Assembly (NCBI RefSeq): GCF_000179555.1
Contig: NZ_AECZ01000025.1
Span: 39 to 55,996, forward strand
DNA length: 55,958 nt
DNA from: Solidesulfovibrio fructosivorans JJ]
GTDB taxonomy: Bacteria > Desulfobacterota > Desulfovibrionia > Desulfovibrionales > Desulfovibrionaceae
Direction: 5' to 3'
Shown: piece after piece, positions 1-55,958 of the stretch
Position numbering within the stretch: the first letter of the stretch is position 1
Layout of the letters: each line of letters starts with the position of its first letter
Position numbers and translations under genes: made by a program
Notes under the pieces: model-generated
What the model was told of the DNA's origin: nothing
Databases searched by the model: none
What the model saw: the letters and a program-made list of their open reading frames with translations, nothing else

Positions 1-11
1 CCCCAGGCCCC

Positions 12-40
12 CACCCCCCGAAAAATTTTAAAGGGGGGTG
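12..40. repeat. AT-loop hairpin at the window edge
   Basis: CACCCCCC (12-19) pairs with GGGGGGTG (33-40) around an A/T-rich loop that is partly self-complementary. It lies beyond the palindromic element that follows dnaE. It could be a terminator for a gene outside the window or another relative of the G-rich hairpins described below. Confidence 0.45.
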
Positions 41-60
41 ACCAACACTTCAAAAGGCTC

Positions 61-300
61 TGGAAAGCTCTTCCTCCACCCCTTTCGCCCCGCAGGGGCG
101 ACGGCGTGGTGGCGGCGGAATTTGCCGGGACGAGCCTGCCGCGCAAGCGGCGGCAGCGTCCCGGCAAATTCCGCCGCCATCTTCCACTCTCCGGCCTCCG
201 GCCGGCCAGCCCACCTCCGCCCGCCAGAGCATACCGGACGGGGGGTCCGGGGGGCGCGCTCGCCTCCCGGCGGGTCCGGGCAGAGCCCGGTCCTCTCCCC
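61..300 (-). repeat. Dispersed palindromic element, copy 1 (after dnaE)
   Basis: About 235 bases that recur in inverted orientation at 43591-43835. The core is a perfect inverted repeat with 22-base arms (111-132 and 157-178), extended inward by CTGCCGC/GCGGCAG. The end nearest dnaE carries a small hairpin, CCGGGC-AGA-GCCCGG (276-290), and a G-rich block (240-255). Read in the direction of dnaE transcription, the order is small hairpin, CCGCCGGGAGG block, then the large palindrome. Copy 2 shows the same order after its own upstream gene. No coding capacity is apparent. A role in 3'-end formation is inferred. Confidence 0.8.
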
Positions 301-333
301 TGCCGCCTTCCCTGCCGTCTCCCTTGCCGCGCG

Positions 334-3300
334 CTACCGCACGGCAGCCGGCCGGGCCGGCACCATGCCGTGCTCGAAATCGTCCAGTTCGCGGCGCAGT
401 TCCGGGCAGCGCCGGACGCCATAGCCCGGCCCCAGGCGCAGCCGGCAGACGGCTTTGGGCAGGCTCAGCACGAGATGCACGGAGCACTGGCCGGGGTAGC
501 GGCGCAGGATGTCGCCGAGAGGGTCCAGGGGCACGGGCTTTTCCTCGGGACAGGCCACAAAAATTTCCACGGGCTCGTCGCTGCCGCCGATGATCTTGGA
601 CAGGGGATCGATGCGCACGGCCTGCAACTTGATGAGCGGCTTGGCTTCGCCTTCGGTCTGTTCGGTCTGACCGATCTTGGCCGTGATGAAAAGCGGCGCG
701 TCGGCGGCCAGGTTTTCGCGGCAAAGGGCGTAGCAATCGGAGAAGACGACGACCTCGGCCTCGCCGCCGAGATGATCCTCAAGCTTGCAGAAGGCCATTT
801 TCTGGCCTTTCTTGGTGATGATTTCCTTGGTGGTCACGCAGATGCAGGGGACCTTGACCTCGACGCCGGGTTCGAGGCCGGCGCACTGGGACAGGGTGGT
901 GACGCGCATGGAGCGCAGGTCGCGCTCGTAGGCCAGGAGCGGATGGCTGGTGAGGTAGAAGCCGAGGGCTTCCTTCTCGTAGGCCATCATCTCCTCGTGG
1001 AGCCATTCGGGCAGCTCGGCCTCGGGGCAGGAAAGGCCCAGGCCCACAGTGGGCTTGGGCTTGTCGGGCACGAGCTCCATGAGCGACAGCCGGCCTTCGC
1101 TCTTTTCGGCCGCCCGCCGCTGGCCCACGGCCGCCGCCTGGTCGAGGCCGGCGAAAAGCCCGGCCCGGGTGCAGCCGAAGCCGTCGCAGGCCCCGCATTT
1201 GATGAGGTACTCGATGACGCGCTTGGTGACCTTGCGCATGTTCACGCGGCTGGTGAGGTCGAGCAGCGAGCTGAAGGGGCCGTCCTTTTCGCGCTCGGCC
1301 GCGATTTCGAGCACCGCGTCGCGGCCGATGTTTTTGACGGCGGCCAGGCCGTAGAGGATCTTGTTGTCCTTGACGGAAAAGTGCGGCAGGCCGGCGTTGA
1401 CGTCCGGGGGACACAGCTCGATGTCGCCCGCGCGGCAGGCGGCGATATATTGCAGGAGCTTGTCCTGATTTTCCATGTCCGAGGTCATCAGGGCCGCCAT
1501 GAAGGCCACGGGGTAATGGGCCTTCAAGTAGGCGGTCTGGTAGGAAATCTGGGCGTAGGCGGCGCTGTGGGACTTGTTGAAGCCGTACTCCGCGAACTTC
1601 TCCATCAAGTCGAAGATTTCGTTGGCTTTCTTGGCGTCGATCTTGTTTTGGGCGCAGCCCTCCACGAAGATGCCGCGCTGCCGGGACATTTCCTCGGCGT
1701 TTTTCTTGCCCATGGCGCGCCGCAGCAGGTCGCCGCCGCCAAGCGAATAGTTGGCCAGCACCTGGGCGATCTTCATGACCTGTTCCTGGTAGACGATGAC
1801 GCCGTAGGTGGACCTCAGCGTCTCCTCCAGGAGCGGATGCGGATACTCGACCGGGTCGAGGCCGTGCTTGCGGCGGATGAACAGCTCGACCATGCCGGAC
1901 CCGAGCGGTCCCGGGCGGTACAGGGCGAGCATGGCGATCAGGTCTTCAAAGCAGTTGGGTTTGAGCATGCGCAGGTATTTGCGCATGCCCTGGCTTTCCA
2001 CCTGGAAGATGCCGTCGGTGTCGCCCCGGGCGAAGAGTTCGTAGGTGGCCGGGTCGGTCATGGGCAGGGTTTCGAAGTCGGGCGGCTCCTCCCCCATCTC
2101 GCGGATGATTTTCAGCGCGTCGTCGATGACCGTGATGGTTTTGAGCCCCAGGAAGTCGAACTTGACCAGTCCGGACTTCTCCACGCGCTTCATGTCCCAC
2201 TGGGTCACGGTTTCATTGTTTTTTCCCTTATAGAGCGGCACGTACTCGGTCATGGCCTTGTCGGACACGACCACGCCGGCGGCATGGGTGGAGGCGTGGC
2301 GGGCCAGGCCTTCCAGGCGGCGGGAAATATCGATGAGGTGGGCAATGCGCGGATCGGTGCGGACAAGGGTCTTGAGTTCCGGCTCGAGTTCCAGCGCCTT
2401 GTCGATGGTCATCTTGAGGTCTTCGGGAATGAGCTTGGCGATGCGGTCGGTCTCGCCGAAGGTCATGCCGAGGGCCCGGCCCACGTCGCGCACCACGCCC
2501 TTGGCCTTCATGGTGCCGAAGGTGGTGATCTGGGCCACGGCGTCCGCGCCGTAATGCTCGGTGACGTAGCGGATCACCTCGTGGCGGCGGCGTTCGCAGA
2601 AGTCCACGTCGATATCGGGCATGCTCACGCGCTCGATATTGAGGAAGCGCTCGAAGAAGAGGTCGTAGGGCATTGGATCGAGGTTGGTGATCCGCAGCGA
2701 ATAGGCGACCAGGGACCCGGCCGCCGAGCCGCGCCCCGGCCCGACGGGGATGTCGTGGTCCTTGGCCCAGTTGATGAAGTCCTGGACGATGAGGAAGTAG
2801 CCCGGGAAGCCCATTTTCGTGATGACGCCGAGTTCAAGCTCCAGGCGCTCCCAGTACTGCTTCGGGTCCGCCTCCGGCATCTTGGCCAGGCGCTTTTTGA
2901 GGCCCTCCCGGGCCATGTCGCTCATGACGTCGTCAAGGGACTTGCCGGGCGGAGCCTTGTAGACCGGAAAATGGTAGCCGTCGAAATCGAGCTTCACGTC
3001 GATGCGGTCGGCGATCTCGCAGGTGTTGGCCAGGGCCTGGGGCACATCCTTGAAGGCCTCGGCCATCTCCTCGGGGGAACGATAGTAGAGGTCGTTGGAG
3101 GTGAACCGCATGCGCTTGACGTCGTCCACGCAGGCGGCGGTCTGGATGCACAGCAGGATGTCGTGGGCCTCGGCGTCGTCGGCGTGGAGGTAGTGGCAGT
3201 CGTTGGTGGCGACAAGCGGCAGCTTGAGGTCGTCGGAAAGCTCGATGAGGAAATTGTTGACCGTGGTCTGTTCGGGAATGCCGTTGTCCTGGATCTCCAG

Positions 3301-3816
3301 GTAGAATCGGTCCGGAAACAGGGCCGCGTACTCCCTGGCCGTGGCCACGGCCGCGTCCCGGCTCTCCCGCAAAAGCTTCTGGTTGATCTCGCCCTTGAGG
3401 CAGGCGGACAGGGCGATAAGCCCCTCGCCGTACTGGCCGAGCAGTTCCTTGTCCACGCGGGGCTTGTAGTGAAAGCCCTCGAGGTGGCCTTTTGAAACGA
3501 GCTTGAGCAGGTTGTGGTAGCCGGTCATGTCCTTGGCCAAAAGCACAAGGTGGTAACCGGCGTCGCGGGGGGAGCGGGCGTCCTTTTTGCGCCGGTCCTC
3601 CTTGGCCACGTAGACCTCGCAGCCGATGATGGGCTTGAGGTCCGCCTTCTTGGCGTAGTCGTAGAACATCAACGCGCCGTGAAGGTTGCCGTGGTCGGTG
3701 ATGGCCGCGGCCGGGCAGCCGAAGCCCTTGGCGGTCTTAACGAGGTCGCCGATGCGGATGGCCCCGTCGAGGAGGCTGTATTCGGTATGGCAGTGCAGAT
3801 GGACGAAATCGGACAT
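334..3816 (-). CDS. dnaE: DNA polymerase III subunit alpha
   Basis: This is the catalytic subunit of the replicative DNA polymerase, 1160 residues, the usual size for the DnaE1 type. The N-terminus carries the PHP domain (FVHLHCHTEYSLLDG, then ITDHGNLHGAL). The polymerase core shows GPGRGSAAGSLVAY and PDIDVDFCERRR, which contains catalytic acidic residues of family C polymerases, followed by helix-hairpin-helix and OB-fold regions near the C-terminus. The start at 3816 gives MSDFVHLHCHTEYS, the canonical N-terminus; an in-frame ATG 13 codons upstream would add a tail atypical of the family. No strong ribosome binding site is visible. A glyoxalase-fold gene lies 113 bases upstream on the same strand, and a large palindromic repeat begins about 35 bases after the stop codon. 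Confidence 0.98.
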   Translation of the reverse strand: MSDFVHLHCHTEYSLLDGAIRIGDLVKTAKGFGCPAAAITDHGNLHGALMFYDYAKKADLKPIIGCEVYVAKEDRRKKDARSPRDAGYHLVLLAKDMTGYHNLLKLVSKGHLEGFHYKPRVDKELLGQYGEGLIALSACLKGEINQKLLRESRDAAVATAREYAALFPDRFYLEIQDNGIPEQTTVNNFLIELSDDLKLPLVATNDCHYLHADDAEAHDILLCIQTAACVDDVKRMRFTSNDLYYRSPEEMAEAFKDVPQALANTCEIADRIDVKLDFDGYHFPVYKAPPGKSLDDVMSDMAREGLKKRLAKMPEADPKQYWERLELELGVITKMGFPGYFLIVQDFINWAKDHDIPVGPGRGSAAGSLVAYSLRITNLDPMPYDLFFERFLNIERVSMPDIDVDFCERRRHEVIRYVTEHYGADAVAQITTFGTMKAKGVVRDVGRALGMTFGETDRIAKLIPEDLKMTIDKALELEPELKTLVRTDPRIAHLIDISRRLEGLARHASTHAAGVVVSDKAMTEYVPLYKGKNNETVTQWDMKRVEKSGLVKFDFLGLKTITVIDDALKIIREMGEEPPDFETLPMTDPATYELFARGDTDGIFQVESQGMRKYLRMLKPNCFEDLIAMLALYRPGPLGSGMVELFIRRKHGLDPVEYPHPLLEETLRSTYGVIVYQEQVMKIAQVLANYSLGGGDLLRRAMGKKNAEEMSRQRGIFVEGCAQNKIDAKKANEIFDLMEKFAEYGFNKSHSAAYAQISYQTAYLKAHYPVAFMAALMTSDMENQDKLLQYIAACRAGDIELCPPDVNAGLPHFSVKDNKILYGLAAVKNIGRDAVLEIAAEREKDGPFSSLLDLTSRVNMRKVTKRVIEYLIKCGACDGFGCTRAGLFAGLDQAAAVGQRRAAEKSEGRLSLMELVPDKPKPTVGLGLSCPEAELPEWLHEEMMAYEKEALGFYLTSHPLLAYERDLRSMRVTTLSQCAGLEPGVEVKVPCICVTTKEIITKKGQKMAFCKLEDHLGGEAEVVVFSDCYALCRENLAADAPLFITAKIGQTEQTEGEAKPLIKLQAVRIDPLSKIIGGSDEPVEIFVACPEEKPVPLDPLGDILRRYPGQCSVHLVLSLPKAVCRLRLGPGYGVRRCPELRRELDDFEHGMVPARPAAVR

Positions 3817-3929
3817 GGTCGCTTTTGGGGGTAAGAATCTTCGGGCGCGGGACACCCCGCCCCAAGGCGGTATAGCGCACCCGCGCGCGTCTGGAAACGG
3901 CCTGGAAATGACTCCTGAAACCGGGCCGG

Positions 3930-4379
3930 CTAGCCCCAGCTTTGGATCTCGATCATGTTACCCTCGGGATCGCGCATGTAGCGGAAGGTGAGCTTGCCCA
4001 CGCCCGGCACCTCGCGCGAAGCCAGTTCCCCGACGGCAGAACCGCCGGCGTCGAGCATCTCGCGGGCCTTGGCCGCCACATCGTCCACGAGGAAGGCGAT
4101 ATGGGCGAATCCCGGCGTATTGGCGTTCACCTCGAGGCGATCGCCCAGGGCGTCGTAGGAAAATATCTCGAGCGTGGGACCGGTGTCGCCATGCCCGGGC
4201 AGGCGCAGATGGAGACCGGTGATATGCGCCCCGGCGAGCGCGGTGGCGGCGTCGAGCCAGTCGCCGGACAGGTCGCGCTCGGGCGGCACCGGCCGACAGT
4301 CGAACAGGCGGATGTAGAAGGAAGCGAGTCCCCGCCAGTCGCGGGCAACGATGTTGGTGTGGACGTAACGGGTGGACAT
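3930..4379 (-). CDS. VOC-superfamily (glyoxalase/bleomycin resistance-fold) protein
   Basis: A 149-residue single-domain protein with two beta-alpha-beta-beta-beta halves typical of the vicinal oxygen chelate superfamily. Candidate metal ligands sit at the expected places: His7 (YVHTNI), Glu71 (LEIFSY), His93 (FAHIAF) and Glu144 (NMIEIQ), a His-Glu-His-Glu set as in glyoxalase I-like enzymes. The C-terminal RDPEGNMIEIQ is a hallmark of the family. The start is supported by AAGGAG just upstream. The substrate cannot be told: lactoylglutathione lyase, methylmalonyl-CoA epimerase-like activity and small-molecule resistance are all possible, and the context does not discriminate. It may be read through into dnaE. 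Confidence 0.85.
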   Translation of the reverse strand: MSTRYVHTNIVARDWRGLASFYIRLFDCRPVPPERDLSGDWLDAATALAGAHITGLHLRLPGHGDTGPTLEIFSYDALGDRLEVNANTPGFAHIAFLVDDVAAKAREMLDAGGSAVGELASREVPGVGKLTFRYMRDPEGNMIEIQSWG

Positions 4380-4533
4380 AACGGGTACTCCTTGTAAAAC
4401 GGCCGCGCGGACAAGCCCCGCGCAGCCGGTCAGGGATAGCCCCCGGGGCGTTCCGAGGCAAGCCGTGTCGCCCGGTCGGACCGGAACACGGCGGCCGCGA
4501 CCGCGAAAAGCCGTTCCCCTTTTCCCTTTTCCC

Positions 4534-4563
4534 TTTACACGTTGAAAAGTTGTCCGCTACGAT
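4534..4563 (+). promoter_or_regulatory. Candidate sigma-70 promoter for the hybrid kinase
   Basis: TTTACA (4534-4539) and TACGAT (4558-4563) are separated by 18 bases in an AT-richer patch of the 268-base divergent region between the VOC gene and the kinase. The predicted start point near 4570 would leave a leader of about 78 bases. Nothing else distinct is seen in this gap. Confidence 0.35.
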
Positions 4564-4647
4564 ATTAGAAATAGCCGGTTTCGTTGCAGCAGCACACACC
4601 GTCCGCCGTTCCGGGACCACGGACCGTCTCGACGCCGCAGGCTCGGC

Positions 4648-6599
<1,952 letters not shown>

Positions 6600-6603
<4 letters not shown>

Positions 6604-7097
6604 AAACCATTTTCACCACCCTCGCCCGCTACAACCGTTGGGCCAACGCCCGGCTTTACGCCGAGCTGGGGAAACTCACCCCCGAACAGCTCACCGCGCC
6701 AAGCGAGGTCAATTTCGGGTCCATTCTCGCCATAGCCAACCACCTCGTGCTGGCCGACCGGCTGTGGCTCAACCGCTTCACAGGCGGGGGCGCGCCCGTG
6801 CCGACCATCGACGCCGTGCCCTATCCGGACCTGGCCGATCTGGCCGCCGCAAGGAGCATCGAGGAAGAGCGCGCCGAGGCCTTCGCGCGCGGCCTCGACC
6901 CGGCCCGCCTGGAAAGCACGCTGCGCTACACCACCACCGAGGGCACGGCCATGGCCACGCCCCTGGCCCTGTGCCTGACCCACTTCTTCAACCACCAGAC
7001 ACACCACCGGGGACAAATCCACGGCCTGCTCGGCGCCTGCGGCATCAAGGCGGCGGACATCGACCTGATCGGCTATATGCGGGAGCTTACGGAGTGA
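6600..7097 (+). CDS. DinB-family four-helix protein
   Basis: A 165-residue protein of the DinB/YfiT metal-binding four-helix-bundle superfamily. The N-terminal LARYNRWANARLYAEL and the HHRGQIHGLL helix near the C-terminus are typical. The candidate metal-binding His triad is His48 (ANHLV), His132 and His136 (NHQTHHRGQ). The start is a GTG whose last two bases form the beginning of the kinase stop codon (a GTGA overlap), so expression is tied to the kinase. Members of this superfamily include thiol-dependent transferases and DNA-damage-inducible proteins of unknown activity; no particular substrate can be assigned. The coupling to a signalling kinase is unusual but may only reflect a shared transcript. 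Confidence 0.85.
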
Positions 7098-7169
7098 TGC
7101 CACACGGTTGGCAACGCCTTGTGACGGTCGCGCCTTGCTCCAGAGGGAGAAAGCAGGTATCTCCCTGAC

Positions 7170-7781
7170 ATGTTTAATTTCTTCCTCAAAGGAATGGCCA
7201 TCGGGGCAATTATCGCCATGCCCTTCGGCCCGGTCGGCATGCTGTGCCTGGGCCGGGCCATCACCAACGGGCTGCGGGTGGGGCTGCTCTCGGGCATGGG
7301 CGCGGCGGCGGCGGACGCCTTTTACGGCGCGGTGGCCGCCTTCGGCCTGACCTTCGTGTCGGATTTCCTGGCCACGCATGCCCGGGTGCTCCAGGCCGGG
7401 GGCGGGCTGTTCCTCGTGGGCATGGGCCTGCGCCTGGCCCTGTCCAAGACCACGCCCCAGGCGGCGGAGACGCCCCCCAAAAAACGCTACGCCGGGGCGT
7501 TCGCCTCCATCTTCCTGCTGACGCTGACCAACCCCATGACCGTGGTCGGCTTTCTGGCCATTTTCGCCGGATTCGGCCTGGGCCAGGTGGACGCCCGCGC
7601 CAGCGAAGCCGGGGCCGTGGTGGCCGGCGTCTTCTGCGGCTCCATGATCTGGTGGGCGGCCATCGCCTTCGGCGGCAAACTGCTGCGGCTGCGGCTCCTG
7701 GCCCATATGCGCTCGATCAAACGCGTCTCGGGCTGGCTGATCGCCGTCTTCGGCCTCTGGGCGGTCTTTTTCGCGCATTAG
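7170..7781 (+). CDS. LysE/RhtB-family amino-acid exporter
   Basis: A 203-residue integral membrane protein with about six hydrophobic segments. It has the family N-terminus with a conserved small-residue and proline motif (IAMPFGPVGMLCLGRAITNG), the G-A-A-A-D segment after helix 1 (GMGAAAADAFYGAV) and the TLTNPMT motif in the second half. The family exports lysine, arginine, threonine, homoserine or related metabolites; the substrate here cannot be assigned. The gene follows the DinB-fold gene by 72 bases and ends next to a multi-hairpin repeat shared with the convergent glycosyltransferase gene. Confidence 0.9.
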   Translation: MFNFFLKGMAIGAIIAMPFGPVGMLCLGRAITNGLRVGLLSGMGAAAADAFYGAVAAFGLTFVSDFLATHARVLQAGGGLFLVGMGLRLALSKTTPQAAETPPKKRYAGAFASIFLLTLTNPMTVVGFLAIFAGFGLGQVDARASEAGAVVAGVFCGSMIWWAAIAFGGKLLRLRLLAHMRSIKRVSGWLIAVFGLWAVFFAH

Positions 7782-7806
7782 GACGGGAGAGAGGGAGAGA
7801 AGATGT

Positions 7807-7973
7807 GCGAGAGGGGAACCCTTTTTTCAAAAAGGGTTCCCCTCTCGCGCTCTCCCCTCCCAAAAACTCTTACCGGTTACAACTGGACAGGCGGCGATGC
7901 CTTGTAACCGTCAAGCGTCTTTGGAAAGGGGGTCCGGGGGGAGAACCTTTCTGCAAGAAAGGTTTCCCCCCGG
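7807..7973. repeat. Three-hairpin convergent-junction element, copy A
   Basis: Hairpin H1 has perfect 20-base arms (7807-7826 and 7829-7848). A central inverted repeat, CGGTTACAA with TTGTAACCG (about 7873-7910), follows, then hairpin H2 (7934-7952 with 7956-7973) preceded by GGGGGTCCGGGGGG. The same H1-centre-H2 arrangement occurs inverted at 37896-38060. Both copies lie between converging genes, so a bidirectional terminator role is likely. H2 overlaps the last codons of the minus-strand glycosyltransferase. Confidence 0.85.
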
Positions 7974-9182
7974 CTCTGCGCCCGCGCGGCGCAGGCCTTG
8001 GCGAAAACAGGCCAGGCGTTCGGAAATGACGGTCAGGCCGGTAAAAGGGAAAACCGCCATGGCCGCCTTGTAGGGCTCCGGCGCGCCCAGAAGCCGGGTG
8101 AGCTTCTCGCGCAGGGTCTCGGGCGAGAGGCTGTCCCAGGGCAGGTATTCGAGCAGTCCGCGGGCGCTTAGGGCCTCGGCCCGGATGCGCTGCTCCAGGC
8201 GCGGCACCTCCCGGGGCACGACCAGGGACGGCTTGCCCTGGCACAATATCTCGCAGGTGGTGTTGTAGCCGCCCATGGTCACGACCACTTCGGCCAGGCC
8301 GATCAGCGTCTCCATGCGGCGGTAGAAATGGTAGAACCGGGCTCCCAGCCGCCCGGCCCGCTTGGCCACGTTTTCGCGCTCCGGGCGCGGCATGAAGGGG
8401 CCGGTCACGAAGATCACCCGGTGGGCCGGGGCGTTGCCGGCTTCGAGCATCGCCAGATAGGCGTCCATGAGGGGGAAGCCGTCCCCGCCGCCGCCCGTCG
8501 TGACCACCACCAGCCGGTCGCGGCTGGAAAGCCGCTCCTCGCGCCGGGTGCGGGCCATGGCCTGGCTGGTCGGCACATGGCGCGGGATGTAGCCGGTAAA
8601 GACCATCTTGCGGCTGATGCTTTCCGGGATGGCGTACTCGGCGATGGGGTCGTAGAGTTCCTGGTCCCCGTAGACCCAGATTTCCGAATAATACTGGTCG
8701 AGCACCTCGTAGACGCCCTTCTCGCGCCACTCCCGGGTGGTGGAGACGGCGTCGTCCATGATGTCGCGAAGCCCGAGGATGGTGCGCGTGCGGGGCATGC
8801 AGCGCTTGAGCCACTTGAGCGTCGGCATCACCTCGCGCCGCAGCCCCATGGGGGCCTTGTCCACGATGAAAAGATGGGGCTGAAAGGCCTTGGCCGTGGC
8901 CACGATGATGTTGCGCCGGATGTTTAAGGCATGGCGGGCGTTGATCTTGATCGAAAGAGGCAGGTATTCCTCGTTGGTCTTTTTGATCATGCCCGGGATG
9001 CGCACGAAGTCCACGCCTTCGGGCGTCTCGTAGCGGCCGGCCAGGGGCGAACCGGTGAGGATCAGGATGTTGACCCCGCGCTGGCGCAGGTGCTCGGCGA
9101 TGGCCATGGTTCGCCGCAGATGCCCCAGACCGTAGGTGTCGTGGGAATACATCAGGATGTTGTAGGTGGTGGGGGAAGCCAT
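7911..9182 (-). CDS. MurG-like (GT28-type) glycosyltransferase
   Basis: 423 residues with a two-domain GT-B fold. The N-terminal ILMYSHDTYGLGHLRRTMAI is a nucleotide-fold start with the glycine-rich GLGH motif of MurG and UGT-type enzymes. The C-terminal half has VVTTGGGGDGF and GGYNTTCEILCQGKPSLVVPR, matching the donor-sugar site of GT28 proteins (GGxNTxxE). No signal peptide or membrane segment is evident, so a cytoplasmic or membrane-peripheral role in a surface glycan is inferred. It begins 7 bases after the sigma-54 activator gene on the same strand. About the last 24 residues are encoded inside repeat copy A, giving a tail that does not look like part of the fold. Confidence 0.85.
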   Translation of the reverse strand: MASPTTYNILMYSHDTYGLGHLRRTMAIAEHLRQRGVNILILTGSPLAGRYETPEGVDFVRIPGMIKKTNEEYLPLSIKINARHALNIRRNIIVATAKAFQPHLFIVDKAPMGLRREVMPTLKWLKRCMPRTRTILGLRDIMDDAVSTTREWREKGVYEVLDQYYSEIWVYGDQELYDPIAEYAIPESISRKMVFTGYIPRHVPTSQAMARTRREERLSSRDRLVVVTTGGGGDGFPLMDAYLAMLEAGNAPAHRVIFVTGPFMPRPERENVAKRAGRLGARFYHFYRRMETLIGLAEVVVTMGGYNTTCEILCQGKPSLVVPREVPRLEQRIRAEALSARGLLEYLPWDSLSPETLREKLTRLLGAPEPYKAAMAVFPFTGLTVISERLACFRQGLRRAGAEPGGNLSCRKVLPPDPLSKDA

Positions 9183-9189
9183 CGGGACG

Positions 9190-10683
9190 TCAGGGGACTT
9201 CGATGCCGAGCTTGCGGTATTCGTTCAACTTGTTGCGCAAAGTGCGCACGGAGATGCCGAGCAGTTGGGCGGCCTGGGTACGGTTGCCCTCGGTGCGGTC
9301 CAGGCTTTTGATGATCATGTGGCGTTCCATGACATCGAGGGGCATTACCTCGCCCGCGCCGGCGGCCGGGGTCTGTTCGAAAAGGCGGGCCGCTTCGACG
9401 AATCCGTCGGCCCCGGCGGCCGCTTCCTCGCCTTCCGGCGCGGCGGGGGCGCTTTCGGCGGCGCTTGCGGGCGCTTCCTCGAAGTCGTCGCCGGCCTCTT
9501 CCTGCCAGCCTTCGCCGTCGATCAGGAAATGGGACTTGCGGATGGGGCCCGCACCGGCCAACAGCACGGCCCGCTCCATGAGATTTTGCAGCTCGCGCAC
9601 GTTGCCCGGCCAGTCATAGGCGAGCAGCCATTCCTTGGCGTCGGCGGAGAAGGCCAAGGGCGGCAGGTCGTAGGACTTGCGGAACTTGTCCACGAAATAG
9701 GCGGCCAGCCTGGGCACGTCCTGGCCGCGTTCGCGCAGGGGCGGAAGCTTCAGCGGAATGACGTTCAGGCGATAATAGAGGTCCTGGCGAAACTTCCCTT
9801 CGGCCACGGCGTCTTCCATGCGCCGGTTGGTGGTGGCCAGAACACGCACGTCCACATGCACCGTCTCGGTGCCGCCGACGCGGTCGAACTCGCTTTCCTG
9901 GAGCACGCGCAGGAGCTTGGCTTGCAGCCCCAGGTCCATTTCGGAAATTTCGTCGAGGAGCAGCGAGCCGCCCGAGGCCAGCTCGAATTTGCCGAGCTTG
10001 CGGGCGATGGCACCGGTAAAGGCGCCTTTTTCGTGGCCGAACAGCTCGGATTCGAGCAGATGCTCGGGCAGCGCGGCGCAGTTGATGGCGATGAAAGGCC
10101 CCTCGGCCCGGTCGGAGGAGGCGTGCAGGTAGCGGGCGAACATCTCCTTGCCGGTGCCGGATTCGCCGGAGATGAGCACCGTGGCCTTGGACCGGGCCAC
10201 CTGCCGGGCCAGGGCCAGGACGCGGCGGATGGCCGGGTGTTCGCCGATGATGGCAAAGCCCTTGCCGGACGGCTGGGACGCGGAGGCATGGCGGGTCGCC
10301 GCCGGTTCGACGGGGGCGGGTTCCGGCGCGCTTCGGCCCGGCATGACGGCCTGGATTTTTTCCCAGGTCAGCGGCTCGAGCCAGTAATCCCTGGCCCCGA
10401 GCTCCAGGCAGCGCGCGGCTTCGGCGGCGGTCCCCCGGTCGGTGAAGACGATGACCGGCGGAAAGGCGTCCTCCTTCTGGCCCGCGGCAAGCAGGGCCTC
10501 GGCGGTGTAGACGCCTATCTTGGCTTGGGAAAAAATCAGGCCGGGCGGTTGCTTGCGAATGGAAGCCAGAGCGGCGGCCAGGGAATCGGCGATGCCTGCG
10601 GCAATGCCCGCTTCCTTGAAAAACGGGAAAAATTGGGTCACCGCCTGGGCCGGGGCGACAAAAAGTATCGTCTTTTCCGCCAT
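9190..10683 (-). CDS. Sigma-54-dependent activator with pseudo-receiver domain
   Basis: 497 residues, NtrC-like order: receiver-like domain (1-115), linker, AAA+ domain (about 145-380), acidic Ala-rich linker (395-440) and Fis-type helix-turn-helix (about 450-490, [21 protein letters not shown]). The AAA+ domain has Walker A GESGTGKE (173-180), the sigma-54-contact loop GAFTGA (220-225), Walker B LLLDEI (241-246) and the arginine-finger region. The receiver lacks the acidic pocket (APAQ at 10-13), the phospho-acceptor Asp (FSQAK at 51-55) and the conserved Lys (WLEPLT), so phosphorylation control is unlikely. A TTGAAA-17-TAATAG promoter-like pair lies directly upstream (10719-10691 on the minus strand). 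It sits between two glycosyltransferase genes and may control surface-polysaccharide genes. Confidence 0.92.
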
Positions 10684-10761
10684 CGGCGACCTATTAGCCC
10701 GAAGTCAAACGGTTTTCAATCAATTCGGGAACAATTCCCCCCAATCGTCGCAAAGCCGGGC

Positions 10762-11928
10762 TCAGGCCAGCCCGCATTCCTGCAAAAGCCCGGTGAGGAC
10801 CTTGTCGCTGTCGAAATAGTCGCCGGCGATTTCCCGGGCCGCCCTGCCCGCCCGGACCGGGTCGGCCTCGACCGTCCGAAGCGCCTCGGCGGCGGCATCC
10901 GGCCCTTCGAACGGGAAAAGCCCCTCCCCGACCGGCAGATAGTCGCCAAAGCCCGTGTCCTCCACCACCGCCGGCCGCCCTGCCGCCAGATACGTGGCCG
11001 TGCGGTCGGAAAACCAGCCGCTTTTGAGCACCACGTTCTGGTCCTTGGCGATGGTGAATTCGCCTCGCGAGTTCCGGATGTAGTCGCGGTAGATATCGGG
11101 ATCGCGCGAGACGTCCAGGGCGTCGCGCACGATCCAGCCGGCGTTGGCATAGCGCCAGGCGTCGTCGCACATACCGCCCATGGCCATGCCGAGCGGAATG
11201 TCGCGCAGCGTGGTCGGCAAATCGAGGATGGCCTCGTATTTCACGTTCTTGCGCCAGGAGAGCTTGCGCCCGGCGATCTCCACGTCCCGGTCCTTGGCCT
11301 CCCAGGTGCCGATGGTGGTGTAGCTGTCGCCAGCCCCCTCCCCCACCGGCCAGTCGTCGAGGATCACCGGCGGCAGGAGCGGCTTCCAGTCCACGCCCGA
11401 AAGCGGCACTTCCGTCCGGCCGGTGGGCAGGTTGTAGCCGTAGGTGAAGCAGACGTCGTGGGCGGCATAGTAGTCGCGGGTCCAAGGGTCACGCTCCACC
11501 TTGACCTGGGTGAAGACCGGGTCGGTGTCGATGACGGCCTTGACCGGGGCCTGGAAGTACTCTTCCTTGAAGGGTGCGATGCCCGAGATGTTGAGGAAAA
11601 AGTCGGCTTCGCGCAAATGCCGGTCCAGGGTGGCCCGGTCCATGCCGTAGAGCTTGTCCTCGATCTCGCTGACATAGGCCCAGCAGCCGGCCAGACCAGC
11701 CCGGCCGAACATCCGCTCCACGGTGGCCCGGCCGCGCACGGACTCGCACACCGGATAGCCGAGCACCGGATCGAAGGGGTAGGCCCAGTTGGACGTGTCT
11801 TCGAGGAAAACCACCTCGTGGCCGAGGCGGCGCAGACCGGAAAGGAAATGCAGCATCATCCACAACTGGCCGCCAAGGGGGAATCCGACGGCGAAACCGG
11901 CGACCAGAATGCGCAGGGGGCGTTTCAA
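10762..11928 (-). CDS. Glycosyltransferase, group 1-like
   Basis: About 388 residues. The N-terminus, RPLRILVAGFAVGFPLGGQLWMMLHFLSGL, looks like the first Rossmann strand and loop of a GT-B enzyme. The C-terminal WFSDRTATYLAAGRPAVVEDTGFGDYLP resembles the donor-binding region of group 1 transferases (R-x-x-E/A-A-x-x-x-G-x-P). I chose a TTG start at 11928 because AAGGA sits 7 bases upstream and it follows the deacetylase stop without overlap. An in-frame ATG at 11976 would add 16 residues and overlap that gene by 34 bases. It is probably a surface-glycan enzyme, judging from its deacetylase, glycosyltransferase and activator neighbours. Acceptor and donor are unknown. Confidence 0.78.
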   Translation of the reverse strand: MKRPLRILVAGFAVGFPLGGQLWMMLHFLSGLRRLGHEVVFLEDTSNWAYPFDPVLGYPVCESVRGRATVERMFGRAGLAGCWAYVSEIEDKLYGMDRATLDRHLREADFFLNISGIAPFKEEYFQAPVKAVIDTDPVFTQVKVERDPWTRDYYAAHDVCFTYGYNLPTGRTEVPLSGVDWKPLLPPVILDDWPVGEGAGDSYTTIGTWEAKDRDVEIAGRKLSWRKNVKYEAILDLPTTLRDIPLGMAMGGMCDDAWRYANAGWIVRDALDVSRDPDIYRDYIRNSRGEFTIAKDQNVVLKSGWFSDRTATYLAAGRPAVVEDTGFGDYLPVGEGLFPFEGPDAAAEALRTVEADPVRAGRAAREIAGDYFDSDKVLTGLLQECGLA

Positions 11929-11942
11929 CGGCGCGTCCTTTT

Positions 11943-12941
11943 TTATATGCGGGGGGTACCCTTGCCCGCGAACCAAAGCTTGACGCCTTGATCGATGGTG
12001 ACCACGGGCACGGCCTGTTTTTTGAGAAATTCCGCCAACTCGGCCAGCTTGGCCGCGTCCCAGGGCTCCCAGCCCAGATTCGAACCGATGCCGTGCATGC
12101 AGAAGACGACCCAGGCATCCTCGCGGATGGCGTGTTCCTTGACGATCCTGATGATGTCCTGGGCCGTGTCGTCGGAATGCACGGTATAGCGCTTGAGCCA
12201 GTAGCGGTCGGTCGAACCCTTGCGGTTGCAGTCGTCCCCACCCCCGGCCGTCTGGGAATAGAACTTCTTGGAGAGGGCGCTCATCTCCGGGGTCCAGTAA
12301 TTGTGCGGCGTGATGTAGGTCGTAACGGCAAAGCCCATGCCGGCAAGCACGGCCTTGGACTGGTCCATCTCCCTTTCGTAGGAGATGGCCCGAATCCGCT
12401 GCTTCACAGCGTCTTCCGGCTCGAAGGGGTGGACGATGACCTCGCCGATGAGCTCGTCGAAGTAATAGCTGCCCGGCTCATAGCGCACGAGCGCATCGCT
12501 CGAGCGCTCCCGCAGCAGCCGCCCGTTTTCGATAAGGCCAGCCAGTTCCTCGTACCTGTACTTGGCCTCGTACACGGCGCGCTGGCCACGAACGGGCTTT
12601 AACAGCAGGCAGTTCTCCTGGGCGTAAAACTTGGGGATGTCGATGGGCCGCTTGTGGGTCAGGCTGTGGGAAGCCACTTCCCAGCCGGCCTTGGCCAGAT
12701 CGCGAATCTGGGCCACGGTCATGAAATCGGGATCGCCCCGGTCCACCCGGCTGGCGATGATGCCGACGGTGGCCGGCAGGCCGAGCTTTTCGAGGATCGG
12801 AAAGGCGTACTGATAGACGCTTTCAAGACCGTCGTCGAAGACGATCGAAACCATGCCCGCCCGGGCCTGGGCAGGCGGTAGCGATAGCAACAAAGCTAGG
12901 AAGAACAGACAGATAACGCGTGGCAAGGCACTATGTTTCAT
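11943..12941 (-). CDS. Secreted polysaccharide deacetylase (NodB/CE4-like)
   Basis: 332 residues. A Sec signal peptide (about 1-28, hydrophobic core VICLFFLALLLSL, ending AQARA) is followed at once by a NodB homology domain: motif 1 VSIVFDDGLES with Asp36 and Asp37, and motif 2 SHSLTH with metal-ligand His92 and His96. A long insertion (about 100-200) separates these from the rest of the barrel, which ends with VVFCMHGIG and VVTIDQGVKLW. Family members remove N-acetyl groups from cell-surface polysaccharides such as PNAG or peptidoglycan. The longer reading frame begins at 13226, but the ATG at 12941 directly precedes the signal peptide. It is probably the first gene of a four-gene operon with two glycosyltransferases and the sigma-54 activator. 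Confidence 0.88.
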   Translation of the reverse strand: MKHSALPRVICLFFLALLLSLPPAQARAGMVSIVFDDGLESVYQYAFPILEKLGLPATVGIIASRVDRGDPDFMTVAQIRDLAKAGWEVASHSLTHKRPIDIPKFYAQENCLLLKPVRGQRAVYEAKYRYEELAGLIENGRLLRERSSDALVRYEPGSYYFDELIGEVIVHPFEPEDAVKQRIRAISYEREMDQSKAVLAGMGFAVTTYITPHNYWTPEMSALSKKFYSQTAGGGDDCNRKGSTDRYWLKRYTVHSDDTAQDIIRIVKEHAIREDAWVVFCMHGIGSNLGWEPWDAAKLAELAEFLKKQAVPVVTIDQGVKLWFAGKGTPRI

Positions 12942-13140
12942 GGCAGGTCCAAGCGGTGGGAAAGCCGCAAAACGGTGAAGTCGGGCATACCTAACCCAAA
13001 AAGCCCAAAAGTCAATGCGCCCGCCGGCCGCGCCCGCGCCCCCCAGCCTCCCGGCGCTTTGACGCCCGGGCAAAAACTGGTATGTGGCGCTTGCCGCCTG
13101 GAGCACGTCCGCCGGCGGTCCCTTTGTCAACGGAGTCCGC

Positions 13141-13599
13141 ATGCGTACACAATTGTCATCTTCCTGCGCCCTATGTTGCCTGGCCATGCTCCTGGCCGCC
13201 GCGCCCCCGGTCCTCGGCGCGTCCAAACACTTTCGCGCCTCCTACGAGCACTTCAACGAATACGCCACCAAGGCCGCCGACCTCTACTTCAAGGCTTCCA
13301 AAGCCGGCGAGAAGAATATCCTGTCCCACCTGACCGCCGTTTCCGCCATCTACGCCGAAAAGGCCTACGTGATCCTGAATCTGGCCGACGTGCTCGAGCA
13401 TATGGCGGCCAAGCGCGACCGGGCCTACGTCACGGCCCGCCTCGACGACGTGCGCAAGGTGATCCTGGCCGGCATTCCCCAGGACATCAAGCTCCTGGCC
13501 GATCTGGTGGAAAATCAGGAAAACGAGCAGGTGCGATCCCTCGGCACCCAGGTGGTCAACGAGATGCGGGTGTTCGAGCGCAATACCGAAAATCAGTGA
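13141..13599 (+). CDS. Small exported helical protein of unknown function
   Basis: 152 residues. The signal peptide MRTQLSSSCALCCLAMLLAA runs to a probable cleavage after VLGA, so the mature protein is about 126 residues. The rest is predicted almost wholly helical (HFNEYATKAADLYFKASKAGEKNILSH... split across the fold), rich in Ala, Leu, Lys and Glu, and lacks cysteines. GGAG upstream supports the ATG at 13141 over an in-frame ATG at 13084. It is divergent from the deacetylase operon across about 200 bases in which I could not find a convincing promoter, and its 3' end overlaps the convergent O-antigen-ligase-like gene by 7 bases. I do not recognise a family. Confidence 0.7.
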   Translation: MRTQLSSSCALCCLAMLLAAAPPVLGASKHFRASYEHFNEYATKAADLYFKASKAGEKNILSHLTAVSAIYAEKAYVILNLADVLEHMAAKRDRAYVTARLDDVRKVILAGIPQDIKLLADLVENQENEQVRSLGTQVVNEMRVFERNTENQ

Positions 13600-15608
13600 C
13601 GGCCGACAACGCCGACCGCCACGCCGAGACGCCTGGGATCGGCCGCGCCCGTGGCGGCCTGGGGCACAAAAGCCCGGGTGGTGAGAAGATAAAGCGGCAC
13701 GGCGCGGCCGTCGCCCGTTTCCGGCACGGGCAAGGTCACCGTCACGGGCCCGCCGTCGAGGCCGACCCTGGCCCACAGTCCGGCCGGCGAAAAAAACGTC
13801 GCCTCGGTCGGTGACGCGGCGGCAAGCGACAGCGTGAGGCTGCCGGTCCCCGGCGGCACGAGCAGCGCCGCATCCCCGGCGCTCCAGCGAAACGTCCGCC
13901 CCTGGCCCTGCTCGGGCGGATAAAATCCCTCGAAAACGACCTTTTCTCCTGGCGGCATCCAGTCGTAAAGCCCCAGACGCGCCGCCGTGCCGCCAAGCCC
14001 GATATCGAGGCCGTAGGCCAGGATGCCGCACAGGGCCACGCCACCCGCCGCCGCCCGGACCCAGCCCGTTCCCCTCGCCCTTCCCTCGCGCGCCGCCCCG
14101 GCCTCAAGCGCCATGGCCCGGGCCAGGGGGATGAAAAGCAGGAACAGGACCGCGGGCACGTAAAACATCTCCTGGAAAAAAGCGTAGACGTGGAAGGCGG
14201 CCAGGGAAAGGAGCAACGCCGCGTCCGGCAGGCTGGCATAGTCGCGGGCCCGTCGCCAAAGCACCCAGCCCGCCCGGCCGACCATGGCCAGCCAGACGAG
14301 AAGTCCGGCCGCGCCGAGCCCGGCCGCAAGCTGCACGTACATGCTGTGCGGCGTCTCGAACACCTCGGCCCTGGGGTCGCCGTAGCGGTTGAGCCAGGCC
14401 CCGGGCGTGGCCAAAAGCACCGGATAATGCCGGGCGTAGCTCGTAAAGCCCATGCCGAAAACCGGCCGCTCGGCCGCGATCAAAAGCCCGGAGCGAAAGA
14501 GCGTCGGGCGCGGCGAATCGGTGAAATTGTCCACCCGCTTGGCCAACAGCGCGTTTATGGGCCGGCTTATGGCCGAAAGCTCCCTTCCCGCGCCCCAAAA
14601 GGCAATCCCCACCACCAGCGCCCCGGCCACGGCCAAGGTCGGCAGATGACCGTAGGGCCGGCGGAAACGGACAAAGCGGTTTTCGCGAAAATAGAGCCAG
14701 CCGGCCGCGAAAAAGGTCAGGCTGCCGGCGATCCAACCGGCCCGGGCGAGTGTCAGGACCATTGCCGCGCCGCAAAGGGCCAGCCCCAGGGCGGCGAGCG
14801 CGCGCCGCCGAAGGTTTGCGCCGGCAAGGAGGGTCAGCAGATAGGGCGCGGCCACGGCGGCGTACTCGGCAAACCAGCCCGGGTTGGCGAAAAGCGACGT
14901 AAACCGGTAGTGCAGCAGATAATGGTCGCCCTGGAAATGCTCGTAGAGGCCGAAGACGATGGCGGTAAGAAGCCCGCCCACCAGCCCCCGGATCAGGCAG
15001 CCGAAACGGTCCGGAAAATCGAGACGGGCCAGCCCGAAAGCCAGCACGGCGAAAATGGCCAGCCGCCAGGCCCCGGCCAGGGCGTAGCCCGGCGCGTCGG
15101 CCGGGGAAAAGGCCATGGCCGCGAAAAAGCCGCCCGGCCCGAAAAGGGATAGCTCCTGCCAAAACCTGGCCCAGGGCAACAGCAGCGTGGAGCCGAGGGC
15201 CAGGGCGGCCAAGGCGGCCAACAGCGCGCCCGTGGGGCCTGTACTCTCGCCGGAAGCGGCTTTCCCGCCGGCGTTTCGCCAGCAAAAGGCCAACGCGGCC
15301 ACGTCCGCCAGCAGGCCGAAAGCCACGCCCGGATAGACGTAGGACTGGGCGCCGAAAAGAAACGGGGAAAAACCGAGCAAGGTCAGCCCCAAGGACAAGC
15401 CGCGCCGGGAGACGGCCATGGCCAGGCCCCACAGCCAGAAAAAGGCGACCAGCTCCGCCGCCGGCCAGCCGGCCCGGGCGAGCGCCATCGAGGTCAGCAG
15501 GGCGTGCGGGGCCACGAGCAGCAGGCCGGCGAAAAATCCGGCCCCGGTAACGGCCCGGGAAAAGGGGGATGCGCCCTGGGCGGCGGCAACGGGGGAAGAA
15601 GCGTCCAT
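13593..15608 (-). CDS. O-antigen ligase-like (Wzy_C) membrane protein
   Basis: 671 residues with about a dozen hydrophobic segments across 20-520, then a soluble C-terminal region (about 530-671). The large periplasmic-loop region contains FGMGFTSYARHYPV and FETPHSMYVQLAAGLGAAGLLVWL, matching the Wzy_C/O-antigen ligase pattern of an aromatic-Gly-x-Gly segment followed by HNxY-like residues (here HSMY). Such proteins polymerise or transfer undecaprenyl-linked glycans to lipid A or to proteins at the outer face of the inner membrane. The C-terminal beta-rich domain is additional to the usual ligase length of around 400-450. It is the last gene of an operon with the ABC ATPase, acetolactate decarboxylase and unknown membrane protein (junctions 10, 0 and 12 bases). 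Confidence 0.85.
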   Translation of the reverse strand: MDASSPVAAAQGASPFSRAVTGAGFFAGLLLVAPHALLTSMALARAGWPAAELVAFFWLWGLAMAVSRRGLSLGLTLLGFSPFLFGAQSYVYPGVAFGLLADVAALAFCWRNAGGKAASGESTGPTGALLAALAALALGSTLLLPWARFWQELSLFGPGGFFAAMAFSPADAPGYALAGAWRLAIFAVLAFGLARLDFPDRFGCLIRGLVGGLLTAIVFGLYEHFQGDHYLLHYRFTSLFANPGWFAEYAAVAAPYLLTLLAGANLRRRALAALGLALCGAAMVLTLARAGWIAGSLTFFAAGWLYFRENRFVRFRRPYGHLPTLAVAGALVVGIAFWGAGRELSAISRPINALLAKRVDNFTDSPRPTLFRSGLLIAAERPVFGMGFTSYARHYPVLLATPGAWLNRYGDPRAEVFETPHSMYVQLAAGLGAAGLLVWLAMVGRAGWVLWRRARDYASLPDAALLLSLAAFHVYAFFQEMFYVPAVLFLLFIPLARAMALEAGAAREGRARGTGWVRAAAGGVALCGILAYGLDIGLGGTAARLGLYDWMPPGEKVVFEGFYPPEQGQGRTFRWSAGDAALLVPPGTGSLTLSLAAASPTEATFFSPAGLWARVGLDGGPVTVTLPVPETGDGRAVPLYLLTTRAFVPQAATGAADPRRLGVAVGVVGRH

Positions 15609-15620
15609 GCGCCGGCCCCC

Positions 15621-16553
15621 CTACTTCGGGCAGAAGGCGTTGGGGACGGCCGCCTCGATGTCGTCGCCATCGCCGGCAAACCCCTTTTGCCCGGCCGTGG
15701 CGAAGGTATCGGGCAGGCAGGGGAAATCCGGGCTTTCGCCTTCGTTTTCGTTGAGCAGATAGGGCGCGCCCCAGGGATCGCGCGCATACCGCGCCAGTTC
15801 CTTGTCCGAGGCCCCGGCGGCATGGCCGATGCGGGCAAGCGCCTCGCGCCACTGGCGCACGCACTTGTCGCCGTCCGGGACAATGCGCAGGTCGCGGCCC
15901 TGGCAGCCGCAGCGGGAACAGTTGCGTCCCGTGATCTCCCAAAGCGGCTTGCCCGCGGCGGCCTTGGCCCGGGCGGCCATATCCGCCAGTCCGGCCAGGG
16001 CGGCGGTCGCCTCGGCGCGCTGGCGCTCCAGGGTGACGGCGGCGACAAAGGCGCGGCGTTTTTTGGCCACGGCGTCGCCGAATACAATCGCCCCGGCCAC
16101 GACGAGGACCAGGACGACCAGGGCCAGCCTGACCCGGCGCGCGGCCCGGGCGGTAAAACGGTCGGCGTCCGTGCGCCAGGGACCGGCGATGCGGTTGGCC
16201 AACGCCTTTTCCAGGGCCGCAAGCCGCGCCCGGGCCTTGGCGGCGAAGGCGGCCAGATCGGCGGCGGGCGGCAGCGGCCCGAGCATGGCCCGGACTTCGG
16301 CAAGGCGCATCACGGCGTCCTGGGCCAGGACATCCCCGGCCGCGTCCAGGTCCTCGGCCAAAAGCGCGGCCACGAGGGCGGCGTCGCGCCGGTCGTCGGT
16401 TTCAAGGAGCGCGGCGAGGCCGTCCAGGCGCGCCCGGGCCCGGGACAGGTACTCCCCGGCCAGGGACCTTGCGGCCAGAATTCCGGCATCGCGGGCGGCC
16501 GGGGCCGGACGGCGTTCGCCGGGCATGAAAAAGGCGAAGAAATCCCAGTCCAT
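15621..16553 (-). CDS. Single-pass membrane protein with pseudopilin-like C-terminus
   Basis: 310 residues that I cannot assign. Residues 20-140 are Ala/Arg/Leu-rich helices facing the cytoplasm. One membrane segment follows at 142-158 (LALVVLVLVVAGAIVFG), then a short coil and a C-terminal domain with CSRCGC (212-217) plus Cys231, Cys279 and Cys308. Residues 256-271 read YARDPWGAPYLLNENE, which closely resembles the calcium-binding DPWG-x-PY region of type II secretion major pseudopilins (GspG), although no pilin-type leader is present. The start codon abuts the stop codon of the acetolactate decarboxylase gene, so the two are co-translated. The pairing with the O-antigen-ligase-like gene suggests an envelope role. 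Confidence 0.65.
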   Translation of the reverse strand: MDWDFFAFFMPGERRPAPAARDAGILAARSLAGEYLSRARARLDGLAALLETDDRRDAALVAALLAEDLDAAGDVLAQDAVMRLAEVRAMLGPLPPAADLAAFAAKARARLAALEKALANRIAGPWRTDADRFTARAARRVRLALVVLVLVVAGAIVFGDAVAKKRRAFVAAVTLERQRAEATAALAGLADMAARAKAAAGKPLWEITGRNCSRCGCQGRDLRIVPDGDKCVRQWREALARIGHAAGASDKELARYARDPWGAPYLLNENEGESPDFPCLPDTFATAGQKGFAGDGDDIEAAVPNAFCPK

Positions 16554-17315
16554 CTATTCGGCTCCGGCCTCAGGCCGGGGGGCGTCGGGACAGGGAGCGG
16601 GATGTTCCGGGAAAAGGACGGTCATGGCGTCGATGCGGTCGCCGCGCGCCTTGACGGCCGTGGCCCGGGCCGCCAGCACATGGCCGCCGTGCCGCCGGTC
16701 GGCGGTCAGGAAATGAAAATGCCAGCCCGTGGGCGAAAGCGCCCGCATGCCCGGCGGCGTGTAGACGCCGACAAGGGTGCCCTGGACGTTTTCCATGGGA
16801 AAGCTGGCCTGCGCCTTGATGGCCGTGGCCAGGGGCGGCCAGGGCTTGGCCTGGGCCGGCACGCTTCTGGTGGTGACCGCTTCGAAAAGCCCGTCCGCCC
16901 GGACGACGTACAGGCGGGCCGGGTCGGGCAGCCGCTTGGTCAGGGCGGCGGTTATCGCCTTGAGATCCAGGCCGTCCAGCCGGCCGCAATCGAGCGCGCC
17001 CCGGAAAAAGGCCACCTGGGCAAAGGGCGTCTTGCGGCCGGGGGCGACGGGCCGGACCGCGCCGTCGCTTCGCACCTGGTAAAACCCGCCGTCCACGGCC
17101 ACCATCTCGCCGTCGAGGTTCTCGAAGGTGCCGAGTCCGAAGTCGCCGTGGCGGGCCAGGCCGGCAAAGGTTTCCCGGCCCTCGTAGTCCCCGGCGGCCA
17201 GGGAGGCGATGGCGCCGACCTGATAAAGGGTGGCGGCCAGGGCCGGGATCGAAAGGACAAGCCAGAGGGCGGCGGCAAAAAACGCCACGCGCCGACAGTG
17301 CGCACGGTTTCGCAT
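16554..17315 (-). CDS. budA: Exported alpha-acetolactate decarboxylase
   Basis: 253 residues. A signal peptide (about 1-28, FFAAALWLVLSIPALAA) precedes a domain that matches acetolactate decarboxylase throughout: TLYQVGAIASLAAGDYEG, RHGDFGLGTFENLDGEM, GGFYQVRSDG, KTPFAQVAFF, and the zinc-ligand motif GWHFHFL...GGH with His199, His201 and His212. Glu70 and Arg150 lie where active-site acidic and basic residues are expected. The enzyme converts (S)-acetolactate to acetoin. Periplasmic forms with signal peptides are known in some bacteria. There is no acetolactate synthase or acetoin dehydrogenase gene nearby; instead it sits in an envelope operon between an MlaF-like ATPase gene (10 bases upstream) and the unknown membrane protein. 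Confidence 0.9.
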   Translation of the reverse strand: MRNRAHCRRVAFFAAALWLVLSIPALAATLYQVGAIASLAAGDYEGRETFAGLARHGDFGLGTFENLDGEMVAVDGGFYQVRSDGAVRPVAPGRKTPFAQVAFFRGALDCGRLDGLDLKAITAALTKRLPDPARLYVVRADGLFEAVTTRSVPAQAKPWPPLATAIKAQASFPMENVQGTLVGVYTPPGMRALSPTGWHFHFLTADRRHGGHVLAARATAVKARGDRIDAMTVLFPEHPAPCPDAPRPEAGAE

Positions 17316-17325
17316 AAAGCCCCCG

Positions 17326-18099
17326 TCAGTCGGCCTGGGCGATCCGCTCCGCCGCGACCGGTTCCGGCTCGCCGGCCAGAAACCGCCGCACCACCGGGTC
17401 CTCGCAGGCGGTGATGGCCTGGGGAGCCCCTTCCCAGACGATGCGGCCCTCGTCGAGCATGGCCACGTGGCCGGACACGTCGAACACGTCGGGAATGTCG
17501 TGGCTGACCAGGATGGCCGTAAAGCCGAACTGCCGCCGGGACTGGTCGATGAGCGCCAGGACCGAGGCCTTGCGGATGGGATCGAGGCCGGTGGTCGGTT
17601 CGTCGAAGAGGATCAGCCGGGGCTCGGTAACCAGCGCCCGGGCCAGGGCGACGCGTTTTTGCATGCCGCCGGAAATCTGGGACGGATACTTGCCGAGGAT
17701 GCCGCCGAGTTCCAACCGCTCGGCCATGGCCCGCACCCGGTTTCCGGTTTCCGTTTCGGACAGCCGGGCGGTTTCCCGTAGCGGCAGGGCGATGTTGTCA
17801 TAGACGGTCATGGAATCGAACAGCGCCATGTTCTGGAACATGTAGCTGCACTTGCGGCGAAATTCCCGCTGCTCGGCATGGCTGGCCGCGGCCAGGGGCG
17901 CGCCGTCAAAAAGGATGTCGCCGCTGTCCGGAGCAAGCAGGCCGATAATGTGCTTGAGAAGCACGCTCTTGCCTTCGCCCGACTTGCCGATGACGGCCGT
18001 GACCTCCCCTTCGGGCACGGTCATGTCCACGCCGCGCAGCACGGGTTGTCCGGAGAAGGCCTTTTTGAGACCGCGTATTTCGATGAAAGGTTTCGTCAT
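17326..18099 (-). CDS. MlaF-like ABC transporter ATP-binding protein
   Basis: 257 residues from the ATG at 18099 (MTKPFIEIRGLKKAF); the frame stays open to 18198, with another ATG at 18135. Walker A is GKSGEGKS (38-45), a slightly unusual Gly-rich loop. The Q-loop reads YMFQNMALFDSMTVYDNI, the signature is SGGMQKRVALARAL and Walker B is LILFDEPTTGLDP, followed by the H-loop VSHD. SGGMQKRVALARA with DEPTTGLDP is characteristic of the MlaF/Ttg2A subfamily, which energises retrograde phospholipid transport between inner and outer membranes. No MlaE permease or MlaD substrate-binding gene is present in this window, so its partners must be elsewhere. It heads the operon with budA. Confidence 0.9.
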   Translation of the reverse strand: MTKPFIEIRGLKKAFSGQPVLRGVDMTVPEGEVTAVIGKSGEGKSVLLKHIIGLLAPDSGDILFDGAPLAAASHAEQREFRRKCSYMFQNMALFDSMTVYDNIALPLRETARLSETETGNRVRAMAERLELGGILGKYPSQISGGMQKRVALARALVTEPRLILFDEPTTGLDPIRKASVLALIDQSRRQFGFTAILVSHDIPDVFDVSGHVAMLDEGRIVWEGAPQAITACEDPVVRRFLAGEPEPVAAERIAQAD

Positions 18100-18196
18100 G
18101 ACGTTTTGGGCGTCCGTTTCGTGAAATCGAAGCATCTTGAACGCAAACGCGGCCAAAGGCAAGGACCTCCGGCGCGGCACGGGGATTGCAAAATTC

Positions 18197-18212
18197 ATTG
18201 CCGGCCGGCAAT
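18197..18212. promoter_or_regulatory. Perfect 16-base palindrome in a divergent promoter region
   Basis: ATTGCCGGCCGGCAAT is a perfect palindrome in the 210-base region between the divergent ABC ATPase and NeuB-family genes. It lies about 25 bases upstream of the candidate NeuB promoter. It could be a dimeric repressor or activator site. Because the local sequence is GC-rich, chance cannot be excluded. Confidence 0.4.
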
Positions 18213-18235
18213 TTCCGCCGTTTCACAGCCCCGGC

Positions 18236-18264
18236 TTGTGCTGGCCCCGTTTCGAGGCTAGCAT
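18236..18264 (+). promoter_or_regulatory. Candidate sigma-70 promoter for the NeuB-family gene
   Basis: TTGTGC (18236-18241) and TAGCAT (18259-18264) are spaced by exactly 17 bases, ending 45 bases before the start codon at 18310. Confidence 0.4.
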
Positions 18265-18309
18265 GACAAAGCGCGGCGCGTTCGCCGCCGCTTGGGAGAC
18301 AAACGCTTC

Positions 18310-19422
18310 ATGCCCACCGCCGCTCCACTCATCCGCCTCCGTTCCGGCCACCTGATCGGCTCGGGCTGTCCCGCCTTCCTGGTGGCCGAAATCGGCAACA
18401 ACCACCAGGGCAGCCTGGAAACGGCCCGGGAGATGGTCCGCGCCGCGGCCGTAAGCGGCGCCAGCGCCGTCAAATTCCAGAAACGCGACATGGCGGCCCT
18501 TTTCACCAAGACCGGCCTGGACGCGCCCTATGGCGGCAAGAACAGCTTCGGCCCGACCTACGGCCGCCACCGGGCCGCGCTGGAGCTTTCCGGCGAGGCG
18601 CTCGCCGAACTCAAGGCCCTGGCCGAATCGCTGGGACTCACCTTTTTCGCCTCGGCCTGGGATGCCCCGAGCCTGGCCCTCTTGCTGGATCTCGGCGTGG
18701 AACTGCTGAAGATCCCCTCGGCCGACCTCGTCAACCTGCCGCTTTTGCGCCAGGCCGGGGAAACGGGCCTGCCCGTGATCCTCTCCACCGGCATGAGCGG
18801 CCTGCCCGAGGTGGACGCGGCCGTGGCCGAACTGCGCCGCTACCATGACCGCATCGTGATCCTGCACTGCAACAGCTCCTACCCCTGCCCCGACGAGCAG
18901 GTGGGGCTGCCGCTGATCGACGCCCTGCGCCGCCGCTACGGCCTGCCGGTGGGCTATTCCGGCCACGAGCGCGGCCTCGGCCCGACGGTCGCGGCAACGG
19001 CCTTCGCCCCGGCCGTCATCGAACGCCACTTCACCCTGGACAAGACGCTCCCCGGCACCGACCACCAGGCGTCGCTGTCGCCCACGGAATTCGCGACCAT
19101 GGCCGCCATGGTGCGCGAGGCCGAGGCGGCCCTTCGCGTCACGCGAAAGCGCGTCTTTCCCGGCGAGGTCAGCGCGGCGGCCAAGCTGCGCAAGTCCGTG
19201 GTCTTTTCCCGCGACCTGCCGGCCGGGCACGTGGTCTCCCCCGAGGACCTGACCGTCAAATGCCCGGGCACCGGGCTGTCGCCGCTTTTGCTCGACGCCA
19301 TCGCCGGCTGCCTGCTTACCTGTCCGGTACGCCAGGACGACATGGTGTCCTGGGACATGCTGGCCGCCCGGGAATCCGCCGGGGAGTCCCTCTCCTTCAA
19401 GGCCGCCCAGCCCGGATTCTAA
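18310..19422 (+). CDS. NeuB-family nonulosonate synthase (sialic/legionaminic acid type)
   Basis: 370 residues. The TIM-barrel half begins with FLVAEIGNNHQGSLETA and has the KFQKRD strand, FFASAWD, the STGMS motif and the LHCNSSYPCP strand; YSGHERG and the ERHFTLDKTLPGTDHQASL segment match NeuB/SpsE proteins that condense phosphoenolpyruvate with a hexosamine derivative. The C-terminal 70 residues form a SAF (antifreeze-like) domain (KSVVFSRDLPAGHVVSPEDLTVK). GGGAG upstream supports ATG 18310 rather than the TTG at 18292. Which nonulosonate is made cannot be read from the sequence. No cytidylyltransferase or epimerase gene accompanies it. The product might decorate flagellin or a surface polysaccharide. 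Confidence 0.9.
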   Translation: MPTAAPLIRLRSGHLIGSGCPAFLVAEIGNNHQGSLETAREMVRAAAVSGASAVKFQKRDMAALFTKTGLDAPYGGKNSFGPTYGRHRAALELSGEALAELKALAESLGLTFFASAWDAPSLALLLDLGVELLKIPSADLVNLPLLRQAGETGLPVILSTGMSGLPEVDAAVAELRRYHDRIVILHCNSSYPCPDEQVGLPLIDALRRRYGLPVGYSGHERGLGPTVAATAFAPAVIERHFTLDKTLPGTDHQASLSPTEFATMAAMVREAEAALRVTRKRVFPGEVSAAAKLRKSVVFSRDLPAGHVVSPEDLTVKCPGTGLSPLLLDAIAGCLLTCPVRQDDMVSWDMLAARESAGESLSFKAAQPGF

Positions 19423-19618
19423 GCGCCCTCCGGGTCGCAGGCCCCGTGCCCCACGCGATGGGGACAGGCGCGGCCCAGGGACACCCGCTTTTTCGCGCCG
19501 GCCTGACCGGCATTTCTTGTTGGAATCCCCTTGCCGCGCGGCCGCACGCCCCGCGCCCCCGAAGCGATCGCCCGGGGGCACGCGGTCCTCTGGCGACGCG
19601 GGCCAGGCGGATACGAAC

Positions 19619-21988
19619 TCAAATCGCGTCGAGCGGGCCCGGACAAGCGGCCCGGTCGGCTTCCTGTCCGGGCGCATCGGGCAGGCCAAGCGGGGCGCGG
19701 CGGTCGCGCACGAAGGAATTGCCGGGCTGGGCCTTGGCGTATTTTTTCACCGCCGCCGCCCGCAGCCCCAGCTCGTCCATGGTCACGGGCACGGCAAAGG
19801 CGCAGTCGATGACGCCCATGGAGATGGTGAGCAGGTCGAACCGGCCCACCCGGCCGTCGCGGCCCTGGCCCTCGATGTAGCCGCGTTCGCGGTCCTCGGC
19901 GGTGTAGAGGGCCGAGGAGGCGGCGGCGAAGGATTGGGCCACGGCCCGGCAGATCGGCTCCGCCGCGGGGCCGTCGCACAGGATGACGAAATCGTCCCCG
20001 CCGACATGGCCCAGGAAATCGTCCTGGCCGCCATGGGCGCAAAGGGCCTCGCCCAGGATGCGGGCCGTCAGCAGGATGGCCTTGTCCCCGTCCTTGAAGC
20101 CGTAGACGTCGTTGAAGACCTTGAAGTTGTCGAGGTCGGCGTAGATGAAGCAGGTCGCCCGGCCGGCGGCGGCGCGCCGGGCGATCTCGCGCTCGATGGC
20201 CACGTTGCCGGGAAGGCCGGTCAGCGGGTTGGCCCCCTTGGCCATCTCCACCTGGACGCTGGCCAGGGCGTCGAGGATTTTCTGCACCGACACCAGCCCG
20301 GAAAGCCGGCCCCGGCAGGTGACCAGGATCGGATCGTAGAGCTTGTCCCGGTCCCGGGCCATGGCCGCCTGGGCCGCCACCTCCACCGGCGTGTCCCACT
20401 CCACGGCCAGGGGCGAGGGGTCCATGATGCGGCCCACGTCGCGGCGCAGGAACAGGGACAGGCCGTACTGGGAGCTGAGCAACTTGTCCAGGTGCTGGCT
20501 CATGATGAGCCCTTCTGGCCGGCCGGCCTGGGTCACCACCACGGTGTGCACGGATTCGTTTTCGTCGAAGAACTGTTTGACCTCGCCGATGGTGGCGCTT
20601 CGCCCCACTTGTTGGGGGCGCTCGGCCAGATCGTTTATGGGCGAGGAGCACTTGAGCCCGTCGGCGGCCATGTTCGCGCCGCGCACGATGGCCAGACGCG
20701 GCCCCTCGTCCAAAAGCGCGGGCGTTTCCGCCGGCCGGCCCAGGAAAAAGCCCTGGCCGAAATGCGCGCCGAGGCGGATCAGGCAGGCCAGCTCCGCCTC
20801 GGTCTCGATGCCCTCGGCCACGATGCGGCAGCCGACCTTTTCCGAAAAAGTGAGCAGCGTCTCCATAAGCGCCCGCTTGACCGGATTGGCGTCGATGCCG
20901 CGCACGAGCGACATGTCGATCTTCATGAAATCCGGCTGGATCTCGGCGATGGAGACGAGCCCGGAATAGCCCGTGCCCACGTCGTCCACGGCCACGCCGT
21001 AGCCGGCGTCGCGGTAATGGGCCAGGGTCCGGTGGAACAGGTTGAAGTCCTTGACACTGTGGCGCTCGGTGATCTCCAGCACCACGTCGTGGGGCTCCAT
21101 GCCGTACTTGTCCAAAAGCCGGCGCGTCTCGCCGGGGGTGAACTGGGGATCGAGCAGCGTACGGGGATGGACGTTGCAAAAAAGCTTGGCCCCGGGCTCG
21201 CGCTTGGCGAATCCCCGGATGGCCGCTTCCCGGCAGATTTTTTCCAGGGCGAAGATGGCCCCGGCCTCCTCGGCCACGTCAAAGAGCATGGCCGGGGATT
21301 CCAGCGTGCTGTCCCGGGGGCCACGGGCCAGCGCCTCCCAGGCGAAGACCGAACCAGCCCGCAAATTGACGATGGGCTGGAACACGGCCCGCACCCGGCG
21401 CAGTTCGAGAATCTCGCGGAATTCGCGCAGCGCCGGGGCCAGCGCCCCGCCCTCGCCCCCGCCGGCCCGCCGGGACGCCTCGGCCACGGCCGAGGCCAAG
21501 GCCATGTCGAGTCCGGCCGCCCCACGGCTTATGACCCTGGCCGCGCCGCACCGCAGTTCCACGCCCTGGCCGGTCAGGCGCACCGACTCCTGGCGCAGCC
21601 GACCGCGCACATCCAGCCGCAGCATCGCGGCCAGGCGATCGAGGGCCTCGGCGTCGTCATCCTTGTGGCCGACGATCACCAGCACGCGGGACGGCTCGAG
21701 CACCTCGATCAAAGCCAGGGGATACTCCCGGGTGCGCTGCCCGGCCACGCGCCGCACCTCCCGGGCCATGGTCCCGGCCAGGGTTTCGGCCACCTCGGGA
21801 CGAAACAGCCGGCGGAGCAAGGAAAAATCCTGGATTTCCAGCAGGACGAGACCGAGAAAACCGCCTTTGGCGATATGCCCGGCCACGCGCTCCCGGTGCT
21901 CCCGCTCCAAAAAGCCCAGGAGCTGACAGCCATCGAGGGGGCCACCCTCCGGGATACGAACGCTCTCAACACACGACGAGAACTGCAT
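19619..21988 (-). CDS. EAL-CBS-GGDEF cyclic-di-GMP protein
   Basis: 789 residues, no membrane segment. An N-terminal stretch (about 20-160) resembles a decayed GGDEF fold. The EAL domain (about 190-435) keeps EALARG at 218, NVHPRTL, EITER, DDVGTGYSGL, KIDMSLVRGID, AEGIET and QGFFLGRP, so phosphodiesterase activity is plausible. A pair of CBS-like repeats (about 455-590) follows, then a GGDEF domain (about 595-770) whose signature is GGDDF at 663-667, an Asp in place of the usual Glu. Whether it makes cyclic-di-GMP is unsure. CBS domains usually bind adenine nucleotides, so activity may be tuned by energy charge. AAGGAAG before the ATG at 21988 selects this start over the ATG at 22003. It is divergent from nuoA and convergent with the NeuB-family gene across 196 featureless bases. 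Confidence 0.92.
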   Translation of the reverse strand: MQFSSCVESVRIPEGGPLDGCQLLGFLEREHRERVAGHIAKGGFLGLVLLEIQDFSLLRRLFRPEVAETLAGTMAREVRRVAGQRTREYPLALIEVLEPSRVLVIVGHKDDDAEALDRLAAMLRLDVRGRLRQESVRLTGQGVELRCGAARVISRGAAGLDMALASAVAEASRRAGGGEGGALAPALREFREILELRRVRAVFQPIVNLRAGSVFAWEALARGPRDSTLESPAMLFDVAEEAGAIFALEKICREAAIRGFAKREPGAKLFCNVHPRTLLDPQFTPGETRRLLDKYGMEPHDVVLEITERHSVKDFNLFHRTLAHYRDAGYGVAVDDVGTGYSGLVSIAEIQPDFMKIDMSLVRGIDANPVKRALMETLLTFSEKVGCRIVAEGIETEAELACLIRLGAHFGQGFFLGRPAETPALLDEGPRLAIVRGANMAADGLKCSSPINDLAERPQQVGRSATIGEVKQFFDENESVHTVVVTQAGRPEGLIMSQHLDKLLSSQYGLSLFLRRDVGRIMDPSPLAVEWDTPVEVAAQAAMARDRDKLYDPILVTCRGRLSGLVSVQKILDALASVQVEMAKGANPLTGLPGNVAIEREIARRAAAGRATCFIYADLDNFKVFNDVYGFKDGDKAILLTARILGEALCAHGGQDDFLGHVGGDDFVILCDGPAAEPICRAVAQSFAAASSALYTAEDRERGYIEGQGRDGRVGRFDLLTISMGVIDCAFAVPVTMDELGLRAAAVKKYAKAQPGNSFVRDRRAPLGLPDAPGQEADRAACPGPLDAI

Positions 21989-22233
21989 AAACTTCCTTCG
22001 CATGCGCCACAGTCAAGGCGCATGGCGCAGTCATGAGCGAAATCATCTTTCGCTACCGTGGAGCCCGTCGCGCTTGGCCGCGTCTCTTCGACATTGCCAT
22101 GACGTTTTCATGACGCCAGGCCACAGCCGCCGCGCCCGCCCCGGCAAGGCGGCCGTCACGGGACCGTGACCGGCCCGTCGCCCATGCGGCACGCCCATCC
22201 CGGCGATCTTCCTCCCTTTCCGGCCATGGCGGC
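21989..22233. other. Divergent intergenic region, EAL/GGDEF gene to nuoA
   Basis: No gene is supported here. A direct repeat, CATGACG, occurs at 22098-22104 and 22109-22115 (11-base period, one helical turn), a spacing suited to binding of two protein subunits on one face. Short minus-strand frames in this region lack ribosome binding sites and were not called. Confidence 0.35.
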
Positions 22234-22261
22234 TTGCAAAAAAAAGCGTTGCGGGTATTAT
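22234..22261 (+). promoter_or_regulatory. Candidate sigma-70 promoter of the nuo operon
   Basis: TTGCAA (22234-22239) and TATTAT (22256-22261) are separated by 16 bases, in an A-tract within an otherwise GC-rich gap. The predicted start near 22268 leaves a leader of about 54 bases before nuoA. Confidence 0.5.
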
Positions 22262-22321
22262 CGCCTGCAATCGGCCCTGTAAGCTTCATTCGGGAGCACG
22301 ACCCGGGCCGCGCGAGGATCC

Positions 22322-22741
22322 ATGCAGTCGCAGACACCGTTCACTCCCCTGGCCACGCCGTTTTCCCCCTGGGAACCGGGCGCCCTGGCCTTTCTGGTCT
22401 ATTTCGTCCTGGTGCTGGCGATCCTAGGGCTCATCCTTTTCCTCTCGGGCTTTCTGGTGCGCCGCCGGCCCACCCCGGACAAGCAGCGCCCCTACGAATG
22501 CGGCATCCTGCCCACGGGCGACGCCCGGTTCCGCTATCCGGTGCCGTTTTTCCTCATGGCCGTCTTTTTCCTCATCTTCGACGTGGAAACCGCCTATATC
22601 GTGTCCTGGGCCGTGGCCTGGCCGGAACTCGGCCTTCCCGGCTACCTGCGCATGGCCGTGTTCATCGTGATCCTGGGCCTTGGCCTGGCCTACGCCTGGG
22701 TAAAGGGCGGCCTCGACTGGAACGAGGAGGAAGGCTTGTGA
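22322..22741 (+). CDS. nuoA: NADH-quinone oxidoreductase subunit A
   Basis: 139 residues with three membrane helices (about 22-45, 75-95 and 105-125), the standard NuoA layout. The conserved [32 protein letters not shown] spans the loop and helix 2, including the Cys of the quinone-cavity loop and the FDVE motif. It forms part of the membrane arm at the junction with the quinone site of complex I. GAGGA lies upstream of the ATG. The stop overlaps the GTG of nuoBCD in a GTGA junction, so the two are translationally coupled. This is the first gene of the nuo operon. Confidence 0.97.
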
Positions 22742-25110
22742 CCGGCCCCCTCGACGCCGTTTTCTCGCCCACGGATCACATCATCAACTGGGCGCGCAAG
22801 AACAGCCTCTGGCCCTTTTTCTTCGGGCTGTCCTGCTGCTTCGTGGAGGAGGCCACGGCCTGGGGGCCGCGCTACGACATCGCCCGCTACGGTTCGGAGG
22901 TCTTCCGGGGTTCGCCCCGGCAGGCCGACGTGCTCATCGTCTCGGGCACGATGTTCAAAAAGATCGCCCCGGTGGCCCTTCGGCTCTACGAACAGATGAG
23001 CGACCCCAAGTGGGTCATCTCCATGGGCTCGTGCAGCAACTCCGGCGGCATGTACGACGTCTATTCCGTGGTCCAGGGCTCGGACCAGATCCTGCCCGTG
23101 GACGTCTATATCCCGGGCTGTCCGCCCCGGCCCGAGGCGCTTTTCGACGGGCTGTTGCTGCTCCAGAAAAAAATCGCCGCCGGCGAAAAGCCTACCCGCC
23201 CCGTGCTGCACCTGCCGGGCGGCAGCGAAGGCGGCCGGCGCGACCACCTCCTCGACGGGGTGAGCAAATGCCGCGATACGCGCGGCCCCGGCTACGCCGG
23301 CATCCCCATCCGGGGCACGGCCGCGACCGAACCGCGCTTTTACGGCTCCCGGGCGGACGGCATGTGGACGCCGCCCGCGCCGCGCCTGACGCTGCGCGAC
23401 GACCAGCAAGCCGTGGCCGCGGACCTTGCCGCCGCCTTCGGCGAGGCGGTGACGCCTACGCCGGACGCCATCGACATGCCGACCTATGCCGTGGCCCCGG
23501 AGCGCATCACCGAGGTGCTGGCCCATCTTAAAAGGAATGCGCCCACCCGCTTCGAGCGTCTGGAGGACCTGACCGCCGTCGACGAGACCATGCGCCGCAC
23601 GCCGCAAGGCCACGAGGCCAGCGTGGTCTACACGCTTACCTCGCTGTCCAGCCCGGGCATGGTGCGCCTGACCTGCGCGCTCCCCACACGCGACAGCGCC
23701 ATCGCCACGGCGACGGGCGTGTGGCCGAGCGCCTCCTGGTACGAACGCGAGGCGGCCGAGATGTTCGGCCTGCGTTTTACCGGGCACCCCGACCCCAGAC
23801 GGCTGCTCACCCACCGCGACTGGGTCGGCCATCCCCTGCGCAAGGACTACGAGGGCCGGGCCACCAACATGCCGCCCTTCACCGAGGACGACTGCCGCCG
23901 CCTGGAACCGGTGGACGCCAGGGAAATCCTCGGCCCGCGCGCCGACGCCGGGGACTACCTGCTCAATTTCGGGCCGCACCACTACGCCACCCACGGCATC
24001 TTCCGCTACGTGCTGGCCATGCGCGGCGAGCGGATCAAGGCCCTCGGCATGGACATCGGCTACCACCACCGGGGCGTGGAGAAAATCGGCGAGCGCCAGA
24101 CCTGGCACCAGTTCATCCCTTACACCGACCGGGTGGACTACCTTTCGGGCGTGGCCAACAACCTGTCCTACGTCACGGCCGTGGAGACGCTTACCGGCAT
24201 CGAGGTGCCGCCGCGCGCCGCCTATGCCCGGGTCATGCTGTCGGAGCTTTTCCGCATCTCCAACCACCTCATGTACTTCGGCACGTTTCTCCAGGATCTC
24301 GGCATGATGAGCCCGATATTCTACGCCCTGCGGGAACGCGAGCTGGTCCTCGACATCATCGAGACCATCACCGGCGGCCGGCTCCATCCGTCGTGGCTGC
24401 GCATCGGGGGCATGGCGGCCGATCTGCCCGAGGGCTGGAAGGAGCAGGTCGACGCCTTCATCAAAATCTTCCCGGGCCGGGTGAAGGAATACCACGCCGG
24501 TGTGACCAAAAACCCCATCGTCAAGGCCCGCTGCCGGGGCGTGGGGACCATCAGCGCCGCCGAGGCCATCGATTGGGGCGTCACCGGCCCCAACCTGCGG
24601 GCCACGGGGGTCGCCTGGGACCGACGCAAAAAGATGCCCTACGGGGCCTACGCCGATTTCGATTTCGACGTGCCGACCCGCGACGCCGGCGACTGTTTTT
24701 CGCGCTACCTCGTGCGCATGGACGAGATGCTCGAAAGCCTGCGCATCATCAAGCAGGCGGCGGATAACATGCCGGGCGGCCGCTGGCTGGCCGCGGACGC
24801 CCGCTACAGCCTGCCCCAGAAACGCGAAGCCCTCACCGACATCGAAAGCCTGATCCACCATTTCGTCAACGTCACGCGCGGCCCAAGGCTCCCGGTCGGC
24901 CAGGCCTATGCCGCGACCGAAGCCCCGCGCGGCGAGCAGGGCTATTACGTCGTCTCCGACGGCGACTGCCACGCTTACCGCATGCGGGTGCGCACCCCGG
25001 GCTTCGCCAACATCCAGGCCATGCCGCTGCTGGCCGAGGGACTGCGGGTGGCTGATTTCGTGGCCGTGCTCGCTTCCTACGATTACATTCTGCCGGATAT
25101 CGATCGATGA
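22738..25110 (+). CDS. nuoBCD: Fused NADH-quinone oxidoreductase subunits B, C and D
   Basis: A single 790-residue frame from a GTG start preceded by GAGGAGG. Residues 1-150 are NuoB with the N2 iron-sulphur ligands Cys33, Cys34, Cys99 and Cys128 ([25 protein letters not shown]). Residues about 150-225 are a linker. Residues about 225-395 are NuoC ([26 protein letters not shown]). The rest is NuoD ([37 protein letters not shown], ending [14 protein letters not shown]). The two His of the quinone-site loop are kept, although the usual GPQHP reads GPHHY. No stop or frameshift interrupts the fusion. NuoCD fusions are common; BCD fusions are known but much rarer. A 348-base gap follows before nuoE. 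Confidence 0.96.
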
Positions 25111-25150
25111 GATATAGTGCTATGGAAATATTGCGGAAATATGGGCTGGT

Positions 25151-25233
25151 TGGCCGGCGAGGGACTGTGACGGCCGCGCGCGGCGCATATTTGAAGAATA
25201 CGCCTTCGCGTCCGCCACAGCCCCTCGCCGGCC
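25151..25233. repeat. Long imperfect inverted repeat inside the nuo operon
   Basis: An 18-base arm (25151-25168, GGCCGGCGAGGGACTGTG) pairs with 25216-25233 with one mismatch around a 47-base loop that has its own weaker pairing (GGCGCATATT with AATACGCC). Partial complementarity continues outward on both sides. It lies in the 348-base gap between nuoBCD and nuoE, which holds no supported gene. A 121-codon open frame from 25107 runs through the repeats, looks non-coding and was not called. Confidence 0.65.
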
Positions 25234-25342
25234 CTGGCCACATGCAGCATATCCGGAAGCCATTCCCGCCTCAGAGCACCAGGGAATCCGCCGCAACATT
25301 ATTTTTGCAACATCCTCACATTTCATCCATATTTCTCCATTC

Positions 25343-25440
25343 GGGGGGTCCGGGGGGCCCGTGGCCTCCCGGCGGGGTAGTCCAGAAGGGGCAGCGCCCC
25401 TTCTGGCGGAGAGGTCCAGGAGAGGCGGAGCCTCTCCTGG
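25343..25440 (-). repeat. G-rich block plus two tandem hairpins upstream of nuoE
   Basis: Contains a GGGGGGTCCGGGGGGC block (25343-25358), a CCTCCCGGCGGGG block, then two hairpins: CCAGAAGGGGC-AGC-GCCCCTTCTGG (25382-25406) and CCAGGAGAGGC-GGA-GCCTCTCCTGG (25416-25440). It is a member of the element family found after dnaE (reading from 290), after the sulfurylase fusion (43591 on) and before 44054. Unlike those copies it is oriented against the surrounding genes. The second hairpin ends only 3 bases before the GGAGG ribosome binding site of nuoE. Confidence 0.75.
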
Positions 25441-25458
25441 CCGCCGGAGGCGCACAGC

Positions 25459-25956
25459 ATGGCATTGCCTGACGCACTGGTCGCGGACCTCAAACGCATG
25501 ATCGCCCAGGCGGAGCATCCCCGCGAGGCGGCGGTGGATGTGATGTACGCCTTGCAGCACCACTACGGGTATCTGTGCGACGAGGCCGTGCACTACGCCT
25601 CGAAGCTGCTCGGCATGACCACGCTGGAGCTGGAGTCCCTGGCCACCTTTTACGACTACCTCTACCGACGGCCGGTGGGGCACTACGTCATCCACGTGTG
25701 CGACTCTGTGGTGTGCTGGATGTTCCACCAGGATTCCATCTTCGATTATCTGTGCCGCACGCTCGGCGTGCCGCCCGGCGGCACGACCGAGGACGGCATG
25801 TTCACGGTGCTGCCTTCGGCCTGCATCGGCAACTGTCATAATGCGCCGACGATGCTCATAAACGGCCGCTTCTACAACAAGCTCACCCCCGAGCGCATTG
25901 ATGCGGTTCTTAGGGAACTGCGCGAGACCACCGAGGAGCCGGTTCGATGCAAGTAG
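25459..25956 (+). CDS. nuoE: NADH-quinone oxidoreductase subunit E
   Basis: 165 residues, thioredoxin-like [2Fe-2S] subunit of the NADH-input module. Ligands are Cys81 and Cys86 (CDSVVC) and Cys122 and Cys126 (CIGNC), the canonical C-x4-C and C-x3-C pair of cluster N1a. The N-terminal helical segment (AAVDVMYALQHHYGYLCDEAVHYASKLLGMTTLELESLATFY is the family-specific region) is complete. GGAGG lies 10 bases before the ATG. It overlaps nuoF by 10 bases. A large hairpin directly upstream may affect its expression relative to nuoA and nuoBCD. Confidence 0.96.
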   Translation: MALPDALVADLKRMIAQAEHPREAAVDVMYALQHHYGYLCDEAVHYASKLLGMTTLELESLATFYDYLYRRPVGHYVIHVCDSVVCWMFHQDSIFDYLCRTLGVPPGGTTEDGMFTVLPSACIGNCHNAPTMLINGRFYNKLTPERIDAVLRELRETTEEPVRCK

Positions 25957-27311
25957 ACGCGCCGCAGGTGCTTTTCAAAAACCGCCACCTCGGCCGGCCG
26001 GCCACCTTCGACGAATACCGGGCCGGCGGGGGCTACGAAGCGCTTTACGCCACCATCGGCAAGCGCACGCCGCAGGAAGTGCTGGACATCGTCCTGGCCT
26101 CGGATTTGCGCGGCCGGGGCGGGGCGGGATTTCCGGCCGGGCGCAAATGGCAGGGCATCCCGGCCGGCTACGTCGGCCCGCGCTACGTGGTGGTCAACAC
26201 CGACGAGATGGAGCCCGGCACCTTCAAGGACCGCGTGCTGGTCAACGTGGACCCGCATCTGGTCATCGAGGGCATCCTCCTGTGCGCCTACGCCGTTTCG
26301 GCGACGCTCGGCGTCTGCTTCATCCGGCCCTCCTACGAAGCCGACGCGGTGCTGCTCGAGCGCGAAACCCAGGTCGCCCGCGACAAGGGGCTTCTCGGCA
26401 AAAACATCCTGGGCACAGACTTTTCCTTCGACATCCACGTGCACCGAAGCGCCGGCCGCTACATCTGCGGCGAGGCCTCGGCCCAGATCAAGGCCATTTC
26501 GGGCCTGCGCCCCAATCCGAGAAAAGGCGGCCCCCGCACCAGCGTCAAGGGACTCTGGGACTGCCCGACCATCGTCAACAACCTGGAAACCCTGGCCAAC
26601 CTGCCGGGAATCGTCAAAAACGGCCCGGACTGGTTCAAGTCCCTGGCCCGCACGCCGACCGGCGCCGGCACCAAGCTTTTCAGCGTGTCCGGTCGCATCG
26701 CCAAGCCGGATTGCTACGAGCTGCCCATGGGCATTCCGCTGCGGGAAATCCTCTTCGAGCACGCCGGCGGCATGCCGCCAGGGCGCGCCATCAAGGCCGT
26801 CATTCCGGGCGGGGCCTCGACCCCCTTCATGCCCGAAAGGCTGCTCGACCTGCCCATGGACTTCGACGCCATGAAAAAGGCCGGCCAGCGGCTGGGCACG
26901 GCCTCCATCATGGTCTTCGACCAGAACACCTGCCTGGTCGGGGCTACGCTCAACCTGATCGAATTTTTCACCCGCGAGTCCTGCGGTTGGTGCACGCCGT
27001 GCCGCGAAGGCCTGCCCTACGTGCGCCATCTGCTGCGGCTCATCGAGTCCGGCGAGGGTAAGGAAGAGCACATCGGCATGATCCGCGACATGGCCAAGGT
27101 CATGCAGTCGGCCTACTGCGCCTTCGCGCCCGGGGCCGCCGAACCGATCCTGAGCCTTTTGACCCATTTCGAGGCGGAAGTGCGCGAGCACCTGCACCAG
27201 CGCAAATGCCCCTTCGGCAACCCGCCGCCAGCCATGCACGGCAAGGCCTGCGGCACGCGCCCCGTGGCCTTCGGCCCGACCCCCTGCCCGGAGGACCAAT
27301 GCCCGATCTGA
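25947..27311 (+). CDS. nuoF: NADH-quinone oxidoreductase subunit F, altered nucleotide site
   Basis: 454 residues. The FMN/NADH domain has GRGGAGFPAGRKW (55-68) and NTDEMEPGTFKDR (84-96), keeping Glu87 and Glu89. Cluster N3 ligands are Cys346, Cys349 and Cys352 (SCGWCTPC) and Cys391. The usual YICGEETAL-x-x-LEG stretch reads YICGEASAQIKAISG (172-186): the second Glu is Ala177 and the downstream Glu and KPPFP residues are replaced. By my alignment from memory, Ala177 corresponds to E. coli NuoF Glu183, a nucleotide-site position whose neutral substitution lets complex I accept NADPH. The C-terminal tail has four extra Cys (421, 435, 447, 452). The subunit normally oxidises NADH and feeds electrons through N3. 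Overlaps nuoG by 13 bases. Confidence 0.95.
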   Translation: MQVDAPQVLFKNRHLGRPATFDEYRAGGGYEALYATIGKRTPQEVLDIVLASDLRGRGGAGFPAGRKWQGIPAGYVGPRYVVVNTDEMEPGTFKDRVLVNVDPHLVIEGILLCAYAVSATLGVCFIRPSYEADAVLLERETQVARDKGLLGKNILGTDFSFDIHVHRSAGRYICGEASAQIKAISGLRPNPRKGGPRTSVKGLWDCPTIVNNLETLANLPGIVKNGPDWFKSLARTPTGAGTKLFSVSGRIAKPDCYELPMGIPLREILFEHAGGMPPGRAIKAVIPGGASTPFMPERLLDLPMDFDAMKKAGQRLGTASIMVFDQNTCLVGATLNLIEFFTRESCGWCTPCREGLPYVRHLLRLIESGEGKEEHIGMIRDMAKVMQSAYCAFAPGAAEPILSLLTHFEAEVREHLHQRKCPFGNPPPAMHGKACGTRPVAFGPTPCPEDQCPI

Positions 27312-29638
27312 TTATCGACGGACGTCCCGTAACGGTCGCCAAGGGGACAACGGTCATCGAGGCGGCCGAGGCGCTCGGCATCGTCATCCCGCGCTTTTGC
27401 TGGCATCCGGCCCTGGGCGCGGCCGGGGCCTGCCGCATGTGCGCGGTGATGTTCACGGACGGCCCGGTCAAGGGGCTGGAGATGAGCTGCATGACCCCGG
27501 CCGCCGACGGCATGGTGGTGGAGACGTCCCACCCCGAGGCCGTGGCCTTTCGCCGGCATGTCATCGAACTGCTGATGGCCAACCATCCCCACGACTGCCC
27601 GGTGTGCGACGAGGGCGGCCATTGCCTGCTCCAGGACGAGACGATCTCGGGCGGCCACAGCCTGCGCCGCTGGCCGGGGACCAAGCGCACCTACCTGGAC
27701 CAGGACCTGGGGCCGTTCATCCAGCACGAGATGAACCGCTGCATCCACTGCTACCGTTGCGTGCGGCTCTACCAGGAGTATTGCGGCTATCGCGATTTCG
27801 GGCCCATGCAAAACGCCAACCGGGTCTATTTCGGCCGGTTCGAAAACGGGCCGCTCGAAAGCCCCTTTGCCGGCAATCTGGCCGACATCTGCCCGACCGG
27901 CACGCTCACCGACAAGACCGCGCGCTTCACGTCGCGGCGTTGGGACTGCGAACGCGCCCCGTCGGTGTGCCCGCATTGTTCGCTTGGCTGCAACACCGTG
28001 GCCCTGTCGCGCTACCGGGCCGTGGCCCGGATCGAGGCCCGGGAAAACGCGGCGGTGAACGGCTTTTTCATCTGCGACCGGGGACGGTTTTCCCACGGCT
28101 TCGAGTCGAGCCCCGAGCGGCCGCGCGAGGCCAAAATCGACGGCACGGCCGCGTCCGTGGACGACGCCCTTGCCGCCGTGGCCGCGCGGCTTGCGGAAAC
28201 GGCCAAGACCCACGGCCCGGAAAGCGTGGCCGTGGTTGGCTCGGCCCGCTCCACCCTCGAGACGCAGGCCGCGCTGAAGGCCCTGGCCAAGGCCGCCGGC
28301 TGGACCGGACCGGCTTTTTTCGAAAGCCGCTCCTGGCAGGAGGCGATAACCGCGTCGCTGGCCGCCCTGACGCCGACGCGCGCCCTGTCCCTGGCCGATA
28401 TCGGCCGCTGCGACGCGGTGCTTACGCTCGGCGTTTCGCCACTTTTCGACGCGCCCATGCTGGCGCTCGCCCTGCGTCAGGCCACACGAAACGGCGGGGC
28501 GGTCATCGTGGCCGACCCCAGGCCCGTGTCCCTGCCCCTGCCTTTCACGCACCTGCCGGTCGCGCCGCGACAGCTTGCCGCCGTGGCCGCCGTCGTCACC
28601 GCCGCCCCGGGCGAGGTCGCCGCGCAGGCCCAAAAACGCCTGCCGCTCGCGCCTCAGCTGTGGCCGGCCCTGGAACAGGCGGCCAAGGCCCTGGCCTCGG
28701 CCAAGCGCCCGGCCGTGGTCTTCGTCCCGTCCCTGGCCGGAGCCTTGCCGACCGACGACCGTTTTGGCCTTTTCCCGGTTCTTGCCGGCCCGGGCACCGC
28801 CGGCGCGGCCCTGTGCGCCGCCCCGGACGCGCCGGGACTTGCCGATCTGGCCGAGGCCGTCACCGCCGGGCGCGTGAAAAGCCTTGTCGTTGTCGAGGCC
28901 GACCTTGCCGCGCTTTCGTCCCGGCTCTTCGCCGCCCGCGCCGGGTTGGACACCCTTGCCGTGTGCGACTGTCTGCCCACGCCGAGCGTGGCCAAGGCCA
29001 CAATTTTTCTGCCCACGACCACGCTGTTCGAGTCCGGCGGGCTTTTCCTCAACAATGAAGGCCGGCTCCAGCGCGCCGCCCCGGTGCAGCCCGCCGGCGA
29101 TCCCGTTTCCCGCGACGGCGGCGGCAACCATCCGCCCCGGGCCTTCGACCGCAGGCTTCCCGGCACGGACCCGCGCCCGGCGGACCGGCTTTGCCGCGAC
29201 CTCGCCGCCGCGCTGGCCCTGGACCTGCCCGAAAGGCCCTGGCAAAACCTCGCCGGCCTCGGCCCGGAAGGCGAACGCGCGGATTTCGCCGCCCTGGCCG
29301 GCAGGGCAAAAGAAACCGCCCAGCCCTTCCCCGCATCCGAAGGGCTGACAGTGGTCTTTGCCGAGGCCCTGTTCGGCACCGAGGAGCTTGGCCGCTACGC
29401 CCCGCTCACGGCAAAGCTGGCCGCGACCGAGCCGACGCTGACGCTCCATCCCGAGGACGCCGCCTCCCTGGGCTTTGCCGACGGCGAGGCCGTTGCCGTG
29501 GCCGTGCTCGACCGCTTCGTCCACGCCGTGGCCCGCGTCACCCCGGACGTGGCCCGGGGCGTGGCCGTCCTGCCCCGGCTGCCGCAATTCGCCGGTCTGA
29601 CCGCAACCCTGGGTCCCTGCGACCTGCGCCGGAGATAG
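27299..29638 (+). CDS. nuoG: NADH-quinone oxidoreductase subunit G
   Basis: 779 residues, the iron-sulphur-rich subunit linking NuoF to the quinone module. Cysteine sets in order: [2Fe-2S] Cys34, 45, 48 and 64; His-ligated [4Fe-4S] His96, Cys100, 103 and 109; [4Fe-4S] Cys148, 151, 154 and 198; and the N7-type cluster Cys224, 227, 231 and 259 (CPHCSLGC...FICDRGRF), which is absent from many lineages but kept here as in E. coli. The remainder is a molybdopterin-oxidoreductase-like fold without an obvious cofactor site and is Ala-rich, with FLPTTTLFESGGLFLNNEGRLQ conserved. GGAGGA before the ATG at 27299 selects this start; the open frame extends upstream. nuoH follows after 3 bases. Confidence 0.95.
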   Translation: MPDLIIDGRPVTVAKGTTVIEAAEALGIVIPRFCWHPALGAAGACRMCAVMFTDGPVKGLEMSCMTPAADGMVVETSHPEAVAFRRHVIELLMANHPHDCPVCDEGGHCLLQDETISGGHSLRRWPGTKRTYLDQDLGPFIQHEMNRCIHCYRCVRLYQEYCGYRDFGPMQNANRVYFGRFENGPLESPFAGNLADICPTGTLTDKTARFTSRRWDCERAPSVCPHCSLGCNTVALSRYRAVARIEARENAAVNGFFICDRGRFSHGFESSPERPREAKIDGTAASVDDALAAVAARLAETAKTHGPESVAVVGSARSTLETQAALKALAKAAGWTGPAFFESRSWQEAITASLAALTPTRALSLADIGRCDAVLTLGVSPLFDAPMLALALRQATRNGGAVIVADPRPVSLPLPFTHLPVAPRQLAAVAAVVTAAPGEVAAQAQKRLPLAPQLWPALEQAAKALASAKRPAVVFVPSLAGALPTDDRFGLFPVLAGPGTAGAALCAAPDAPGLADLAEAVTAGRVKSLVVVEADLAALSSRLFAARAGLDTLAVCDCLPTPSVAKATIFLPTTTLFESGGLFLNNEGRLQRAAPVQPAGDPVSRDGGGNHPPRAFDRRLPGTDPRPADRLCRDLAAALALDLPERPWQNLAGLGPEGERADFAALAGRAKETAQPFPASEGLTVVFAEALFGTEELGRYAPLTAKLAATEPTLTLHPEDAASLGFADGEAVAVAVLDRFVHAVARVTPDVARGVAVLPRLPQFAGLTATLGPCDLRRR

Positions 29639-29641
29639 GCC

Positions 29642-30634
29642 ATGGTTCATATCCTCGTCGGCGTCCTGGTCATGCTGGTCAAAATGGGCATCGTTTTGGC
29701 CGTGGTCTTTGGACTCGCCGCCTACATGATCCTGCTCGAACGCAAGCTGCTCGGCCGCATGCAGGTGCGCTACGGCCCCAACCGGGTCGGCCTCTTCGGC
29801 CTGCTCCAGCCCATCGCCGACGGCCTCAAGATGCTCCTTAAGGAAGACATCATCCCCGACGGCGTGGACAGGCGCATTTTTCTCGTCGCCCCGGCCATCG
29901 TCGCCGGCACCGCCCTTTTCGCCTTTGCCGTGGTGCCGTTCGGCCCGGATTTCACTGTCTTCGGCGTGACCATCCGGCAGGTGATCGCCGACGCCAATGT
30001 GGGGGTGCTCGTCGTCTTCGGCCTGTCGTCCCTGGCCGTTTACGGCGTGGCCCTTGGCGGCTGGACCTCGGACAACAAGTACAGCCTGCTCGGCGGCCTT
30101 CGCGGCGCGGCCCAGATGATCAGCTACGAGCTGGCCCTGGCCCTTTCCCTGGTCCCGGTGGTCATGCTCTCCCGGTCCTTGAGCCTCTCCGACATCGTGG
30201 CCGCCCAGGCGACGCTCCCCTTCGCCCTCGTCCAGCCCGTGGCCTTTGCCATCTTCGTGGTCGCCGCCCTGGCCGAGACCAACCGCATCCCCTTCGACCT
30301 GCCCGAGGCCGAAAACGAATTGCAAGCCGGCTACCACACCGAATATTCCGGCATGCGCTTCGCGCTTTTCTTTGTCGGCGAATACGTCAACATGATCCTT
30401 TTAGGGTCCGTCACCGCCGTTTTTTTCCTCGGCGGCTGGCACGGACCCTTTTTGCCGCCGATCGTCTGGTTCCTCATCAAGGTTCTGGCCGTGCCGGTCT
30501 TTCTCATCTGGACCCGGGCCTCGCTGCCGCGCCTGCGCTACGACCAGCTCATGGCCGTGGGCTGGAAGTTCCTGGTGCCGCTCGGGCTGGTCAACATCCT
30601 CGTCACCGGCGCGATTCTCGCCGCCGGGATGTAA
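29642..30634 (+). CDS. nuoH: NADH-quinone oxidoreductase subunit H
   Basis: 330 residues with eight or nine membrane helices. The family signatures are intact: ERKLLGRMQVRYGPNRVG (helix 1 and loop), LQPIADGLKMLLKED (the loop that borders the quinone chamber) and ETNRIPFDLPEAENELQAGYHTEYSGMRF (the charged loop with the Glu-rich funnel). This subunit anchors the peripheral arm and couples quinone chemistry to proton pumping. GGAGATAGG lies just upstream of the ATG and partly covers the nuoG stop codon. Confidence 0.97.
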   Translation: MVHILVGVLVMLVKMGIVLAVVFGLAAYMILLERKLLGRMQVRYGPNRVGLFGLLQPIADGLKMLLKEDIIPDGVDRRIFLVAPAIVAGTALFAFAVVPFGPDFTVFGVTIRQVIADANVGVLVVFGLSSLAVYGVALGGWTSDNKYSLLGGLRGAAQMISYELALALSLVPVVMLSRSLSLSDIVAAQATLPFALVQPVAFAIFVVAALAETNRIPFDLPEAENELQAGYHTEYSGMRFALFFVGEYVNMILLGSVTAVFFLGGWHGPFLPPIVWFLIKVLAVPVFLIWTRASLPRLRYDQLMAVGWKFLVPLGLVNILVTGAILAAGM

Positions 30635-30646
30635 GGAGCCGTGTCG

Positions 30647-31210
30647 ATGGAAGATAAAAACGACAAATCGGGCCTTTTGCGCGAGGTCGTCGACGGCGCG
30701 ACCGGGATCATCGGGTCCTACGCCGCGACGCTGACCCATCTCTTTCGCAAGCCCGTCACCGAACAGTACCCGGAATACAAACGGCCCATGCCGGCCCGCA
30801 CGCGCGGCCGCATCATCCTCACCCGCTCCCCGGACGGCAAGGAACGCTGCGTGGCCTGCTACCTCTGCTCCGGCGCCTGCCCGGTCAACTGCATCTCCAT
30901 GCAGTCCGAGGAAGGCCCGGACGGCCGGCGGCGCGCGGCCTGGTTCCGCATCAACTTCGCCCGCTGCATCTACTGCGGCCTGTGCGAGGAGGCCTGCCCG
31001 ACCCTGGCCATCCAGCTCACGCCCGAATTCGCCTTTTCCAAGGATTCCATCGAGGCCTTTGTCTACGAAAAAGAGGACCTGCTCGTGAACCACGGCGGCA
31101 AGGACCCGGATTACGATTTCTACGCCCATGCCGGCGTGGCCGCCGGCAGGCCCAAGGGCGAACACATCGGCGAGGACGAACCCGTGGATGTCAAAAGCAT
31201 TCTGCCGTAG
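30647..31210 (+). CDS. nuoI: NADH-quinone oxidoreductase subunit I
   Basis: 187 residues. An amphipathic N-terminal helix is followed by two ferredoxin-type [4Fe-4S] motifs: Cys68, 71, 74 and 78 (CVACYLCSGACP) and Cys107, 110, 113 and 117 (CIYCGLCEEACP), clusters N6a and N6b, which pass electrons to N2 in the NuoB part of the fusion. I chose ATG 30647 because AAGGAG ends 8 bases upstream; the GTG at 30641 is in frame but only 2 bases from that site. The C-terminal PKGEHIGEDEPVDVKSILP is a short acidic tail. It is 12 bases from nuoH and 9 from nuoJ. Confidence 0.95.
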   Translation: MEDKNDKSGLLREVVDGATGIIGSYAATLTHLFRKPVTEQYPEYKRPMPARTRGRIILTRSPDGKERCVACYLCSGACPVNCISMQSEEGPDGRRRAAWFRINFARCIYCGLCEEACPTLAIQLTPEFAFSKDSIEAFVYEKEDLLVNHGGKDPDYDFYAHAGVAAGRPKGEHIGEDEPVDVKSILP

Positions 31211-31219
31211 GATGAAATC

Positions 31220-31741
31220 ATGACCGCTCTTGGCGCGCTTTTCTACCTTCTCTCCGCCGTGCTGCTCATCGCGGCGGGACTTGCCGCCACGCGGCGCAAT
31301 CCCGTCCATGCCGTGTGCTGCGCCGTGGTGACGTTTATCGCCACGGCCGGCCTGTTCGTGGTCCTCGGCGCGCCGCTGCCCGGCGTGCTGGAGGTGGTGG
31401 TCTACGCCGGGGCCATCATGGTGCTGTTCCTTTTCATCATCATGCTGCTCGGGCTGCCGGTCGGCGTTGGCGCGGTGCCGGCGGCGCGGCTGGTCGTTCC
31501 GGGCGTCATCGCCGCCGCCACCCTTGTGGCGCTTTTCGCCCTGATCGGCGTCGATCCCGTGGGCCGGGTCATGCTGCCGGCGGCCTTGGCCACGCCGGCG
31601 GCCGTGGGCACGGTGCTTTTCGGCACCTACTGGCTGGCGGTGGAGGCCGTTTCCATCATCCTTTTCGCCGCGCTGGCCGCCGTGCTCCTTTTGGGCCGGG
31701 CCAAACGCGAGGCGCGTCAACAGGGAGGCGGCGCCGCATGA
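31220..31741 (+). CDS. nuoJ: NADH-quinone oxidoreductase subunit J
   Basis: 173 residues, five membrane helices. The conserved helix-3 stretch LEVVVYAGAIMVLFLFIIMLLG includes the YAGAIMVLF motif that undergoes a pi-bulge transition in characterised complex I. The first helix and loop (ATRRNPVHAVCCAVVTFIATAGLFVVLGAP) also match. The ATGA overlap with nuoK indicates translational coupling. Confidence 0.96.
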   Translation: MTALGALFYLLSAVLLIAAGLAATRRNPVHAVCCAVVTFIATAGLFVVLGAPLPGVLEVVVYAGAIMVLFLFIIMLLGLPVGVGAVPAARLVVPGVIAAATLVALFALIGVDPVGRVMLPAALATPAAVGTVLFGTYWLAVEAVSIILFAALAAVLLLGRAKREARQQGGGAA

Positions 31742-32046
31742 ACGTGCCCCTGTCCCACGTCCTGGCCGTGGCCAGCCTGCTTTTCGCCATCGGCGCGCTG
31801 TGCGCCGTGGCCCGGCGTTCGATCCTCATGATCCTCGTCGGCGTGGAATTCATGCTCACCGCCGCGTCCGTCGCCTTTGTCGGCGCGTCGCTGGCCTGGG
31901 GAAACCTGGACGGCCAGGCGGCGGTGCTGATCGTCATGGGGCTGGCCGCGGCCGAGGCCGGCCTCGGGCTGGCCCTGCTCGTCCACGGCCGGCGCTCGGG
32001 CGGGACCGCCTCCATTGACGACTACAACCGCCTTGCGGGGGAATGA
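31738..32046 (+). CDS. nuoK: NADH-quinone oxidoreductase subunit K
   Basis: 102 residues with three membrane helices, the normal length. ILMILVGVEFMLTAASVAFVG carries the conserved Glu of helix 2, and AEAGLGLALLVHGRR carries the conserved Glu of helix 3; both belong to the proton path of the membrane arm. The start ATG overlaps the nuoJ stop codon by 4 bases, and the stop codon overlaps the nuoL start in the same manner. Confidence 0.96.
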   Translation: MNVPLSHVLAVASLLFAIGALCAVARRSILMILVGVEFMLTAASVAFVGASLAWGNLDGQAAVLIVMGLAAAEAGLGLALLVHGRRSGGTASIDDYNRLAGE

Positions 32047-33917
32047 TGGCCGAACTTCTTGCGCTCATGCTCCTCTTTCCCCTGGCCGGGGCGCTGTTCC
32101 AGGCCGGCTGGGGCGCGAAATGCGGCCGGCGGGCAAGCAACGTGGCCGCCGCCGTGGCCATCGCCGGAGCCCTGGCCATGGCCGTCGTCGCCATCTGGGG
32201 CCTCGGCGTCGCGCCGCACCGCATACGCTACGGCTCGTGGTTCGCCTTCGACGGCTTTTCCTCGGACTTTTCGCTCCTCTACGACCGCGTGGCCGGGGTC
32301 ATGACCGTCACCGTCACCTTCGTGGCCCTGCTCATCCACCTCTACTCCGCCACCTACATGCGCGAGGACAAATCCTTTGCGCGCTATTTCTGCTACTTGA
32401 ACCTCTTCGTCTTCTTCATGCTGGTCATCGCCCTGGCCGACGACCTGATTTTCCTCTTCATGGGCTGGGAAGGCGTGGGATTCTGCTCGTTCGCGCTCAT
32501 CGGCTTCTGGCACGAGGAGCTGCCCAACGTGGACGCCGGGCGCAAGGCCTTCATCATGACCCGCATCGGCGACCTGGGCTACGTGGCGGCGCTTGGCATC
32601 GTCATCGCGCTTTTCGGCCACGCCTCGCTCTCCGATCTCGCCGCCAGGGCCGAAACCCTTTCGCCGGGCATGGCCGAGGTCATCGGCTTTTGTTTCCTCT
32701 TTGCGGCGCTCGGAAAATCGGCCCAGCTGCCGCTTTCGGCCTGGCTGCCCGACGCCATGGCCGGCCCGACCCCGGTTTCGGCACTGATCCACGCCGCGAC
32801 AATGGTCACGGCCGGCGTGTACCTGCTCATGCGCCTGGACCCGATGCTCGCCTTCGCCCCGGACGTCGGCGCGGCGGCGGCCTTCATCGGCGCGGCCACG
32901 GCCCTTTACGGCGCGATCTGCGCCCTCGGCCAGCGCGACGTCAAACGCATCCTGGCCTATTCGACCATAAGCCAGGTCGGATACATGTTCCTGGCCGCCG
33001 GCTGCGGCGACGTGACAGGCGCGCTTTTCCACCTGCAAAGCCACGCCTTTTTCAAATCCCTGCTTTTCATGTGCTCCGGCGTCATGATCCAGGCCTTTCA
33101 CGAGGAACACGACATCTTCCGCATGGGCGCGCGGCTGCGCAAGAAAATGCCCGGACTGTTCCTCCTGTTCACCTGTGGCGCGGCCGCCCTGGCCGCCTTG
33201 CCGCTCACCTCCGGCTACTTCAGCAAGGGCCGGACCCTGGCCGACGCCCTGGCCCACCCAAACGACATCTTTCTGCTGTCCTTCGTGCTCGGGACCGTGG
33301 CCGCCCTTCTCACCGCCATTTACGTCTTCCGCATGTACTTCGTGGCCTTTTTCGCCGATCCGGCCGATCCGGCGCCCATGAGCGACGATCCGGCCCTTTT
33401 CCGCATGGAACGCCCGCTTTGGCCCCTGGGCGTCCTGGCCCTGGTGTACGGGTTCATCAACCTGCCGGAATTTTTCCACCTAAAACCGCTTCTCGACAGC
33501 TACCTGGCCGGGACCGTCGCCCCCAATCCGCCCGAAGTGGAAAACGCCGAGGTGGTGGTCATGATCCTGGACGCGGTCATCGCCATCGGCGGCCTGCTCA
33601 TCGCCTGGGCCATCTACCGGCCCGCGCGCCGTCACAAGGCCGCGCCGGACGGACGCCTCACGGCCGGACTCGGCCTGGACGGCTTTTACCGGAAATGGCT
33701 GGCCGCGCCGTATGCGCGGGCGGCGGCCTTCCTGTGGCGCGGGGTGGATGAGGATATGTTAAACGGCACGGTCCTGGCCGCGACATCCGGCATCTCCGGC
33801 CTGTCCGACGGCATCCGCCGGCTGGGAGGCGGGCGCATCGCCGTCTCGCTGGTCACCGTTTTCGCCCTGGCCGCCATCATCTTGACCTGGCTCGCGGTGG
33901 GCTGGACACAAGGATAA
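32043..33917 (+). CDS. nuoL: NADH-quinone oxidoreductase subunit L
   Basis: 624 residues, antiporter-like pump with about 16 membrane helices including the long lateral helix near the C-terminus (from about 520). Signatures include FLFMGWEGVGFCSFALIGFW (conserved Glu), GKSAQLPLSAWLPDAMAGPTPVSALIHAATMVTAGVYLL (conserved Lys and the broken helix), QRDVKRILAYSTISQVGYMFLAAG and HAFFKSLLFMCSGV (conserved Lys). Two consecutive ATG codons overlap the nuoK stop. It forms the distal proton channel of complex I. nuoM follows after 12 bases. Confidence 0.97.
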   Translation: MMAELLALMLLFPLAGALFQAGWGAKCGRRASNVAAAVAIAGALAMAVVAIWGLGVAPHRIRYGSWFAFDGFSSDFSLLYDRVAGVMTVTVTFVALLIHLYSATYMREDKSFARYFCYLNLFVFFMLVIALADDLIFLFMGWEGVGFCSFALIGFWHEELPNVDAGRKAFIMTRIGDLGYVAALGIVIALFGHASLSDLAARAETLSPGMAEVIGFCFLFAALGKSAQLPLSAWLPDAMAGPTPVSALIHAATMVTAGVYLLMRLDPMLAFAPDVGAAAAFIGAATALYGAICALGQRDVKRILAYSTISQVGYMFLAAGCGDVTGALFHLQSHAFFKSLLFMCSGVMIQAFHEEHDIFRMGARLRKKMPGLFLLFTCGAAALAALPLTSGYFSKGRTLADALAHPNDIFLLSFVLGTVAALLTAIYVFRMYFVAFFADPADPAPMSDDPALFRMERPLWPLGVLALVYGFINLPEFFHLKPLLDSYLAGTVAPNPPEVENAEVVVMILDAVIAIGGLLIAWAIYRPARRHKAAPDGRLTAGLGLDGFYRKWLAAPYARAAAFLWRGVDEDMLNGTVLAATSGISGLSDGIRRLGGGRIAVSLVTVFALAAIILTWLAVGWTQG

Positions 33918-33929
33918 GGAAACGCAGCC

Positions 33930-35468
33930 ATGATGCCCATGACGCCCATGCTGTCCACGCTGCGGGACCTCCCCTGGCTGACCCTGCTCATTTTCTGGCC
34001 CCTGGCCGCGGCCGTGGCCATGCCGCTTTTCCGGCGCTCCCGGGAGGCCTGCCGGTCCTTCGCCCTGACCGCCGCCCTGATCGAAGGAGCGATGGCCCTG
34101 CTGGTGATCCTTCTTTTCGCCGTGGGCCGCTCCTCCCTGCCGGTCAGCGAAGACGTCGCCTGGATACCCCAGCTCGGCATCCGCTATACCCTGACCTGCG
34201 ATGGCCTCAGCCTCGTCTTCGTGGCGCTCACCGCCTTTATCGGCGTGTGCTGCATGCTGGCCTCGCGCCATGACGACGCGAAACGTCCGGCCCTCTATCA
34301 CGCCCTGATCCTCGCTTCGCTCGCCACCGTCCAGGGCGTGTTTCTGGCCACGGACGTCTTTCTTTTCGCGCTCTTCTGGGAAGCCCAGCTCATCCCGGTC
34401 TTTTTCCTCATCGGCATCTTCGGCCACGGCGACCGCATGCGGGTGGCCATCAAATTCTTCCTGTTCTCGGCCGTGGGTGGCCTGCTCATGTTCCTGGCCG
34501 TCATCGCCCTCGGCATATACGCCGCCGACGGCCCCACCGGCCCCACCTTTGCCCTGTACGACCTGACACGGCTCCATCTGCCGCTTGCCACGGCGCGCTG
34601 GCTTTTCGCCGCCTTCGTGCTGTCCTTCGCCATCAAGATCCCGCTGGTGCCGGTGCACATGTGGCTGCCCGACGCCCATACCGAAGCCCCCACGGCCGGC
34701 AGCCTCATCCTGGCCGGATTGCTCCTCAAGACCGGCGGCTACGCGCTGATCCGCTTCGCCCTGCCCCTTTTCCCGGAAGCGGCCGTGGCCTATGCCCCGG
34801 TCCTGACCGTGCTCGGCCTGATCGGACTCTTCTACGCCTCCTGGGTGGCCCTGGCCCAGGAAGACGTCAAACGCCTCGTCGCCTATTCGAGCATCGGGCA
34901 TATGGGCCTGGCCGTGGCCGCCATCGTCTCCGGCAGCCGGCTGGCCCTCGGCGGCGCGGTGGTCATGATGGTCAGCCATGGCCTGACCTCGGGCGGACTT
35001 TTCGCCCAGGCCGGCATGATCGGCGAGCGCATGGGCTCCCGCCGCTTCGCGGTGCTGGGCGGCCTCTGGAACAAGGCCCCCCGGTTCGGCGCGGCCTTTC
35101 TGGTGTGCGTGCTGGCCTCGGCCGCTTTGCCCGGGCTCTCCGGGTTCGTGGGCGAGGCCATGATCGTCTTCGGGCTGTTCCGGGTCGATGTCGTCACGGG
35201 CGCTTTCGCCGTGCTCGGCATGGCCGCGACGCTTGTCTACCTGCTGCGTCTGGCCCGGGACACGCTCTTCGGCCCGCCCCGCTCGGACGCCCCCTTTGCC
35301 GACCTTTCGCCCCGGGAAACCGCGCTCATGGCGTCCCTGATCCTGGCCATGCTGTGGATCGGACTTTTTCCCGGCCCCGTCCTGTCGGTCATAAGCGCCC
35401 CCCTCGACATCATCGCCGGACAGGTCTGGCCAGCGGTGGCGACAGTGACAACCGGGCTTGGCCTGTAA
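33930..35468 (+). CDS. nuoM: NADH-quinone oxidoreductase subunit M
   Basis: 512 residues, antiporter-like pump with about 14 membrane helices. Motifs: DVFLFALFWEAQLIPVFFLIGIFG with the conserved Glu, the AIKIPLVPVHMWLPDAHTEAPTAGSLILAGLLLKTGGYAL core with conserved Lys and broken helix, and QEDVKRLVAYSSIGHMGLA. AAGGAAA lies upstream of the ATG; nuoN follows after 18 bases. Confidence 0.97.
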   Translation: MMPMTPMLSTLRDLPWLTLLIFWPLAAAVAMPLFRRSREACRSFALTAALIEGAMALLVILLFAVGRSSLPVSEDVAWIPQLGIRYTLTCDGLSLVFVALTAFIGVCCMLASRHDDAKRPALYHALILASLATVQGVFLATDVFLFALFWEAQLIPVFFLIGIFGHGDRMRVAIKFFLFSAVGGLLMFLAVIALGIYAADGPTGPTFALYDLTRLHLPLATARWLFAAFVLSFAIKIPLVPVHMWLPDAHTEAPTAGSLILAGLLLKTGGYALIRFALPLFPEAAVAYAPVLTVLGLIGLFYASWVALAQEDVKRLVAYSSIGHMGLAVAAIVSGSRLALGGAVVMMVSHGLTSGGLFAQAGMIGERMGSRRFAVLGGLWNKAPRFGAAFLVCVLASAALPGLSGFVGEAMIVFGLFRVDVVTGAFAVLGMAATLVYLLRLARDTLFGPPRSDAPFADLSPRETALMASLILAMLWIGLFPGPVLSVISAPLDIIAGQVWPAVATVTTGLGL

Positions 35469-35486
35469 GACAGAAAAGGACTCCCC

Positions 35487-36887
35487 ATGCCCGCCCAAAT
35501 CACCGGACTTTTTCCCGAGCTCATCCCCCACTTGGCCCTGGCCGCCGGGGGACTGGCCGCCCTTGGCGCGGCAATTTTCCGCCGGGGCGCGCCAAGGGGA
35601 CTGCTCCCCACCCTCACCGCGCTCTTCGCCCTGGTGCCGGGCATCTGGGCCTTCCTGCCCGGCCCGGAGGCCAGCGGCATGACCCGTTTCTATGCCGGAC
35701 TTTTAAGCGCCATCACCCTGGGCACGGTGGGGCTGCTGGCCCGCTACGCCGATAAGCGCGAATTTTCCGGCGACGCCCTTTACGGCCTGACCTTGTGGTC
35801 GGCCCTCGGCATGCTGCTGCTGGCCGAAGCGACCGACTGGCTGATGCTCCTTTTGGGGCTCGAGCTGGCTTCCCTTTGCCTCTACGCCCTGGTGGCCGCG
35901 CGCTTAAACGACAGGCTCGGGGCCGAGGCCGCGCTCAAGTATTTCCTGCCCGGGGCCGTGGCCCTGGCCACCCTCACTTTCGGCATCAGCCTGATCTACG
36001 CCGGCAGCGGAACCCTCGACATCGCCGACTCCCTGGCCGCCGGCGGCCCCATCGTCACCGCCGGGCTGGCCCTGGCCCTGGTCGGCATCGGCTTCAAGCT
36101 TTCCCTCGCCCCGGTCCATCTCTGGACGCCGGACACCTATCAAGGCGCGCCGGCTCCCGTTGCCGCCTTTCTCTCCACCGGCTCCAAGGCCGCCACGGCC
36201 GCCGCCCTGCTCCACCTGTGCGCCGACGCCTCCCCGGACGCCATGGCGCTCCTCTCGCCGGCCCTGGTCGCCGTCTCGGGACTTTCCATGGCTGTGGGCA
36301 ACATCGGCGCGTTGCGGCAAAAAAGCGTCAAACGCCTGCTGGCCTACTCCTCCATCGCCCAGATGGGCTACATCGCCATGGCCGCGCTGGCCGTCGGGGC
36401 CGGCGGCGGCGAGGCCGCGCTTTTCTACCTGGCCGCCTATGCGCTCATGGACCTCGGCGCCTTCGGCGCGGTGGGAGCGCTTTCCGGCGACGCCGCCGAC
36501 CGCGACGCCATTGCATCCTACCGGGGCCTCGGCTACGACCATCCCTGGCTGGCCGGTTCACTTGCCTTTTGTCTGCTGTCCCTGGCCGGGCTGCCGCCCA
36601 CGGCCGGGTTCATCGGCAAATTTCTGGTCTTCGGCGCGGCCCTGCGCGCCGGCTACACGGGACTGGCCGTCTTCGGCATCCTCATGGCCGTCATCGGCAT
36701 CTTTTACGCCCTGCGCCTGGTGGCCACGCTCTACATGCGCGAGAGCGTCGAAGCCTACCCGGCCGTTCCCGCCCCGGCCGGCCCGGCCGGAGGCCTCACC
36801 CTGTGGGCCGTGGCCGCCGGCCTGCTCTGGCTCGGCGTCTGGCCCGGGCCGCTCATGGCCGCCATCGCAAAACTGGTCGGGGGGTAG
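35487..36887 (+). CDS. nuoN: NADH-quinone oxidoreductase subunit N
   Basis: 466 residues, antiporter-like pump with about 14 membrane helices, last gene of the nuo operon. Motifs: LLGLELASLCLYALVA with the conserved Glu, FKLSLAPVHLWTPDTYQGAPAPVAAFLSTGSKAA core, KSVKRLLAYSSIAQMGYI, and LSLAGLPPTAGFIGKFLVFGAAL. With the other subunits a complete 14-subunit-equivalent complex I is encoded, including the E-F-G input module. A CCGGGG/CCCCGG hairpin (about 36900-36925) without a strong T-run lies in the 66 bases before the methyltransferase gene, so some read-through is likely. Confidence 0.97.
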   Translation: MPAQITGLFPELIPHLALAAGGLAALGAAIFRRGAPRGLLPTLTALFALVPGIWAFLPGPEASGMTRFYAGLLSAITLGTVGLLARYADKREFSGDALYGLTLWSALGMLLLAEATDWLMLLLGLELASLCLYALVAARLNDRLGAEAALKYFLPGAVALATLTFGISLIYAGSGTLDIADSLAAGGPIVTAGLALALVGIGFKLSLAPVHLWTPDTYQGAPAPVAAFLSTGSKAATAAALLHLCADASPDAMALLSPALVAVSGLSMAVGNIGALRQKSVKRLLAYSSIAQMGYIAMAALAVGAGGGEAALFYLAAYALMDLGAFGAVGALSGDAADRDAIASYRGLGYDHPWLAGSLAFCLLSLAGLPPTAGFIGKFLVFGAALRAGYTGLAVFGILMAVIGIFYALRLVATLYMRESVEAYPAVPAPAGPAGGLTLWAVAAGLLWLGVWPGPLMAAIAKLVGG

Positions 36888-36953
36888 CGGAGAAGCGCGC
36901 CCGGGGCGGCAGGACGCCACCCCGGTCCCCCTTAACGGGAAAAGGAAGCATAC

Positions 36954-37874
36954 ATGCACGCCCGCCTGCTCGATCTGCTCGTCTGTCCGGTCTGCCTGCC
37001 CGAGGAACATCCGCTGCAACTCCAAGACCACCGTCACTCCGGCGATGATATCACCTCCGGGACCCTCGTCTGCCCCGACTGCGGCGCGGCCTATGCCATC
37101 ACCGACGGGCTGGCCGACCTGGTTCCGCCCGAAAAGGCCGTGCCCACCGCCCAGGCGCGTTACGACACGGGCAGGCTGTCCGCCTCCTACCTGTGGAGCC
37201 ACTACGCCGACCTGTGGGAGGACCGCGAAGCCACGGACGCCTACACGCGCTGGCTGGAAATGGCCGGAGACTGGGAGGGGCCGGGCCTGGACGCCGGCTG
37301 CGCCGTGGGACGCTTCACCTTCGAGATGGCCGCGAAAAGCGGCTTCGCCGTGGGCGTCGACCTGTCGCGGCCCTTCGTTACCCTGGCCCGGCGGATCGCC
37401 CGGAAAAAGGAAATGGCCTTCACCGCCCCGAGACAGGGGCATCTGACCACGCGGTTCGAGTTCTCCCTGCCCGCGCGGCTGCAACAGGGCATTGCGGAAT
37501 TCGTGCGGGCCGACGTCGCGCGCCTGCCGTTTCGCGCCGAGAGTTTCGGTTTTGTCGCGTCGCTCAATGTCGTGGACAAGCTGCCGCGCCCGATGCTCCA
37601 CCTTGTCGAGGCCAGACGCGTGTGCGCGCGAAAGGCTACCGTGCTCCTGGCCGACCCCTTCTCCTGGTCCGAAAACGTGGCTAGGCCGGAGGATTGGCTC
37701 GGCGGCACGGCGGAATCCGGCGACAGCGCGGCCGTCGTCGCCACCATGCTCGGCGCCGGCCCGGGCTGGGAGGCAGACATCGCGGGTTCGGCCTGGTGGA
37801 CCATCCGCGACCACGTCAACCGCTACGAACGCATCCGCAGCGAAGTCATCGTCGCCCACCGCAGTGCGGAGTAG
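36954..37874 (+). CDS. SAM-dependent methyltransferase with N-terminal zinc ribbon
   Basis: 306 residues. An N-terminal Trm112-like zinc ribbon has Cys11, Cys14, Cys40 and Cys43 (CPVC, CPDCG), followed by the degenerate YAITDGLADLVPP linker seen in this family. The class I methyltransferase domain has motif I GLDAGCAVGR (111-120), an acidic motif II VGVDLSRPFV, and ADVARLPF then VASLNVVDKL as motifs III and IV. A start-proximal AAAGGAAG supports the ATG. The substrate is unknown. It follows nuoN by 66 bases, and members are often annotated only as methyltransferase. There is no sign that it modifies complex I apart from proximity. Confidence 0.85.
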   Translation: MHARLLDLLVCPVCLPEEHPLQLQDHRHSGDDITSGTLVCPDCGAAYAITDGLADLVPPEKAVPTAQARYDTGRLSASYLWSHYADLWEDREATDAYTRWLEMAGDWEGPGLDAGCAVGRFTFEMAAKSGFAVGVDLSRPFVTLARRIARKKEMAFTAPRQGHLTTRFEFSLPARLQQGIAEFVRADVARLPFRAESFGFVASLNVVDKLPRPMLHLVEARRVCARKATVLLADPFSWSENVARPEDWLGGTAESGDSAAVVATMLGAGPGWEADIAGSAWWTIRDHVNRYERIRSEVIVAHRSAE

Positions 37875-37895
37875 GGAAAATTTTCCGAAACGAGC

Positions 37896-38060
37896 CGGGG
37901 GGAAACTTTTCTGAAGAAAAGTTTCCCCCCCGGACCCCCTTTCAAAAGACTTTTAACGGTTACAACGTGTTGTCGTCACCAAAGTTCTAACTGTTAAAAG
38001 TTTTGGGGAGGGGAGAGCGCGAGAGGGGAACCCTTTTTTCAAAAAGGGTTCCCCTCTCGC
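37896..38060. repeat. Three-hairpin convergent-junction element, copy B (inverted)
   Basis: Inverted relative to copy A: H2 first (37896-37913 with 37916-37934), then CCCCCTTTCAAAAG, a central inverted repeat (TTTTAACGGTTACAAC against GTTCTAACTGTTAAAAG, about 37950-38000), then H1 with perfect 20-base arms (38019-38038 and 38041-38060). H1 is base-for-base identical to H1 of copy A, even in loop orientation, although the element as a whole is flipped. It lies between the convergent methyltransferase and LOG-like genes. Confidence 0.85.
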
Positions 38061-38073
38061 ACTTTCTTCATCT

Positions 38074-40344
38074 TCACGCCTCCTCCCCAAGCGCTTCGTC
38101 GATGCAGGGGGGGATGGGCATGCCGGCCCGGTGGAGGTTATCCCGGGCCTGTCGCACCTTTTCGAGCGGGATTTCGCGTTGGCGCCAGTAGGCGGCGGGA
38201 TCGTCCAGGAAGGCGGCGATGACGTCATAGCCCTGTTCGTAGCTCGTCACCTCGTGGCAACAGTTGACGATCCAGCGCGGCCCGAGCGGCCCGAGATCGT
38301 GGCCGCCGCCGGAGAGATCGCTCGAAAGGGTGCGGAACTGGTTGAGGGTCTGCCGCCAGAACGGCTCGCCCCCGGGCCCGAGTCCCACCGGGTCGACGAA
38401 GATGTACGGCGCGGGCAGGCACTGCCCGATCTTCATGAAGGTGAGCGCCATGTTGACCTCGTAGCTTGTGCCGTAGCCGCCGAGGTTGAAGACCTTGAAC
38501 ACCGAACGCCGGTCCAGGATATCCTGGCGCGTATTCATGGCCAGGTTGGTGAACTGGGCCACGGCTTCGGGCTCGAAATTGGTTTTCTGCCCGATCTCCT
38601 CGGCGTTGATCCCGACGCCCATGCGGTAGATGCCGAGGGCGGCGGCGGCGTTGTCCACGGTCTGCATGACCCCGGGCCCGGAGCCGTGGGCCACGGCGAA
38701 CCCTTCGCCCAGGCGCGGATGGTCCCGCAGCTTGCGCAGGAATTCCGTGATCGGCGCTTCGAGCACCGGCCCCAGCACGTCGCACGACGAGCCGAACATG
38801 GCCATGGTGGTGTGCACGCGCGGCAGGCGTTCCTTGCCTTGGCGCGTCACCCACAGTCCCCGGAAAAATTCCCGCACCTGGGCGTGGCCGTTGTACTCGA
38901 GCAGCAGGTAAAAGCGCATGCCCTCGTTTTCCAGACGCACCAGCTCCTCGTAGAGCGTCTGGTCCATGCGGAAATGCGGCAGCCGGCAATGCTCGCCGAC
39001 CGCGCAGCCCATGCCCCGGGCCGCCACCACGCCGATGCCGTTTCGCTTGAGCACCCGCAACGTGTCCACCGGCGGCAGGGCCTCGGCCACGAACACCTTG
39101 GACAGGTCCTGCTCGCCGCCGACGTAGCGCAGCCCCTCCAAAAACGGCCGCAGCCGCTTGGGGATCTCCTCGCCCACGAGCACCCCTTCCGGAATGTTGC
39201 CCCGGGCGTACTCGTAGACCAGCCGCCACTGGAATTCCTGGAGCCAGACGCCCTCCTCCTGTTCCCAGGGAATGGCGAGCATCCTGCCGGGCATGAATAT
39301 CCGGCCGTAGCTGCCGCCTTCGTCCGGCCCGGCCGTGATCTCGTCCAAAAGTCCCCGGGCCACTGCCGGGTCGAAAACGCCGGTCAGGTCCGCGAAATCC
39401 ACCCCGGCCGCCAGCACGTTTCTGGCCCGGCCGGGCGGCAGCACGCGCTCGACCAGCCCGGCCAGCCGCACGTCCGCCGGATAGAGCCGCAGTCGCACGG
39501 CCAGCCCTTCGGTGGGAACGGCCTCCTCGCCGCCGTTGTAGAGTTCCACCTGGCGCGGCGTGGTGATCCCCGTGGTGCGCACGCCGTCGAGCAGCCGCGA
39601 GGCCAGATGGAACACGTCCGGCGACGACGTCTGGCGCTCGATCAGGGCCACGAAGGGGCCGAGGGCTATGTGCATGGCCCCGACCAGAAACTCCTTGGCG
39701 GCCAGGGTCGGCGGCAGCCCGGCTGGGGACAGGCTTTGGAAGATGGTCAGGCCGTGCTTGCCCTTGACCAGCATCTCGGCGAAATTGCGCCCCACGCCGA
39801 GCAGGCGCGAGGACAGCACGTAGCGCATGTTGAGCAGCGGGATTTCCATCACGCCGTCCGCGTCGATACGGTGGCGCTCGGGCAGCAGCAACCAGCCTCG
39901 ATCGAGCGCCTCTTCGATCTCGTCCCGCCCGAGCGCCGGCCCGCGCGGGATGAACAGGCGGCCGAAATCCACGCCCCCGGCGTCGCACAGGCAGCGCAGG
40001 TCGGCCAGGGATTCGGCCAGAACGGCGTTGAGCGCCGTCAGCGCCACCCGCGCGTCCACGGTCCGTTGGCTGTCCGAAACTTCCGGCGGTTCGCCGGTCA
40101 GGCGCACATCGAGGCCGATACGTGAATGGCCGCTACGGCCGCTTATTTCCATGAACCGCTGCAACGGCAGGGAATCGCGGGCGGCCCGATCGCGCAAATC
40201 GCGCACCAGCCCGCGCAAGGCGTCGCTGGTATGGGAAAAGCGCATGACGCCAAGCGCCTGGGGCGCGGCCAGTTCCTCGTTGAAATGAACCTCGCCGACG
40301 TTGACGAGTTGACCGTCTCCGGTAACGAGCGGGGATGCGAGCAT
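38074..40344 (-). CDS. LOG-like Rossmann-fold protein with large N-terminal extension
   Basis: 756 residues from the ATG at 40344, preceded by GGAGG; the longer open frame upstream is not coding-like. The C-terminal third contains HGSGPGVMQTVDNAAAALGIYRMGVGIN (split around 553-580) and LGGYGTSYE (621-629), matching the nucleotide-binding pattern of LOG/lysine-decarboxylase-like proteins, where PGGxGTxxE is usual; here the Pro is Leu. A VHTTMAMFGSS strand precedes it, as in that family. The first 400 residues (VNVGEVHFNEELAAPQALGVMRFSHTSD at the start is typical of none I know) are unassigned. LOG proteins hydrolyse nucleotide 5'-monophosphates at the N-glycosidic bond; activity here is inferred only. 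Divergent from the HDOD gene by 200 bases. Confidence 0.75.
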   Translation of the reverse strand: MLASPLVTGDGQLVNVGEVHFNEELAAPQALGVMRFSHTSDALRGLVRDLRDRAARDSLPLQRFMEISGRSGHSRIGLDVRLTGEPPEVSDSQRTVDARVALTALNAVLAESLADLRCLCDAGGVDFGRLFIPRGPALGRDEIEEALDRGWLLLPERHRIDADGVMEIPLLNMRYVLSSRLLGVGRNFAEMLVKGKHGLTIFQSLSPAGLPPTLAAKEFLVGAMHIALGPFVALIERQTSSPDVFHLASRLLDGVRTTGITTPRQVELYNGGEEAVPTEGLAVRLRLYPADVRLAGLVERVLPPGRARNVLAAGVDFADLTGVFDPAVARGLLDEITAGPDEGGSYGRIFMPGRMLAIPWEQEEGVWLQEFQWRLVYEYARGNIPEGVLVGEEIPKRLRPFLEGLRYVGGEQDLSKVFVAEALPPVDTLRVLKRNGIGVVAARGMGCAVGEHCRLPHFRMDQTLYEELVRLENEGMRFYLLLEYNGHAQVREFFRGLWVTRQGKERLPRVHTTMAMFGSSCDVLGPVLEAPITEFLRKLRDHPRLGEGFAVAHGSGPGVMQTVDNAAAALGIYRMGVGINAEEIGQKTNFEPEAVAQFTNLAMNTRQDILDRRSVFKVFNLGGYGTSYEVNMALTFMKIGQCLPAPYIFVDPVGLGPGGEPFWRQTLNQFRTLSSDLSGGGHDLGPLGPRWIVNCCHEVTSYEQGYDVIAAFLDDPAAYWRQREIPLEKVRQARDNLHRAGMPIPPCIDEALGEEA

Positions 40345-40544
40345 GATGCCTCCGAAATATGGCGTGGTTGCGGCGGAGGGAATACGGACCACCCTTATAG
40401 GCCAAGCGCCTTCGTGGGGGAACCCCCGGGCCTCCGCTTGCCCATCCGGCGCGACGTTGGTAATGAAAGACAAAGAACATCGGCCGGTTCGGCCACAAAC
40501 GTTCACGACCCAGGCCGGCGACGCGCCCGGCCAGGTGACGGCCC

Positions 40545-41765
40545 ATGCCAGTATTTTCCCTTGCCGATCTGCAGCCGGGCATGGTCCTGGCGGCGGACGC
40601 CGAAAGCCCCAACGGAAATCATCGCCTTGCCGGCGGCACCTCGCTGACGGAAACGCATCTCCGCCTGCTGCGCGGCTGGCATCTGCGTGAAATCGAGGTG
40701 GAGGACTCGCAACAGGCCATGGACGCCGGGACGGATGCCGTCGCGGACACCGCGCAAACCGTCCTGGCCCGATTCGCCCATCTGCCCGGAGACAATCCGT
40801 TCGTGGCCGAGTTGCGCCGCCAGGCCATGGCCCGGGCGGACACCTTCGTTTCGCCCAAGGCCTGCCTACCGACGCGCCGCAAACTCGACGCACCGGCCGG
40901 CGTGCCCGCACCGGAAAAAATCCTCACCGGCGATCCGGTCCTCGTCTCCCTGCCCGAAGTCTTCATGCGCATCCGGGAGGTCTTAAGCGACCCCGCCTCA
41001 ACCATCGAAGAGGCGGCGGCGGTCATCGGCAAGGACCCGAGCCTGACGGCCAAACTCTTAAAGCTCGTCAACAGCGCTTTTTACGCCCGCACCCTGCGCG
41101 TCTCCGGCTCCCTGCCGCCGGCCTCCGTGGACACGCTGACCAGGGCGGTCATGCTGCTCGGGCTCAACCAGCTCTCCACCCTGGCCATGGGCGTTTCCGT
41201 GCTGCCCCTTTTTCGAGACATCCCGCCGGACTGCGTGGACCTGCGCCAGTTCTGGCAACACAGCGTCGGCGTGGGGCTCCTGGCCAAGATCCTGTCCGCC
41301 CGCCTGGGCGACCCGAGCCCGGAACGCTATTTCGTGGCCGGGCTGCTCCACGACATCGGCCGGCTGGTGCTCTACAAGCGCATTCCCGACGTCTCGGGCG
41401 AGGCCTTGGCCCGGGCCGCCGAATCGGGCCGGCATCTGGTCGCGGTGGAACGCGAAACCTTCGGCTTCGACCACGCGGAACTCGGCGGCATGCTGTTGCG
41501 CAAATGGCGCTTCCCCGAAAGCCTGGAGCAGACGGTCTGGCGGCACCATGACCCCATGGTCGCGGACCTGCCCCTGGAGCCGGCCATCATCAACGTGGCC
41601 GACATGGTCGCCGTGGCCACCCTGCCCGGCGGCAGCGGCGAACGCCTCGTTCCCGAGTTCATTCCCGAGGCCTGGCGGCTGGCCGCCCTCACGCCGTCCG
41701 ACCTGCCAGAGATCGTGGCCACGGCCGAAAGCCACCTCGAGGTCGTATGCGCCATGTTCGCCTGA
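40545..41765 (+). CDS. HDOD-domain signalling protein
   Basis: 406 residues. A small N-terminal domain (1-50, MPVFSLADLQPGMVLAADAE) resembles the segment that often precedes HD-GYP and HDOD domains. A linker follows, then an HDOD domain from about 130 to 330 (SLPEVFMRIREVLSDP, DPSLTAKLLKLVNSAFY, VMLLGLNQLSTLAMGVSV, FWQHSVGVGLLAKIL). Residues 264-273, VAGLLHDIGR, keep the His-Asp pair that many HDOD proteins have lost, but the other metal ligands of active HD enzymes are not all evident. Such proteins generally act as non-catalytic regulators in signalling or stress responses. Followed by 128 bases and the sulfurylase/kinase fusion. Confidence 0.88.
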   Translation: MPVFSLADLQPGMVLAADAESPNGNHRLAGGTSLTETHLRLLRGWHLREIEVEDSQQAMDAGTDAVADTAQTVLARFAHLPGDNPFVAELRRQAMARADTFVSPKACLPTRRKLDAPAGVPAPEKILTGDPVLVSLPEVFMRIREVLSDPASTIEEAAAVIGKDPSLTAKLLKLVNSAFYARTLRVSGSLPPASVDTLTRAVMLLGLNQLSTLAMGVSVLPLFRDIPPDCVDLRQFWQHSVGVGLLAKILSARLGDPSPERYFVAGLLHDIGRLVLYKRIPDVSGEALARAAESGRHLVAVERETFGFDHAELGGMLLRKWRFPESLEQTVWRHHDPMVADLPLEPAIINVADMVAVATLPGGSGERLVPEFIPEAWRLAALTPSDLPEIVATAESHLEVVCAMFA

Positions 41766-41893
41766 GCGCCGCCTGCCGCCGAAAACGACGAGAAAGTCCT
41801 GGACATGTGCCAAGTTCCGACATATTTGCAAAGCATCTTTCCGTCCCACCGTATTCCTCCCTGCCTCTCCACCATAGCACCAGCGAGAACCGT

Positions 41894-43585
41894 ATGAACA
41901 ATCACGCGCAGAATCTCCTCGTGCATTTCCGGCATGCCGAAGAAATCAAGGCGGAATCCCTCTCCTACAAATCCGTTAACCTCTCCCCGCGCCAACTGTT
42001 CGATCTGGAGCTTCTGCTCTCGCGAGCCTACTACCCGCTGACGGGATACCTCGGCCGGGACGATTTCGAGGCCGTGCTAGGCTCCATGCGCCTCGCCGAC
42101 GGAACGCCCTGGCCCATGCCGGTGAGCCTCGACGTGCCCGCCCCCCTCGGTGAAAGCCTCACTCCCGGGGACAAGCTGGCCCTGCGCGACCAGGAAGGCT
42201 TCATGCTGGCCGCCATGACCGTCGCCGAAGTCTGGCCGGCCGATCCCGTGCGCGAGGCCCGGGCCATCTTCGATGTCCAGGACATCGCCTCCCATCCGGG
42301 CGCCCGCGCCCATGTCCGACAGACAGCCCCCTTCCGCGTGAGCGGCGCGGTCGTCGGCCTGTCGCTGCCGCCCCATGTCGATTTTCCCGAGATGCGCCGC
42401 GGCCCGGCCGAAGTCCAGGCCGTTCTGCAGCAACGCGGCTGGCGCAAGGTGCTCGGCTGCCAGAGCGACGCGCTGCTCCACTGTCGGCACAAGGCAATGC
42501 TGCGCCAGGCCGCCACGGACGCCGGAGCAAGCGTCCTGCTGCTGCGAGCGGTGGGCGACGCCATGGCCGAGGGCGCGGGCCACTTCGCCGGCATCCGCTG
42601 CGCCCGCATCTTCGCCGACGCCTTTCCCAAAAATCTGCTGCTGTTAAACCTCCTGCCCCTGCCCCTGCGCACGGCCGGCCCCCGGCAGGCCCTGTTCGAG
42701 GCGCTGGTCCAGAAAAACCACGGCTGCACCCACTCCCTCGTCGGAGGCCGGCACGCCGACCCCATGCCGCCCGACGCCCCGCCGCTCTATCCCGTCGGAC
42801 AGGCCCAACGCTTGGTGGCCGACTTCGCCGACGAAACCGGCATCGCCATGGTCCCCGAAACGCCCATGGACTACGTCGAGGAGAAAGCCCAATACATGCC
42901 GCGCGCCCAGGTCGGGCCGGGCATGACCGTCAAACACATCGACGCCGCGGAATTCCGCCGCCGCCTGGAATTCGACCTGGATATCCCGGACTGGTTCACC
43001 CTGCCCGAGGTGGTCGCCGAACTGCGCGCCGTCTTTCCCCCACGGTCCAGACAAGGCTTCACGCTCTTCATGACCGGCCTCTCCGGAGCCGGCAAATCCA
43101 CCCTGGCCAAAATCCTCTACGTCAAGTTCATGGAACTGCGCACCCGGCCCGTCACCCTCCTTGACGGCGACATCGTGCGCCGCCACCTCTCCAGCGAACT
43201 GACCTTCACCAAGGAACACCGCAACCTCAACATCGCCCGCATCGGCTTCGTGGCCAGCGAAATCACCAAAAACGGCGGCATCGCCATCTGCGCCCCCATC
43301 GCCCCCTACGCAAGCTCGCGCAACGAAGCCCGCAGCCTCGTCGCGCCCCACGGCGGATTTGTCGAAATCCACATGGCCACCCCGCTTGCCACCTGCGAAC
43401 AGCGCGACCGCAAAGGCCTCTACGCCAAGGCCCGGGCCGGCATCGTCAAAGGCGTCACCGGCATCGACGACCCCTACGAAATCCCCGAACACCCGGAAAT
43501 CACCCTCGACACCACAAACCTCGCCCCCGGCGAAGCCGCCCAGGAAGTGCTGCTCTACCTCGAACGCGAAGGCTACCTCGCGTAA
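41894..43585 (+). CDS. ATP-sulfurylase-like/APS kinase fusion, degenerate sulfurylase half
   Basis: 563 residues. Residues 1-375 align with ATP sulfurylase (SYKSVNLSPRQLFDLELLLSRAYYPLTGYL, family-like middle). The catalytic QxRNPxHxxH motif is here QSDALLHCRH (190-199), keeping only Gln and both His, and the GRDHAG motif reads GGRHADP (284-290). Substrate-binding Arg and Asn are therefore missing. Residues 385-563 are a full APS kinase: P-loop GLSGAGKS (395-402), LDGDIVRRHLSSELTF, RNLNIARIGFVA and APIAPYASSRNEAR. Likely activity is phosphorylation of APS to PAPS, with the first half structural or regulatory. The ATG at 41894 is preferred; the frame is open upstream to 41747. The canonical sulfurylase for sulfate reduction must lie elsewhere. 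Confidence 0.88.
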   Translation: MNNHAQNLLVHFRHAEEIKAESLSYKSVNLSPRQLFDLELLLSRAYYPLTGYLGRDDFEAVLGSMRLADGTPWPMPVSLDVPAPLGESLTPGDKLALRDQEGFMLAAMTVAEVWPADPVREARAIFDVQDIASHPGARAHVRQTAPFRVSGAVVGLSLPPHVDFPEMRRGPAEVQAVLQQRGWRKVLGCQSDALLHCRHKAMLRQAATDAGASVLLLRAVGDAMAEGAGHFAGIRCARIFADAFPKNLLLLNLLPLPLRTAGPRQALFEALVQKNHGCTHSLVGGRHADPMPPDAPPLYPVGQAQRLVADFADETGIAMVPETPMDYVEEKAQYMPRAQVGPGMTVKHIDAAEFRRRLEFDLDIPDWFTLPEVVAELRAVFPPRSRQGFTLFMTGLSGAGKSTLAKILYVKFMELRTRPVTLLDGDIVRRHLSSELTFTKEHRNLNIARIGFVASEITKNGGIAICAPIAPYASSRNEARSLVAPHGGFVEIHMATPLATCEQRDRKGLYAKARAGIVKGVTGIDDPYEIPEHPEITLDTTNLAPGEAAQEVLLYLEREGYLA

Positions 43586-43590
43586 GAGGG

Positions 43591-43835
43591 CTGGGGCTCT
43601 GCCCCAGACCCCGCCGGGAGGCCATGGGCCCCCCGGGCCCCCCTTCCGGTGGGCTTTGGTTGGGCGGGGGAGGCGTTGGCTGGCGGAAGGACGGAGAGTA
43701 AGGAGAAGATGGCGGCGGAATTTGCCGGGACGCTGCCGCCGCTTCGCGGCAGGCTCGTCCCGGGCAAATTCCGTCGCCACCGCGCCGGTCGCCCCTTTGG
43801 GGCGACATTCGGAAAAAAGCTCTTTTTCTTGAAAT
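43591..43835 (+). repeat. Dispersed palindromic element, copy 2 (after the APS kinase fusion)
   Basis: Starts 5 bases after the stop codon with hairpin CTGGGGC-TCT-GCCCCAG (43591-43607), then CCGCCGGGAGG and GGGCCCCCCGGGCCCCCC, then the large palindrome with arms 43711-43732 and 43756-43778 (one extra base and one substitution in the right arm). The remainder, to about 43835, matches copy 1 through GGTCGCCCCT and AAAGCTCTT. It is the inverted copy of 61-300 and has the same polarity with respect to its upstream gene. No gene is supported between here and 44054; 43836-43976 shows only small hairpins (GCGGCGCTTCGCCGC and GGCGCGAAAGCGCC). Confidence 0.82.
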
Positions 43836-43980
43836 GCGGCGCTTCGCCGCTGGCGTGGTTGTTGCCGCTATCGCGTCCGGCGTCGAGGCGCGAAAGCGCC
43901 GCGTGCCGCCGGGCCGATTGCGGCAACAAATACCCGTTCGTCCGCCAACCCGCGAAGTCCCGCGCAATCAAAGCGTAAAG

Positions 43981-44043
43981 GGGGGTCCGGGGGGCATCAA
44001 GCCCCCCGGCGGAGGGGTGCAGGGGAGGCAGAGCCTCCCCTGC
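43981..44043 (-). repeat. 3'-end hairpin element after the minus-strand 172-residue gene
   Basis: Read on the minus strand from the stop codon at 44054: hairpin GCAGGGGAGGC-TCT-GCCTCCCCTGC (44043-44019), then CCGGGGGGC-TTGAT-GCCCCCCGG, then ACCCCCCTTT. It is the clearest example of the two-hairpin form of this family. Confidence 0.75.
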
Positions 44044-44053
44044 CAGCCGGCAG

Positions 44054-44572
44054 CTAGTTCAACTTATTCGTACGCCCGTGCGCGCGCTGGTATTCCGCGG
44101 CCTTGCGGCGTCCTTCCTGGCGTCGTTTTTCCTCGGCCTGGGTCAAACGGCGGCAGACTTCGGCGGCCAGGTCGCTACCGTCCTTGCCGGGCGGCAGGTC
44201 GCAGGCGGCCAGATCTTCGGCCATTTGTTTCTCCATGCGTTCGGATTCGAGAAACATCACGTAGGCCAGGGCCAGGGCGGCCTCGTTTTCCTCGCTGCCG
44301 TCGCAAAGGATTTCGAGCTGGGGCAGGGGCACGGTTTCGAAAAGCCGGTCCACGAACATGCCGATCCATTTCTCCGTCAATTCGGGCAGCAGGCGCGGCG
44401 TTTTTTCGGCCAGGACCCGGGCCGCCTCGGCTCCGAGATCGGGCCGGGCCAGATTGACGAAGGCGGACAGGGCTTCGGCGCGGCCGGCGTCATCGGTCCT
44501 GGCCACGCGGCGAAGGAGCGCCACGCGGGCTTTTTCCCGCAGGCCTGCGGCGGCATTGTCGGATGTTGTCAT
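44054..44572 (-). CDS. Hypothetical helical protein
   Basis: 172 residues, no signal peptide or membrane segment, rich in Ala, Leu, Glu and Arg, predicted all-helical. The C-terminal 40 residues (RRLTQAEEKRRQEGRRKAAEYQRAHG is split here by family-neutral charge) are strongly basic and acidic, likely an extended helix. AGGAGG upstream gives a clear start at 44572. The start codon overlaps the stop of the upstream membrane protein gene (ATGA), so both are made together and may interact. I recognise no family and propose no function. Confidence 0.75.
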   Translation of the reverse strand: MTTSDNAAAGLREKARVALLRRVARTDDAGRAEALSAFVNLARPDLGAEAARVLAEKTPRLLPELTEKWIGMFVDRLFETVPLPQLEILCDGSEENEAALALAYVMFLESERMEKQMAEDLAACDLPPGKDGSDLAAEVCRRLTQAEEKRRQEGRRKAAEYQRAHGRTNKLN

Positions 44573-45336
44573 GGGGCCTCCTTGTCCGCGTCGGATTCCC
44601 CGGGCGGCAGCACGTCGATGACGCGGCCGGGCAGAGCCTTTTGGTCGCACACGGTCCGGCCGTCGGCGGTGATATGTTTCTGGCCGTCGACGATGACGAT
44701 GCCCGTGCGTTCGAGGACCTCGCGGCGGAAGGCGTATTCCTCCTGCATGCGCCGGGTCTTGTAAAGAAACCACATGCGCACGAGGTAGCTTAAGCACCAG
44801 GCCGCCACGAGTCCGAGCATGACCCACGGCGCGATGACCTCCACGTGGTCGCCGATGCGCAGGAGCATCTGAATGACCGCGTCGAGGTAATAGAGCGCCA
44901 CGCCGAGGAGCATCAGGCCGCCGAGGAGGATGACGGTGGGCAGGCCGCGCGACAGGCTGATGATTTTTCGCAGCCGTTCGGGCATATAGCGCAGGTGTTC
45001 CTCGTCCATGGCCGGATCGCCCTTGAAGAAGCGGTTGAAGCCCTGACCGATGATATTGACCACGAGCATGATGGCGGCCGGGGCGAGGATCAGGGCCACA
45101 CCGTAGGGAATCCAGGGGAAGCGGAACTGGGTCGTGCCGTCCGGGAGTTTGTGGGAGTTGATGATGCCGTAGCACACGGCCGCGATGGTGACGGCGAATT
45201 CCACCAGGATGACCCCGATGGAAAGGAAGGTCAGCAGGTTCTTTTTTTCCCTGTCGGACAGGGTCATGCCGAAACCGCCCGGGCTGGCTGCGCCGCCCTT
45301 GGCTTCGGTCGCGTCGTTGTCTTGCGGGTTATCCAT
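44569..45336 (-). CDS. Hypothetical four-helix membrane protein
   Basis: 255 residues from the ATG at 45336. A disordered N-terminus (1-30, Asp/Ala/Gly-rich) precedes four hydrophobic segments (about 36-57, 75-95, 135-155 and 165-188). Cytoplasmic-looking charged stretches include FNRFFKGDPAMDEEHLRYMPERLRK and the C-terminal domain after 190 (YKTRRMQEEYAFRREVLERTGIVIVDG). It begins with no obvious family motif. It is coupled by a 4-base overlap to the downstream helical protein gene. Together they could form a small membrane complex, but the sequence gives no activity. Confidence 0.75.
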   Translation of the reverse strand: MDNPQDNDATEAKGGAASPGGFGMTLSDREKKNLLTFLSIGVILVEFAVTIAAVCYGIINSHKLPDGTTQFRFPWIPYGVALILAPAAIMLVVNIIGQGFNRFFKGDPAMDEEHLRYMPERLRKIISLSRGLPTVILLGGLMLLGVALYYLDAVIQMLLRIGDHVEVIAPWVMLGLVAAWCLSYLVRMWFLYKTRRMQEEYAFRREVLERTGIVIVDGQKHITADGRTVCDQKALPGRVIDVLPPGESDADKEAP

Positions 45337-45767
45337 AGAAGGTCTCTTCCACCTTGCCGAGTGAGCGGTCCGCCGGCCCAAAACCGGACCATCCCATTGC
45401 GCAGCGATTGCGGGGACGGCGGCACGGCGGGGACGGGGTTACGGGAAAAACCGGGGTGGGAACGGTTCCGGGCCGGCCGCGTCATCGAAGCCGCACGGCT
45501 TGCGCCGTTTCGCGCCCGACGCCGCAACGCGTAAGCGCCCCGGAACATCACGCCGGCCAGGACACCAAGCGGGGCATCTCCAGGCGAGGTTCCCCCACCA
45601 CGCGGTGTTCGTAGTATACAGCATCCCAGCCACGCCATCAGGTAAGGGTTAACCGTCGAGAAGGCAAGTCCCCCGGGGGCCGCCGGGACTTCTCCCAGCC
45701 TGCTTCGAGCCGGACGACAGGGAGGAAAACGGCTCATCGCGGAGGGGCATGGGCGGGGTGTTGGGCA
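45337..45767. other. Divergent intergenic region without a supported gene
   Basis: About 430 bases between the four-helix membrane protein gene and the candidate promoter at 45768. Short open frames on both strands lack ribosome binding sites and family features. A weak hairpin, CCCCCGGGGG (around 45670), is present. I see no RNA gene. Confidence 0.4.
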
Positions 45768-45796
45768 TTGTCAGCCACCGGGCTTTTTTATTATGA
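45768..45796 (+). promoter_or_regulatory. Candidate promoter upstream of the MscS-partner operon
   Basis: TTGTCA (45768-45773) and TTATGA (45791-45796) are 17 bases apart, within the only AT-rich patch of the 600-base divergent region. The leader to the start at 45938 would be about 135 bases. Confidence 0.3.
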
Positions 45797-45937
45797 AATT
45801 CTCTTCACGTTGACCGGCGGTTCTTTCCCGACGTCCCTCCGCGTTCGAAACCGTTTCCATGCCGGCTCGGCCCCGATGGTTCCACCGTCGCCGCCTTCGG
45901 GATTGCCCGCACGCCAGCCTTGGGCTAACGTGCGACC

Positions 45938-47146
45938 ATGTCCCGACCATCCGCTCCGGCTGGCGAGCACACCCCCGGTCCCTGGCGTTTTATCCCCCTG
46001 GCCGACTACGCCCGTCCCCACGGACCGACCACGGCCACGGTACGGCGGGAGCTCCGGTCCATCTTTCGCGGATTTTTCGGCCGCCCCGAACAGCCCGAGC
46101 CCTTTTCCGGGCCGGAAAAACTCTATCCCCCGCCGGCCCGCCTCACCGAAGCGGTCTCGCCGGCATTGCGGCCGGATCTGGCCGCCGAAGACCTGCTTCC
46201 CACCTGCGCCGTGGTCATGGAGCACCCTTCCGACAACGTGCTGGTGGCGGATCCGCCGGGTGGCGCGGGCATCGCCGCCCTGGCTCTGGCCGCCAGGCGT
46301 TGCCGCATGCCCATCATCGCCCCGCCCACGCCCGAGGCCGTCCTGACCGGCGGCGGGGAATGGCTGTCGCGTCTGGCCCGGTACCGGGAAGGGCCGGTGT
46401 GCATCCCCCGGCTGGAGCGGCTCTTTTTGCGCCATGCCGACGGATTGACGCTGCTGCGCCGGCTCGGCGAACTCCTTGCCGCGGGCGATCGCACGTTTTT
46501 TTGCGGCTGCGGTACGTTCGCCTGGGCTTATCTGCGCCGCGTTTTGGATATGGGAGCGCTTTTTCCCGGGCCGCTGACACTCGCCCCCTTCGATGGCCAA
46601 GCCCTTGGCCGCTGGTTCGCCAGCGCCCCGCCCCTGACCGGCCATGTGACGGTGCGCCAGGCCGACACCGGCGCGCCGGTGCTGCCGGACGACGACGCCC
46701 CCGACGCGCCGGCCTCGGATTTCCTCAAAAACCTGGCTTTTTACGTCTGGGGCCAACCGGGCGCGGCGCTGGCCTTCTGGCGGCGCAACATCCTTTTCGG
46801 CGCCGATCCCCTGGCCCTGCGCCATCCCCATTCCGACCCGGACCCCACGGAGCGCCCGCTGTGGGTGCGACCTTTTGCCGAAACCACCGCGCCCGAAATG
46901 CCCGAGCCGAACCGGCGCGACACAGTCTTCGTCGTATCGGCCCTGCTCGTCCATGGCGGGCTGCCCCAGGACCGGCTCGGCCGGGTGCTGCCCCTTATGG
47001 CCGACGCCATCCCGGGCGTTTTGAGCCGGTTGCGACGGGCGGGCGTCATTGCCGCCACGGCCGGTCGCTGGCGCGTCCTGCCCGTGGCCCTGCCATCCTG
47101 CCGCCGGCTGCTCGCCGAACAGGGCTACCTGGCCGACGACGTGTAA
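45938..47146 (+). CDS. Unknown protein with decayed P-loop-like segment and winged-helix-like end
   Basis: 402 residues, soluble, no signal peptide. Residues 92-118 (VVMEHPSDNVLVADPPGGAGIAALAL is shown here only in part: VADPPGGAGIAALAL) look like a strand and glycine loop of a P-loop NTPase that has lost the Lys and Ser/Thr of Walker A. Later segments (DRTFFCGCGTFAWAYLRR) suggest a parallel beta-sheet core. The last 75 residues (VFVVSALLVHGGLPQDRLGRVLP then GVLSRLRRAGVIAATAGRWRV) resemble a winged-helix domain. The ATG at 45938 has no clear ribosome binding site. The gene precedes an MscS channel gene by 9 bases, so the two are probably co-expressed, and it may regulate or partner the channel. 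The fold assignment is tentative. Confidence 0.65.
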   Translation: MSRPSAPAGEHTPGPWRFIPLADYARPHGPTTATVRRELRSIFRGFFGRPEQPEPFSGPEKLYPPPARLTEAVSPALRPDLAAEDLLPTCAVVMEHPSDNVLVADPPGGAGIAALALAARRCRMPIIAPPTPEAVLTGGGEWLSRLARYREGPVCIPRLERLFLRHADGLTLLRRLGELLAAGDRTFFCGCGTFAWAYLRRVLDMGALFPGPLTLAPFDGQALGRWFASAPPLTGHVTVRQADTGAPVLPDDDAPDAPASDFLKNLAFYVWGQPGAALAFWRRNILFGADPLALRHPHSDPDPTERPLWVRPFAETTAPEMPEPNRRDTVFVVSALLVHGGLPQDRLGRVLPLMADAIPGVLSRLRRAGVIAATAGRWRVLPVALPSCRRLLAEQGYLADDV

Positions 47147-47155
47147 GGAACGGCC

Positions 47156-47992
47156 ATGGACCAGATACGCGAACACGCCCTGTCCATCCTGCGCGACCTG
47201 GACACCATCAACTACCTGGCCATCGCGACCGTTCTCTGTTGCGCCTGGATCCTCAAGAAGCTGGTCGACATCGCCATCCCCTGGGTGACCGCCCGACTGG
47301 CCCCGGGGTGGCGGCTGCGGCTTTTGCCCCTGATCCCGTTCCTGCGGCTGGTCATCATCCTGGGCAGCGCCCTGCTCATCCTCCCCATGGTCGTGCGCCC
47401 CACGGCCGCCAACCTGATCGCCCTGGCCTCGATCTTCGGCATCGTGCTCGGCTTCGCCTTCAAGGAATACGCCACCAACCTGCTGGCCGGGGTGGTGGTC
47501 GTTTTCGAAAAACCGTACCGCCCGGGCGATTTCGTGCGCATCGGCGACGCCTACGGCGAGGTGCTGGCCGTCAACCACCGCAGCCTGCGCCTCGTCACCC
47601 CCGACGACACCGTGGTGACCATCCCCCACGGCGTCATCTGGAAGGACCCGGTCTATAACGCCAACGACGGCAAACGCACGCTCATGTGCGTGGCCACCTG
47701 GCGCCTCGTGCCGGAGCACGACAGCGTCCGGGCCAGGGAGATCCTGCGCGATATGGCTCTTTCCAGCCCCTTTCTCGACTGTGACCGCCCGGTGTCCGTG
47801 ATCGTGACGGAAACCCCGCTCGGCACCCGCTATGCGCTCAAGGCCTATCCCGTGGACTCCCGCGACCAGTTCGACTTCCTTACCGACCTCAGCGTGCGGG
47901 GCAAGGCCGCCCTGCTCGCCGCCGGCTTCACTTGCGCCACGGCTGACGCCGCCATCGCCCCGGCCGGGAACGCCGGTTTCTCCCCTGGTTGA
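47156..47992 (+). CDS. MscS-family mechanosensitive channel
   Basis: 278 residues. Three membrane helices: about 18-35, 60-80 and the pore-lining TM3 region 82-112 (NLIALASIFGIVLGFAFKEYATNLLAG split around the Gly/Ala ridge). The cytoplasmic beta domain follows at once (VFEKPYRPGDFVRIGDAYGEVLAVNHRSLRLVTPDDTVVTIPHG in pieces), with the diagnostic KPYRPGDFV and VTIPHG. It opens under membrane tension to release solutes. AAGGAA lies before the ATG. It is co-transcribed with the upstream 402-residue protein gene; the downstream receiver-Hpt gene starts 87 bases later. Confidence 0.9.
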   Translation: MDQIREHALSILRDLDTINYLAIATVLCCAWILKKLVDIAIPWVTARLAPGWRLRLLPLIPFLRLVIILGSALLILPMVVRPTAANLIALASIFGIVLGFAFKEYATNLLAGVVVVFEKPYRPGDFVRIGDAYGEVLAVNHRSLRLVTPDDTVVTIPHGVIWKDPVYNANDGKRTLMCVATWRLVPEHDSVRAREILRDMALSSPFLDCDRPVSVIVTETPLGTRYALKAYPVDSRDQFDFLTDLSVRGKAALLAAGFTCATADAAIAPAGNAGFSPG

Positions 47993-48078
47993 ATCCATTC
48001 GGCTTTATGCTATCGTTTGACTCCGCAACAGAGCAGCCGGCCGGCCGCACGGTCGGCAAAGGATTTCAGGAAACACCT

Positions 48079-48858
48079 ATGCGCGCAGACGGGCCGGATC
48101 AGGCCAAGTCTTCCCTGTCCGTGCTGGTAGTGGACGACAACGACATCAACCAACTTTACATGCAGCATCTTTTGCGCAAGCTGGGGCACGAAGCGGTCGC
48201 GGCCTACGACGGACGGCAGGCGCTTGACGCCCTGGCCTCCCAACGCTTCGACATCATCCTCATGGATGTCCAGTTGCCGGACAACAACGGCCTGGACCTG
48301 ACCCGGATCATTCGCGACGGCAAAGCCGGGACCGCCAATGCACCGGACATCCCCATCCTGGCCACCACCGCTTTCGCCCTGTCGGACGATCGCGCCCGGT
48401 GCCTGGAGGCGGGCATGAACGACCATCTGCCCAAGCCCCTGCGCGCCGAGACACTGCGCCAGGCCCTGGAAGACTGGTCCCGCGCGCCCGCTGGCAACGG
48501 CTCCGGCCGGCAAGCGCCCTTCGACCTGGCCGCCTTCACCCGCGAAAGCCGGCGGGAATTCGCCACGGAAATGCTCGCGCTCTTTCTGGAACTGGCCGAG
48601 CCCCGGGGGCGCGCCCTGCGCCAGGCCCTGGAAGACGGCAACCTGGAAGCCGCCGTGGCCGCGGCCCACGATCTGGCCGGCATGGCCGGCCCCATCCGGG
48701 CCAACCGGCTCCACGAAAGCATGAAGGCCGTCCAGGAAGCCTGTCTCACGGGCGATCTCGACCTCTGCCGCGCCATCTACGCCCGGGCCGACAGCGAACT
48801 GGACGCCGTGCTCGGGGCCGTGCGCGCCCATCCCTACCTCCTCGCCAAGGGCGCCTAA
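48079..48858 (+). CDS. Response regulator with C-terminal Hpt domain
   Basis: 259 residues from the ATG at 48079 (AGGAA upstream; the frame is open to a TTG at 47989). The receiver (10-130) has Asp19 and Asp20, phospho-acceptor Asp63 (LMDVQLP) and Lys119 (LPKPL). A linker leads to an Hpt domain (about 150-245) with phospho-acceptor His197 in AAAHDLAGMAG. Such proteins relay phosphate between hybrid kinases and terminal regulators. The nearest hybrid kinase in the window is the one at 4648; nearer kinases lack receivers. A terminator-like hairpin follows. Confidence 0.9.
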   Translation: MRADGPDQAKSSLSVLVVDDNDINQLYMQHLLRKLGHEAVAAYDGRQALDALASQRFDIILMDVQLPDNNGLDLTRIIRDGKAGTANAPDIPILATTAFALSDDRARCLEAGMNDHLPKPLRAETLRQALEDWSRAPAGNGSGRQAPFDLAAFTRESRREFATEMLALFLELAEPRGRALRQALEDGNLEAAVAAAHDLAGMAGPIRANRLHESMKAVQEACLTGDLDLCRAIYARADSELDAVLGAVRAHPYLLAKGA

Positions 48859-48894
48859 CGGACTTTTTCGGCTCGGCTTCGCGGAGAACATGCC

Positions 48895-48932
48895 GGAGGG
48901 GGCGCCTGTGAAACGGGCCCTCCCCTTTTTTT
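48895..48932 (+). terminator. Rho-independent terminator after the receiver-Hpt gene
   Basis: GGAGGG (48895-48900) pairs with CCCTCC (about 48918-48923), extended by GGCGCC against GGGC with a short loop, and is followed by seven T (48926-48932). It lies 37 bases after the stop codon. The rest of the gap to msrAB, to 49079, shows no further feature beyond the ribosome binding site. Confidence 0.6.
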
Positions 48933-49079
48933 CTCCCCTTTCCATGCCGCATACGGCGCCTGCCCGCTCCCGGGACCGTCGGCATACCTTCCCAGAACCG
49001 TTTCCTGTCTTACATCAAAAAAGGAACCCGCCGCGTAGGAATTTACGCCCAGGCGGGATGCCGACAAAAGGAGGTCGCC

Positions 49080-50228
49080 ATGTCCCTCCGAAAATCCATT
49101 TCGCCCACATGGTCCCGGATCGCCATGGTCCTGGGCCTGTTCGCGCTGCTTGTTTCCGCCGTCCCCGCTTTCGGGGCCGGCCAAACCGCAATCAGGACGG
49201 AGACCGCCATGACCAGCCACACCGACGCCGACCGGCAGGTGGCCACCCTTGCGGGGGGCTGCTTCTGGTGCGTGGAATCGGATCTGGAAAAGCTCCCCGG
49301 CGTCCTGGACGTCGTTTCGGGCTATACCGGCGGGGAGGAGCCCCACCCCGACTACGAACAGGTTTCCTCCGGCCGCACCGGCCACTACGAGGCCGTCCAG
49401 GTCTTTTACGATCCCGCGCGCGTAAGCTACCGCCGGATTCTGGACGCGTTTTTGCGCCATATCGACCCGACCGACCCGGGCGGCCAGTTCGCCGACCGGG
49501 GCCGGCAATACCGCACCGCCATCTTCTACCACACCGAAGCGCAGAAAAAGGAAGCCGAGGCCGCCCTGGCCGAGTTGGCCGCCACGGGCCGTTTCGACAA
49601 GCCGCTCGTCACGGCCGTCTTGCCCTTCACCTTTTTCACCGACGCCGAGGCCTATCACCAGAACTATTACAAGACCCACAAGCTCCAGTACCAGACCTAC
49701 CGGCGCTTTTCCGGCCGCGACCAGTTTCTGGCCCAAATCTGGGACAACAAGCCCGCCGCGCCGGAGCCGAAGGCGAACGGCGATTGGCGGCATTTCCAAA
49801 AGCCCGGCGTCGACGTCCTGTCCAAGCGCCTGACGCCCCTGCAATTCACGGTCACCCAAAACGAAGGCACGGAGCGCCCCTTCGACAATGCCTATTGGGA
49901 CAACAAGGCCCCCGGCATCTACGTGGACGTGGTGTCCGGCGAACCGCTCTTCAGCTCCCGCGACAAGTACGATTCGGGCACGGGCTGGCCGAGCTTCACC
50001 CGGCCGCTGGCGCCGGACAACATCGTCACGCGCGAGGACAAGCGTCTTTTCACCACACGCACCGAAGTGCGCAGCCGCCACGGCGACTCGCACCTGGGGC
50101 ACGTTTTCAAGGACGGCCCCGCGCCGACTGGCCTTCGCTACTGCATGAATTCCGCCGCCCTGCGCTTCATTCCCGCCAAGGACATGGAGGCCGCCGGCTA
50201 CGGCGAATTCGCCAAGGGCCTGCACTAG
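49080..50228 (+). CDS. msrAB: Exported bifunctional methionine sulfoxide reductase A/B
   Basis: 382 residues. A signal peptide (1-33, [17 protein letters not shown]) targets it to the envelope. The MsrA domain (about 52-215) has GGCFWC with catalytic Cys61, GYTGG, and the C-terminal YHQNYY. The MsrB domain (about 235-370) has SGTGWPSF, the [13 protein letters not shown] motif and catalytic Cys355 in [13 protein letters not shown]; it lacks the zinc-binding CxxC pairs of the other MsrB form. It reduces both S and R diastereomers of oxidised methionine in exported proteins, needing an electron donor from the membrane that is not encoded nearby. AGGAGGT before the ATG gives a strong start. Confidence 0.95.
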
Positions 50229-50285
50229 GCCCTGTCGCGCAGGCGCCTGCCGGACGAAAGCGGCTTCACGGCGGTGTCGGATAGC

Positions 50286-50307
50286 TGCAACTATACTATC
50301 TGTTGCA
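50286..50307. promoter_or_regulatory. Inverted repeat TGCAAC-N10-GTTGCA
   Basis: Perfect 6-base arms in an AT-rich patch of the 316-base gap between msrAB and the next kinase gene. A TATACT sequence lies within the spacer but no matching -35 hexamer was found. It could be an operator. Confidence 0.3.
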
Positions 50308-50338
50308 AAATAAAAGGAAACGACTAAGAAAAGAAACG

Positions 50339-50373
50339 CGCGAGAGTGGGGCCACCCCTTTTTAAAGGGTTCC
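50339..50373. repeat. H1-type hairpin, diverged third copy
   Basis: CGCGAGAG (50339-50346) pairs with CTCTCGCG (50366-50373), and the interior (GTGGGGCCACCCCTTT against AAAGGGTTCCCC) resembles H1 of the three-hairpin elements at 7807 and 38019. It is followed by GGCTCTTTTCG. Only H1 is recognisable here. It lies 110 bases after msrAB and probably terminates its transcript. Confidence 0.6.
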
Positions 50374-50544
50374 CCCTCTCGCGGGCTCTTTTCGTGCTTC
50401 CCCGCCGTCGCATGTGAAACAGGGCACAATCCGCTGGATAACCCGGGCCGTATGGGCTAGGCTTATCAAGCGCCCCGACTGCGACTTTGCGCGGCCGGGA
50501 CCGGCGACAACCGCCATCGGCCCCAGGCGGGCAGGGAGACGGTC

Positions 50545-52365
50545 GTGACAACACCCGGGGCGAAATTCGCGGCCATAAGCGTCAAGCGAAAGCTGCTCGC
50601 GCTTTTTGGCTGCATTCTGGCCGGATTCCTGCTGGTCTTCGCAATCGACCATCTGGAAACCCGTCTCATCGAACGCACCCTGGAATTGGAACGTCTGGCC
50701 GTTTCCACCAAGATCGCGGTGCTCGGCATGCGGCGCCAGGAAAAGAACTACTTCCTGCGCCACGACCAGGAATCCCTGACCGCCGTACGTCGCAACCAGC
50801 AAACGGCCATCCGGGACGTGGAAACCATCCGCGAACTCGACCCGTCCCATGCCGCCCCCTGCGACGCCGCCCTGCTCCTTTTACGCGAGTACCTCACCAG
50901 CTTCGAAGCCATGACCGACCGGCCCGCCCCCGGGGGCATCGACGCTCCGGCCGCACGGTTTCTGGAGCGATCGCGGGATCTGGAACATCTGGAACGCGTC
51001 GATCCGGCCCTGGCAAGCGGCCTCGTCCGGCTGCGCCTGCTGGAAAAGCGCTGGCTCGTCTCCGGCGCGGGAGAACCCTTGCAGGGGCTGGAGGCGGAAG
51101 CGGACGGCCTGATCGCCCAGGCCCGGAGCGACGGCCCGGCCGGCGACGCGGCGGCCGCCGCGCTCTCGCGCTACCGCGACGCCCTGGCCGTCTATGCCGG
51201 CCGGCTGGAGCAGGTCGGCTCCACCACCACCGCCTTCGTGGCCGCCGCCCGGGCCCTGGAACCCATGACCGAGGCCCTCGAAAAGCGCTACGAAACCCGT
51301 CGCCGGGACATCGCGCGGCAATCCACCCTGATCGGCTGGGGCATCCAGGGGGCTGTCCTTGTCCTGGTGGCCTTGGCCGGCTGGGCCGTGTTCCGATCGG
51401 TGGCCATGCCCCTTGCCGCCATCGGCGGCCATGCCCGACGCGTGGCCCGGGGCGAGGCGTCCGATTTGAACCCGGCTGATTTTTCGGGGGAATTCCACGC
51501 CCTGGCCAAAGACATAGGCCGCATGGAAACCCATCTGCTGGCCACCATCCTCGATCTGGCCCGCAAGGAACGCGAGGCCGCCAACGAGGCCCGGCGCGCC
51601 CGGGAAGCCTGCCGGCGCGCCGAGGACCTGGGCCGGGTCAAGGCCAATTTCCTAAGCCTCGTCTCCCACGAGCTCAAAACGCCGCTCACGTCCATGGTCG
51701 GTTTCGCCCAGGTCATGCGCAAGCGCCTGGAGCGCGGCCCCCTTCCCCAGGCCGTGGCCGGCCGGCCGGAACTTGACGCCGAAATGGTCCGCTTCCGGGA
51801 CAACCTGGACATCATGCTCGGCGAGGGACGCCGGCTGGCCCAAATGATCGACAACGTGCTGGAGCTGTCCTCCCTGGAGGCCGGGGAAACGCCGCTGGCC
51901 ATGGGCATGGTCTCCGCGGCCGAAATCGTGGACCGGGCCGTCTCGCCCTTCACCGAAGTCATGACCGAAAAGGGGTTGCGCTACGCCTGCGCGATTCCTT
52001 CCGACCTGCCGCCGCTGCGCTGCGACCGCGAACGCCTCGTCTACGTGCTGCGCCATCTGTTTTCCAACGCCGTCAAATTCACCGAGTCCGGGCACATCGC
52101 CTGCCGGGTGACGCGCGAAGGGAAGATGGCCGTCATCAGCGTGGAGGACAGCGGCCCCGGCATTCCGCCGGAAAAACGCGAGGCGGTTTTCGAAAAATTT
52201 CTCCAACTCGGCGACAACCTCACCGGCAAGATGCCGGGGCTCGGCATCGGCCTGGCCGCGGCGCGGGCCGTGGTCGAGTACCACGGCGGCTCCATCCGCA
52301 TCACCGGCGAACCCGGAAAAGGCAGCACGGTGTCCGTCACCGTACCGCTGGCCGAAGCGGCCTAA
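50545..52365 (+). CDS. Membrane sensor histidine kinase
   Basis: 606 residues from a GTG preceded by GGGAG. Membrane helices at about 18-35 and 263-283 bracket a helical periplasmic sensor domain (36-262) of the four-helix type (LGMRRQEKNYFLRHDQES resembles chemoreceptor-like sensor helices). A HAMP-like segment (284-335) and a coil lead to the kinase core: His375 in SLVSHELKTPL, N box HLFSNAVKF, DSGPGIPPEK and GLGIGLAAARAV. There is no attached receiver. Candidate partners are the stand-alone receivers at 54212 and 55538. The signal is unknown. Confidence 0.93.
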   Translation: MTTPGAKFAAISVKRKLLALFGCILAGFLLVFAIDHLETRLIERTLELERLAVSTKIAVLGMRRQEKNYFLRHDQESLTAVRRNQQTAIRDVETIRELDPSHAAPCDAALLLLREYLTSFEAMTDRPAPGGIDAPAARFLERSRDLEHLERVDPALASGLVRLRLLEKRWLVSGAGEPLQGLEAEADGLIAQARSDGPAGDAAAAALSRYRDALAVYAGRLEQVGSTTTAFVAAARALEPMTEALEKRYETRRRDIARQSTLIGWGIQGAVLVLVALAGWAVFRSVAMPLAAIGGHARRVARGEASDLNPADFSGEFHALAKDIGRMETHLLATILDLARKEREAANEARRAREACRRAEDLGRVKANFLSLVSHELKTPLTSMVGFAQVMRKRLERGPLPQAVAGRPELDAEMVRFRDNLDIMLGEGRRLAQMIDNVLELSSLEAGETPLAMGMVSAAEIVDRAVSPFTEVMTEKGLRYACAIPSDLPPLRCDRERLVYVLRHLFSNAVKFTESGHIACRVTREGKMAVISVEDSGPGIPPEKREAVFEKFLQLGDNLTGKMPGLGIGLAAARAVVEYHGGSIRITGEPGKGSTVSVTVPLAEAA

Positions 52366-52436
52366 CCGGCACCGCTTTCCATCGCGGCGGGCCTGGGCTA
52401 TTCTTCTCCAGGCGGCATAACCAGCGAGGCGTCCGT

Positions 52437-54089
<1,653 letters not shown>

Positions 54090-54211
54090 GCCTTGCTTTT
54101 GCAAGGGAAACGGCTTTTTTGAGACAAGATGGCTTCATGACGTGTTCCCTGCAATCGCCGCGCGCGACACATCCCGGGCAAGAACATCAAGGCGCGGCAG
54201 GGGAGGAACGG

Positions 54212-54607
54212 ATGGGACTTCGCGTACTGGCCGTGGACGACGAGGCCGATTTCATCGAGACCCTGGTCAAGCGCTTCACCTATCGCCAGATCCCGGTCAC
54301 CGCCGCCGCAAGCGGCGCGCAGGCCCTGGAACTGATGGAAAACCAGGACTTCGATGTGGTCATCCTCGACATGCGCATGCCGGGCATGGACGGGATGACG
54401 GTGCTTCGGGAAATAAAAAAGCGCCACCCCCTGGTCGAGGTCATCATCCTCACCGGCCATGCCTCGGTGGAAGCCGGCATGGAGGGGATGTCGCTCGGGG
54501 CCTACGATTACGTGCTCAAGCCCGTGGACTTCGGAGAGCTGCTGGAAAAAGCCCGCAAAGCCCATGAACGCAAAAAGCTCAACGAAGCCCGTTCCAATCA
54601 GGGCTGA
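54212..54607 (+). CDS. Stand-alone receiver domain protein
   Basis: 131 residues, one receiver domain with Asp9, Asp10 and Glu11, phospho-acceptor Asp53 (VILDMRMPG), Thr in LTGHAS and Lys in YVLKPVDF. There is no DNA-binding or enzymatic output. GGAGG selects the ATG at 54212 over the longer open frame from 54119. The LTGHASVEAG stretch resembles NtrC-type receivers. The next kinase gene begins inside its 3' end (44-base overlap), which indicates coupled expression. It probably receives phosphate from the kinases on either side. Confidence 0.92.
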   Translation: MGLRVLAVDDEADFIETLVKRFTYRQIPVTAAASGAQALELMENQDFDVVILDMRMPGMDGMTVLREIKKRHPLVEVIILTGHASVEAGMEGMSLGAYDYVLKPVDFGELLEKARKAHERKKLNEARSNQG

Positions 54608-55508
54608 CCCGGGGGCGTTTCCGCCCCTTTGGCCCCATACCGTACTGGCTCCGGGGTTGGCCGGCGCGGCGGTGCTGGCCACCTTGGCCACGCCCCCGGC
54701 CGTGGACGTCGCCCTGGCCCTTTTCGCCGGCGCCGTGTGCATAAGTTCGGCCCTGGCCCTGGCCAGGCGCACCCGCCATCGCGAACACGAACTGCGCGAA
54801 ATGAACCTGAGCCTGCTCCAGTCCCAAAAGCTCGCCTCCATCGGTGAACTTTCCTCGGGCATCGCCCACGAGATCAACAATCCGCTGGCCATCATCACCC
54901 AGGAGCTCGACCTGGCCCGGGAGCTTCTGGCCGGCGGGCCGTGCCTGGCCGAAACGGACCTGGACGACGCGCGCGACAGCCTGCGCGAAATCGCCAGCCA
55001 GGTGGACCGCTGCCGCCAGATCACCCACAAGCTGCTCAACTTCGCCCGCAAGATGGACCCCGTGCTCCAGGAGGAAGCCCTGGACCGGGTCATCGAGGAC
55101 ATGGCGATTTTGGTCGAGCGCGAAGCCCGGGGCCGGGACGTGGCCATCGTGCGCGACTACGCGTCCGATCTGCCCCCGGTGCGCACCGACGTGCCGCTTT
55201 TGCGCCAGGTGATCCTGAACCTCCTGACCAACGCCCTGCACGCCACGCCGAAAGGCGGCGCCATCACCCTTTCCACCCGGCGCAAAGGCAAATGGGCCGT
55301 CATCGCCGTGCGCGACACCGGCAGCGGCATTTCCCCGGCAAACATGGAAAAAATCTTCGACCCCTTCTTTACCACCAAACAGCCCGGCCAGGGCACGGGA
55401 CTCGGCCTGTCGCTTTCCCACGGCATCGTGGCGCGCCTCGGCGGAACGCTCGCCGCCGTGAGCCCGCCCGGGGAAGGCGCGACCTTCACCGTGACCCTGC
55501 CCCTGTGA
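54564..55508 (+). CDS. NtrB-like histidine kinase with two short membrane helices
   Basis: About 314 residues from an ATG at 54564 that lies within the receiver gene; no strong ribosome binding site is visible, so a start slightly further on is possible. Two hydrophobic helices (about 27-43 and 46-68) with practically no external loop precede the kinase core: His102 in GIAHEINNPLAIITQEL, LRQVILNLLTNALHATP, DTGSGISPANMEKIFDPFFTTK and GTGLGLSLSHGI. Lacking a sensor domain, it may respond to membrane state or to a partner protein. It is flanked by the receiver genes at 54212 and 55538. Confidence 0.88.
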   Translation: MNAKSSTKPVPIRADPGAFPPLWPHTVLAPGLAGAAVLATLATPPAVDVALALFAGAVCISSALALARRTRHREHELREMNLSLLQSQKLASIGELSSGIAHEINNPLAIITQELDLARELLAGGPCLAETDLDDARDSLREIASQVDRCRQITHKLLNFARKMDPVLQEEALDRVIEDMAILVEREARGRDVAIVRDYASDLPPVRTDVPLLRQVILNLLTNALHATPKGGAITLSTRRKGKWAVIAVRDTGSGISPANMEKIFDPFFTTKQPGQGTGLGLSLSHGIVARLGGTLAAVSPPGEGATFTVTLPL

Positions 55509-55537
55509 CGCCACGCCCATAACCAAACGGAGCCCCC

Positions 55538-55927
55538 ATGGCCGACCCCATCCGTGTGCTTATTGTGGACGACGAGGAACGCTTCCGCGAGACCCTCTCC
55601 AAGCTGCTCTCCCGCCACGGCTTCGCCGTGCGCGACGCCGGCGGCGGCGAAGCGGCGCTTAACCTCCTGGCCGAAGCCCCCTGCGACGTCATCGTGCTGG
55701 ACGTGAAAATGCCCGGACTCTCGGGCGAAGAGGCCCTGCCGCTCTTGCGCCAGGCCTGCCCCGAAGCCGAAGTGCTGGTGCTCACCGGCCACGCCTCGGT
55801 CGACATCGCCGCGGCCATGATCGCCGGCGGCGCGGCCGATTACCTGCTAAAACCCTGCCCCACCGAGGAACTCGAAGGCGCCATCCGGGCCGTGTTCGAC
55901 CGCCGCCAGGCGACAAAGCCACGATAG
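55538..55927 (+). CDS. Stand-alone receiver domain protein
   Basis: 129 residues. Receiver with Asp11, Asp12 and Glu13, phospho-acceptor Asp55 (VIVLDVKMPG), LTGHASVD and Lys in YLLKPC. No output domain is attached, and the last dozen residues are a basic tail. ACGGAG lies just upstream of the ATG. It is 29 bases after the preceding kinase gene, so it is probably in the same transcript. The 31 bases after it reach the window end without another feature. Confidence 0.92.
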   Translation: MADPIRVLIVDDEERFRETLSKLLSRHGFAVRDAGGGEAALNLLAEAPCDVIVLDVKMPGLSGEEALPLLRQACPEAEVLVLTGHASVDIAAAMIAGGAADYLLKPCPTEELEGAIRAVFDRRQATKPR

Positions 55928-55958
55928 GAGGGAAGAGAAAGGATGCCTCCGGCGGCCG

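Follow-up and report, generated by a model that had tools for sequence, protein, structure and literature searches.

The window, i.e. the whole 55,958-nt stretch of Solidesulfovibrio fructosivorans DNA that was analysed, carries six hairpins that a first-pass annotation had described as copies of one dispersed element. All six are present, close to the positions assigned to them, but a single family is ruled out; they fall into class A, with two members (7973-7934 and 37895-37933), and class B, with four (270-247, 25372-25350, 43614-43636 and 44009-43987). At the two class A sites the hairpin is there as annotated, but the element is much larger. The hairpins at 7973 and 37895 are only the left half of a two-sided module of ~175 bp, which consists of a hairpin (H1), a G-poor tail, a free core, another tail and, oriented the opposite way, a hairpin unrelated to H1 (H3). 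Class A stems are 17-19 bp long, and the G-poor tail after each unit extends over ~22-26 nt.

In the first class A copy, H1 (7934-7973, minus strand; -30.6 kcal/mol) matches the covariance model R1 over 7903-7973 with 75.8 bits, and lies within the last codons of the same-strand ORF 7911-9182; that is, the element supplies the end of this gene. A translating ribosome would melt a hairpin placed within coding sequence, which counts against a 3′-end role for this H1. The tails and variable core occupy 7849-7933, with the H1 tail on the minus strand and the H3 tail on the plus strand; the sister species conserves the tails, and the core is free there. H3 (7807-7848, plus strand; 19 bp) is located 25 nt past the stop codon of a LysE-type gene (7194-7781, plus strand). 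In the second copy, H1 (37895-37933, plus strand; covariance-model match over 37895-37964, 92.7 bits) begins 20 nt past the stop of a methyltransferase gene (36954-37874), tails and core were placed by alignment at 37934-38018, and H3 (38019-38060, minus strand) lies 13 nt past the stop codon of convergent gene 38074-40344 (minus strand). Single folds pair the two tails of class A with each other and bring ACCCCC to the base of a central stem, H2; the count of H2 pair changes between orthologues gives that assignment no support.

Class B consists of GC hairpins with 3-nt loops, followed by a terminal hairpin and a C-rich tail. After dnaE, the hairpin CCGGGC-TCT-GCCCGG (276-290, minus strand) is accompanied by a terminal hairpin (247-270) with an ACCCCCC tail (together 240-270, minus strand), and by a central palindrome of 68 nt (111-178; -64.9 kcal/mol as RNA), which is kept in the sister species. 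The site near 25 kb has two 3-nt-loop hairpins, CCAGGAGAGGC-TCC-GCCTCTCCTGG (25416-25440, minus strand), which differs in the sister species by three compensated changes, and CCAGAAGGGGC-GCT-GCCCCTTCTGG (25382-25406, minus strand); its terminal hairpin (25350-25372) and tail (25343-25372, minus strand) are missing from the sister species. The genes on either side, one Nuo-type (22738-25110) and the other 2Fe-2S thioredoxin-like (25459-25956), are on the plus strand; this copy is antisense to them. The last site contains a class B pair. On the plus strand, CTGGGGC-TCT-GCCCCAG (43591-43607) begins 5 nt past the stop codon of the ATP sulfurylase/APS kinase gene (41894-43585) and is followed by a terminal hairpin (43614-43636) with a GCCCCCC tail (43614-43643). 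On the minus strand, GCAGGGGAGGC-TCT-GCCTCCCCTGC (44019-44043), 10 nt past the stop at 44054, is followed by a terminal hairpin (43987-44009) with an ACCCCCC tail (43980-44009) that faces the gene 44054-44572 (minus strand). Between the two lie a central palindrome of the same module as at 111-178 (43711-43778) and a second one (43859-43929). The 68-nt central palindromes of class B pair nearly end to end on both strands. The layout is thus a mosaic in both families, with H1, core and H3 in class A, and a pair flanking central palindromes in class B.

The extra hairpins with loops of about three bases, and with stems that differ yet stay paired, are as first described. In a census of perfect 3-nt-loop stems, ACC follows 18 of 26 loops of the class B type. 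Of the claim that five of the six elements follow a stop codon in the polarity of their gene, four cases hold (stops at 334, 37874, 43585 and 44054); the hairpin at 7973 is inside an ORF and that at 25372 is antisense. The Rfam 15 models give no match within the window at gathering scores.

Across the 4.67-Mb genome, the motif CCCCCCGGACCCCC occurs 104 times, versus 11 for the reversed pattern, and a second exact motif 155 times, versus 0 in the control. To tabulate strand and distance to stop codons, as the first-pass annotation had proposed, we used the best 150 of 226 covariance-model matches in 1.243 Mb (27% of the genome), which merge to 106 hairpins. Two of these, inside genes near the stop, and one at a contig end were left out, leaving 103 intergenic hairpins. 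Genes were called with a home-made caller (916 genes, 76% coding) that missed some genes, such that a few contexts are perhaps wrong. A same-strand stop precedes 80 of the 103 class A-like hairpins, at a median spacing of 18.5 nt (middle half, 13-26 nt); 22 face a stop from the opposite side, and one lies between two gene starts. The strand bias relative to the upstream gene, i.e. the fixed polarity at gene 3′ ends, is therefore borne out over this part of the genome. Among the 23 hairpins without a directly preceding same-strand stop, 11 are also without a facing partner among those counted. In the same sample, a class A-like hairpin is found in 27 of 83 convergent gaps, 47 of 387 tandem gaps and 1 of 102 divergent gaps. 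A looser pattern test gives agreeing directions for H1 (26/32), H3 (25/36), the class B terminal hairpin (15/19) and the 3-nt-loop hairpins (13/19, p=0.17). Insertions purged elsewhere could yield the same positions without any function.

The tails of the 106 hairpins contain 10% G and 35% C, compared with 30% G and 31% C in control 3′ flanks, although common descent of the copies could account for the low G content. They have no U-tract: none of the 106 has at least five T among its first eight bases, and the mean is 2.2 T. This finding rules out that the class A-like hairpins are U-tract terminators, and leaves canonical intrinsic termination unsupported.

We compared the modules with those of the sister species, which retains 20 of 21 comparable sites; the remaining site is occupied here and empty there, with no clear target duplication. 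One kept site with an IS insertion was dropped, leaving 19 orthologous pairs. In the 11 that were usable, divergence is 3-6% in the hairpins and 7% in the tails, and 19% in the core, of which a further 24% is deleted. In 237 base pairs of H1 orthologues, 11 compensated double changes were found versus one broken pair, with 0.56 doubles expected; the H1 stems thus vary almost exclusively with compensation. For class A orthologues (553 pairs), there were 10 double changes to Watson-Crick pairs where 0.41 doubles were expected, and one of 19 changed pairs was a single change to G-U. By contrast, H2 is ruled out as a maintained structure: 60 of 345 pairs changed, of which 36 lost pairing through a single change and 8 through a double one, and 13 single and 3 double changes preserved pairing. 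Shifted rows weaken a covariation count on A1, and the comparison of orthologues is preferable as a test; relative to 500 shuffles, the A1 count gives 6 versus 4.2 pairs changed on both sides (36/500 reach 6), 13 versus 12.7 further pair types (315/500), 39 versus 12.6 cells changed on both sides (0/500), and 89.7% versus 86.3% paired cells (0/500).

The compensation noted earlier is therefore real between orthologous copies in the two species, but does not alone prove that selection acts on RNA. Single changes to G-U are scarce in class A (the one of 19 above), several orthologous H1 stems differ, in our reading, by a switch to a stem version present elsewhere in the two genomes, and hairpins outside both families also show an excess of double changes (9 versus 2.64 expected). 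Because of these three features, the compensation may also have come about on DNA, as repeats were copied from one another or corrected against a template. G-U pairs make up 1.1% of H1 and 1.8% of H3, in 65 and 68 strings chosen with patterns in which the outer stem is fixed; the 8.3% in 38 U-tract hairpins of the same genome is a rough yardstick, as these controls were loosely chosen and some are doubtful.

Gene ends also differ in the type of signal that they carry. The 3′ end of hisG has a U-tract terminator here and a class A module in the sister species (one case), and the gap 3′ of dnaE in the sister species is of mixed A-type/B composition. The H3 module is present in ~80 copies in each of two species, and H3-arm matches number 155 and 159 in these two versus 0-1 in 12 congeners, which indicates recent spread. 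The gap of one convergent gene pair measures 199 nt here; in four congeners, where no module was seen in it, it measures 18, 48 or 63 nt, or the genes overlap. In 6 of the 19 orthologous pairs, the copy in the sister genome has a paralogue there that is at least as close to it as its orthologue.

Taken together, the more than one hundred hairpin cassettes look like a spreading, exchangeable gene-end signal. Our favoured explanation, held with moderate confidence and read from sequence, is that REP/BIME-like mosaic palindromic repeats have turned into two-sided transcript 3′-end modules. The functional unit would be the strong hairpin just past the stop codon together with its G-poor tail. Class A joins two different units tail to tail across a free core, one for each converging gene; in tandem gaps one unit would be in use, the other pointing back. 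The transcript would end in or just beyond the C/A/U-rich tail, with Rho as the likely termination factor, given that the tails have no U-tract and that the genome encodes rho, and the hairpin would become a stable, exonuclease-resistant 3′ end. Rho-dependent termination uses C-rich, G-poor, unstructured RNA; the tails have this base composition, and single folds pair them with each other. By copying within a lineage, new unit types may amplify and displace either ordinary terminators or units of other types at gene ends. A more specific version, which we put forward only tentatively, describes mobile two-sided Rho-type gene-end cassettes that would spread without a RAYT, replace terminators, and keep their stems perfect by DNA copying rather than through G-U steps. 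If the favoured explanation is right, a large fraction of this lineage's gene ends has been rebuilt with a recently burst repeat family, a natural experiment on the origin, spread and exchange of terminators. With matched species and sites, it becomes testable whether compensated stems reflect selection on RNA, a common assumption in covariation work, or DNA copying.

The modules might instead be selfish, non-autonomous mobile DNA without any role, tolerated only where it is harmless, i.e. directly past stops. We regard this as rather unlikely, though deserving of attention. Conservation would then be mere non-removal, and perfect stems the product of inter-repeat copying or template-switch correction. 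The burst of class A in only two species, the convergent gene pair whose gap is long here, and short or replaced by an overlap in four congeners that show no module there, the one site that is occupied in this genome but not in the sister species, and the equally close or closer paralogues all fit this account. However, hairpins and tails are constrained and the core is not, whereas plain copying of whole modules should share the core as well; and at one gene end a module occupies the place of an ordinary terminator in the other species.

Alternatively, the elements could act as DNA, as cruciforms or protein sites between converging genes, which we consider improbable. E. coli BIMEs are reported to work at the DNA level in this way, with gyrase, IHF/HU and Pol I as the proteins concerned, and positive supercoiling arises between converging genes; the scarcity of G-U pairs and the near-complete pairing of the class B palindromes on both strands are consistent with such a function, and the uncompensated H2 of class A is not. 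Moreover, DNA binding requires neither sense polarity nor a short, constant distance to the stop codon. That the hairpins are ordinary intrinsic terminators, alike through common base composition, is very improbable. Their location and GC-rich hairpins fit this idea, and in the portion of PMC1852404 consulted a relative, D. desulfuricans G20, is listed with intrinsic terminators at a large share of gene ends; but the tails lack runs of T, and the sequence families with common tails (104 versus 11 and 155 versus 0 control matches) refute chance-alike terminators as the origin of class A. Least credible is that these are DNA uptake signals built into terminators. Such signals do form terminator hairpins in Neisseria and Pasteurellaceae, but are short and generally present in at least 1000 copies per genome (PMC1852404, in part); here the two exact motifs fall well below about 1000 matches, and the unit spans 175 bp.

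Among known repeats, REP/BIME elements were an apt comparison as regards layout. In the excerpted text of PMC3733652, they lie mostly between convergent and unidirectional genes, in the convergent case mainly <20 bp from both 3′ ends, and REPs often form head-to-head dimers, many of two different units. Here too, palindromic repeats lie between convergent or tandem genes near 3′ ends, and both classes are mosaics of opposed units with spacers. The stems, however, are 17-19 bp long, compared with 5-13 bp in REPs (same excerpts); further differences are the long conserved tail, the lack of a RAYT link and a fixed module that combines two unrelated hairpins. GTAG, CTAC or CGTC was found within 9 nt of the hairpin foot in 0 of 106 cases, and GACG, the complement of CGTC, in 5. 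At five Y1 transposase (RAYT) loci, neither a class A match (up to E=1) nor an ACCCC hairpin was seen, and there was one stray 3-nt-loop pattern, in L130. PF01797 is present in 8 of 14 genomes, and is absent from G004, the genome richest in motif copies (205). RAYT-driven REPs are therefore ruled out on the marks tested, i.e. the GTAG/CGTC tag and the RAYT gene. Desulfovibrio is not mentioned in PMC3733652 (as excerpted), PMC2267715 or PMC12306157, and among the matches listed from the open-licence literature no paper describes such repeats in Desulfovibrio or Solidesulfovibrio.

ERIC/MITE-type intergenic palindromes are dispersed, imperfect and 100-200 bp long. Class A is likewise a dispersed imperfect palindrome of this size, but has polarity relative to the stop codon, and no terminal inverted repeat was seen between its module ends. 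Intrinsic terminators also have forms devoid of a U-tract, known as 'I-shaped' (GeSTer). The modules resemble intrinsic terminators in having a GC hairpin directly past the stop, and at one orthologous gene end terminator and module are swapped; they differ in being repeated families without a U-tract, with a conserved downstream tail and lineage-specific amplification.

To determine what the six hairpins of the window represent, we studied the window together with 60 more stretches of its source genome (1,243,092 of 4,673,595 bases) and 400 kb of a sister species, G011, the nearest of 13 congeners at 92%, as judged by the single protein matched in all 13. The window has a GC content of 66.7%, and its dnaE shares 89% identity, over the best segment, with the S. 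alcoholivorans gene (L009); judged by its sequence, the source of the window is a Solidesulfovibrio genome. All six hairpins reported by the first-pass annotation are present, but they do not form the single family proposed there: two places hold one type, class A, and four another, class B. The class A hairpins, at 7934-7973 and 37895-37933, are each the left end of a module of about 175 bp. This module begins with H1, a stem of 17-18 bp whose outer part is G/C and inner part A/T, followed by a tail, typically ACCCCCTTTCCAAAGACTTTT. Next comes a variable core and after it a second tail, which typically reads GCTCTCCCCTCCCAAAAACTTTT on the other strand; H3, a different, 19-bp hairpin (GCGAGAGGGG...CCCCTCTCGC), follows this tail. 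Each hairpin is therefore turned to the gene on its own side, H1 facing one flanking gene and H3 the opposite one. The glycosyltransferase ORF at 7911-9182 (minus strand) reads through H1, and its stop codon is supplied by the element's tail; H1 and the bases of the stop are identical in G011.

Class B is built of GC hairpins whose loops are 3 nt long, then a terminal hairpin carrying a C-rich tail; ACC follows 18 of 26 perfect 3-nt-loop hairpins of this type. At three of the four class B places there is also a long central palindrome, copies of which occur elsewhere in the genome, and the inner part of the 68-nt version (111-178 and 43711-43778) lies in either orientation, depending on the copy. 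A third type, beginning CCTCCGGCGGCC, occurs at 19 places in the sample, versus 3 for the reversed control; 10 of these places follow a stop, 6 follow a start and 3 lie within called genes. It is also found where dnaE ends in S. alcoholivorans and, in several congeners, close to the sulfurylase gene.

Fixed polarity at gene 3' ends, also claimed in that annotation, was borne out when the sample was searched with a covariance model of H1 and its tail (R1). The best 150 of 226 matches at E<=0.01 were merged into 106 hairpins, the better strand being taken for each; H3 and related types are included. Among the 103 that are intergenic and have neighbours, 80 follow a same-strand stop, at a median distance of 18.5 nt (middle half 13-26); the other 23 comprise 22 with a stop on the far side and one between two starts, and of these 23, 12 have another counted hairpin facing them at a distance of up to 260 nt and 11 lack one. 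Not counted among the 103 are two hairpins that lie in genes, no more than 60 nt from the stop, and one at a contig end. Among gaps of 30-1500 bp, such hairpins occur in 27 of 83 between convergent genes, 47 of 387 between tandem genes and 1 of 102 between divergent genes. Strong hairpins irrespective of family number 1.05 per convergent gap, 0.50 (plus) and 0.35 (minus) per tandem gap, and 0.11 per divergent gap.

The motif CCCCCCGGACCCCC has 104 copies in the source genome, versus 11 for the reversed control. It is present in 14 of 14 genomes of the genus (43-205 copies each; control 0-11) and in 57 of 149 of the family, 9 of the 57 being of the same genus; family genomes outside the genus mostly have none or few, with high counts in G018 (99), G080 (51), G098 (35) and G044 (29). 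Several contigs of this draft genome have a motif copy right at an end (e.g., C2:7, C34:14, C45:1; also window 1-40), and the window itself starts within the second half of a motif hairpin, as judged by G011. Matches to the H3 arm pattern number 155 in the source genome, where each hairpin gives about two; G011 has 159 and the remaining 12 congeners 0-1 each. R1 at E<=0.001 has at least 150 matches in each of the two species and 16-95 in the remaining genomes. At the 37.9-kb site, the converging genes are 199 nt apart here; in four congeners they are 18, 48 or 63 nt apart, or overlap. Class A therefore spread in the common ancestor of the two species and afterwards mostly stayed put.

The sample contains 51 class A modules with a profile score >60. 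For 28 of them no flank was present in the stretches covered, and 2 differ in orientation, which leaves 21 for comparison with G011; 20 of the 21 sites are kept and one is empty. In the reverse direction, 28 G011 modules gave 19 kept, 1 absent and 8 not comparable. Across the 11 usable of 19 orthologous pairs, differences amount to 6.4% in H1, 6.6% in its tail, 7.4% in the H3 tail and 2.8% in H3; the core differs by 19.2%, with a further 24% deleted, and the outer gene ends by 7.0% and 9.6%. The constrained unit is the hairpin with its tail. Separately, about 147 bp within 25110-25459, including a class B terminal hairpin and lying antisense between two respiratory-complex-type genes, are absent in G011. 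An IS110-family transposase gene (PF02371, PF01548; G011 L194:18292-19566, minus strand) lies inside a class A module, at the orthologue of the 37.9-kb site, between the ACCCCC tail and AAAAGACTTTT; REPs of other genera are known IS targets (PMC1525189).

To assess the covariation of the stems, changes were counted between orthologues. In H1, 225 of 237 pairs are unchanged, 11 are compensated doubles, where 0.56 are expected, and one is broken; in H3, 325 of 331 are unchanged, with no compensated double and one broken double. The central stem of class A, H2, has 285 of 345 pairs unchanged, 13 single paired and 8 double broken; because breaks dominate, with 36 single broken versus 3 double paired, H2 was rejected as a kept structure. 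A broader count covered 55 gaps, setting aside 10 hairpins with fewer than 6 aligned pairs or more than 1/3 broken. Class A there shows 10 doubles to Watson-Crick in 553 pairs (0.41 expected), 6 single breaks, 1 double break and 1 single change to G-U, a kind nearly missing in this class. ACC-tailed hairpins (170 pairs) show 7 doubles to Watson-Crick and 1 to G-U (1.51 expected), 3 singles to G-U, 9 single and 2 double breaks; other hairpins (287 pairs), 9 and 2 (2.64 expected), 6, 17 and 3, respectively; U-tract hairpins, no doubles among 50 pairs. The excess of doubles is therefore strongest in class A, yet shared with hairpins outside it. At the 25-kb site, the hairpin is CCAGGAGAGGC/GCCTCTCCTGG here and CCGGAAGGGGC/GCCCCTTCCGG in G011, which amounts to three compensated changes.

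Selection on both strands is one explanation of this pattern; copying between repeats, or template correction, fits as well. In our reading, several orthologous H1 stems differ by a switch to another stem version that occurs elsewhere in the genomes compared, and in 6 of 19 orthologous pairs a G011 paralogue matches at least as closely as the orthologue. Several G011 sites carry a short-core version of class A (copies in L177-L193) where the orthologue here has a long core, a sign of such copying. Thus, the compensating changes of the first-pass annotation do occur between orthologues, but compensation alone is no proof of an RNA role.

The 106 tails contain 10% G and 35% C, versus 30% G and 31% C in 354 control flanks, and none has five T within its first eight bases; a rho gene is found in the genome. 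We propose that the 3' end of the transcript would be formed within the tail by Rho or a similar factor, the hairpin being the putative protected end. As the strongest alternative we consider a selfish repeat whose copies survive solely after stop codons. The end of hisG bears a U-tract terminator here and, in G011, a class A module between hisG and an adjoining YoeB/YefM-type toxin-antitoxin pair (L183:1956-2469, minus strand), facing both; no U-tract hairpin was seen there in the stretch inspected. This swap is a single case, and may be tied to insertion of the toxin-antitoxin pair.

The first-pass annotation had named REP/BIME repeats as a comparison class, which holds for layout and fails for the marks examined. 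Y1 transposase (RAYT) genes (PF01797) occur in 8 of 14 genomes, none of them the genome with most motif copies, and five Y1 loci inspected contain no class A match. Membership in the GTAG or CGTC families was rejected on the two marks examined, the tag and the RAYT link, neither of which these repeats show. As described in PMC3733652, REP dimers and BIMEs lie near 3' ends, between convergent and unidirectional genes, as head-to-head dimers often made of two different units, and the layout of the present repeats is the same. We therefore file them as REP/BIME-like by layout, outside the GTAG and CGTC families.
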